From contig NZ_NBYX01000001.1 of the NCBI RefSeq assembly GCF_002099195.1, positions 1 to 39,826 of the forward strand: 39,826 nucleotides of DNA, read 5' to 3'. Below, piece after piece: positions 1 to 39,826 of this stretch (positions are counted from its first letter, which is position 1; each line of letters begins with the position of its first letter). The notes beneath the pieces are model-generated. The model did not search any database. It was not told the origin of the DNA and saw only the letters and a program-made list of their open reading frames with translations. The DNA is from Burkholderia puraquae. Lineage in GTDB: Bacteria > Pseudomonadota > Gammaproteobacteria > Burkholderiales > Burkholderiaceae. A program made the translations under genes and the position numbers.

Positions 1-1
1 G

Positions 2-205
2 CAGGAATGTCTGAACGCGCATTGGTTCTTGTCATTGGCCGACGCGCAGAGCAAAATCGACGACTGGCGCACGTACTATAACGAGGTTCGTCCCCACTCC
101 GCATTGCAGTGGATGACGCCTGCCGAATTCGCCCGTCAGGCAAGGGAATCCGCCTCGCCCGACAACTCAACCAAGCCGGAAATCTCCACTTCCGATCGGG
201 ACTAA
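2..205 (+). mobile_element. 3' end of an IS3-family transposase (OrfB), cut by the window edge
   Basis: The open frame enters from the left edge and ends at TAA 203-205. Its product ends in the pattern [21 protein letters not shown] followed by AEFA, which is the hallmark C-terminus of the DDE integrase domain of IS3-family OrfB proteins; the final catalytic Glu would lie just before this window. A G-rich stretch at about 255-270 (tttggggggcagggtta) could be the right terminal inverted repeat, but the left end is not visible, so this is a guess. The gene points into the unknown gene at 377, so the element probably bounds a transferred segment. Family assignment is firm; subgroup is not assigned. 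Confidence 0.85.
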
Positions 206-322
206 ATCCGGTTCAGGGTCATTGCTGGCGCCAGCTCCACAGCGCGTAGCGCAGTTTGGGGGGCAGGGTTACCCCTTATGCCGATTGGTGGCTCGCAAAT
301 TCGTGCAGCTGGCGAAATGGGG

Positions 323-338
323 CTGTGTTTTTATACAG
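323..338 (+). promoter_or_regulatory. LexA (SOS) box candidate
   Basis: CTGT, eight bases, ACAG, with the right half extended to ATACAGTA, which fits the CTGT-N8-ACAG consensus used by LexA in beta- and gammaproteobacteria. It lies 38 bases before the ATG of the unknown gene at 377, a usual operator position. Only the match and position are seen; binding is inferred. Confidence 0.55.
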
Positions 339-376
339 TACAATTGCGCAACCTGATAGCAGCGGGGGATTGTTTG

Positions 377-1363
377 ATGATGGACGTATCGTTGATCGAA
401 ATCCGCACGTTTACTAGCCCTGAAGAGATTCGGGAGCTTCCGAACTTTATCGAAGAGAACCCAATTACCCAAGCCAGCTATAAACGGCTGATTGGGGACT
501 ACAATTTCGGAGAGGAAGTATGCTGTTGTGTCCAGAAAGACAATGGAAACCTTTGTGGAGAAGGACATAAGCGAGGATGGGTCGCCGAACTGCTAGATGG
601 GTCAGCGACGATTATCGGCAACCACTGCGCTCAAGAGAAATTCGGCGCCGACTCTCGCCTCATCAAGGATCAGAGTCAATATGTAAATGAAAAGCGTCGC
701 CGCGAGCGACTGGCCGGCGTAATTGTCCAGGTAGAGAAGAAGGCGCAGCGTCTGGAGCACCTTGAACAGCTCCGCATCAGTCTGAAGACTCTCGAAAAGC
801 GGATCCACGATTTCACCGACGAGTTGAGTTCATCAACTCAGCGACGATTGCTTGACATGGCGAGGACGGGGCAATCCCGAGTGACCTTCACTGCTGTGAA
901 ATTCCGGGAATACATCGACGACAAAGGCCAGAGCAAGCGTGAGCGAAGCACATTTGAACAATCATTAGGCTCACTTGATGGGCTGGACGTGATCCAGCCA
1001 TGGTCGTATTTCACAATCTATGATGCAATAAAGGATGTTGGGCGTGCTCAAGAAGAAGCGGAGAGGCTAGGTTCCAAGCCAAGGAGTGCAGTCGTCGACA
1101 CCTTGGCGGCCCGCCTGAACGAGTACGATCGCATATTGAGGGAAGGGAATCGTCTGCTCAATCTTGAGTCGGTTTTTTTCGCCAACAGTTTTTTGCCGCT
1201 TTGTTTTCTTGAGACTGACAAGACCGAGCGCTATAAGGCTGCGAGGATAGCCATGCGCCGGTCTGGAATCGTCGGTGGCAAGGATGAGGCCAAAGCATGG
1301 CTCGCTGCACAAGAAAAGGCTATCAAGCAACAACTTGGCATCGATGTAATCGAAATACACTAG
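377..1363 (+). CDS. Unknown protein with a Cys-rich N-terminal segment, possibly SOS-induced
   Basis: I do not recognise this 328-residue protein. The start is taken at ATG 377 because a purine-rich GGGGGA precedes it; an in-frame ATG at 278 would place the LexA box inside the gene. Residues about 47-82 hold a cluster of Cys and His (CCC, then NLCGEGHKRGW, then IGNHC) that could bind a metal. Residues about 100-145 are rich in Arg, Lys, Glu and Leu and could form a coiled coil. No signal peptide or membrane segment is seen, so it is probably cytoplasmic. Base composition is clearly less GC-rich than the rest of the window, which suggests transfer. It ends 4 bases into the convergent helicase fragment. 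The neighbouring IS and helicase piece suggest an accessory-island gene. Confidence 0.6.
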   Translation: MMDVSLIEIRTFTSPEEIRELPNFIEENPITQASYKRLIGDYNFGEEVCCCVQKDNGNLCGEGHKRGWVAELLDGSATIIGNHCAQEKFGADSRLIKDQSQYVNEKRRRERLAGVIVQVEKKAQRLEHLEQLRISLKTLEKRIHDFTDELSSSTQRRLLDMARTGQSRVTFTAVKFREYIDDKGQSKRERSTFEQSLGSLDGLDVIQPWSYFTIYDAIKDVGRAQEEAERLGSKPRSAVVDTLAARLNEYDRILREGNRLLNLESVFFANSFLPLCFLETDKTERYKAARIAMRRSGIVGGKDEAKAWLAAQEKAIKQQLGIDVIEIH

Positions 1364-2277
1364 GAGTGCCACTCGCGCTTCGCGTACACCGCCGCCAGCG
1401 CATCAGCGATGGCAACACACCCAGGCGATTTCTTAAGCGCGGCCATGGATTGAACCTGCCGCATCACCTGTACCGCATCGGCAGGCGGCGCGGCGGGTCT
1501 GGAAAGATTCCAGCGCTTGAGCAGCGCTCCCAGGTGCACGCCGTCCTTGGGATTGGCGAGCACCCTCAGTGCCAGCTGGAACTCGTCAACCAAGTCGGAC
1601 TCGTTCTCGTGCGTGACGCTCAGACGCTTGAAGTAGGGTAGGCCTCGATCTTTGAGCTGACGCTCGATACCGATCAACGTATAGCGCGTGCGTCCAAGGA
1701 TGGCAAAACTCGTGGGCGTCACGGGCCCTTCGATGTCGGGATGTCCAGTGGACATCAAGCGGGTCATCTCGTCCACCACGCGCGTCGCCTCGTTGGCCTC
1801 GTCATCGCCGACGATTTTCCGGGCATAGCCCTCAACGGCGAGCTGACCAGCGACGGTGTATGTCGAGTCGAGGGACTGCGCGACGCGAACCACCGCGCGG
1901 GACGACCGGTAGTTCTCCTCGAGGCGGATTTGGGCAGCATTGAAGTCGGCCTTGAAATCATCCGTGAGGTACTTTGGGCTAGACGTGTTGAAGCCGTAGA
2001 TCGACTGATTGGGATCACCGACCATCATGATGTTGCGCAGCGAGTCGCCTGCCATTGCCCGGATGACGGCGTACTGAGCCTCGTTAAGGTCCTGTGCTTC
2101 GTCGACGCAAACATAGACGTAGACGCGTCGATATAGGTCTGCGACCTGAGGGAACTCATAGAACAGCTGGTAGGTATAAAGCAGCAGGTCGTCGAAATCG
2201 CAGGCGCCGCAGGCTTGCAGGCCGGCGTTGTACCCTTCGTAGACGCGCTCAATGACGGGATCGTCGATGCCGCTGCC
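1360..2277 (-). pseudogene. Internal fragment of a UvrD/PcrA-like DNA helicase
   Basis: Read on the minus strand, the frame opens right after a stop at 2278-2280 and runs 305 codons. It contains CDFDDLLLYTY, the Walker B motif CVDEAQDLNEAQ (motif II), VGDPNQSIYGF (motif III) and LEENYRSS (motif IV), in the order of superfamily 1A helicases, then part of the 2B domain. Walker A (motif I) should lie upstream but the frame stops; motifs V and VI (the TvHxaKGLEw and VAxTRA type) should follow but the frame ends in KREWHS. The gene is therefore truncated on both sides and should be inactive. Such helicases serve in repair and in some defence systems; which one this came from cannot be told. Confidence 0.85.
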
Positions 2278-2337
2278 TCAATCCCTGCATCACCGATGTG
2301 ACAAGTGCGTGTCATTAGTGAATATGTTTTTTTTCGC

Positions 2338-2402
2338 TTGATTGAATCCCTATCGAACTGGATAGAATGCTACGCGTTCCTGACGAATACGGAACAGTTC
2401 GT
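2338..2402 (+). promoter_or_regulatory. Candidate promoter/operator region of the polysaccharide-degrading gene pair
   Basis: TTGATT at 2338 and TAGAAT at 2363 could be a weak sigma-70 pair, though the 19-base spacing is long. Just downstream are two interlocking inverted repeats with the same 10-base spacer, GTTCC/GGAAC (2376-2395) and ACGAA/TTCGT (2383-2402), which could bind a dimeric regulator. This region begins at the point where the helicase fragment ends. Confidence 0.3.
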
Positions 2403-2448
2403 ACATTTTTGTCGCTTCGACTATAGCTAAAAAACTGGGGATCCAGAC

Positions 2449-4746
2449 ATGCGAGACAACGGAGCATCGACGATGCTATCCGAGGAAATCGTCCCACTCG
2501 GCGACATCGAGAATATTGCACGACGCCATTTCGTGATGGGCCTCGGTGCAACGCTTCTGGCCGGATGCGGCGGCGACGGAAGCAACGCGGTTACAGGCGG
2601 TGAGCATACATCGGCAAACGGCACCGGCCAGGCGTCCGGAGTTGCTCCAGCCTCGGGCGGTATCGACGCAGGGGCGACGTCGGCAGGCATTGCCCAGACC
2701 CGCGCCTTCACGCATCCCGGCTTGCTGCATACCGAGGCGGATTTCGAACGCATGCGCGCTAAAGTCGGCGCCCAGGCTTCCCCGTGGATCGACAGCTGGA
2801 ACGTGCTCGTCGCCAACGGTCACACGCGCCTGACGAACAAGCCGAACCCGCAGGTCGGCATCTATCGCGGCAATGATCCCACGCATGGTCAGAACTACGG
2901 CGCCCTCTACAACGACATCGCCGCCGCCTACGGCGACGCGCTGCGCTGGAAGGTGTCGGACGACAAACGTTATGCCGACAAAGCCGTGGAGTATCTGGAC
3001 CAATGGGCCTCGACGCTGACGACGCTTGGCGGCAGCGACGTGGCGCTCGCCGCCGGCATCTACGGCTACGAATTCGCCAACGCAGCCGAAATCATGCGCG
3101 GCTACAGCGGCTGGAGTCCGGCCGGGCTCGCCGCGTTTCAGGCAATGATGCGCAATGTCTTCTACCCGGTCAGTCATGCTTTCCTGACCCGTATCGACAC
3201 CGCGATGGACACGCACTACTGGGCCAACTGGGGCCTGGCCAACATCGCGTGCGTCCTGGCCATCGGCGTGCTGTGCGACGATGCCGAACTCGTCAACGAG
3301 GCCATCACTCATTTCAAGACCGGCGGCAGCAACGGCTGTATCCGGCAAGCCGTGTACTACCTGCACCCCGGCAACCTCGGGCAATGGCAGGAAGCCGGCC
3401 GGGACCAGGGCCACAGCACGCTCGGCATAGCATTGACGGGCGCCATTTGCGAGATGGCGTGGAATCAGGGCATCGACCTGTACGGCTATGACAACAACCG
3501 GTTTCTGGCGGGCGCGGAATACGTGGCCAAGGCCAACCTGAAGCAGGCAGGCGGCGCGTTCTACACGGTGCCTTTCGTCACGTACCAGAACAGCGCCGGC
3601 GTCATCCAGACGCAGTTCGCCGCCGGCGGGCAAGGCGGCGCCCTGGGGCGGCCTTGCTGGGCGCTGGTGGCCAACCATTACATCAACCGCAAAGGTCTGG
3701 CGGCGCCTTACACCAAGCGCGCTGCCGAGCTTGTGGCACCGGAAGGCGGCGGCGGCAACTACGGCCCCAACAGTGGCGGCTTCGACCAGCTTGGCTACGG
3801 CACGCTCACCTGCACGCTCGACCCCGGCACCCCAGCAGCAACGCCGACCGGCCTGACCGGCTACGCCAGCGCGGGCAAGGTGGTGCTGTCGTGGTGGGGC
3901 AGCAGCAACGCCGTCAGCTACAACGTCAAGCGCGCCACCATTGCCGGCGGACCGTACAGCACCATCCAGAGCGGTATCACCGATCTGCTGACCTATACCG
4001 ATATGCCCGCCGGTGCCGGCACGTATTTTTATGTCGTGACCGCGCAAACGATTGCGGGCGAATCGGCGCTCTCCAACGAAGTGAAAGTGATCACGGTGCA
4101 GCAGCTGCTCGCGCACCTCACGTTTGATGAAGGCAGCGGCGTCACGGCCGCCGATAGCTCGGGCAACGGGCGCAATGGCACGCTCAACGGCGCAACGTGG
4201 GCAGCGGGGCACAGCGGCAACGCGGTCTCGCTCAACGGCTCGGGCGCGTATGTGGCGTTGCCCGACGATCTGCTGGCCGATGTGTCGGACTTCACCATCG
4301 CCAGCTGGGTGTTCTGGAACGGCGCGCAAACGTGGGCACGCCTGTTCGACTTCGGCACGGGCTTCCACCGCTACATGATGTTCACGCCGCGCGCACAGTT
4401 GCGCAACGGCTGGGCCGGCATGCGCTTCGCGATGACGGCCAACGGCCCCGGTGACGGCCCTCCGGAACAGATCATCGACGCCCCCACCGAGCTGCCGAGC
4501 AAGCGATGGGTGCATGTGGCCGTCACGCTATCGGGTTCGACCGGCACGATATACGTGGACGGCACGCCCGTCAGTACCAACACGGCGATGTTCCAGGCGC
4601 CGTTCCGCTTGGGCAGTACCACGCAGAACTGGCTGGGCAAATCGCAATACAGTGCCGACGCCACGTTCCACGGCCTGATCGACGATTTCCGCATCTATCG
4701 CGGTGCGCTCAGCGCTGCGCAGATTGCATCGCTCATGGCGAATTGA
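2449..4746 (+). CDS. Secreted lipoprotein with alginate-lyase-like, Fn3 and LamG domains
   Basis: A 765-residue protein, start set by CTGGGGA eight bases before ATG 2449. The N-terminus has a twin-arginine motif (RRHFVMG, residues 25-31) running into a lipobox, LLAGC, with Cys40, so a Tat-exported lipoprotein is likely. Residues about 85-400 look like the alpha-toroid alginate lyase superfamily (PF05426 type), with HYWANWGLANIA at 256-267 and EAGRDQGHSTLGIA at 315-328, which carry the conserved Asn/Trp/Gly and His. Residues about 460-549 form a fibronectin type III domain, and about 553-763 a LamG/concanavalin-like domain (starting LAHLTFDEGSG). It probably cleaves a uronate-containing polysaccharide at the cell surface; the exact substrate is unknown. 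The GH74-like gene follows after 58 bases and is probably co-transcribed. Confidence 0.8.
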   Translation: MRDNGASTMLSEEIVPLGDIENIARRHFVMGLGATLLAGCGGDGSNAVTGGEHTSANGTGQASGVAPASGGIDAGATSAGIAQTRAFTHPGLLHTEADFERMRAKVGAQASPWIDSWNVLVANGHTRLTNKPNPQVGIYRGNDPTHGQNYGALYNDIAAAYGDALRWKVSDDKRYADKAVEYLDQWASTLTTLGGSDVALAAGIYGYEFANAAEIMRGYSGWSPAGLAAFQAMMRNVFYPVSHAFLTRIDTAMDTHYWANWGLANIACVLAIGVLCDDAELVNEAITHFKTGGSNGCIRQAVYYLHPGNLGQWQEAGRDQGHSTLGIALTGAICEMAWNQGIDLYGYDNNRFLAGAEYVAKANLKQAGGAFYTVPFVTYQNSAGVIQTQFAAGGQGGALGRPCWALVANHYINRKGLAAPYTKRAAELVAPEGGGGNYGPNSGGFDQLGYGTLTCTLDPGTPAATPTGLTGYASAGKVVLSWWGSSNAVSYNVKRATIAGGPYSTIQSGITDLLTYTDMPAGAGTYFYVVTAQTIAGESALSNEVKVITVQQLLAHLTFDEGSGVTAADSSGNGRNGTLNGATWAAGHSGNAVSLNGSGAYVALPDDLLADVSDFTIASWVFWNGAQTWARLFDFGTGFHRYMMFTPRAQLRNGWAGMRFAMTANGPGDGPPEQIIDAPTELPSKRWVHVAVTLSGSTGTIYVDGTPVSTNTAMFQAPFRLGSTTQNWLGKSQYSADATFHGLIDDFRIYRGALSAAQIASLMAN

Positions 4747-4804
4747 TTGCACGGGGCCCGGTGGCGGGCCCTGCGACGAACCTCTTCCTTTCAGGATTTC
4801 TCCG

Positions 4805-7141
4805 ATGACCGTGTTTTCTCGACGATGGATTGCCGCTGCAGCGATGGCGTGTGCGTTATGGGGCTGTGGTGACGGATCCGATAGCGCGACAGGCGTGACC
4901 AATGCGGGGGCCAATCTAGCCGCCAATCGCGGCCAGATCGGCGGCAATGGCAGCGGCAGCAACCTGCCGGCGGCCAGCTGGACCAGCGTCAAGTGGGGCG
5001 GCGGCGGCTACGTCACCGGCCTGATCTACCATCCAGCCAACGCGAGCCTGCTGTACGCACGCACCGACGTCGGCGGCGCGTACCGCTGGAACGCGACCAA
5101 CTCGACGTGGACGCCCATCACCGACGGCATCGGTTTCGGCTCAGGCGAGGGCGATTTCCACGGCGTCGAAAGCCTCGCGCTCGACCCGAACAACGATCAG
5201 CTCGTCTACATGATGGCCGGCATTACCGTGACGCAGGGTCACAACGGGCGCATCTACATCTCGAGCAACCGCGGCGACACCTGGACGCACTACGATCTGC
5301 CGTTCCCGGTGGGCGGCAACGACAACGGCCGCGCCACGGGCGAGCGCCTGCAGGTCGACCCCAACAATCCGTCGACGCTGTTCTACGGATCGCGCACGGC
5401 TGGCCTGTGGAAGAGTGCCGATTCGGGCCGCACCTGGACGCAGGTCACGGGCCTGTCCTCCACCACGATCAGCGGCGGCAGTTCCCCGATCGGCGTCGAA
5501 CAGGTGATCTTCGATGCGTCGGGCAAGGGTAGTGGCCAGCCGACCTGGATCATGTGGGCCACCGTCGCCCCGGACTACGCCAACGCGGCGGGCCTGACGT
5601 CGACCCTGTACAAGTCCACCAACGGCGGCTTCTCGTGGACGCCGGTGCCCGTCCCGCCGACGGTGTCCGGCTACTACATCCCGCACGTCGTGCGCACGTC
5701 CGACGGCAACTTCTACGTGGTGTTCAACGCGGGCGTCGGCCAGGGCATCGGCGGACCGAGCTATCTCTACAAGTTCGGCGGAAGCAACAACGGCAACTGG
5801 ACGCTGCTCAACAGCTCCAACAGCAACGGCTTTGGCGGCCTGTCCGTCTCCGGTCTGGGCGCGTCCGCCCGCATCGCACTGGGCATGACGGGCTGGAGCG
5901 ACACCAGCAAGACCATCCAGCTATCCGACGACGGCGGCAGTACGTGGCGCGAAATCGAGGCCGGCATGCCGCATACCGGCACCGCCTCGGGTGGCTGCGC
6001 CGGCTGGGTCGAGGGCGTCACCATCGACCCGGCCAATCGCGACCACATCATGCACATCCATGGCGGCGGCATCTGTGAAACCATGAACGCCTCGTCGCCC
6101 ACGCCAACCTGGAGCGCCAAGGTCGACAACCTCGAGGAAACCGTGACGCTGGCCCTCGTCACGGCGCCGCCCGGTGCGTCGTACAACTTCATCAACAGCG
6201 CCGGCGACATCGGCACGTGGGTCAATACGGACCTCTCGACGAGGCCGACGAAAGGCCCGTTGAACACGTGGAGCAGCGGCAATTCGGCCGACATGTCGTG
6301 GTCCGATCCGGCGTACATCGCCGCCGCAGGCGTCGACAACGCCAACGGCCATGCGACCAAGGGCTTCTGGTCCGGCGACAGCGGCAACAGCTGGTCGACG
6401 TTCGCGTCGCTGCCCAACGGCGCAGCGGCAAGCCAGAGCAACGTGGGCAACCTGGTCGTCCCGTCCCGCAACAACGTGACCTGGGCACCGCCGGACTCGG
6501 TGCCGTCGTACACGACCAACAATGGCGCCAGCTGGACGGCGACCAACCTGCCGGCGTTCCGTGCCACATGGAACGGCTTCCCGCGTGCCTACCGCCTGGC
6601 CGCGGACCGCAAGAACCCGAACAAGGTCTATGCCTACGACTCCGGCGGCGCATCGTGGAGCTGGCAGCGCGGCAAGATCTACGTCTCGAACGACGGCGGC
6701 CACACGTTCGCGCTGAGCCAGGGCTCCGTGAACGCGAACCTGGCCTGGAATTCGTGGCGGGATACGTCGATGGCGGTCAATCCGAACGCCGAGGGTGACC
6801 TCTGGCTGGCCGACGGCACGGCCGTGTACCACTCGGTGGACTCGGGGGCAACCTGGACGAAGCTCAGCGCCTTTGCGTCGACCAACGACACACCGGGCGC
6901 CACCGTGATCGCGTTGGGCAGGGCACCGACCGGTTCGCCGTACTCGGCCGCGGTCTACGTGGAAGGCACATCGAACGGCGTCTGGGGCATTTACCATTCC
7001 GACGACGGTGGTGCAACGTGGGCGCGCTTCAACGATGACGCGCACCAATTCGGCGACTCCGGCGTGATGGCCGGCGACTGGAACACGTATGGCAGGATTT
7101 ACGTCAACGGCGCCGCTCGCGGTCTGATCTATAGCAATTGA
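4805..7141 (+). CDS. GH74 xyloglucanase-like lipoprotein with BNR/Asp-box repeats
   Basis: A 778-residue protein. The start at ATG 4805 gives a proper lipoprotein signal (MTVFSRRWIAAAAMACALWG, then Cys21). Residues 60-95 read SVKWGGGGYVTGLIYHP then LLYARTDVGGAYRW, the diagnostic N-terminal pattern of glycoside hydrolase family 74; Asp88 in RTDVGG matches the first catalytic Asp of the family. Repeated Asp-box motifs (SNRGDTW, SADSGRTW, STNGGFSW, SDDGGSTW, SNDGGHTF, SVDSGATW, SDDGGATW) support two seven-bladed propellers. GH74 enzymes hydrolyse the beta-1,4-glucan backbone of xyloglucan, a plant cell-wall polymer. Length is close to the family catalytic module, without a carbohydrate-binding module. 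With its upstream neighbour it suggests attack on plant or algal polysaccharides. Endo versus exo action cannot be read from sequence. Confidence 0.85.
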   Translation: MTVFSRRWIAAAAMACALWGCGDGSDSATGVTNAGANLAANRGQIGGNGSGSNLPAASWTSVKWGGGGYVTGLIYHPANASLLYARTDVGGAYRWNATNSTWTPITDGIGFGSGEGDFHGVESLALDPNNDQLVYMMAGITVTQGHNGRIYISSNRGDTWTHYDLPFPVGGNDNGRATGERLQVDPNNPSTLFYGSRTAGLWKSADSGRTWTQVTGLSSTTISGGSSPIGVEQVIFDASGKGSGQPTWIMWATVAPDYANAAGLTSTLYKSTNGGFSWTPVPVPPTVSGYYIPHVVRTSDGNFYVVFNAGVGQGIGGPSYLYKFGGSNNGNWTLLNSSNSNGFGGLSVSGLGASARIALGMTGWSDTSKTIQLSDDGGSTWREIEAGMPHTGTASGGCAGWVEGVTIDPANRDHIMHIHGGGICETMNASSPTPTWSAKVDNLEETVTLALVTAPPGASYNFINSAGDIGTWVNTDLSTRPTKGPLNTWSSGNSADMSWSDPAYIAAAGVDNANGHATKGFWSGDSGNSWSTFASLPNGAAASQSNVGNLVVPSRNNVTWAPPDSVPSYTTNNGASWTATNLPAFRATWNGFPRAYRLAADRKNPNKVYAYDSGGASWSWQRGKIYVSNDGGHTFALSQGSVNANLAWNSWRDTSMAVNPNAEGDLWLADGTAVYHSVDSGATWTKLSAFASTNDTPGATVIALGRAPTGSPYSAAVYVEGTSNGVWGIYHSDDGGATWARFNDDAHQFGDSGVMAGDWNTYGRIYVNGAARGLIYSN

Positions 7142-7511
7142 GGTTGATCGACCGTAAGGGGTCCATTCTCGACGTCTACGTCACGGCGCTCTGACCGAGG
7201 AGCATAGGTGTCCACCGATTGGGGAGGTGGGCACCTATCGCTGACAAACACTCTGAGTTGATCTGTTACCACTACGGTACGATCGCCTGCTCAAACTCTG
7301 GCTTCGTAAAACGCGCGACTAAGGTTGTTCCGGCTCGGTGCCGCGCACGACGACAATTGCGCGATCCATCGTGCGCACGTGCACGTGCGCGCGGACCGGC
7401 ACCTTGCCTGACGATCGTAGTCCCGCCGGGGCTGTGCATCATCGTGATACCCAGCCGAGAGTAGATGTTCCCTCCGCCTGCTAGTACGCGGGCGACGTCA
7501 GTCGATGTGAT
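7142..7511. other. Gene-free stretch between GH74 and the phospholipase remnant
   Basis: No convincing reading frame is seen. Besides the hairpin at 7204-7238 it holds a perfect 18-base palindrome at 7373-7390 (GCGCACGTG/CACGTGCGC), whose role is unknown. The composition is less strongly GC3-biased than the genes around it, consistent with decayed DNA. Confidence 0.6.
7204..7238 (+). terminator. Strong hairpin after the GH74 gene
   Basis: A 13-base-pair stem (7204-7216 with 7226-7238, one G-T wobble) with a 9-base loop lies 62 bases after the GH74 stop. There is no T run, so it may end transcription only weakly, protect the mRNA end, or be the footprint of a mobile element. Confidence 0.45.
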
Positions 7512-8114
7512 TCAGGCCGTCGACTGATCGGTGACGCCCGGGGCACCGGTTTCGACATGTCCGGCAAACTACCGCGGAAAGCGGGCATCGGTATCGCACG
7601 TGATGCTGATGTCGTACCACCGCTCGCTTGCCGCGAGGGCCCACGGACCCTGTATCGTCCGGCCGGTCTGCGCGGTCATGGATTGAGTCGCGAGACCGTA
7701 ACGATTGTCCGTGATCGAGAATGTCACGGTGGCTTTTCCGCTGTTGGTCAGGGTGATCTCTAGATCACCCTGGGTGACCTCATGGCAAACGGTCGCTTCT
7801 TGCGTACTCGCATTCGAGCCGGATGAGCTGAAGCGTCGTACGAAGCCGCTCGGGGCAACCACCGTCATGTCGTATGCGGCAGCACCAGATCCCGCGGCGG
7901 AAAAGCGCCAGTTGTCGGATAGCCTGGTTTGGGCATCGACCGTATAGCGTCTGACGGACGTCGGTGGAATATCGGACTAGACGGAAACCCCGGCCGCAAC
8001 GCTTCGGCTGTTCACGAACGTTAGCGTGAGGTTTCCGGATCCGGGGTTTTCGGCAGCATTGACAAACAGTTCGTATGGCAGGGCGCGCGCGTTTCGGCTT
8101 CCGCGCTCCTGCTG
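7512..8114 (-). pseudogene. 3' remnant of a bacterial phospholipase C gene (PlcN/PlcH type)
   Basis: On the minus strand one frame reads ERGSRNARALPYELFVNAA, then GNLTLTFVNS, then VRRYTVDAQTRLSDNW, then YDMTVVAPSGFVRRF, then GDLEITLTNSGKATVTFSI, NRYGLA, WYDISITCD and, after a stop, LAGHVETGAPGVTD. This is the order of the two C-terminal DUF756-type domains of secreted phosphatidylcholine-hydrolysing phospholipases C. Two in-frame TAG codons (7977-7979 and 7569-7571) break it, and the catalytic phosphoesterase domain is absent: homology begins only at about 8114. The natural stop is probably TGA 7512-7514. The gene is dead, and both stops fall in otherwise well-preserved protein, so decay looks fairly recent. 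Confidence 0.8.
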
Positions 8115-8221
8115 TAAGTGTTCGGAATTAACGCTAGCCGTATTCAGTAACGTTGCTGGCACGTTTCGCGTTTTCTTTAATACTGCTAGCGCATGGGTCG
8201 CGTGGATGAGTAGGAATCCAT

Positions 8222-8440
8222 ATGGCTTCGATCGAAGAGCGGGCCGCTCGAGCGGCGAAGGTTGCGTCCGTGCTTCGACCGCTGGGCAACGGTGTGCTTT
8301 CCCGCAAGCAGGCCGAACGAGCAGCACTGCTATTAGGCGTTCACTGCACAACCGGCGCGTGCCGGGACACGTCGCCCAATTATTTTGCGGGGCGGGTGCG
8401 CAGTCTGGCACCGGAGGATATCCGGCCCGTGACACGCTGA
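8222..8440 (+). pseudogene. Possible N-terminal fragment of a transposase/integrase (helix-turn-helix)
   Basis: A 72-residue frame contains SRKQAERAALLLGVHCTT, which resembles the N-terminal helix-turn-helix of Mu/TniA-like transposases (pattern ...A..LGVHWTTVYR). After that point the protein loses resemblance, as expected after a frameshift, and it stops at 8440. No catalytic DDE core is found downstream. It would explain how the phospholipase gene lost its 5' part. The similarity is short, so the call is tentative. Confidence 0.35.
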
Positions 8441-9945
<1,505 letters not shown>

Positions 9946-9948
9946 TTG

Positions 9949-10992
9949 ATGACAGGGTATCAACGCGGCATCGCGCGACGCGTCGCGCTTTACGGGATAG
10001 CGGGCGTCGTTGCGGCTGGCGCAGTCTGGTACGGGATCGGTGTTCGGAAGACGCGCGACGCCGGCATGTCCGGCGTCGCGCCCGCCGGGGCCGTGTCGTT
10101 CGCGTCGGCGGGCGGGACGGCAGCGAGAACCGGGCCCGGCTTCGATGCAAGCGGGCTGCCCCCGGCAATCGCAGGCTCGACTGCGCCGCGCCTGCCGCTC
10201 GACACGCACGGCCATCTCGCAAAGGTCGAGGCGGTGCGTGGCTTCTTCGATTATTTCCTGACCGCGCAAAACCAATTGAGCCACGTGGAATTCGACGCAC
10301 TCGTCGTGCGCGCGATTGCCGCGCAGCTCGACGGTACGGTTGCGCAACACGAAGCGCTCGACGTCTGGGAGCGCTATCGCGCGTATTTCGCCGAACTGGC
10401 GAAGCTGCCGGGCGGCGGCGCCGTGGACAACACGCTCGACCTCCCGGCACTGCAACTCGCGCTCGACCTGCGCGCGACGATCGCGAGCCGCACGCTTGGC
10501 GACTGGAGCGAGCCGTTTTTCGGCACGGAGCAGAAGCTGCAGCGTTACGATCTCGCGCGATTGAAGATCATCCGCGATCCGTCGCTCACCGCGGAACGGA
10601 AGGAGGCAGGTCTTGCCGCGCTCGAGCAGCAACTGCCGGCCGATCAGCGCGTCGAGCGGGAGCGCCAGAAGGAGCAGAACAATGCGATCGCGCAGATCGA
10701 CAAAGTGCAGCAATCGAACGCGACGCCCGATGAAACGCGCGCGCAGCTCGCGCAAACGCTCGGGCCGGAGGCTGCCGAGCGGGTCGTGAAGATGCAGCAG
10801 GCGGACAACGCGTGGCATGCGAAGTACAACGAATATGCGGCACAGCGCGCGCAGATCGATGCGCAGAACTTGCCGACACGGGATCGCGATGCGCAGATCG
10901 CGCAATTGCGGCAGCGCTACTTTACGGAGCCGGGCGAGGCGCGGCGTGCGGCATCGCTCGATCATGGCAGTGCGTCGACGCGCTCGCCATAG
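9949..10992 (+). CDS. lifO: Lipase-specific foldase (steric chaperone), inner-membrane anchored
   Basis: A 347-residue protein, also named LimA/LipB/Act, needed to fold the lipase in the periplasm before secretion. The N-terminus has one membrane segment (residues about 12-31, VALYGIAGVVAAGAVWYGIG), then an Ala/Gly/Pro-rich linker to about residue 85. The foldase signature RxxFDY(F/C)LSA is present as RGFFDYFLTA at 97-106. The rest is the helical embracing domain, rich in Gln, Glu, Ala and Arg, for example RVERERQKEQNNAIAQ. ATG 9949 is chosen over TTG 9946; either way the gene begins within 4 bases of the lipA stop, so the two are translationally coupled. Confidence 0.96.
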   Translation: MTGYQRGIARRVALYGIAGVVAAGAVWYGIGVRKTRDAGMSGVAPAGAVSFASAGGTAARTGPGFDASGLPPAIAGSTAPRLPLDTHGHLAKVEAVRGFFDYFLTAQNQLSHVEFDALVVRAIAAQLDGTVAQHEALDVWERYRAYFAELAKLPGGGAVDNTLDLPALQLALDLRATIASRTLGDWSEPFFGTEQKLQRYDLARLKIIRDPSLTAERKEAGLAALEQQLPADQRVERERQKEQNNAIAQIDKVQQSNATPDETRAQLAQTLGPEAAERVVKMQQADNAWHAKYNEYAAQRAQIDAQNLPTRDRDAQIAQLRQRYFTEPGEARRAASLDHGSASTRSP

Positions 10993-11581
10993 ATCCGGGC
11001 GCGGTCGCGCGGATCGTCGCGCATCGAATGATTTCCGCAACGCGTTGTCGATAGCGGTCAACAGGACAGGGTTGATCACTGCTTCGGCGCGGTCGATACG
11101 CGCCTTATTGTCGAACCGTTCCCGGCGTATATGCGGATTATCGTGACGGCAATCGGCCATACGGCCGCGCCCGTCGTGAACACGTTGGGGTTCCATCCTG
11201 CGAGCACAGGCTCGCACCGCCCTCGATTGCCAGGCACTCACGGGTGCGATGCCGGTCTAGAGCCATTGCTCTGAATCTCCGTTGCGCCGCCGCATAAAAC
11301 AGTCGTCATTCGGTGGGCGAACGCGGGGCATATAACTCCATACGCACTCGGCAAGGTCCGTCGCGCTTCCACGATCGGCCCGTCCGGCAAGGGACACGGC
11401 CTGTTTGCCGATGTCATTCCCGGCCTGCCGGAACCGCGCTCGAACATCCGCTTCGCGATCTGCATTCAAGCGACGAATGTGTGCATCGCAACAATCCATT
11501 TCATTCACGGCAATCGTAACGGTAAGGTGAACGCACGTTCGAATTTGAACGTGCGATGCGAATCCACCATTCGACGATGCC
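10993..11581. other. Gene-free stretch between lifO and the MFS gene
   Basis: Short frames occur on both strands, but none has codon bias, a ribosome site and a recognisable family together. The composition is lower in GC than lifO and looks like decayed DNA. No clear terminator for lifO was found. Near the right end lies a 24-base palindrome (separate entry). Confidence 0.5.
11532..11555. promoter_or_regulatory. Operator-like 24-base palindrome upstream of the MFS operon
   Basis: Nine-base arms CGCACGTTC and GAACGTGCG are perfect and flank GAATTT. The site lies 26 bases before the MFS start codon, where a repressor of TetR or MarR type would block transcription. No regulator gene is adjacent, so the partner must be elsewhere. 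Confidence 0.55.
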
Positions 11582-13084
11582 ATGAAAAAGACTCCCGATC
11601 GATCCGCGCAAGCGACCTCTTCGCCCCCCGGCGTCACGCCGGCAGGCGGCCGGCATGCGCGCGCAGAGGGCCTGCGCCTGCCGGCCAGGCTGGTCGGCCC
11701 GATCGTGCTCGGCACGCTGCTCAATGCGCTGAACTCGTCGATGATCGCGGTCGCGCTCGTCAGCATCCAGCAAGCGTTCAACCCGCAGCGGGTAGCGCAT
11801 GAACGCGCTGACACGATGTGGCTCGTGTCGGGCCTCTATCTCGCGACGGCCGTCGGCCAGCCGACGATGGGGCGGCTCGCCGATCGGTTCGGCGCGAAGC
11901 GGATCTTCTGCATCGGCCTCGCGATCGTATTGATCGCGTCCGCGCTCGCGCCGTTCGCGCCGTCGCTCGGGTGGCTGATTGCGTCGCGCGTCGCGCTCGG
12001 CATCGGCACGTCCGCCGCCTATCCGGCCGGCATGGCGATGATCCGCACGTGGTCGCAGCGGCACGCGAACGGTGCGACGCCGACGGGCGGCCTCGGCGCG
12101 ATCTCGGTCGCGGCGCAGGTGGCCGTCGCGTTCGGGCCGCCACTCGGCGGTGCGCTCGTGCAATTTGCCGGCTGGCGCGCGATCTTCTGGATCAATGTGC
12201 CGATCGTGGTGCTGGCCTTCGCGCTGGCGTGGCTGTGGATCCCGGCCGACGCCGTCCGGCGCGGCGCGCAGGAACGCCGCACGCTGCACGGCACGCTGAA
12301 GGAACTGGACTTGCCGGGCGTCGCGCTGTTCGTCCTGACGCTCGCGAGCCTGTTGCTGTTCCTGCAATCGGTGTCGCGCGAGCCCGACTGGCTGCTGCTC
12401 GTCGCGCTGCTGATCCTGTGCCCGCTGCTGATCCATCGCGAGCGGCAGGCCGCGACGCCGCTGATCGACGTCCGCATGCTGAGCGACAACCGTGCGCTCA
12501 CGAGCACATACCTGCGCTGCGTCGGCACCTACGCGGTGTTCTACGCGATCTTCTATGCGCTGCCGATGTGGCTGCAGGAGGCGAAGCATCTGTCCGCCGC
12601 CGACGCCGGCCTCGTGATGCTGCCGATTGCCGCGGTCGGCACGGTGGCGACGATGCTCGCGACTCGCCTCGCGCACCGTCACGGCTCGCGGCCGGTGCTG
12701 ATCATCGGCTCCGCAATGCTGTGCGTCGGCAGCGTCGTGATGAGTCTCCTCACCAGCGCGATGCCGGTCTGGTCGATCGTGCTGCTGTCGATCGTGTTCG
12801 GCGTGCCGAACGGCTTCAACAATCTCGGCAATCAGGCGGCGCTCTACCAGAGCGCGCCGCTCGACCGGATCGGCACGGCCGCGGGTCTGTACCGCACCGC
12901 GCAGTATGTCGGCGGCAGCCTGTCGTTTGCGCTCGTCGGGCTGGCGCTCGGCCACCCGGCGAGCGATCACGGCCTGCGCGAGCTGGCCATCGTCCTGGCG
13001 GTCATCAGCGTGCTGCTGCTGCTCAACGCGGCATCGAGCCGGCACCTGGATGCCGCCGCTTCTTCCATCCCTCAACAGAAGTGA
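11582..13084 (+). CDS. MFS transporter of the DHA2 (EmrB/QacA) type, 14 membrane segments
   Basis: A 500-residue inner-membrane protein. After about 35 hydrophilic residues the first helix contains GTLLNALNSSMIAVAL, the DHA2 motif with a membrane-embedded Asn where EmrB-type pumps usually have Asp. Motif A follows as GRLADRFGAKR, then RVALGIGTSAAYPAG and the motif C-like region. About 14 hydrophobic stretches fit proton-driven drug or metabolite export. The ribosome site is weak. The next gene starts 9 bases after the stop, so they are co-transcribed, and the palindrome just upstream suggests substrate-inducible repression. The substrate is unknown; export of a toxic intermediate or an aromatic acid would fit the neighbourhood. 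Confidence 0.85.
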   Translation: MKKTPDRSAQATSSPPGVTPAGGRHARAEGLRLPARLVGPIVLGTLLNALNSSMIAVALVSIQQAFNPQRVAHERADTMWLVSGLYLATAVGQPTMGRLADRFGAKRIFCIGLAIVLIASALAPFAPSLGWLIASRVALGIGTSAAYPAGMAMIRTWSQRHANGATPTGGLGAISVAAQVAVAFGPPLGGALVQFAGWRAIFWINVPIVVLAFALAWLWIPADAVRRGAQERRTLHGTLKELDLPGVALFVLTLASLLLFLQSVSREPDWLLLVALLILCPLLIHRERQAATPLIDVRMLSDNRALTSTYLRCVGTYAVFYAIFYALPMWLQEAKHLSAADAGLVMLPIAAVGTVATMLATRLAHRHGSRPVLIIGSAMLCVGSVVMSLLTSAMPVWSIVLLSIVFGVPNGFNNLGNQAALYQSAPLDRIGTAAGLYRTAQYVGGSLSFALVGLALGHPASDHGLRELAIVLAVISVLLLLNAASSRHLDAAASSIPQQK

Positions 13085-13093
13085 GGCTCATAC

Positions 13094-13681
13094 ATGTCCA
13101 TTCCGACGCTCAATCGCACTGTCGCCCTGGTCGCCATCGATCTGCAGAACGGTATCGTGTCGCTGCCGGTCGTGCCTTATACCGGCGCGCAGGTTGTTGC
13201 GAAGACGGTCGCGCTCGCGACCGCGTTCCGCGCGCTGCACCTCCCCGTCATCTACGTGCACACGAGCTACCAGCCGGACGGCGGCGTTGCGCTGAAGGTC
13301 AAGACGGATGCGCCGTCAGCGCCGCCGAATCTCGACCCGGAATGGAGCGCGTTCGCGCCGGCGCTTGGCGTGGGGCCGTCCGACATCATCGTGACGAAGC
13401 ACCAGTGGGGCGCGTTCACCGGCACCGACCTTGACGTGCAACTGCGCCGGCGCGGCATCACGGACATCGTGCTGACCGGGATCGCGACCAACATCGGCGT
13501 CGAATCGACGGCGCGCCAGGCATACGAGAACAACTACAACGTCGTCGTCGTCAGCGACGCGGTCAGCACGTCGTCCACCGACGCGCAGGCCTTCGCGCTG
13601 ACGCAGATCTTCCCGAAACTCGGGCAGGTCGCCGCGACGGCCGACGTGGAGGCGGCACTCGAGCAGGCGTATTCGCGGTGA
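13094..13681 (+). CDS. Isochorismatase-family hydrolase with Gly in place of the catalytic Cys
   Basis: A 195-residue cytoplasmic protein of the cysteine-hydrolase fold. Asp16 (VAIDLQNG) and Lys102 (IVTKHQWGAF) of the family triad are present, and the cis-peptide region reads GIATNIGVESTARQAYE. The position that carries the nucleophilic Cys in amidases and nicotinamidases (ATNxCVEST) is Gly135. In this fold, members lacking the Cys include vinyl-ether hydrolases of the isochorismatase kind, which act by Asp acid catalysis, so this is probably not an amidase; this is an inference. It follows the MFS gene by 9 bases and probably works on the same compound. Confidence 0.85.
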   Translation: MSIPTLNRTVALVAIDLQNGIVSLPVVPYTGAQVVAKTVALATAFRALHLPVIYVHTSYQPDGGVALKVKTDAPSAPPNLDPEWSAFAPALGVGPSDIIVTKHQWGAFTGTDLDVQLRRRGITDIVLTGIATNIGVESTARQAYENNYNVVVVSDAVSTSSTDAQAFALTQIFPKLGQVAATADVEAALEQAYSR

Positions 13682-13739
13682 ACGGAGCAGCGTGTTCAGC
13701 GCGCACCATCCCTACGCAGTCCTTTACCGAGGCATGACG

Positions 13740-14903
13740 ATGATCAAGACCGATGCATGGGTTCTCTACGCAGGACCGGAACCGAGCAGGAAGCAGGCGC
13801 CCGTGGCGGGCGAGCTGCGTCGCGAGACCTTCGAATTCTCCAATCTGGAAGCCGACGAGGTGCTGGTCGAACCGCTGTACGGCTCGTGGGAGGCGAACCT
13901 AGACCACGCGCTGTCGCGCAACCCGGTGGACATCTGCCGGCAGCGCCGCGAGGACAAGATCGTGCTCGGCAACGGCGCACTGGTGCGCATCGTCGAGCGC
14001 GGCAGCGGCGTGAAGACGCTGAAGGAAGGCGAGATCTGCATGGTGATGCCGTTCGGCAAGCGCGACGAAAACGGGTTCGCCGAACTCGTCTACGCGTACG
14101 ACGCGCCGGGCACGATCGGCGTGATGGCGCAGCGAACCAAGATGCGCGCCGACAACCTGGTGGCGGTGCCGACGGACAGCCGGCATTCGCTGCTGCAATG
14201 GGCGACCTACGGCCGCTACTTCACCGCCTGGGACAACTGGAAGGTGGCGTCGGCGTGCTGGCGATCGCAGCTGCCGGACGTCGATCCGGCCGACTACCTG
14301 GTGTTCGGCTGGGGCGGCGGCACGACGCTCGCCGAGCTGCAGCTCGCGAAGCGCGAGGGCTTTCGCGTCGCGATGACGGCGAGCAACGACCGGCGCCTCG
14401 ACGAGCTCGCGAAGCTCGGCATCACGCCGGTCGATCGCCGCAAGTTCCCGAACCTCGCGTATGACGACGAGCGCTACAAGGCCGATCCCGAGTACCAGGC
14501 GAGCTACCGGGAGTCGGAGCGCGTGTTCGCGGAAACGATCGCGGAACTGAGCGGCGGCCGTGGCGTCGCGATCTTCCTCGACAACCTTGGCGGCGCGCTG
14601 TACCGCGCGACGACGCGCGTGGTCGGCCGCACCGGCATCATCGCGACGGTCGGCTGGAAGACCGGGATGCGCCTGTGGAACCTGCGCGCGACGGAATGCA
14701 TCAATCGCCGCCTGCACATTCACACGCATGCGTGGCGCTACGACGACAGCATCACGATCCGCGATTTCCAGGAAGCGAGCGGCTGGATCGGCCAGGAGCC
14801 GACCGAGATCTTCGATTTCGACGAGGTGCCGAAGCTCGCGTCCGACTATCTGAACGGGAAGATCCAGACATATTTCCCGATCTACCGGATCAACGCCGTC
14901 TGA
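13740..14903 (+). CDS. Zinc-free MDR-superfamily NAD(P)H-dependent reductase
   Basis: A 387-residue protein of the medium-chain dehydrogenase/reductase superfamily. The N-terminal half resembles a GroES-like domain (DEVLVEPLYGSWEANL; GNGALVRIVERGSGV), and the second half holds a Rossmann fold with FGWGGGTTLAELQLAKREGFRVAMTAS as the nucleotide-binding loop, then IFLDNLGGALYRATTRVV. The usual GHE zinc motif is absent, so an enoyl reductase or quinone-reductase type is more likely than an alcohol dehydrogenase. ATG 13740 is chosen because GAGG lies nine bases upstream; ATG 13734 is an alternative. It lies 58 bases after the hydrolase gene and is probably in the same operon. The substrate is unknown. 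Confidence 0.75.
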   Translation: MIKTDAWVLYAGPEPSRKQAPVAGELRRETFEFSNLEADEVLVEPLYGSWEANLDHALSRNPVDICRQRREDKIVLGNGALVRIVERGSGVKTLKEGEICMVMPFGKRDENGFAELVYAYDAPGTIGVMAQRTKMRADNLVAVPTDSRHSLLQWATYGRYFTAWDNWKVASACWRSQLPDVDPADYLVFGWGGGTTLAELQLAKREGFRVAMTASNDRRLDELAKLGITPVDRRKFPNLAYDDERYKADPEYQASYRESERVFAETIAELSGGRGVAIFLDNLGGALYRATTRVVGRTGIIATVGWKTGMRLWNLRATECINRRLHIHTHAWRYDDSITIRDFQEASGWIGQEPTEIFDFDEVPKLASDYLNGKIQTYFPIYRINAV

Positions 14904-14914
14904 GCGGCAAGTCG

Positions 14915-14976
14915 CGCGCCGCGCCCGCATCGCTGCATGATGGTTAGGCATGCAGATGATGTCGGTGCGCGGCGCG
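14915..14976 (+). terminator. Long nested inverted repeat between the MDR and CoA-transferase genes
   Basis: Outer arms CGCGCCGCGC (14915-14924) and GCGCGGCGCG (14967-14976) enclose inner arms CTGCATG (14933-14939) and CATGCAG (14949-14955), with extra CATC/GATG pairing between. No T run follows. It could be a terminator or attenuator that separates the two gene sets, or a stabilising structure within one long transcript. Confidence 0.45.
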
Positions 14977-15005
14977 TCGTGCAATCCATCTGATGGGAGA
15001 ACGGC

Positions 15006-16244
15006 ATGGCCACTGTGGAAATCGGGGGCGTCGACGCCGGCGCGGCGTCGGGCGCCTCCAAACCGGCGCCGCTCGACGGCGTTCGCGTGATCGACGCCGC
15101 GACGTTGTTCGCGGGCCCGCTTGCGGCGACGATGCTCGCGGACTACGGCGCCGACGTGATCAAGGTCGAGCATCCGGACGGCGATCCGGCACGCAAGTAC
15201 GGCGCGCGTCGCGACGACGTGCCTTTGTGGTGGAAGGTGCTCGCGCGCAACAAGCGGGCGGTCACGCTGAATCTCGGCACGGCCGATGGCCAGCGGATCT
15301 TCCGCGAACTGGCGGCGCAGGCGGACGTGGTCGTCGAGAATTTCCGGCCCGGCACGCTCGAACGCTGGGGCCTCGGCTACGACGTGCTGTCCGCGATCAA
15401 CCCGCGGCTCGTGCTGGTGCGGGTGACGGGCTTCGGCCAGTTCGGCCCGTATGCGAGTCGCCCGGGCTTCGGTACGCTGGCCGAGGCGATGAGCGGGCTC
15501 GCATCGATCACCGGCGAGGCGGACGGGCCGCCGCTCCTGCCGTCGTTTCCGCTCGCCGACACGGTCGCGGGGCTGACCGCCGCGTTCGCGATCATGACCG
15601 CGCTGAAGGCGCGCGAGCACACCGGGCGCGGCCAGGTCGTCGATCTCGCGATCATCGAGACGATGCTCGCCGCGATGGGCGCGCAAGTCGCGAGCTACGA
15701 CCAGACGGGCCGGGTGCCCGAGCGCACCGGCAATCGTTCGCCGAACAATTCGCCGCGCGGCGTTTACCGCACGTCGGACGGCAAGTGGGTCGCGCTGTCG
15801 ACGTCGGCGCACAGCATCGCCGAGCGCGTGATGCGCCTCGTCGGCCGCGCGGACCTGATCGACGAACCATGGTTCGCGAACGGCGCCGAGCGCGCGAAGC
15901 ATGCTGACGAACTGGATGCGGCGGTCGGCGGCTGGATCGGGCAGCGCACACGCGATGAGGTGATTGCCGAATTCGAGCGCGCGCAGGCGGCGGTCGCGCC
16001 GATCTACGACGTCGCCGACGTGCTGCGCGATCCGCAGTACGCGGCGCTCGGCTCGGTCGTGTCGGTGCCCGACGCGGAGCTCGGCGCGTTCCGCACGCAC
16101 AACGTGCCGTTCAGGCTGTCCGACACGCCTGGCGCGATCCGCTGGGGGGGACCTGCGCGCGGCACGCACAACGACGAAGTATTCGGCGCATTGGGGCTGG
16201 AGCGGCGCGAGATCGCCGATTTGACCGAACGAGGCGTGTTATGA
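15006..16244 (+). CDS. Class III (CaiB/BaiF) CoA-transferase, first copy
   Basis: A 412-residue cytoplasmic enzyme that moves CoA from a donor such as succinyl-CoA to an organic acid. The start is set by GGGAGA before ATG 15006. Family features: LDGVRVIDAATLFAGPLAA and LADYGADVIKVEHPDGDPAR near the N-terminus, RNKRAVTLNL, ENFRPGTLERWGLGY, TGFGQFGPYASRPGFGTLAE, and the likely catalytic Asp185 in FPLADTVAGLTAA, followed by GRGQVVDLAIIETML. Its stop overlaps the next start (ATGA), so it is translationally coupled to the CitE-like lyase. That pairing is typical of routes that activate a hydroxy-dicarboxylate (for example citramalate) and cleave it. A second copy lies at 25588. Confidence 0.9.
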   Translation: MATVEIGGVDAGAASGASKPAPLDGVRVIDAATLFAGPLAATMLADYGADVIKVEHPDGDPARKYGARRDDVPLWWKVLARNKRAVTLNLGTADGQRIFRELAAQADVVVENFRPGTLERWGLGYDVLSAINPRLVLVRVTGFGQFGPYASRPGFGTLAEAMSGLASITGEADGPPLLPSFPLADTVAGLTAAFAIMTALKAREHTGRGQVVDLAIIETMLAAMGAQVASYDQTGRVPERTGNRSPNNSPRGVYRTSDGKWVALSTSAHSIAERVMRLVGRADLIDEPWFANGAERAKHADELDAAVGGWIGQRTRDEVIAEFERAQAAVAPIYDVADVLRDPQYAALGSVVSVPDAELGAFRTHNVPFRLSDTPGAIRWGGPARGTHNDEVFGALGLERREIADLTERGVL

Positions 16245-17113
16245 AAACCAGTGCAACTTACCGCAGTTACCTCTACGTGCCCGCGCACAAGGCCCAGGTG
16301 GTGGAGAAGGCGTACGCAAGCGAAGCCGATGCCATTGTGCTCGACCTCGAGGATGCCGTGCCGGCCAGCCACAAGGCCGAGGCGCGCCAGGCAGCCGCCG
16401 CGATTCTCGCGGAAGGTCCGCCGAAGCCGACGTACGTGCGGATCAACCCGATCGGCAGCCCGTGGTGCCGCGACGACGTCGACGCGATCGCTCAGCCGGC
16501 GCTGCTGGCGCTGCGCCTGCCCAAATGCGACCTGCCGCAGCAGGTCCAGGAGGTCGCGGGCTGGCTCGACGCGCTCGGCTGCGATGCGGGCATCCAGATC
16601 CTGATCGAGTCGGCGTACGGCGTCGAGACGGCTTACCAGCTCGCGACCGCGTCCCCGCGGCTCGAACGGATCGGGCTCGGCGAGAGCGACCTGCGCGCGG
16701 ACCTGCAAATCGGCGTCGACAACTTCACGCTCGAGGTGTGCCGCGCGCGCTGCGTCGTCGCGTCGCGCGCGGCGGGGCTGAACGGGCCGATCCAGACCGT
16801 CTATCACACGCTGCCCGATCTCGACGGGCTGAAGGAATCGACGCTGCGCGCGAAATCGATGGGGTTCCTCGGCCGCTTCGCGATCCATCCGTCGCAGCTC
16901 CCGGTGATCAACGAGGTGTTCACGCCGTCGGACGACGAGATCCGCGCGGCCGAGCGCGTGCTCGAGGCGGTCGATGCGGCGGCGGGCAAGGCCTCGGCGT
17001 CGTCGGTGTTCGTGCTGCCGGACGGCCGTGTGGTCGCGCCGCCGCTGATCGCCAACGCGCGCGTGACACTCGCACTCGCGAACACGCTTCGACTCAGTGG
17101 AGCACTGGCATGA
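16241..17113 (+). CDS. HpcH/HpaI (CitE-like) acyl-CoA lyase, first copy
   Basis: A 290-residue TIM-barrel protein of the citrate lyase beta/malyl-CoA lyase family. Visible active-site elements are LDLEDAVP (34-41), Arg67 in YVRINP, the Mg ligand Glu123 in ILIESAYGV, Asp150 in GLGESDLRADL, and the C-terminal FAIHPSQLPVIN. Such enzymes split (S)-malyl-, citramalyl- or related beta-hydroxyacyl-CoA into acetyl-CoA (or propionyl-CoA) plus an oxoacid. It is coupled by ATGA overlaps to the CoA-transferase before it and to the MmgE/PrpD gene after it. The combination suggests it cleaves the CoA ester made by its neighbour; substrate specificity cannot be read. Confidence 0.9.
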   Translation: MKTSATYRSYLYVPAHKAQVVEKAYASEADAIVLDLEDAVPASHKAEARQAAAAILAEGPPKPTYVRINPIGSPWCRDDVDAIAQPALLALRLPKCDLPQQVQEVAGWLDALGCDAGIQILIESAYGVETAYQLATASPRLERIGLGESDLRADLQIGVDNFTLEVCRARCVVASRAAGLNGPIQTVYHTLPDLDGLKESTLRAKSMGFLGRFAIHPSQLPVINEVFTPSDDEIRAAERVLEAVDAAAGKASASSVFVLPDGRVVAPPLIANARVTLALANTLRLSGALA

Positions 17114-18591
17114 GCACACCCGAGACGCTTACCGCTCCGGCGACGGCCGCGACAAGCCGGCCTGCGCCACCCGACGGCATCATCGGTGCGCTCGGCCGCT
17201 TCGCGGCGGCGGTGCGCGCAGAAGGGCTGGATCGCAGGCTGCGTGTCGAGGCCGCCGCGCGCGTGCTCGACCTGGTCGGCAACAGCCTGATTGCGCACGA
17301 CGAACCGGTCGCACAGTCGGTGCTGCAGGTCGTGCGGCGCTGGGCCGGCACCGGCCCGGCGAGCGTGCTCGGCGCGCCCGACCGGCTGCCGGCCGCGAGC
17401 GCCGCGCTCGTCAACGGCACGCTCGCGCATGCGATGGATTTCGACGATTCGCACATGCTGTCGGTGCTGCACCCGAGCGCGTCCGTGATCCCGGCCGCGC
17501 TCGCCGCCGCGCAGGCGAGCGGCGCGTCGGGCGCGGCGCTGCTCGATGCGATCACGGTCGGCACCGAGGTGTGCATCCGGCTCGGCGTTGCCGCTTACAA
17601 CGAGCAGCTCGGCAATTCGGTGTTCTTCGAACGCGGCCAGCACGCGACGTCGATCTGCGGCACGGTCGGCGCGGCGGCGGCCGCGGCGATGCTATTCGGG
17701 CTCGATGCCGCGCAGATCGCGGCGGCGCTCGGCATTGCCGCAAGCATGGGCGCGGGCCTGCTCGAAGCAAACCGCACCGGCGGCTCGGTGAAGCGGATCC
17801 ACTGCGGCTGGGCGGCGCACGCCGGCGTGAGCGCGGCGGAACTGGCGGGCGCGGGCGTGACCGCGCCGCCGACCGCGCTCGAAGGCCGCTTCGGCTTCTT
17901 CCACGCGTGGTGCGGCGACCTCGCCGACGTCGACGTGGTGCTGCGCGGCCTGGGCGACGCATGGGAGACGAGCCGGATCATCTTCAAGCCGTATCCGTGC
18001 AACCATTTCACGCATCCGGGCATCGACGCGGCGCTGCAACTGAAGGCACAAGGCGTGACGGCGGACGATGTGGTATCGGCCGAGCTGCGGGTCGCGACGT
18101 CGACGCTGCGCACGATCGGCGAGCCGGCGGAGCTGAAGGCGAATCCGCCGAACGGCTATGCGGCGGCATTCTCGGGGCCGTACACGGTCGCGGCGGCGCT
18201 GCTCGGCGGCGGCGGGCTCGGCGTCTGGTTCGACGATTTCGGCGATGCGCTTGCGCAGGACCCCGCACGGCGCGCACTGGCCGCGAAGGTGCGCTGCGTG
18301 GCCGATCCGTGGTGCGACGCGCGCTTCCCGAATTTCCTGCCGGCCGTGCTGCGCGTCGAGCTGCGCGACGGGCAGGTGCGCGAGGCACGGATCGAGTCGA
18401 GCAAGGGCACCCATTCGCGGCCGCTGACCGAACAGGAGCTCACTGCGAAATTCGTGCTGGCGGCGAGTTCGGCGCTCGGCATGACGCGTGCGCTCGCGCT
18501 GCGCGACGCGGTGCAGGCACTGGCCGACGGCGCGCCGCTCGACGCGCTCGCGGCGCTGACGTCAGGCACTGAAGGAGGCCCCGGATCTTGA
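17110..18591 (+). CDS. MmgE/PrpD-family protein, cytoplasmic type
   Basis: A 493-residue protein. The family includes 2-methylcitrate dehydratase, cis-aconitate decarboxylase and iminodisuccinate epimerase. Landmarks are GTLAHAMDFDDSH (residues 103-115) followed by LHPSASVIPAALAAAQ, GQHATSICGTVGAAAAAAMLFGL, GGSVKRIHCGWAAHAG and KPYPCNHFTHPGIDAAL. The DFDDSH form is that of MmgE/decarboxylase-like members rather than the DFNDxxxxxEWGHPSDN form of PrpD proper. There is no signal peptide. It overlaps the lyase before it (ATGA) and the cyclase after it (TTGA). The actual reaction is open: dehydration, isomerisation, epimerisation or decarboxylation of a polycarboxylate. Confidence 0.88.
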   Translation: MSTPETLTAPATAATSRPAPPDGIIGALGRFAAAVRAEGLDRRLRVEAAARVLDLVGNSLIAHDEPVAQSVLQVVRRWAGTGPASVLGAPDRLPAASAALVNGTLAHAMDFDDSHMLSVLHPSASVIPAALAAAQASGASGAALLDAITVGTEVCIRLGVAAYNEQLGNSVFFERGQHATSICGTVGAAAAAAMLFGLDAAQIAAALGIAASMGAGLLEANRTGGSVKRIHCGWAAHAGVSAAELAGAGVTAPPTALEGRFGFFHAWCGDLADVDVVLRGLGDAWETSRIIFKPYPCNHFTHPGIDAALQLKAQGVTADDVVSAELRVATSTLRTIGEPAELKANPPNGYAAAFSGPYTVAAALLGGGGLGVWFDDFGDALAQDPARRALAAKVRCVADPWCDARFPNFLPAVLRVELRDGQVREARIESSKGTHSRPLTEQELTAKFVLAASSALGMTRALALRDAVQALADGAPLDALAALTSGTEGGPGS

Positions 18592-19607
18592 ATGCACCCC
18601 GCTGGAAAAAGCGGCCGCCCGGCTCGAACTGGGGCGATTTCGGCCCCGACGATCAGAAGGGGCGACTGAACTGGCTGACGCCGGACAAGGTACTGCAGGG
18701 CGTCGCCGAGGTCCGGGAAGGGCTGTCGTTTTCGCTGAGCCTGCCGCTCGACGTGCCGCGCGGCGGCGGGCTGAACGCGCGGCGCCGGCCGCCGGCCGTG
18801 ATGCCGGCGCTCTTGGGCGGCAAGCCGTACTTCGGCTATCGCGCCGACGAACAGGTTGCGAATGCAACCGATGTGGTCTGCGACGATGCGTTCTGCATGC
18901 ACTCGCAGTTCTCGACGCAATGGGACGGCTTGTCGCACGTGGGCGGCCTGTTCGACGCCGACGACGACGGCGTACCTGAAATCGTGTTCTACAACGGTTT
19001 CCGGATGGGCGAGCATCTGCGGGTGCCGCAGGAAGGCGACGCGGCGGGCGGCGCGCGCGCGCTCGGCATCGAGGTGATGGCGCAGACGGGCGTGCAGGGG
19101 CGCGGTGTGCTGATCGACCTGCGGCGTCATTTCGGCGACGCGCGCACGAAGGTCGGCTTCGCGCAACTGCTGCAGGTGATGGAGGCGGACGGCGTGCAGG
19201 TCGAGCACGGCGATATCGTCTGCATTCACACCGGCTTCGCGGATCTGCTGCTGAACGACGGCGGCGGATCGCCGGCGACGGTCGCGAGCGCGTGCGTGCT
19301 GGACAGCAGCGATGCGCGGCTGCTGCAATGGATCGACGAATCGGGGCTGGCCGCGCTCGTGGCCGACAACCATGCGATCGAGGAACGGCCGCAGCATGCG
19401 CAGCCGCTCGCGCAACCGGGCGCATTGATGCCGCTGCACGAACTTTGCCTGTTCAAGCTCGGCATTCACCTCGGCGAGCTGTGGCATCTGACGCCGCTCG
19501 CGAACTGGCTGCATGCGCACCGCAGGAACCGGTTTCTGCTGACCGCGCCGCCATTGCATATCCGCGGCCTGGTCGGCGCGCCGGCGAATCCTGTCGCAAC
19601 CGTTTGA
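18588..19607 (+). CDS. Cyclase-family (kynurenine formamidase-like) metal hydrolase, first copy; TTG start
   Basis: A 339-residue protein of the PF04199 fold. Translation starts at TTG 18588, overlapping the previous stop as TTGA; GAAGGAGG at 18571-18578, nine bases upstream, is a near-perfect ribosome site, and the ATG at 18592 is out of frame. The metal-site segment reads FCMHSQFSTQWDGLSHVG: compared with the classical HxGTHxDxPxH motif, the middle His is replaced by Gln, as in a group of long cyclase-like proteins. Other landmarks are LPLDVPRGGG, GIEVMAQTGVQGRGV, HTGFADLL and MPLHELCLFKLGIHLGELW. Family members open lactams, lactones or formamides. The second copy at 26955 has the same length and is nearly identical in long stretches. 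Confidence 0.87.
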   Translation: MNAPRWKKRPPGSNWGDFGPDDQKGRLNWLTPDKVLQGVAEVREGLSFSLSLPLDVPRGGGLNARRRPPAVMPALLGGKPYFGYRADEQVANATDVVCDDAFCMHSQFSTQWDGLSHVGGLFDADDDGVPEIVFYNGFRMGEHLRVPQEGDAAGGARALGIEVMAQTGVQGRGVLIDLRRHFGDARTKVGFAQLLQVMEADGVQVEHGDIVCIHTGFADLLLNDGGGSPATVASACVLDSSDARLLQWIDESGLAALVADNHAIEERPQHAQPLAQPGALMPLHELCLFKLGIHLGELWHLTPLANWLHAHRRNRFLLTAPPLHIRGLVGAPANPVATV

Positions 19608-19610
19608 GCC

Positions 19611-19648
19611 TGCGGGCGGCTGCTGCGGCGGCCGCCCGCATTTTTTTT
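19611..19648 (+). terminator. Rho-independent terminator of the first catabolic operon
   Basis: A perfect 10-base-pair stem TGCGGGCGGC/GCCGCCCGCA (19611-19620 with 19631-19640), 10-base loop, followed at once by eight T (19641-19648). It begins 4 bases after the cyclase stop and closes the operon. Confidence 0.93.
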
Positions 19649-19683
19649 GCAATGCGATCGGCATGCACAAAGCGCAAACTCAA

Positions 19684-19843
19684 TTGCCGATTGGCAAGAT
19701 AATCGGAAGAATCGATGCAAAACGGCTGATTTAACTTAAAAATATCGCTCACTATCTAAAAAATATCGACGCGTCAAGATTGGACTATTCTTGTGCATTG
19801 CACTAAATATCAGGGGATTGCTCCGCTTGCGGAATATCGCAAT
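19684..19843. promoter_or_regulatory. LysR-gene upstream region with three inverted repeats
   Basis: This AT-richer region holds TTGCC-gatt-GGCAA (19684-19697), GTGCA-T-TGCAC just before the centre, and TCCGC-tt-GCGGA (19822-19833) nested inside ATTGC/GCAAT (19817-19821 and 19839-19843). Any of these could be LysR-type sites. The gene to the left runs toward this region and ends at the terminator, so autoregulation is the simplest role. Confidence 0.4.
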
Positions 19844-19889
19844 GGTAATCGGAGGCGGTGATTAACCTGTTTAGTGGATGGTCGCAAAC

Positions 19890-20819
19890 ATGAATCTACG
19901 TTCGATCGATCTGAACCTGCTGGTCATACTCGATGCGCTGTTGACGGAGAAACAGGTCACACGGGCAGGCCTGAAGGTCGGGCTCACGCAGCCGGCCGTC
20001 AGCAATGCGCTGGCGCGGCTGCGGTTTGTGTTCAAGGACGAGATCCTGGCGCGCACTGCCGTCGGCATGGAATTGACGCCGCGCGCGCAGGCGCTGGCCA
20101 TGCCGATTCGACAGATCATGCAACAAATCGAGGAATTATTTGAATCGGATTATCAATTCAATGCATTTACGTCCGAGCGCCATTTTACGGTGCGCATGTC
20201 GGATCTCACCGAGCTGCTTTTACTGCCGGCCCTGCTGCGCTGCATGCGATTGACCAGCCCGAATATCGGCATGGACGTCGTGCACATGAGCGCCGCCAAG
20301 ACTGCCGACGCGCTCGAATCGGGGCTGCTCGACCTGGCGATCAGCGCGGGTCTCGAACATTCGGGCACGCTGTCGTCGCAAATCGTGTTTCATGACCGGA
20401 TGGTCTGCGTGATGAGCCGCAGTCATCCGGACGCGGGCAAGCCGCTGACGATCGACCGGTTCCTCGCGCTCGATTTCCTCAACGTGACGATCAACCCGGT
20501 CGATCACAGCCTGATCGACAACCTGCTCGCGAACATGAACTGCACGCGGCGCATCGCGCTCAACGTGCCGCACTGGCTCGTCGTGCCGAACATGCTCGAT
20601 GCGTTGCCGTACGCGGTGATCATGTCCGAGCGGCATGCGGTGAGTCTCGACGATGCGCGGCTCGTGATCCGCGAACTGCCGCTCGCGATGGAGCCCGTCG
20701 CGTGGTCGCTGTACTGGCACCGCCGCTACGACGGCAGCAACGCGCACGCGTGGCTGCGCGGCCGCATCGTCGAGGTCGCGGAAGCGCTCGAGCGGCACGG
20801 CGTCGCGGCGGAGGCTTAG
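19890..20819 (+). CDS. LysR-type transcriptional regulator (NodD/LeuO-like branch)
   Basis: A 309-residue DNA-binding protein. ATG 19890 gives the classic start MNLRSIDLNLLVILDALLTE; ATG 19878 would add four residues and cannot be excluded. The winged helix-turn-helix spans about 1-65 (VTRAGLKVGLTQPAVSNALARLR is the recognition part), and the rest is the inducer-binding domain, with LESGLLDLAISAGLE and FHDRMVCVMSRSHP. It sits between the two copies of the four-gene pathway, convergent with the exported PrpD-like gene (8-base gap). It likely senses a pathway substrate and may control the first operon even though that operon starts about 4.9 kb upstream; this is inference. Confidence 0.9.
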   Translation: MNLRSIDLNLLVILDALLTEKQVTRAGLKVGLTQPAVSNALARLRFVFKDEILARTAVGMELTPRAQALAMPIRQIMQQIEELFESDYQFNAFTSERHFTVRMSDLTELLLLPALLRCMRLTSPNIGMDVVHMSAAKTADALESGLLDLAISAGLEHSGTLSSQIVFHDRMVCVMSRSHPDAGKPLTIDRFLALDFLNVTINPVDHSLIDNLLANMNCTRRIALNVPHWLVVPNMLDALPYAVIMSERHAVSLDDARLVIRELPLAMEPVAWSLYWHRRYDGSNAHAWLRGRIVEVAEALERHGVAAEA

Positions 20820-20827
20820 CCCCCGGG

Positions 20828-22285
20828 TCAGCCGACGACGAGCAGCGGGGGCAGTGTCGCGACGTCGGGCTGTTCGTCGAGCCGCCACAGGTAATCGAGC
20901 GCCGCGCGGATCTGCGCCGGTTTCCAGTGCCGCCGGCAGTTCTTCGTGAACTTCGCGTCGTAGTCGTCGCGCCGCATTGGCCGCGTCGGCGAGCCGGGCA
21001 ACTCGTCCACCTGCTTCGCGCAGATCGTGCCGTCTTCGCACACGGCCATCACCCGGTTCGGCGCCTGCGCCGGATAGCGCGCGGTCAGCGCCGGGTCCTC
21101 GCGCACCGTGATCCGCTCGATCAGCGCGAGCAGCGCCGGATCGTGCAGCGCGTCGTGCCGGTAGCTTTCGGTCGTGATGTCGCCGTCGAGCATCGCACGC
21201 GCAACGATGTACGGCAGGCTGTGATCGGCCGTCTCGTGGGTCGACGGTGCCCATTTTTCGCGGTCGCGGCCGGCCGTCACGTAGCCGACCCCGGTCGTGT
21301 GGATCTCGATGCGCCGGATGCGGCGCAGGTCGCCAACCTGCGCGGCGACGTCGATCGCGGCCGGAATCGCGGTTTGCGTGAGCCCTTGCGCGGGATAGAA
21401 CTTCACGAAGCACTTGCCGATCCGGAATGCGCCGCCGCGCCCGCCGAATTCGCGCGTGTCGATGGCGAACGGCCCGGACACCTGCGGAAAGAACCCCGCC
21501 ATGCCTTCGAAGATCGGTGCGGGGCCGGTCAGCCCGGCGCGCGCGAGCTGCGTCGAGAACACTGCGTTGCGCGCCGCGTCCGCATCGGCGAGCGCCTTCC
21601 AGTTCGACAACTGCTGGACGCGCGTCTGGTTCAGCGCGAGATGGCTGTTGATCGACAGGTTCACTGCCTGCACCAGTTGCGGCGCGGGCATGCGCATCAG
21701 CTTGCCGGCGGCAAGCGCGACGGCGGGCAGGCTGTAGCACGTGTGGTCCCAGCCGCGCGGGCTGATCGCGGCGGCGTCCATCAGCCGGCATGCGATCTCG
21801 TACGCGATCGCGATCGACAGGATCAGGTCGCGGCCGTTCGCGTGCTGCGCTTCGGCGACGGCGAGGCACGCGGACATGTTGTCGCTCGGATGGCCGGTCT
21901 CCTTGCCGGCGTACGCGTCGTTGAAATCGTAGTAGCGCAGCGCGGTGCCGGTCGCGAACGCGGCGAGATCGGGGCTCGTGCGCTGGTTCGTGCCGACGAT
22001 CGTCGACACGCCGCCCGGCGACGCGAGCGCTGCGTCGCGCGCGATTCGCACCGGGCGTTCGTCGTGCGCGGCGATCGCGCAGCCGAGCGCATCGATCAGG
22101 TGGGCCTTAATCGTCTCGATCGTCGCGGCGTCGAGGTCACGATACTGCAGCCCGGCCGCGTAGTCGGCGAGCTGTTGCGCGAGATCCGGGCGGTCGGCGG
22201 CGAGCAGCGTGCCGGCGCGGGCCCGGGCGAGCGGCAGCGCGAGCGCCGCGCCGGTCAGGGTGGCAAGGAAGTAGCGGCGGTTCAT
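20828..22285 (-). CDS. PrpD-like (2-methylcitrate dehydratase family) protein with an export signal
   Basis: A 485-residue member of the MmgE/PrpD family. The motif RYYDFNDAYAGKETGHPSDN (117-136) and the later ETADHSLPYIVARAMLDGD match PrpD (2-methylcitrate dehydratase) much better than the first copy does. Unusually, the protein begins MNRRYFLATLTGAALALPLARARAG: a twin-arginine motif RRYFLA, a hydrophobic stretch and an AxA cleavage site (ARA-G, residues 22-25). The family is normally cytoplasmic, so a periplasmic, Tat-folded dehydratase or isomerase is implied. It is the last gene of a minus-strand group (lyase, porin, this gene) and begins 45 bases after the porin stop, so both may act on the incoming substrate in the periplasm. 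Confidence 0.88.
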   Translation of the reverse strand: MNRRYFLATLTGAALALPLARARAGTLLAADRPDLAQQLADYAAGLQYRDLDAATIETIKAHLIDALGCAIAAHDERPVRIARDAALASPGGVSTIVGTNQRTSPDLAAFATGTALRYYDFNDAYAGKETGHPSDNMSACLAVAEAQHANGRDLILSIAIAYEIACRLMDAAAISPRGWDHTCYSLPAVALAAGKLMRMPAPQLVQAVNLSINSHLALNQTRVQQLSNWKALADADAARNAVFSTQLARAGLTGPAPIFEGMAGFFPQVSGPFAIDTREFGGRGGAFRIGKCFVKFYPAQGLTQTAIPAAIDVAAQVGDLRRIRRIEIHTTGVGYVTAGRDREKWAPSTHETADHSLPYIVARAMLDGDITTESYRHDALHDPALLALIERITVREDPALTARYPAQAPNRVMAVCEDGTICAKQVDELPGSPTRPMRRDDYDAKFTKNCRRHWKPAQIRAALDYLWRLDEQPDVATLPPLLVVG

Positions 22286-22330
22286 GGTGCGATGACTCCG
22301 GAGGTTCCTGAAACGGGGGGGGAAGCGAGC

Positions 22331-23413
22331 TCAGAACAGCTTGCGCAGGCCAAGTGCTGCGCCTGCGCTGCTGGCGCGGTCGGCGGCCAGCGTGTAGTGG
22401 AGGAAGCTGTAGTTGTAGTTGTCGAAATCGAGCGCGGCGCGGCGCGCGTAGCCGCTCGCCAGGTAAAGCGTGACGGCTTTCGACAGGAAGTAGTTCAGCT
22501 GCAGCGTGACCTGCTGCGGGTTGGCGGGGTGCGGTGCGCTTGCGTGCGCGCTCGGCGGGTTCTGCGTGCGGATGTCCTCGTAATAGAACGCGCCGACCGC
22601 TTGCAGGAACGGGGTGATCGCGTAGCGCACGCCGGCCCACCAGAACGTGTAGCGCGTCACGACCGATGGCGTTGCGACGCCGCTTTGGCCGTGCGTGACG
22701 CCGGCCAGCAGTTGTGCGCGGTCGACGGACACGATCGCGGCGGCGGCGTAGCGGCGGAAATGCGCGAAGCCGCCCGGCTGCGGCGTGTTGACGTTGTCGA
22801 ATGCGGCGGCGAACGAGAAGGTGCCGCCGGCATAGTCGAAGCCGGCGCCGTACGCGGCGTTCGACTGGAATGCGCCGGGCGTGCCGCCGAACGAATAGTG
22901 CGTTTCGAGCGTCAGCGAGCCGATCTTCGCCAGGTACTTGGCGACGTTGTTCTCGCGGAAATTGACGCCGACGATCGCGCCGGCCGGCTCGTACAGCGTC
23001 GAGTACGCACCCGTCGGCGAATAGGGCTCCATGACGTCGAACAGCGTCGAGTACTGGTGGCCGAGCCGCAACGCGCCCCAGTGCTCGTGCTGCAGCCCGA
23101 CCCACGCAGAGCGGTCGAAGCCGCCCGCACCGGTGCCGGTGCCGTTGTTCAGGTTGATCCCGCTTTCGAGCCGGAACGCGGCCTGCCAGCCGCCACCGAG
23201 ATCCTCGACGCCCTTCAGGCCCCAGCGCGAGCCGCTCTTGCCGCCCGACGCCATTCGCACGAGCGATGCCGACGACTTGTCGCCGGGCGCGGCCTGGTGG
23301 GTGAGGAATTCCGTATAGATGTCGGCCACGCCATACAGCGTGATCGTGCTTTGCGCGCAGGCGCTGGCCGAAACGAGGCCCAGTCCGCACAGTGCGGACA
23401 CTCGCTTGCCCAT
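22331..23413 (-). CDS. Outer-membrane porin (Gram-negative porin family 4)
   Basis: A 360-residue trimeric beta-barrel porin. It has a signal peptide (MGKRVSALCGLGLVSASACAQ), the typical mature start STITLYGVADIYTEF, the segment GSRWGLKGVEDLGGGWQAAFRLESG common to Burkholderia OpcP-type porins, a constriction-loop region EPYSPTGAYST, and a final Phe needed for outer-membrane insertion. AAGGAG precedes the start. It lies between the CitE-like and PrpD-like genes on the same strand, so it probably admits the substrate of this pathway. Selectivity cannot be read from sequence. Confidence 0.93.
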   Translation of the reverse strand: MGKRVSALCGLGLVSASACAQSTITLYGVADIYTEFLTHQAAPGDKSSASLVRMASGGKSGSRWGLKGVEDLGGGWQAAFRLESGINLNNGTGTGAGGFDRSAWVGLQHEHWGALRLGHQYSTLFDVMEPYSPTGAYSTLYEPAGAIVGVNFRENNVAKYLAKIGSLTLETHYSFGGTPGAFQSNAAYGAGFDYAGGTFSFAAAFDNVNTPQPGGFAHFRRYAAAAIVSVDRAQLLAGVTHGQSGVATPSVVTRYTFWWAGVRYAITPFLQAVGAFYYEDIRTQNPPSAHASAPHPANPQQVTLQLNYFLSKAVTLYLASGYARRAALDFDNYNYSFLHYTLAADRASSAGAALGLRKLF

Positions 23414-23555
23414 GGCTTGTCTCCTTCGTGGGTTTGTTATTTATTTGATTGCCGCGCTGCGCCGGTCGAGCAGCGCGGCGGTGCTGCGGGGCGACGCTAT
23501 CCGGGCCGGGCGGCGAACGGGCCGCGTCGTGGCGGAACGGGCGTGTGCGGCACGC

Positions 23556-23575
23556 GACCTGCGCATGCGCAGGTC
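23556..23575. promoter_or_regulatory. Perfect 20-base palindrome upstream of the porin
   Basis: GACCTGCGCA pairs with TGCGCAGGTC with no spacer. It lies in the 202-base gap between the end of the CitE-like gene and the porin start, 143 bases before the porin. It could be an operator for separate porin control or a processing/termination hairpin for the lyase transcript. No T run is seen on the minus strand. Confidence 0.5.
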
Positions 23576-23615
23576 ACGCAGCTACGAAACGCAGCGATGA
23601 GGGCCTGCGCTCGCA

Positions 23616-24518
23616 TCACCGGGACGTGCCGTCGGCACGCGCCTGCACGGCCGCGTGACGCGCGAGCACACGCTTCGCACGGGCGACGCCGGGTGCGTCG
23701 ATCATCCGGCCGTCGACGCGCAGCGCGCCGCGTCCGTTCGCGCGGGCGTCGTCGTAGGCGGCCAGCAGCGCGTTCGCGTCGCGCACCGCGTCATCGTCGG
23801 GCCGGAACGCGCGGTTCAGCGCGCCGACCTGCAGCGGATGGATGCACGTTGCGCCTGCATAGCCCAGCTCCGCGGACGCGCGCGCGGTGCGTTCGAATGC
23901 GTCGAGATCGCGCAGCTCGTCGAGGCCGCCGATCAGGCCGAGCGGCAGGATGCCGGCGGCGCGCGCGGCGATGATCAGCAACTGCTTCGGCACGCGCAGC
24001 ACGTCGGCGCCCGCGCCGCTTTCGCAGTTCAGCGCGAAATCGCCGCCACCCAGCATCATCGCGACGACGCGAGGCGACGCACGCGCGATCCGGTCCATTG
24101 CCTGGAATGCGCGCGGCGTTTCGACGATCGCGACGATCCGCGTGCCGCCGGGCGGCGCGCCGGCTTCCTCCTCGAGCGTAGCCAGCAGTTCGTCGATCGC
24201 CTCGACGTGCGAGCCGCCGCGCACCTTCGGCAGCACGACGCCGTCCACGCCGGCCCGGACGGCCGCACGCAGGTCGGGCACCAGCAGGTCGAGCGGGCCG
24301 TTGGCGCGCACCAGCACGTTGCGGCCGGGCGCGCGCAATGCCGGCACGGCGTCGGCCAGCCCGTCGCGGGCAGCCTCCTTGCACGCGGGCGGGACGCTGT
24401 CCTCGAGGTCGAGGATCAGCGCATCGGCGTCGCTCGCGGCGGCCGATGCGACGAAACGGGGGACGTGGGCGGGGACGTAAAGCAGCGAGCGCCAGACGGG
24501 CTGGGATGGCGAATTCAT
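23616..24518 (-). CDS. HpcH/HpaI (CitE-like) acyl-CoA lyase, second copy
   Basis: A 300-residue lyase of the same family as the protein at 16241. Active-site landmarks are YVPAHVPRF, LDLEDSVPP (36-44), Arg71 in LVRANGP, Glu133 in AIVETPRAF, Asp160 in LGGGDFALN and CIHPLQVGALN. It differs strongly from the first copy (GGGDFALNC in place of GESDLRADL), so the two may accept different CoA esters. It is the first gene on the minus side of the divergent IclR-controlled promoter; an operator palindrome begins 12 bases upstream of its ATG. Confidence 0.9.
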   Translation of the reverse strand: MNSPSQPVWRSLLYVPAHVPRFVASAAASDADALILDLEDSVPPACKEAARDGLADAVPALRAPGRNVLVRANGPLDLLVPDLRAAVRAGVDGVVLPKVRGGSHVEAIDELLATLEEEAGAPPGGTRIVAIVETPRAFQAMDRIARASPRVVAMMLGGGDFALNCESGAGADVLRVPKQLLIIAARAAGILPLGLIGGLDELRDLDAFERTARASAELGYAGATCIHPLQVGALNRAFRPDDDAVRDANALLAAYDDARANGRGALRVDGRMIDAPGVARAKRVLARHAAVQARADGTSR

Positions 24519-24529
24519 CAGTTCTCTCT

Positions 24530-24554
24530 AAAAATGAAAGTCACTTTCATTTTT
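24530..24554. promoter_or_regulatory. IclR/KdgR-type operator 1 (lyase side)
   Basis: A perfect 25-base palindrome: AAAAATGAAAGT, central C, ACTTTCATTTTT. The core AATGAAA...TTTCATT fits the KdgR-type IclR-family box (AATGAAAC-N3-GTTTCATT). It ends 12 bases from the lyase start codon, where bound protein would block the ribosome site and early transcript. Confidence 0.8.
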
Positions 24555-24648
24555 GTGATGGATGACCCCATTCGTCAAGATTATCGTTAACGCCTAGTTT
24601 CAAAGGGGATTGCGCGACGATGAGCGCGCGAAGCTGCACGGATTCATG

Positions 24649-24692
24649 TTGATGTCATCGAGGATGTGCGTATAATGAAAGTGACTTTCATT
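24649..24692 (+). promoter_or_regulatory. iclR promoter overlapped by IclR/KdgR-type operator 2
   Basis: TTGATG (24649-24654), 16 bases, TATAAT (24671-24676) is a strong sigma-70 promoter facing the regulator gene. The perfect 19-base palindrome AATGAAAGT-G-ACTTTCATT (24674-24692) starts inside the -10 box, so the regulator probably represses itself. Its core differs from operator 1 only at the central base. Confidence 0.8.
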
Positions 24693-24749
24693 TTTCGGGT
24701 GCCGGCCGCCGCCACGCGGCACGTATGCCCGGCATCGCACGAGGTGGAC

Positions 24750-25514
24750 ATGAGCAAGGTGGAGACAAACAATCCGGCCGAGGGCGGCGTGGCCGCGGTC
24801 AACCGCGCGCTGACCGCGCTGCTGGCGTTCGGCAATGCACCCGGCGGGCTGATGCTTGCGCAGGTCAGCGAGGAGACGGGGCTCAACATGAGCACGCTGT
24901 TGCGGATGTTCGAATCGCTCGAGCAGTTCCGCTTCATCAAGCGCCTGCCGGACGGGCGCTACGTGCTGGGGCCCGCCGTGTTCCAGCTCGGGATGATGTA
25001 TCGCGAGTCGTTCCAGCTGCGGGCGTACGTGATGCCGATCCTGTCGAAGCTGTCGGTGGCAACCGGCGAGACGGCCGCGTTTTACGTGCGCGAAGGCGAC
25101 CAGCGCGTGTGCCTGTTCCGCATCCAGGCCCAGCGCTCGGTGCGGACGCATCTGCGCGAGGGCGACCGCTTCCCGCTCGACGTCGGTGCGGCCGGGCGCG
25201 TGCTGCTTGCATTCAGCGGCACGCGCGGCGGCGACTACGAGAAGACGGCCGAGCAGGGCTACGCGGTGTCGATTGCCGAGCGCGACCCGGAAAGCGCGGC
25301 GATCGCGTGCCCGGCGTTCGGCGTCGGCCGCGTGCTGAGCGGCGCGATTTCGCTCGGCGTGCCGCGCTATCGCTTCAACAAGAAGGTGCAGGCCGACTAC
25401 CTGCCGTACGTGCAGGCGGCCGCCGCCGAGCTGACGCATGCGCTGGGCGGCGATCTGCCCGCCGCGGGCGGGGCATTCCGGGCGGCCGACCAGCTCGGCG
25501 AGCTGCTCGAGTAA
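24750..25514 (+). CDS. IclR-family transcriptional regulator of the second pathway copy
   Basis: A 254-residue regulator. The start at ATG 24750 (MSKVETNNPAEGG) follows GAGGTGG; the frame stays open further upstream but an earlier start would lie within the operator. Residues about 14-75 form the winged helix-turn-helix (VNRALTALLAFGNAPGGLMLAQVSEETGLNMSTLLRMFESLEQF), and residues about 85-250 the GAF-like effector domain with HLREGDRFPLDVGAAGRVLLAF. It stands between divergent gene groups with two matching palindromes, the usual layout for a local IclR repressor or activator. Its effector is probably the substrate or an intermediate of the flanking enzymes. Confidence 0.93.
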   Translation: MSKVETNNPAEGGVAAVNRALTALLAFGNAPGGLMLAQVSEETGLNMSTLLRMFESLEQFRFIKRLPDGRYVLGPAVFQLGMMYRESFQLRAYVMPILSKLSVATGETAAFYVREGDQRVCLFRIQAQRSVRTHLREGDRFPLDVGAAGRVLLAFSGTRGGDYEKTAEQGYAVSIAERDPESAAIACPAFGVGRVLSGAISLGVPRYRFNKKVQADYLPYVQAAAAELTHALGGDLPAAGGAFRAADQLGELLE

Positions 25515-25587
25515 CGCCGTGCGCGGCTGAGCGCGCGGCCTTGCCCGCATTCCACGTCGAACGACACACACCAACCAGGAGACAAGC

Positions 25588-26868
25588 ATGTTCGTTCCCG
25601 ATCCGCAGGCCGCTCACGCGGCCGGCGCGCGCCGTCGCGCGTCCACCGGCCCGATCCATCCGAAACCGTTCGACGCCGGCGCGCAGGGGCCGCTCGCGTG
25701 CGTGCGCGTCGTCGACCTGTCGCGCCTGATGGCGGGCAACATGCTGAGCGTGCAGCTCGCCGATTTCGGCGCGGACGTCGTGAAGGTCGAGAGCGAGCGC
25801 GGCGATACGCTGCGCGCGGTCGGCGCGGGCGGGATCAGCACGAACTGGAAGGTGTACGGGCGCAACAAGCGCAGCGTATGCGTCGACCTGCGCGCGCCGG
25901 AGGGGATCGACATCGTCCGCCGGCTGGTGCGCGACGCGGACGTGTTCGTCGAGAGCTTCAAGCCCGGCGTCGCCGAGAAGATGGGGCTCGGCCCGGACGA
26001 CCTGCTCGCGATTCGTCCCGGGCTGGTGATCGCGCGGATCTCGGGCTGGGGGCAGACCGGGCCGTACCGCCACAAGCCTGGCTTCGGCACGCTCGCGGAA
26101 GGGTACGCGGGGTTCGCGGCGATCAACGGCTTCGCCGATCGTGAGCCGGTGCTGCCGCCGATGTTCCTCGGCGACATGACGGCCGGGCTGTCCGGGGCGA
26201 TCGCCGTGCTGGTCGCGCTGCATGCGCGCGATGCGCACGGCGCGGCGGGGCAGGTGATCGACGTGTCGCTGTTCGAGCCGCTGCTGTCGATCCTCGGGCC
26301 GGCCGCCGCGAACTACGTCATGTCGGGCGAGATCAAGGCGCGCACCGGCAGCCGCTCGTCGAATACCGCGCCGCGCAACGCGTACCGCACCCGCGACGGC
26401 AAGTGGCTGTGCCTGTCGAGCTCGACGCAGGCGATGGCCGAGCGGCTGTTCCGCGCGATCGGCCGCGCGGACCTGATCGACGATCCGCGCTACGCGACCA
26501 ACGTGCAGCGCGTGCAGCACGCGGAGGCGCTCGATGCGATCGTCGGCGAATTCATCGCCGCGCGCGATCTCGACGCCAATCTCGCGTTCTTCGAGCAAGC
26601 GGGCGTGACGGCCGGGCCGATCCACGATATCGCACAAATCGTTCAGGATCACTACGTGATTGAGCGCGAAGCGCTCGTCGAGCTGCCGGACGACGACGTC
26701 GGCAGCCTGCCGATGCACAACATCACGCCGCGCCTGTCCGCCACGCCCGGCACGTTTCGCCGGCCGGCGCCCGCGCTCGGCGAGAACAATCGCGAGATCC
26801 TGATGCCGCTGCTCGGCGAACACGAGTACGAGCGGCTCGCCGGGCTGGGCGTGATCCGCACGCGCTAG
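25588..26868 (+). CDS. Class III (CaiB/BaiF) CoA-transferase, second copy
   Basis: A 426-residue relative of the protein at 15006. AGGAGA precedes ATG 25588. Landmarks are VRVVDLSRLMAGNMLSVQLADFG, ADVVKVESERGDTLR, GRNKRSVCVDLRAPEG, ESFKPGVAEKMGLG, KPGFGTLAEGYAGFAAING and the likely catalytic Asp196 in MFLGDMTAGLSGA. A 30-residue N-terminal extension is absent from most family members. It starts 73 bases after the iclR stop and 86 bases before the second cyclase, so it probably belongs to the IclR-controlled plus-strand group. It would make the CoA ester cleaved by the lyase at 23616. Confidence 0.9.
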   Translation: MFVPDPQAAHAAGARRRASTGPIHPKPFDAGAQGPLACVRVVDLSRLMAGNMLSVQLADFGADVVKVESERGDTLRAVGAGGISTNWKVYGRNKRSVCVDLRAPEGIDIVRRLVRDADVFVESFKPGVAEKMGLGPDDLLAIRPGLVIARISGWGQTGPYRHKPGFGTLAEGYAGFAAINGFADREPVLPPMFLGDMTAGLSGAIAVLVALHARDAHGAAGQVIDVSLFEPLLSILGPAAANYVMSGEIKARTGSRSSNTAPRNAYRTRDGKWLCLSSSTQAMAERLFRAIGRADLIDDPRYATNVQRVQHAEALDAIVGEFIAARDLDANLAFFEQAGVTAGPIHDIAQIVQDHYVIEREALVELPDDDVGSLPMHNITPRLSATPGTFRRPAPALGENNREILMPLLGEHEYERLAGLGVIRTR

Positions 26869-26954
26869 GCGAGAAACCTCGGGCGCGACGCGGCCGCGAA
26901 GGACGGTCCCGCGCGCCGGCCGCCGCACCCTGGACATTGCATGGAGGAGACACC

Positions 26955-27974
26955 ATGAAGCCACGCTGGACCCATCGGCCGCCCGGCTCGAACTGGGGGG
27001 ATTTCGGCCCGGACGATCAGAAAGGGCGCTTGAACTGGCTGACTGCCGACGCGGTGCTGCGCGGCGTCGCCGAGGTGCGCGAAGGCCGTGTGTTTTCGCT
27101 CAGCCTGCCGCTCGACGTGCCGCGCGGCGGCGGGCTGAACGCGCGGCGCCGGCCGCCGGCGATCATGCCGGCGTTGCTCGGCGACAAGCCGTACTTCGGC
27201 TATCGGGCGGACGAACAGGTTGCCAACGCAACCGATGTGGTTTGCGACGATTCGTTCTGCATGCACTCGCAGTTCTCGACGCAGTGGGATGCGCTGTCGC
27301 ATGTCGGCTCGCTGTTCGATCCGGCGGGCGACGGCGAGCGAGCCCGCGTGTTCTACAACGGCTACCGGATGGACGAGCACATCCACGTGCCCGAAGCCGG
27401 TTCGACGCGCGGCGGCGCGCGTGCGCTCGGCATCGAGGTGATGGCGCAAACCGGCGTGCAGGGGCGCGGCGTGCTGGTCGACCTGCGCCGCCACTTCGGC
27501 GACGCGCGGCGCAAGATCGGCTATGCGGAATGGATGGCGGTGCTGCGCGCGGATGACGTCGTTGTCGAGCGTGGCGACATCGTGTGCGTGCATACGGGCT
27601 TCGCCGATCGCCTGCTCGACGCCGACGCGCGTGGCGAGCCCGGCGCGCCGGACGTGTGCTGCGTGCTCGACGGAAACGATCCGCGCCTGCTCGAATGGAT
27701 CGACGCATCGGGGCTCGCCGCGCTCGCGGCCGACAACCACGCGGTCGAGGAGCGCCCGCGCCATGCGTCGGCGCGCGAGCGGCCCGCCGCGCTGATGCCG
27801 CTGCACGAGCTGTGCCTGTTCAAGCTTGGCATTCATCTCGGCGAGCTGTGGCACCTGACGCCGCTTGCCGACTGGTTGAGCGCGCACCGGCGCAACCGCT
27901 TCCTGCTGACCGCGCCGCCGCTGCACCTGCGCGGGCTCGTCGGGTCGCCGGTCAATCCGGTCGCCACCGTATGA
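26955..27974 (+). CDS. Cyclase-family metal hydrolase, second copy
   Basis: A 339-residue protein of the same length as the copy at 18588 and identical to it over long runs, for example RPPGSNWGDFGPDDQKGRLN, SLPLDVPRGGGLNARRRPP and HLGELWHLTPLA; by eye about three quarters of all residues match. GGAGGA lies before ATG 26955. The metal-site region again reads HSQFSTQWDALSHVG with Gln for the middle His. Because the two copies are so alike, they should act on the same or a very similar compound, while the CoA-transferases and lyases have drifted further apart. Confidence 0.88.
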   Translation: MKPRWTHRPPGSNWGDFGPDDQKGRLNWLTADAVLRGVAEVREGRVFSLSLPLDVPRGGGLNARRRPPAIMPALLGDKPYFGYRADEQVANATDVVCDDSFCMHSQFSTQWDALSHVGSLFDPAGDGERARVFYNGYRMDEHIHVPEAGSTRGGARALGIEVMAQTGVQGRGVLVDLRRHFGDARRKIGYAEWMAVLRADDVVVERGDIVCVHTGFADRLLDADARGEPGAPDVCCVLDGNDPRLLEWIDASGLAALAADNHAVEERPRHASARERPAALMPLHELCLFKLGIHLGELWHLTPLADWLSAHRRNRFLLTAPPLHLRGLVGSPVNPVATV

Positions 27975-28057
27975 ACGCCGGCGCCGTGCGCACGCCGCGC
28001 CGGCGCCCAGTCCGCCGCTTCGCGCACGCCGCGCGGGCGGATCACCGAGGAGTCGCC

Positions 28058-29545
28058 ATGTCCCATTCCCATGCGGCGTCGATCGCCGCGCGCATCGACC
28101 GCCTGCCCGCGACGGCCAGCATCTGGACGCTCGTGCTGTTCCTGAGCGTTGGCGGCTTTTTCGAGGTCTACGACCTGTTCCAGATGACCTACCTGCCGCC
28201 GGGGCTGATCCGCGACGGCATCTTTCACGCGGGCTCGCACGGCGTGCTCGGCATGTCCGACCAGGGCGCACTCGGCGCGGCGACGTTCGCCGGGCTGTTT
28301 GTCGGCGAGATGTTCGTGTCGCGCCTCGCGGATCGCTTCGGACGGCGTGCGCTGTTCACCGGCGCGCTGCTGCTCTACACGGCTGCGAGCCTTGCGATGT
28401 GCGTGCAGACGCATGCGCTCGGCATCCTCGTGTGCCGTTTCATCGCGGGCTGCGGCATCGGCGCGGAGCTGATCACGATCAGCGCGTTCCTGACCGAGCT
28501 GGTGCCGAAGGCGGTGCGCGGCCGCGCGTTCGCGCTGTGCTTCGCGGTCGGCTATCTCGCGATGCCCGTGCTCGCGCTGGTGTCGTGGCTATGGGTGCCG
28601 CGCGATCCGCTCGGGATGTCCGGGTGGCGCTGGGTCGTGCTGCTCGGCAGTAGCGGTGCGGTCGTCGTCTGGTGGCTGCAGTCTCGGTTGCCGGAGTCGC
28701 CGCGCTGGCTCGCCCGCACCGGCCGCGAAGCCGAGGCCGAAGCCGTGCTGCAGCGGCTCGAGCAGGCGGTCGAGCGGGAATCCGGCCGGCCGCTGCCCGC
28801 GGTCCGGCCGCCGGCCGCAGCTGCCCCGGCTGCGCAGCGCGCGCCGTCGATGTGGGACGCGCGGCATCGCGGCCGCACGGCGATGCTGATCACGTTCAAT
28901 GCATTCCTGAGCATCGGCTTCTTCGGCTTCAGCCAGTGGCTGCCGACGCTGCTCGCCGCGCAGGGCGCAACCGTCACGAAGAGTCTCTGGTATGCGTTCG
29001 TGATCGCGTTTGCGTATCCGGTGTCGCCGCTCGTCGCCGGCTTGCTGGCCGACCGGATCGAGCGCAAGTGGCTGATCGTCGCGTCGGCGTTCGGCGTCGC
29101 GCTGTTCGGCACCGCGTTCGCGATGTCGGCGCAGGCGCCGTTCGTGATCGCGTTCGGCTTGCTCGTCACGCTGTCCAATACGGTGCTCGCGAGCAACGGC
29201 ACCGCGTACCAGTCGGAAGTGTTTCCGACCGAGATCCGCGGGCGCGCGCTCGGCTTCGTACATTCGATCGGCCGCCTGACGGGCATCGCGAGCAGTTTCA
29301 TCGTCGCGCTGTTGCTCGAACGCGCCGGGGTGTCCGCGGTTTTCGTGCTGATCGGCGGCAGTATGCTGATCGTGATGGTGGCGATCGGTGTGTTTGGGCC
29401 GTGCACCAACAACCGGGCGCTGGACGAGATCACGGGCCGCAGCGAGGATGGAGCCGAGCGCGCGGCGGTGGTGCGCGGGCTCGCCGCATTGCCGGATCGG
29501 CATGCCAACGGGCGGCGAAAAGGAGCCAGGGATGGGGCCGCGTAA
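28058..29545 (+). CDS. MFS metabolite:proton symporter (12 membrane segments)
   Basis: A 495-residue importer of the sugar/aromatic-acid MFS branch. GAGGAG precedes ATG 28058. Helix 1 has LFLSVGGFFEVYDLFQMTYL, motif A is FVSRLADRFGRRALFTG, then RFIAGCGIGAELITISAFLTELVP, a central loop with RLPESPRWLARTGREAEAE, and SEVFPTEIRGRALGFVHSIGR in the second half. These PESPRWL and E(x)6R patterns are typical of metabolite symporters. It follows the second cyclase by 83 bases and ends the plus-strand group, so it is the likely inner-membrane importer of the pathway substrate, matched to the porin on the other strand. Confidence 0.9.
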   Translation: MSHSHAASIAARIDRLPATASIWTLVLFLSVGGFFEVYDLFQMTYLPPGLIRDGIFHAGSHGVLGMSDQGALGAATFAGLFVGEMFVSRLADRFGRRALFTGALLLYTAASLAMCVQTHALGILVCRFIAGCGIGAELITISAFLTELVPKAVRGRAFALCFAVGYLAMPVLALVSWLWVPRDPLGMSGWRWVVLLGSSGAVVVWWLQSRLPESPRWLARTGREAEAEAVLQRLEQAVERESGRPLPAVRPPAAAAPAAQRAPSMWDARHRGRTAMLITFNAFLSIGFFGFSQWLPTLLAAQGATVTKSLWYAFVIAFAYPVSPLVAGLLADRIERKWLIVASAFGVALFGTAFAMSAQAPFVIAFGLLVTLSNTVLASNGTAYQSEVFPTEIRGRALGFVHSIGRLTGIASSFIVALLLERAGVSAVFVLIGGSMLIVMVAIGVFGPCTNNRALDEITGRSEDGAERAAVVRGLAALPDRHANGRRKGARDGAA

Positions 29546-29950
29546 TGGCGCCGGCAGCAACGGGATTAGACTCGGGGATCAGCCTCCGTCGCCCCGGCCT
29601 CGCAGTTCATCGGGATCGGCGGCCCGTGGCCACCGTATCAGCGGGGAAATGCGTGCAGCTTGCGTTGCCCCGCCCGCAACGCCAATGCGCTCCTGTTGTT
29701 GCGTCGCGTGAATGTCCATGCTTGGCGTGCCAGGTGCGGACATTGAGTTACCGTATTGAGCATCGAGTCGGGCATCCAATAGAAGTGCGCGCTTTTCCCG
29801 GCCAACGTGAGCAACCCCGACGGGTTCGATGCGGCCGATCGCGAGCAGTCCGGTCAGGAACGCTGCTCGACCGACACGCGGGTGCGCGTCGCAACGTCAC
29901 GCCGGTTCGCGCATCGTGCGCGAGCCAATTTCTGTTTGCGGAGTTCTTTC
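29546..29950. other. Gene-free stretch after the MFS gene
   Basis: No supported gene. A GCGTTG/CAACGC inverted repeat with a 9-base spacer near 29660-29680 may be a weak terminator; nothing else stands out. The promoter of the phosphatase gene should lie in the right half, but no clear boxes were found. Confidence 0.5.
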
Positions 29951-30631
29951 ATGTCTGTTCGGGCCGTCATCTTCGATTTCGATCTGACGCTGGCGGATTC
30001 GTCCGCCGCGATCATCGAATGCACGGAATACGCATTGCATCAGCTGGATGCCGCCGGCGCGACGCCGGTGCAGATCGCTGCGGTGATCGGGCTGCCGCTG
30101 CACGAGATGTTCCGCTCGCTGACGGGTGACACCGAGCCGGCGCGGGCCGACGCGTTCGCGCGCCACTTCGTGGCGCGTGCCGACGAGATCATGGTGCACG
30201 GTACGCGCATCTATCCCGCGGTTCCGTCACTGCTCGCGCGTCTGCGCGAGCAGGGTCTCGCGGTCGCGATCGTTTCGTCGAAGTTTCGCTACCGGATCGA
30301 GGCGATCCTTGCGCTGAACGAATTGCAACCGCTCGTCGACGTGCTGATCGGCGGGGAAGATGTGCAGCGTCACAAGCCCGATCCGGAAGGGCTCGTGCTG
30401 GCGTTGGCGCGGCTTGGCGTGCCGGCCCGTGCGGCGATCTATGTGGGCGACCACGCGGTGGACGCGCAAGCGGCCGAGCGTGCCGGCATGGCGTTCGTCG
30501 GCGCGGTGAGCGGGACGACGTCGTTCGACGGATGGTCGCGCGCGGGCAAGCAGGCGGTGGCCACGCATATCGGCGAACTGGACGCGATCGTGCAACGGAT
30601 GCAGCGCGATCCGTCCGACGCATCGGGCTGA
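29951..30631 (+). CDS. HAD-superfamily phosphatase (phosphoglycolate phosphatase-like)
   Basis: A 226-residue cytoplasmic phosphatase of HAD subfamily IA. ATG 29951 follows GCGGAG; the frame is open upstream but without protein-like sequence. Motif I is FDFDLTLADSS (Asp9 nucleophile, Asp11 acid), the helical cap lies at about 15-85, motif II is AIVSSK, motif III Lys in HKPDPEGLVLAL, and motif IV YVGDHAVDAQAAERAGM. Members hydrolyse small phosphate monoesters such as 2-phosphoglycolate or pyrophosphate. It stands alone, followed by paired hairpins. Confidence 0.88.
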   Translation: MSVRAVIFDFDLTLADSSAAIIECTEYALHQLDAAGATPVQIAAVIGLPLHEMFRSLTGDTEPARADAFARHFVARADEIMVHGTRIYPAVPSLLARLREQGLAVAIVSSKFRYRIEAILALNELQPLVDVLIGGEDVQRHKPDPEGLVLALARLGVPARAAIYVGDHAVDAQAAERAGMAFVGAVSGTTSFDGWSRAGKQAVATHIGELDAIVQRMQRDPSDASG

Positions 30632-30732
30632 CGCGGCGCCGGTCTGTCGATCGCCGGGATGTCGATGATCGTGACGGTCTGCTTCCGGGCCGGTGCGATC
30701 GACCGGCCGGCGGCCGGCAGGTCCGGCGATGG

Positions 30733-30812
30733 ATGCCGGGAATCGGTGCCCGCGAAATGGCGATTTCGCGGGCTTCATCCCGGCATCCCGGGTTCGTCAA
30801 GCCGACGAACCC
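30733..30812. repeat. Two consecutive strong hairpins between convergent genes
   Basis: The first is a double stem: ATGCCGGGA/TCCCGGCAT (30733-30741 with 30778-30786) outside GCCCGCGAAAT/ATTTCGCGGGC (30748-30758 with 30763-30773, 4-base loop). Three bases later comes GGGTTCGTC/GACGAACCC (30790-30798 with 30804-30812, 5-base loop). All stems are perfect. They lie between the 3' ends of the phosphatase and the small protein gene, so bidirectional termination is likely, though no T run follows; a REP-type element is the alternative. Confidence 0.7.
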
Positions 30813-30898
30813 CTGGCGGCTGCATTTCACTCAGAATTCAGGAAATCGTATTTTCATGAAATCCCGATTTTTGGCATGAATGCAGATTGGATAGATTA

Positions 30899-31198
30899 TC
30901 AGCTGATCGAGCCGATAACGATAAAGTTGAAATTCCGGTCGCTGTATTTGCCATTTGAGTCGCCGGTTTGAATCGTGGCGCCGCTGCCGGAAAGCGCCGG
31001 AAAGATCACGTTGTCCAGCGTGTTTTGCCCGCCGCCATACCCCCATTGCGACCCGGTAATGGCCGGCGTCCTGGTGAAGGTGGTGCTGAACGAGAGCTGA
31101 TACGTGCCCGTGCTTTCGCGTTTCACGGTGAATCCGCCCGAGCCGTCGACAACCGTACCGTTGCTCTGGACGCTACCCCATAGTGTTACTTGAGCCAT
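30899..31198 (-). CDS. Small beta-rich protein, lectin- or tail-fibre-tip-like
   Basis: A 99-residue protein without signal peptide or cysteines. AAGGAGA lies seven bases before ATG 31198, an excellent ribosome site. It is rich in Gly, Ser, Thr and aromatic residues: TVKRESTGTYQLSFSTTFTR, then SQWGYGGG, and ends SDRNFNFIVIGSIS. The pattern of a Tyr-x-(V/L)-x-F strand, Pro-Ala-Ile, and a C-terminal (N)F(x)FIVIG strand resembles the single-domain tips of phage tail fibres and H-type lectins. The gene and its upstream DNA are clearly less GC-rich than the surroundings, suggesting transfer. A carbohydrate-binding role is inferred from fold-like patterns only. Confidence 0.6.
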   Translation of the reverse strand: MAQVTLWGSVQSNGTVVDGSGGFTVKRESTGTYQLSFSTTFTRTPAITGSQWGYGGGQNTLDNVIFPALSGSGATIQTGDSNGKYSDRNFNFIVIGSIS

Positions 31199-31528
31199 GA
31201 TCGCTTCTCCTTATCTATTGTTGAAACAATATCGATAATTGAAACGGAGGGCCGATCCAGTGTTTCCTTAATCATCCGGATCGGCGGTTGTATTGTATGT
31301 GATGGGTTTTTAAAATTCGATATGGGATAAATAATTTATTCTGGTTTTTATTTTAAATATGCAGAATTTGTTATTGAAAGAGCGCACTGTTGCGTAACAT
31401 TGCCATTCGGCCGTTGGCCGGGTAATCAAGCACCGGGCGACTGAGCCGCTTCCCGCAACAGTCCGGCAGCGCGCGACGGATTCTGCGACCATCGCCGTTA
31501 AAGTCATACCGCCACTCGATCCGTCGCC
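31199..31528. promoter_or_regulatory. AT-rich upstream region of the small protein gene
   Basis: No gene is seen. It has ATTGTT-ga-AACAAT (31217-31230) close to the ribosome site, and GCCGATCC/GGATCGGC (31251-31258 with 31278-31285, 19-base loop). The stretch at about 31290-31375 is the most AT-rich of the window and could hold the promoter or be a footprint of insertion. Confidence 0.5.
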
Positions 31529-32698
31529 ATGTCACTCATTTCCATCGCTTTCGCCCGTATCCGGTTCTCGCGCGCGCTGCCGGCCGCCCGGACGCTGTCA
31601 TGTGCCGTTGCGCTCGCGGCAGCCGGTGCCGTGCTTGGCGTGCCGGGCGGTGCGCGTCCGGCCGAAGCCGCCACGCCCGCGCAGCGCGCACGCCTCGAGG
31701 CGCCGGTCAAGGCCGTCGCCGGCCAGCGGGTGGCCGTCGATACGCCGCAGGGCAGCGCGGTGCTGCCCGTCTACGCCGATCGCCCGCTCGACCAGGCCGC
31801 GCCCGATGTCACACGCGTCTTCGTCGTGATTCACGGCACGCTTCGCAATGCCGACGCGTATTACGCATCGGGGCGCGAGGTCGTCGAGAAGGCCGGCGAG
31901 GTCGGCAAGGGCACGATGGTCGTCGCGCCGCAGTTTCTGACGCGAGCCGATACACGTGCATTTTCGTTGCCCGCGCAGACGCTGGCGTGGACGCAGGAGG
32001 GATGGAAGGGCGGCGACGCGGCTCGTCAGCCGGGGCCGATCAGTTCGTTCACCGCGCTCGACGCATTGCTGGCGCATTTCGCCGACCGCAGCCTGTATCC
32101 CGCGTTGTCGAGCGTGGTCGTGATCGGCCATTCCGCCGGCGCGCAGTTGCTGCAGCGCTATGCGGTGGCCGGGCACGAAGGCGATGCGCTGGCGCGGGCC
32201 GGCATCTCGGTGCGCTATGTGGTCGCGAACCCGTCGAGCTATCTGTATTTCGACGACGAGCGGCCGGACGGCCGGGCGATCGCAGGCGGAACCTGCCCGC
32301 GCGCGACCGAGTGGAAATACGGGCTGAACGCGGCGCCGCCTTATGTCGCGTCGCAGGACGTGCACGCTCTCGAAGCGCGCTATGTCGCGCGTCATGTCGT
32401 GTACCTGCTCGGCCAGGCCGACACGAACCCGTACACGCACGTCATCGACCGCTCGTGCGCGGCCATGGCGCAAGGCCCGTACCGGCTCGCGCGCGGGCTG
32501 GCGTATTTCGATTACCTGAAGAAGCGGCATCCTGACGATCTTGCACAGCAGGTCGTCGAAGTGCCGGGCGTCGGGCATGACGGCCTCGGCATGTTCACGT
32601 CCGCTTGCGGGCTGGCCGTGCTGTTCGGACAGGCATTGCCGCAATCGTGTCCGGTCGTTGCCGGGACGGCACCGGATATGCGCGCGGCGGGCCAGTGA
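31529..32698 (+). CDS. Secreted alpha/beta-hydrolase
   Basis: A 389-residue protein with a long signal peptide ([20 protein letters not shown], then ARPAEA-AT, cleavage near 47). The core has [16 protein letters not shown] (oxyanion-loop His-Gly at 102-103), nucleophile Ser202 in [15 protein letters not shown], and a C-terminal [11 protein letters not shown] with the likely catalytic His. Four or more Cys in the mature part (GGTCPRA, DRSCAAM, TSACGLA, QSCPV) suggest disulfides in a periplasmic or extracellular enzyme. Esterase, lipase or peptidase activity cannot be separated. It stands alone on the plus strand; its ribosome site is weak. Confidence 0.82.
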
Positions 32699-32825
32699 GC
32701 GTGTGTGCGAGGCCCGCGCACGGCGAAAATCGATCGATCAGAAAAATGCAGGAATCGGCAAGATAAATTCATTTCCCTGCGAGACGCTCCCGGTTCAGGA
32801 TGACGGCGTTGCCAGGAGCGCCCCC

Positions 32826-34028
32826 ATGAACATCACGATCCTCGACGATTATTTCGACACGCTGCGCGCACTGCCGTGCTTTCGCAAGCTGGGCGGGCAT
32901 GCGGTCACGATCTGGAACGATCACGTGCAGGACGTCGACGCGCTGGCCGAGCGCCTGCGTGACACGGAAGTGCTGGTGCTGATCCGCGAACGCACGCAGA
33001 TTCGCGCGCCGCTGATCGCGCGGCTGCCGAAGCTGCGGCTGATCAGCCAGCGCAGCGTCTATCCGCACATCGACATCGACGCGTGCACCGCGCACGGCGT
33101 GATCGTGTCGTCGAACCAGCATGCGGGCACGCCTTCCTATGCGGCCGCCGAGCTCACGTGGGGCCTCGTGCTCGCCGCGATGCGCCGGATTCCGCAGCAG
33201 ATGCGCGCGCTGCAGGCCGGCAACTGGCAGATCGGTGTCGGGCGGACGCTGCGCGGGCGCACGCTGGGGATTTACGGCTATGGCCGGATCGGTGCGGAGG
33301 TCGCCCGGTACGGTGCCGCGTTCGGGATGAACGTGCTGGTCTGGGCGCGCGAAGCGTCGCTGCAACGTGCGCGCGACGACGGGTGGGACACGGCGCCGGA
33401 CAAGCGTGCTTTCTTCGAAACCTGCGACGTGCTTTCGCTGCACATGCGGCTCGTGCCGGCCACGCGCGGCATCGTGACGGCCGAGGATCTGGGTTGGATG
33501 AAACCGGGCGCGCTGCTGGTGAACACGAGCCGCGCGGGCCTCGTCGCGCCGGGCGCGCTCGAAGCGGCGTTGCGGGCCGGCCGGCCCGGGATGGCGGCGG
33601 TGGATGTCTACGAGACGGAGCCGTTGCGCGATCCGCGGCATCCGCTGCTGCGTTTGCCGAATGTCGTGTGCACGCCGCATATCGGCTACGTGACCGAGGA
33701 CGAATACGAGACGCAGTTCTCGGATGTGTTCGACCAGATCGTGTCCTATGCGGCCGGGCAACCGATCCACGTGGTCAACCCGGACGTGCTCGTGCGCGAA
33801 ACGGCGTCGATCGAGCCGCTGATCCTCGACCTGCTCGAATGGATCGGGCCGGCCGGGCGGCCTTATGACGAGGTGATCGATGCGTGGCGCACGTCGTGCC
33901 CGCGCCTGCCGGTATGGGAGGAAGCCTGCGCGCGCGGCTACGTGGTCCGGCACCCCGCGCGCGACGGCGTGGCGATGGTCGAGGTGAATGCGGCCGGCCG
34001 CGCCCGGCTTCAGGCCGATCGCGCGTGA
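32826..34028 (+). CDS. D-2-hydroxyacid dehydrogenase fused to a C-terminal winged-helix-like domain
   Basis: A 400-residue protein; AGGAG precedes ATG 32826. Residues 1-320 form a complete NAD-dependent D-2-hydroxyacid dehydrogenase: GIYGYGRIG (148-156) binds NAD, and Arg236 (NTSRAGLV), Glu265 (YETEPL) and His285 (TPHIGY) match the catalytic Arg/Glu/His. The family normally ends near residue 320. Here about 80 more residues follow ([20 protein letters not shown], then [20 protein letters not shown], then [11 protein letters not shown]), which look like the small winged-helix proteins often seen alone. It may reduce or oxidise a 2-oxoacid/2-hydroxyacid; the extra domain could bind DNA or mediate assembly. 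Confidence 0.85.
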
Positions 34029-34068
34029 TCGTGCCGATGCTGTCGGCGCGCGGTTGCGGTGCCGCGTG

Positions 34069-35208
34069 TCATGCCGGTTGTTCCGGGATTGGCGGCGCGC
34101 TGGCGTCGAATACCGTCAGGCCTTCCGTCGGGTCCGTCGGCGTGTCCCACGGACGTGCCGCGATGGCCCGTTGCGCGGCCTCGTAGCCGGCCTGCCGGCG
34201 GACGGCGATGCCGTTCGGCGTGAAATCGATGTCCTTCAGCTGATTGTCGTCGGCGAGTCGCGGTGCCGCGAGCTTGACCAGGTGCATCGTGGTTTCGCAT
34301 CCCCACGCGGCGAGCCGGCGCACGGCCGGCGACGCGCGTTCGGCTTCCGGCACGTGCCGGGCCAGTTCTCGGATCACGTGGCGCAGCCGGTGGATCTGCT
34401 GCTGGCGCGCGATGTGGCTGTCGGTGCGGCTCGCATACTGGATATCCTTCTGCCGCTCCGACACCTGCCAGATGCTCTCGGGCTCGGGGCCGGCCGGATT
34501 CCACATCTGGACGGAGAAGATGACCGAGCTGCGGCGCGGGTTGTCGTCGAGCACGACTTCGACCGGCGTGTTCGAATACACGCCGCCATCCCAGTATGGT
34601 TCGCCTTCGATCCGTATGGCCGGGAACGCGGGCGGCAGCGCGCCCGAGCTCATGACGTGCTCGATCCCGAGCCGCGTGTCGCGCGAATCGAAATAGCGCA
34701 TCGCGCCCGTGCACGCATTGACCGCGCTGACGGTCAGGCGCGGGTGGCCCGCGTTCAGCAGGTCGGGGTCGATCAGCGACGCGAGCGTGTCGCGCAGCGG
34801 CGCGATCCGGTAATACGAGGCGCGATCGACGCCGAGGCGAACCATCGGCCCGAGCCACGAGGCCGGATTGGGCTCGAAGAATCCCGCGATGCCGCCGCCG
34901 ATGATCGTCAGTTCGGCCAGCGTCCTGTTCCAGCCGGGCAGCAGCGGCGCGGTGTCGAAGCGGGTTCGCTCGGTCACGCGGCGCCAGAATGCCGACAGTT
35001 TCTCGTAGCGCAGCGCCGGCGGGTTTCCGGCGATCAGCGCCGCGTTGATCGCGCCGATCGACGTCCCGACCACCCAGTCGGGCCGGATGCCGGCTTCGTC
35101 CATCGCCTGAAAGACGCCGAGCTGGAATGCGCCCAGTGCGCCGCCGCCCTGGAGCACGAGCACGACTTGCCCGGGGAGATCCATGCGTACCGGCTGGCTC
35201 GCGGTCAT
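34069..35208 (-). CDS. Patatin-like phospholipase
   Basis: A 379-residue acyl hydrolase. The oxyanion motif is LQGGGALGAFQLGV (GGG at 21-23), the nucleophile Ser50 sits in VVGTSIGAINAALI, and the dyad Asp206 in YWDGGVYSNTP. The C-terminal part (about 250-379) with HVIRELARHVPE and FTPNGIAVRRQAGYEAAQRA matches the DUF3734-type extension found in bacterial patatins of this length. No signal peptide is seen, so it acts in the cytoplasm or is secreted by another route. It is convergent with the dehydrogenase gene with a 40-base gap. Confidence 0.93.
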   Translation of the reverse strand: MTASQPVRMDLPGQVVLVLQGGGALGAFQLGVFQAMDEAGIRPDWVVGTSIGAINAALIAGNPPALRYEKLSAFWRRVTERTRFDTAPLLPGWNRTLAELTIIGGGIAGFFEPNPASWLGPMVRLGVDRASYYRIAPLRDTLASLIDPDLLNAGHPRLTVSAVNACTGAMRYFDSRDTRLGIEHVMSSGALPPAFPAIRIEGEPYWDGGVYSNTPVEVVLDDNPRRSSVIFSVQMWNPAGPEPESIWQVSERQKDIQYASRTDSHIARQQQIHRLRHVIRELARHVPEAERASPAVRRLAAWGCETTMHLVKLAAPRLADDNQLKDIDFTPNGIAVRRQAGYEAAQRAIAARPWDTPTDPTEGLTVFDASAPPIPEQPA

Positions 35209-35394
35209 GGCTTGCCTCGCTGCGTGTGATGGTGGGTCGGATCCGAACAGATCGATTCAGTTTAGGCGATCGGCGGCGGGAGACCGCCGCCCGTGCATCA
35301 GGCGGCTGCGTTTGCTTCGGCGGTCGCTTCCGACCCTCCGGCGTGGCGCCGGCGGTCGCGGGCTCCGTAGAGCCGGCGTCGATGGCCGGGCAAG

Positions 35395-35527
35395 CCATCG
35401 CCAGGTGCGCCACCCGGCCGGCGTCGCCGACGCGCTGGCGGATGCGCTGCGCGCACCGCGCGTCGAACGGCCGCGGATAGCCGCTGCCGCGGCGTTCGGG
35501 CACGGCGCTGAGGTCGATCCTGGGCAT
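35395..35527 (-). pseudogene. 5' remnant of a small cupin-domain gene
   Basis: On the minus strand ATG at 35527 begins MPRIDLSAVPERRGSGYPRP then FDARCAQRIRQRVGDAGRV, which is the conserved N-terminus of a cupin family whose members continue with the HWHxxExEF metal site. Here resemblance stops after about 43 residues and no cupin core is found in any frame before the patatin gene. The rest has been deleted. No other gene is seen in 35209-35394. Confidence 0.55.
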
Positions 35528-35616
35528 GGGCGGCTCCGTCGGCCGCGCGGGCGAATGGGATCGGGGCACTGTAGGCGCCGCCCGCCATTCGTCCGCGCGT
35601 GCCGTGATGCGCCGCG

Positions 35617-35946
35617 TCATTCGACCGTGATGGTTTCCTTCATGTACGGGTGAATCCCGCAGAACACCTTGTAGACGCCCGGCTTGTCGAAGCGGAACGA
35701 GTACGTCTCGTCCTGGTCGAGCGCCTTCGAATGAAAGATGCCGGCGTCGTTGACGACAGTGTGCGGCTCCCCGTCGAGGTTCTTCCACGTGATCGTCGTG
35801 CCGGCCTTGATCGTGGTCGACATCGGCGAAAACATGAAATTGCGGATCGTCACGAGCGAGCCGTCCGGGCCCTGCGCGAACGCGGCGAGCGGGGCGGCGC
35901 ACAGGATCAGCGCCGCGATCAGGCTGGATTGCTTGAAGCGGGTCAT
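35617..35946 (-). CDS. Periplasmic cupredoxin (amicyanin/plastocyanin-like)
   Basis: A 109-residue blue-copper protein. Start ATG 35946 gives a good signal peptide (MTRFKQSSLIAALILCAAPL then AAFA-Q). The type 1 copper ligands are all present: His62 in DGEPHTVV, Cys96 in VFCGIHPYM, His99 and Met102. It carries single electrons in the periplasm. It starts 25 bases after the metallophosphoesterase stop, so the two form an operon; a Tat-exported phosphoesterase with a cupredoxin is a recurring pair, but the reason is not known to me. Confidence 0.93.
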   Translation of the reverse strand: MTRFKQSSLIAALILCAAPLAAFAQGPDGSLVTIRNFMFSPMSTTIKAGTTITWKNLDGEPHTVVNDAGIFHSKALDQDETYSFRFDKPGVYKVFCGIHPYMKETITVE

Positions 35947-35971
35947 GTCGGTCTCCTTGCGGTTCGGTGCG

Positions 35972-36916
35972 TCAGGCCAGCGTCGCATCGTGCAGCGACG
36001 ACGCGACGGGATGGCCCGCGAATTCGACGGTCGTCACGCCGAGCATCGACGGCAGCCGGTCGCGCGGCACGGTGAGCGGCACGGGGCCCGGCCCGTTGCC
36101 GGCCGTCGGCTGCGGAAACGCGGTGGAGCGCGCGGTGTGGAACGTCACGTTGCCCTCGACCTTCGACACGATCTGGTGGATGTGCCCGTTCAGCACGGTG
36201 ACCGAGCCGAAGCGGCGCAGCAGCGCCATCGTCTGCGGCGCATCGCCGGTGCCCCAGCCCCACGGCTCGTAGATGGTCCACATCGGCATGTGCGAGAACA
36301 CGACGATCGGCGTGCTCGACGAGCGCCCCTTGAGATCCTGCGCGAGCCATGCGAGCTGGTCGTCGCCGAAGCTGCCGAGCCCGTTCGGCTTGAAGTGCAT
36401 CACGTTGACGAGGCCGATGAAGTGCACGCCCGCGTGATCGAAGCTGTAATACCCGCGGTTGTCCGACGCCTTGCCGAACCGGCTGAAATATTCGGCGCCC
36501 GAACCGTCGGTGACGTCGTGCTCGCCGGGCACCGTATGCAGTTCCGGCACGCGCAGCGCGGACAGCAACTGCGACGCGTGGTCGAACTCCTCGGGCTTGG
36601 ACAGGTGCGTGATGTCGCCCGTATGGATGGCCAGCGCCGGCGTCGCGGGCATCCCGTTGACGAGCTCGATCGTCTGCTTCAGCGTGGCCGACACGTCGGG
36701 ATTCGCGTCCTTGTTGAAGCCGATGTGCGTGTCGCTGATCTGCACGAACAGCGGGCGGCCTGCGGTGGCCGTGAGTGCGTCGCCGGCCTGCGCGAGCGCG
36801 AGGTCGAATGGCGTCAGGATGCCGCCCGACAGCGTAAACAGCGTGCCGAGGCCGCCGAAGGCCATGCACTGCAAGGCCTTGCGGCGCGACGGGTTGGTGG
36901 GGGTCGATGAAGACAT
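35972..36916 (-). CDS. Tat-exported metallophosphoesterase
   Basis: A 314-residue calcineurin-like phosphoesterase. ATG 36916 gives MSSSTPTNPSRRKALQCMAF, a twin-arginine signal (SRRKAL) with a hydrophobic core and cleavage near ALAQA-G. The metal-binding blocks are present in order: SDTHIG (Asp62, His64), HTGDITH (Asp101), PGEHDV (132-133), FSHMPMW and NGHIHQ. In the GNHD block the usual Asn is Glu, a variant that should change the metal site or the reaction. Substrate could be a phosphate mono- or diester in the periplasm. It is divergent from the PiT phosphate transporter, and the shared upstream region carries Pho-box-like repeats. Confidence 0.88.
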   Translation of the reverse strand: MSSSTPTNPSRRKALQCMAFGGLGTLFTLSGGILTPFDLALAQAGDALTATAGRPLFVQISDTHIGFNKDANPDVSATLKQTIELVNGMPATPALAIHTGDITHLSKPEEFDHASQLLSALRVPELHTVPGEHDVTDGSGAEYFSRFGKASDNRGYYSFDHAGVHFIGLVNVMHFKPNGLGSFGDDQLAWLAQDLKGRSSSTPIVVFSHMPMWTIYEPWGWGTGDAPQTMALLRRFGSVTVLNGHIHQIVSKVEGNVTFHTARSTAFPQPTAGNGPGPVPLTVPRDRLPSMLGVTTVEFAGHPVASSLHDATLA

Positions 36917-37072
36917 GTGAAGCCTCGCATTCGTGTGACGAAACCGGACGGCCGGATCGTCCTGGAATAAACCGGCGCCTTCGCGTGCCATACCGGCGCA
37001 GCGGCAGATTTATTCCCGTGCGTTACAAGGTCGAACGCCCGTGATTGCGGCTTGCGCGGCGATTCGGGGCGC

Positions 37073-37124
37073 CTGTCAGATGACCTGTCAATGACTTGTA
37101 AGTGACACGTCACATTTGCGTCAC
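37073..37124 (+). promoter_or_regulatory. Pho-box-like array (PhoB site) upstream of the PiT gene
   Basis: Five hexamers spaced 11-12 bases: CTGTCA (37073), CTGTCA (37085), TTGTAA (37096), ACGTCA (37107) and GCGTCA (37118). The first three are close to the PhoB direct repeat (CTGTCAT, 11-base period), the last two are weaker. The array ends 49 bases before the PiT start and could replace a -35 box. PhoB control, and possibly of the divergent phosphoesterase too, is inferred. Confidence 0.6.
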
Positions 37125-37172
37125 GACCGATCGATAGCCTGCCACTCCGAGTCACCTCTCCGGAGCCCCTTC

Positions 37173-38759
37173 ATGCCGAATCTCGCGGCAACGGAAACCA
37201 GCGGCGCAGTCACCCGCACCCGCACCATCAGCCTCGCGCTGTTTTTCCTGATCATTGCCTGCGGCATCGTCTACGTCGGTATCCATCTCAGCGCCGACCT
37301 CAGTCCCGTCAAGGAAAGTTCGGTTCTCCCGTTCCTGCTGCTGATCGTCGCGCTGCTGATCGCGCTCGGCTTCGAATTCGTCAACGGCTTCCACGACACC
37401 GCGAACGCGGTCGCGACCGTCATCTATACGCATTCGCTCGACCCGCACCTCGCCGTCGTCTGGTCGGGCCTCTGGAACCTGTTCGGCGTGCTCGTGTCGA
37501 GCGGCGCCGTCGCGTTCGGCATCCTGCAGTTGCTGCCGGTCGAGCTGATCCTGCAGGTCGGCAGCGGCTCGGGTTTCGCGATGGTGTTCTCGCTGCTGAT
37601 CGCGGCCGTCACGTGGAACCTCGCGACCTGGTATTTCGGGCTGCCGTCGTCGAGTTCGCACACGCTCGTCGGCTCGATCATCGGCGTCGGCCTGATGAAC
37701 CAGATCGTCAGCGGCCCGTCGGGCACGAGCGGCGTCGACTGGAACCAGGCGCTCGGCGTCGGCAAGGCGCTGCTGTTCTCGCCGCTGATCGGCTTCGTGC
37801 TGTCCGCGCTCGTGCTGCTGCTGCTGAAGGCGCTCGTACGCGTGCCGGCGCTGTACCAGGAGCCGAAGGGCAACAAGCCGCCGCCGTTCTGGATCCGCCT
37901 GCTGCTGATCCTGACCTGCACGGGCGTGTCGTTTGCGCACGGCTCGAACGACGGGCAGAAGGGCATGGGGCTGATCATGCTGATCCTGATCGGCGTGATG
38001 CCGACCGCATACGCGTTGAACAAGGCCGTGACGCCCGACCAGACGAGCACGTTCGTCGCCGTGGCGCGCCATGCGTCGACGACGCTCGTCAAATACGCGG
38101 ACCCGGCCGCACAGTCGGCCGACCCGCGCGCCGACGTCGAGGCCTACGTGCGTACGCGCAAGCTGACGCCCGCGACGATTCCCGCGCTGGGCAAGCTCAC
38201 CGACACGATCGCCGACCAGGTCGCGCAGGCCGGCGGCATCTCGAGCGTGCCGCAGAACCTCGTCGACAACGTGCGCAACAACATGTATGTCGCGTCCGAG
38301 GCGATCCGGCTGATGGAGAAGGCGAAGGCGCCGGCGTTCTCGGTCGAGGACGCGAGCGCGCTCGACGCGTTCAAGAAGCAGATGGACCGCGCGACCAAAT
38401 TCATCCCGACCTGGGTGAAGGTCGCGGTTGCGATCGCGCTGGGCCTCGGCACGATGGTCGGGTGGAAGCGGATCGTCGTGACGGTCGGCGAGAAGATCGG
38501 CAAGTCGCACCTGACGTACGGGCAGGGCGCATCGGCCGAGGCCGTCGCGATGCTGACGATCGGGATGGCCGACGCATACGGGCTGCCGGTATCGACGACG
38601 CATGTGCTCGCGTCGGGCGTGGCCGGCACGATGACGGCGAGCGGCGCGGGCCTGCGCTGGGATACGGTGCGCAACCTCGTGCTTGCGTGGGTGCTGACGC
38701 TGCCCGCATCCATCGCGCTGTCGGCCGCGCTGTACTGGGCGCTGCACGGGTTGTTCTGA
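37173..38759 (+). CDS. Inorganic phosphate transporter, PiT family
   Basis: A 528-residue inner-membrane protein that takes up metal-phosphate with protons. GGAG lies before ATG 37173. The two inverted PiT signature repeats are seen: GFEFVNGFHDTANAVATVIYT in the first half and SFAHGSNDGQKGMGLIM in the second, with SSSSHTLVGSIIGVG and GLPVSTTHVLASGVAGTM as the two Ser/Thr-rich transport loops. A long hydrophilic loop (about residues 290-415) separates the halves. The Pho-box-like array upstream suggests phosphate-starvation control, unlike E. coli pitA, which is largely constitutive. Confidence 0.95.
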   Translation: MPNLAATETSGAVTRTRTISLALFFLIIACGIVYVGIHLSADLSPVKESSVLPFLLLIVALLIALGFEFVNGFHDTANAVATVIYTHSLDPHLAVVWSGLWNLFGVLVSSGAVAFGILQLLPVELILQVGSGSGFAMVFSLLIAAVTWNLATWYFGLPSSSSHTLVGSIIGVGLMNQIVSGPSGTSGVDWNQALGVGKALLFSPLIGFVLSALVLLLLKALVRVPALYQEPKGNKPPPFWIRLLLILTCTGVSFAHGSNDGQKGMGLIMLILIGVMPTAYALNKAVTPDQTSTFVAVARHASTTLVKYADPAAQSADPRADVEAYVRTRKLTPATIPALGKLTDTIADQVAQAGGISSVPQNLVDNVRNNMYVASEAIRLMEKAKAPAFSVEDASALDAFKKQMDRATKFIPTWVKVAVAIALGLGTMVGWKRIVVTVGEKIGKSHLTYGQGASAEAVAMLTIGMADAYGLPVSTTHVLASGVAGTMTASGAGLRWDTVRNLVLAWVLTLPASIALSAALYWALHGLF

Positions 38760-38781
38760 CCGGCGCCGGCCCAGGCGACAC

Positions 38782-38804
38782 CCGGCCGCGCGGCACGCGG
38801 CCGG
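38782..38804 (+). terminator. GC hairpin after the PiT gene
   Basis: CCGGCCGCG/CGCGGCCGG, perfect 9-base-pair stem with a 5-base loop, 22 bases after the PiT stop. No T run follows, so it may only attenuate transcription into the ABC permease gene 36 bases further on. Confidence 0.5.
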
Positions 38805-38840
38805 TCCCATCGAATTTCAATTCAACACAAGACGCTACCG

Positions 38841-39826
38841 ATGGATATCAGTTTCGATCCGAACCGCACCGCGAACGCTTCGGCGTGGCGCGTGCTGCCC
38901 AACCGCTGGGATGCCGTCGCGTTTCCGCTGATCATCTGCCTGCTCGCGATGGCGATCGTCGGCTTCCATCAGACGATGGCGCCGATCGGCGTGCTGCAGA
39001 CGCAGAAGATTTCGCTCGACCCGTCGAACCTGCCCGAATACGCGTTGCGCACCACGTTGCGGATGCTCGCCGCGATGGTCGCGTCGCTCGCGTTCACGCT
39101 CGTCTACGGCACGCTCGCGGCCAAGAGCCGCCGCGCGGGCATGGTGCTGATTCCGATTCTCGACATCCTGCAGTCGGTACCCGTGCTCGGCTATATCTCG
39201 TTCACCGTCACGTTCTTCCTCGCGCTGTTTCCGGGCCGCGTGCTCGGTGCGGAGCTGGCCGCGATATTCGCGATCTTCACGAGCCAGGCATGGAACATGA
39301 CGTTCAGCTTCTACCAGTCGCTGCGCACGGTGCCGCGCGACCTGAGCGAAGTGTCACGCGGTTTTCACCTGACGCCGTGGCAACGCTTCTGGAAGCTCGA
39401 GGTGCCGTTCTCGATGCCGGGGCTGATCTGGAACATGATGATGTCGATGTCGGGCGGCTGGTTCTTCGTCGTCGCATCGGAAGCGATCACCGTCGGCAAC
39501 CAGACCATCACGCTGCCGGGCATCGGCGCGTATCTCGCGCAGGCGATCTCGGACAAGAACCTCGGCGCGGTCGGCTGGGTGATCGTCGCGATGTCGGTCG
39601 TGATCCTGGCTTATGACCAGTTCCTGTTCCGCCCGCTCGTCGCGTGGGCCGACAAGTTCCGGATGGAAAACACCGCATCGGGCGATGCGCCGCAATCCTG
39701 GCTGCTCGACATGATGCGCCGCACGCACCTGATCCATCAGTTGCTCGTGCCGGCCGGCTGGCTGCTGTCGCAGGCCGCGCGGATTCCGCTGCGCCTGCCG
39801 TCGCTGAAGGGCACGCGCTCGCGTGG
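38841..39826 (+). CDS. ABC transporter permease (nitrate/taurine-type, BPD family), cut by the window end
   Basis: The frame opens at ATG 38841 and is still open at the right edge (328 complete codons). Residues about 20-45 and five more hydrophobic stretches form one permease unit; SRGFHLTPWQRFWKLEVPFSMPG is the EAA loop (G, then PxxxP) that contacts the ATPase. The first unit ends near residue 265, and the extra sequence after DKFRMENTASGD, with MMRRTHLIHQ, suggests a second permease unit follows, as in long fused permeases of the NitT/TauT family. The ligand is unknown: these systems carry nitrate, sulfonates, thiamine precursors and others. No clear ribosome site is seen before the ATG. 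Confidence 0.85.
   Translation, partial: MDISFDPNRTANASAWRVLPNRWDAVAFPLIICLLAMAIVGFHQTMAPIGVLQTQKISLDPSNLPEYALRTTLRMLAAMVASLAFTLVYGTLAAKSRRAGMVLIPILDILQSVPVLGYISFTVTFFLALFPGRVLGAELAAIFAIFTSQAWNMTFSFYQSLRTVPRDLSEVSRGFHLTPWQRFWKLEVPFSMPGLIWNMMMSMSGGWFFVVASEAITVGNQTITLPGIGAYLAQAISDKNLGAVGWVIVAMSVVILAYDQFLFRPLVAWADKFRMENTASGDAPQSWLLDMMRRTHLIHQLLVPAGWLLSQAARIPLRLPSLKGTRSR

Follow-up and report, generated by a model that had tools for sequence, protein, structure and literature searches.

Two linked gene sets in Burkholderia puraquae that may encode hydratase-free routes for branched 1,4-dicarboxylates or for precursors of these in cyclic or amide form

The window analyzed here is the stretch of DNA from position 1 to 39,826 of contig NZ_NBYX01000001.1 (assembly GCF_002099195.1) from Burkholderia puraquae. 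Gene families were assigned by Pfam and NCBIfam scans of the main ORFs among the 104 in the window. The scans bear out a sequence-only reading of this DNA, by which genes for a class III CoA-transferase, a CitE-like lyase, an MmgE/PrpD protein and a cyclase form one coupled operon (15006-19607, set 1), and the same four families recur, rearranged, at 20828-29545 (set 2) together with porin, IclR and MFS genes. Each of the three junctions in set 1 is a 4-base overlap. The CoA-transferase and lyase genes belong to one operon in set 1 and are divergent in set 2. The features are as follows.

11582..13084, plus strand: mfs0, MFS transporter (Pfam MFS_1), likely part of set 1
13094..13681, plus strand: iso, isochorismatase-family hydrolase (Pfam), likely part of set 1, putatively hydrolyzing an amide
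13692..14903, plus strand: adh, zinc-binding-dehydrogenase-like protein (Pfam ADH_zinc_N), linked to cat1-lyase1
15006..16244, plus strand: cat1, class III CoA-transferase, set 1 (CoA_transf_3, 8e-130)
16241..17113, plus strand: lyase1, CitE-like CoA ester lyase, set 1 (HpcH_HpaI, 1.7e-30)
17110..18591, plus strand: prpD1, MmgE/PrpD-family enzyme, set 1 (MmgE_PrpD_N/C), starting inside the ORF 16462-18591
18588..19607, plus strand: cyc1, cyclase-family protein, set 1 (PF04199), with a TTG start at 18588
19878..20819, plus strand: lysR, LysR-family regulator (Pfam) between the sets, candidate regulator of set 1
20828..22285, minus strand: prpD2, MmgE/PrpD-family enzyme with a Tat-type signal, set 2 (Pfam)
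22331..23413, minus strand: por, outer-membrane porin, set 2 (Porin_4)
23616..24518, minus strand: lyase2, CitE-like CoA ester lyase, set 2 (HpcH_HpaI, 2.8e-32)
24533..24551, no strand: candidate operator 1, palindrome AATGAAAGTCACTTTCATT, putative IclR-binding site
24674..24692, no strand: candidate operator 2, AATGAAAGTGACTTTCATT
24750..25514, plus strand: iclR, IclR-family regulator, set 2 (Pfam IclR_C, HTH_IclR)
25588..26868, plus strand: cat2, class III CoA-transferase, set 2 (CoA_transf_3, 1.6e-111)
26955..27974, plus strand: cyc2, cyclase-family protein, set 2 (PF04199)
28058..29545, plus strand: mfs, MFS transporter, set 2 (NCBIfam/Pfam), putative importer

Across the 8.1-Mb genome, the perfect palindrome was found at just two sites, each between lyase2 and iclR; by 100 shuffles, no copy is expected. 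Its 15-base core is present in at least one copy in 13 of the 15 loci with a complete lyase2-iclR intergenic region. These palindromes are candidate operators through which IclR may control set 2. The models nearest to the iclR product are PcaR/PobR and BhcR, and the best NCBIfam model for the set-2 transporter is the aromatic acid/H+ symport family, all below cut-off.

Comparison of the two sets revealed 78% identity for the cyclases, 45% for the CoA-transferases, 32% for the lyases and 28% for the PrpD proteins. In phylogenetic trees, cat1 clusters with actinomycete CoA-transferases (26 rows, SH-aLRT 98) and cat2 forms its own clade (20 rows, SH-aLRT 100), lyase1 clusters with a lyase from Streptantibioticus cattleyicolor (12 rows, SH-aLRT 99), and cyc1 and cyc2 fall into a single clade (29 rows, SH-aLRT 99). 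Judged by these sequences, the CoA-transferase, lyase and PrpD pairs are separate lineages, and close descent is common to the cyclases only. Duplication of a whole set is thus not what the sequences suggest; the cyclases are the only recent paralogues. The earlier view of a pathway present twice holds for the recurrence of the families, and its estimate of about three-quarters identity between the cyclases was correct, whereas a single pathway that doubled and then diverged is not supported, given the separate lineages. The two sets were probably put together separately.

Among 65 genomes of the genus, lyase1 was found in 16 and lyase2 in 21, with a Fisher p of 4e-9 for their co-occurrence, the species not being independent. 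The starts of lyase1 and prpD2 lie 4.6-5.5 kb apart in 14 of the 16 lyase1 genomes; sets 1 and 2 are linked within the genus. The four-family neighborhood proved conserved, with both lyases together in 15 genomes, and the sets are not unrelated in most genomes. Only one lyase1 genome (G565, 94% complete, 480 contigs) lacks lyase2, and it still possesses prpD2. Conversely, lyase2 occurs without lyase1 in six of its 21 genomes, Ralstonia sp. A12 possesses set 2 without a lyase1 orthologue, and por was found in all seven set-2-only loci.

An RRxFL motif near the N-terminus is present in 16 of the 18 PrpD2 homologues listed, including the window copy; the Variovorax homologue lacks it, the Methylobacterium homologue was not judged, and the T. 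fusca homologue carries a twin-Arg variant. No RRx motif was found in the first 35 residues of PrpD1. The Tat-type signal was called by motif alone, and on this basis PrpD2 is predicted to be exported and PrpD1 is not. The sets are thus not equivalent, and the predicted location of the two PrpDs in different compartments makes a simple pair of parallel routes less likely. The sequence-only reading had favored two pathways in parallel, each complete and each with a substrate of its own, that have only the cyclase-step chemistry in common. Separate regulators and transporters, the low identity of the lyases and the occurrence of set 2 without lyase1 in the genus and in Ralstonia are consistent with such pathways. 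However, the near-constant company of lyase2 in lyase1 genomes, the export signal confined to PrpD2, and the set-2-type cyclase carried by the Burkholderia set 1, which suggests overlapping substrates, make this alternative unlikely.

Set 1 is probably larger than first described. In Trinickia diaoshuihuensis, mfs0-iso-prpD1-cyc1 are located at one site and adh-cat1-lyase1 at another, so the genes at 11582-14903 are likely part of set 1. The iso product matches the NCBIfam hydrolase NF008517 (197 bits vs cut-off 195), and its relative adjoins the Ralstonia set 2. Plasmid pSCAT of S. cattleyicolor combines relatives of cat1 (58%), lyase1 (56%), prpD1 (57%), mfs0 (43%) and iso (45%) with a cyclase, and Rhodococcus gordoniae pDND3A has a CoA transferase, a CoA ester lyase, a cyclase and an MmgE/PrpD protein. 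Among 15 fetched actinomycete loci, all 15 have a cyclase, 11 a cat1-type gene, 10 an allantoinase-like amidohydrolase, nine a lyase and five a FAD_binding_2 protein, with MaoC in none; the four core genes are complete in seven loci at stricter thresholds and in nine at looser ones. At the stricter thresholds, iso, mfs0 and adh had no match in these 15 loci. In the window, neither the amidohydrolase nor the FAD protein of the actinomycetes found a match. Set 1 resembles this actinomycete module. The R. gordoniae amidohydrolase scores best, below cut-off, with allantoinase and dihydropyrimidinase models, a possible sign that a ring is opened. In a Methylobacterium relative of set 2, lyase, CoA-transferase and PrpD genes are accompanied by a 2-hydroxycarboxylate transporter and by an amidohydrolase whose closest match is 4-sulfomuconolactone hydrolase (171 vs 500 bits).

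Both window cyclases possess the PF04199 domain (39.4 and 37.3 bits vs cut-off 23.1) with an incomplete metal motif HxG[T/A]HxDxPxH, which reads QFSTQWDGLSH in cyc1 and QFSTQWDALSH in cyc2. Since Gln replaces two motif histidines, metal-dependent hydrolysis by these proteins is uncertain. In an alignment of 21 sequences that contains cyc1 and cyc2, residues Q104, Q108, D110 and H114 are invariant. The actinomycete cyclases, only 27-31% identical to cyc1 and cyc2, retain the histidines. The closest structure to both is the uncharacterized 5ibz. In 57 loci with less closely related cyclases (L030-L086, of which many lie on short contigs), a CoA-transferase relative above 40% was found only in L084 and at 29-37% in L079 and L085, and a lyase at 32-34% in L070, L072, L080 and L084. 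Annotated cyclase relatives adjoin TTT receptors, RraA or altronate dehydratase, and of 150 genomes from the order 24 carry this cyclase type, so the subfamily is not pathway-specific. One hydrolytic step shared by the sets, as had been proposed, stays plausible and is weakened by the lost histidines and the varied contexts.

The joint logic of a CoA-transferase and a CitE-like lyase is supported. Lyase1 has Arg, Glu and Asp motifs, which we take to be catalytic. A divergent itaconate, methylsuccinate or citramalate route yielding acetyl-CoA and pyruvate would share the CoA-transferase, CitE-like lyase and MmgE/PrpD families; RipC_Ccl is the top NCBIfam model for lyase1, and PrpD1 is 38-39% identical to Azospirillum and Pseudosulfitobacter PrpDs adjoining acyl-CoA dehydrogenase and MaoC genes. 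Nevertheless, we regard this route as distinctly improbable: the window lyases miss the RipC/Ccl equivalog cut-off widely (154 bits for lyase1 and 140 for lyase2, vs 375), and another CoA-transferase-lyase pair, itself below that cut-off (162 bits), lies elsewhere in the genome. In agreement with the sequence-only reading, no MaoC match was found in the window by tblastn with one MaoC protein or among the Pfam-scanned main ORFs, and one acyl-CoA dehydrogenase query had no match in the window, hence none beside PrpD.

The structural model of PrpD1 (pLDDT 88) has CAD/IRG1 and IDS epimerase as best PDB folds, which are also its best sequence matches, whereas PrpD2 best matches 2-methylcitrate dehydratases. 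PrpD1 retains the core residues of the MmgE/PrpD family; at the second-base position, where IDS epimerase has a Tyr, it carries Phe and then Glu/Asp, so epimerization is not secured. The equivalog cut-offs for 2-methylcitrate dehydratase (PrpD) are missed by PrpD2 (197 vs 950 and 123 vs 575 bits) and PrpD1 (54 vs 950). Another, better-scoring PrpD homologue is encoded elsewhere in the genome. That PrpD1 is a CAD- or PrpD-like tricarboxylate decarboxylase or dehydratase, the locus consuming aconitate- or alkylcitrate-type acids, is very doubtful: it fits these matches, the missing Tyr and the FAD protein of R. gordoniae, which scores best with flavocytochrome c (197 vs 285 bits) and also scores with TcuA, a tricarballylate dehydrogenase (150 vs 369 bits), whereas the cut-offs speak against it and decarboxylation to itaconate would require a hydratase, of which none was found.

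We read the locus as a pair of linked routes that do without a hydratase and would serve related branched 1,4-dicarboxylates or cyclic or amide compounds that give rise to them. Our main reading, to which we assign a probability of about 0.45, is that the sets were assembled separately and that each would activate with CoA a branched dicarboxylate built on a four-carbon 1,4-diacid backbone and then cleave it to give an acyl-CoA plus a 2-oxoacid, the cyclase likely freeing the acid. The porin and MFS transporter would import the compound, and the cyclase would release the diacid bound in a cyclic imide, lactone or amide, possibly helped in set 1 by the isochorismatase-family hydrolase. The MmgE/PrpD enzyme would act on the free diacid at C2/C3 via an enolate, by epimerization or hydration, giving an isomer or hydroxyacid accepted by the CoA-transferase; the resulting 3-hydroxyacyl-CoA would be cleaved by the CitE-like lyase. 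A MaoC hydratase would not be needed because the hydroxyl is already in the substrate or is added by PrpD. Literature searches found no described pathway with this four-family gene set, as the sequence-only reading had stated, and the breakdown route is probably new to the literature. More tentatively, it may be a new hydratase-free catabolism of cyclic or amide-bound branched 1,4-diacids, present in both Actinomycetes and Burkholderia and put together twice at a single locus, with a periplasmic MmgE/PrpD isomerase or hydratase as the first exported family member.

According to PMC12290011, 19.2% of the species searched have MmgE/PrpD homologues, and four characterized activities are listed. 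The locus gives a cross-phylum operon context constraining one large unassigned MmgE/PrpD clade, and supplies a member predicted to be exported as well as two cyclases with a directly testable altered metal motif. Should the substrate class prove correct, the locus would add a soil route from ring- or amide-bound branched diacids to central metabolism.

Among known systems, isatin hydrolase and bacterial kynurenine formamidase (KynB) have PF04199 in common with cyc1 and cyc2; the HxGTHxDxxxH portion of the metal motif is kept in the actinomycete counterparts, whereas in cyc1 and cyc2 Gln replaces two of its histidines. 2-Methylcitrate dehydratase PrpD and cis-aconitate decarboxylase belong to the same superfamily and have the fold of the PrpD1 model, but the curated cut-offs for the former are missed by the window PrpDs. 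The pDND3A and pSCAT clusters possess the same four families as set 1, with CoA-transferase, lyase and PrpD 41-60% identical, but their cyclase is from another subfamily than cyc1, and the Rhodococcus cluster has additional allantoinase-like and FAD_binding_2 genes; the pDND3A record names families only and the pSCAT record lists no genes. The nearest known system is the itaconate/methylsuccinate cluster (Ict-Ich-Ccl-Mcd-Msi) of C. necator and P. aeruginosa (PMC12290011). Like the window, it clusters a CoA-transferase, a CitE-like lyase and an MmgE/PrpD protein, a proven isomerase that acts on the free diacid, converting methylsuccinate before the CoA-transferase step; it further comprises a hydratase together with an acyl-CoA dehydrogenase, neither of which is matched in the window. 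PrpD1 is 36-39% identical to PrpDs from neighborhoods of this type and differs in the active-site region, and the window is further distinguished by its cyclase, isochorismatase-family hydrolase and adh genes and by the export signal on PrpD2.

The sequence-only reading had named a set of protein families in the window, and Pfam and NCBIfam scans recovered all of them in place. They form the following groups.

15006-19607, plus strand: set 1, comprising cat1 (class III CoA-transferase), lyase1 (CitE-like CoA ester lyase), prpD1 (MmgE/PrpD family) and cyc1 (cyclase family), assigned by Pfam and NCBIfam
Minus strand: first part of set 2, comprising prpD2, a porin gene and lyase2
Plus strand: second part of set 2, comprising iclR, cat2, cyc2 and the transporter gene mfs

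All three junctions of set 1 are 4-base overlaps. Between the sets, identity reaches 78% for the cyclases, 45% for the CoA-transferases, 32% for the lyases and 28% for the PrpD proteins, in agreement with the earlier estimate of cyclases about three-quarters identical beside diverged lyases and PrpD proteins. A MaoC-type hydratase was not found in the window. Elsewhere in the window there are a lipase-like alpha/beta hydrolase followed by a lipase chaperone gene (8842-10992), and alginate-lyase and concanavalin-like lectin domains side by side (2449-4746). A long minus-strand open frame antisense to cyc2 and its neighbours (26865-28271) has no Pfam match and is probably a by-product of the high-GC sequence.

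The locus is real and conserved, and its role is probably catabolic. We compared the window proteins with 75 loci of one collection and 20 of a second; this wider search for the neighbourhood, which the sequence-only reading had asked for, found the two sets together in five loci (L012, L013, L014, L017 and L019, the last with prpD2 missing from its stretch), and in a B. stagnalis record (L121). Both sets are also present in L015 and L016, each cut by contig ends. Set 2 occurs without set 1 within the stretch in seven loci (L021-L023, L025-L028), and L029 lacks prpD2 as well as set 1; L020 and L024, lying at contig ends, are fragments from genomes that these numbers already include. The set-1 genes of Trinickia diaoshuihuensis are distributed over two contigs: in L018 the upstream partners mfs0 (MFS transporter) and iso (isochorismatase-family hydrolase) precede prpD1 and cyc1, this four-gene group adjoining prpD2, and in L122 adh (zinc-binding-dehydrogenase-like), cat1 and lyase1 lie about 19 kb from lyase2. 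Among 65 genomes of the genus, prpD2 was detected in 25 (E <= 1e-120), lyase1 in 16 (E <= 1e-120) and lyase2 in 21 (E <= 1e-80). The 16 lyase1 genomes all have prpD2, and 15 have lyase2; the lyase1 and prpD2 starts are 4.6-5.5 kb apart in 14 of them, 13.9 kb apart in one and on separate contigs in one. Four genus genomes (G565, G578, G590, G594) have prpD2 without lyase2. Of 150 family genomes, 4 have a PrpD1 relative with more than 70% identity and 16 more have relatives at 35-39%; a cyc1/cyc2-type cyclase occurs in 24 of 150 genomes of the order. Among 57 distant cyclase loci (L030-L086, many of them short), a CoA-transferase relative above 40% identity was found in L084 only (60%), and five more have weak CoA-transferase or lyase relatives (29-37%).

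The two sets had been described as one four-enzyme pathway present twice, a view that the trees contradict by splitting the CoA-transferase and lyase lineages. In a 58-row tree, cat1 clusters with actinomycete CoA-transferases (26 rows, SH-aLRT 98) and cat2 falls into a separate 20-row group (SH-aLRT 100). Similarly, lyase1 clusters with the Streptantibioticus cattleyicolor lyase (12 rows, SH-aLRT 99) and lyase2 belongs to an 18-row group (SH-aLRT 100). The two cyclases share one 29-row group (SH-aLRT 99) against 85 other rows, in a tree that left out the actinomycete cyclases as too distant; the branching inside this group is not resolved. The three trees are quick ones computed without bootstrap, with long branches flagged and a few rows being same-species copies; together they rule out whole-pathway duplication. 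The actinomycete counterparts of set 1 carry another cyclase subfamily, 27-31% identical to cyc1 and cyc2. The simplest reading of these sequence comparisons is that set 1 may derive from an actinomycete-like module that in Burkholderia has a cyclase of the set-2 type.

PrpD1 relatives (E <= 1e-60) were present in 20 of 246 actinomycete genomes, from which 15 loci with 49-60% PrpD1 identity were sampled, excluding fragments in G385 and G352; two (L141, L142) of five further matches at 36-38% were taken for comparison. At set bit thresholds, the 15 loci contain a cyclase (15), PrpD1 (14), a cat1-type CoA-transferase (11), a lyase (9), an allantoinase-like amidohydrolase (10) and a FAD_binding_2 protein (5), the last two sought with R. 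gordoniae proteins. All four core genes are found in seven of the 15, or nine with looser thresholds; L140 falls short of the PrpD1 threshold only, and the L126 and L130 stretches stop at contig ends. MaoC, iso, mfs0 and adh were found in none of the 15 at these thresholds. The S. cattleyicolor cluster has iso and mfs0 relatives. For R. gordoniae strain DND3, nothing was found in the open-licence PMC literature.

Two copies of the palindrome AATGAAAGTNACTTTCATT, at 24533 and 24674, lie between lyase2 and iclR; shuffles give an expectation of none, and no other copy was found in the whole genome. Of 15 loci that include the whole lyase2-iclR region, 13 conserve the 15-base core exactly at least once, the exceptions being L019 and L026. 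The palindrome is a candidate operator that IclR may bind.

Characterised cyclase relatives have an HxG[T/A]HxDxPxH motif, according to PMC6117287, and all 18 actinomycete-type ORFs have HVGTH[VI]DAxxH. In the alignment of 21 cyc1-type sequences, to which cyc1 and cyc2 belong, Gln invariably occupies two of the motif His positions, as it does in the uncharacterised structure 5ibz. Metal-dependent hydrolysis by cyc1 and cyc2 may be proposed, with the specific weakness that Gln replaces two motif His. Since the predicted cyc1 structure has a pLDDT of only 54, its fold search carries little weight; the sequence match to 5ibz stands independently of this model. The imidase HxnM, described in the literature on cyclic imides, belongs to a different family.

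The genome holds three PrpD-family genes, namely prpD1, prpD2 and a better-scoring one elsewhere. PrpD1 retains the family core His, Asp and Lys positions in the alignment, and its confident model (pLDDT 88) has its best folds among cis-aconitate decarboxylase (CAD/IRG1), a Bacillus homologue and IDS epimerase (TM by query 0.74-0.80 in the best ten). The Tyr second base of IDS epimerase was sought in PrpD1 and not found, the PrpD1 clade having Phe, then Glu or Asp, at the site of Tyr145; we therefore stop short of assigning PrpD1 firmly as an epimerase. PrpD1 matches 3788 database proteins at E <= 1e-60 among 7997 scored; in the best 120 of the 3788, the named ones are MmgE/PrpD, 2-methylcitrate dehydratase or propionate-catabolism proteins, none with a tested function given. 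PrpD2 has RRxFL close to its N-terminus in 16 of 18 homologues compared, the window included. The motif is missing from the Variovorax homologue (L118), and in Methylobacterium sp. NMS14P (L119, 7.8-9.2 kb) the prpD2 relative lies in two overlapping stretches in different frames, so that its start could not be judged; the PLSDB table gives no gene there. A T. fusca relative (L146, 49% identity) has a twin-Arg variant. No description of an exported MmgE/PrpD protein was found in the part of the open-licence PMC literature covered. A further, unassigned PrpD gene context is seen in B. paludis (L147, genome G299), where tblastn located three PrpD-family genes at 2.5-16.6 kb together with relatives of aldehyde dehydrogenase (two), CoA-transferase (one) and CitE-like lyase (one).

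No described function was found for the locus. The view that no pathway with this gene set has been described stands: in open-licence PMC, searched by literal wording that other phrasing would escape, no paper combines the PrpD, CoA transferase, CoA ester lyase and cyclase families, and none pairs the terms PrpD family protein and cyclase family protein. Membership tests rejected the canonical itaconate, methylsuccinate and methylcitrate pathways. A tested precedent is methylsuccinate isomerase, an MmgE/PrpD protein acting on the free diacid ahead of itaconate CoA-transferase (PMC12290011). The window shares the transferase, PrpD and lyase families of the itaconate/methylsuccinate cluster, but has hydrolase-family genes where the cluster has a hydratase and a dehydrogenase, and MaoC was not found in the window. 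On the basis of this likeness and these differences, we propose a route that would begin with ring or amide opening, followed by a putative C2/C3 adjustment by PrpD, CoA transfer and, presumably, retro-Claisen cleavage.
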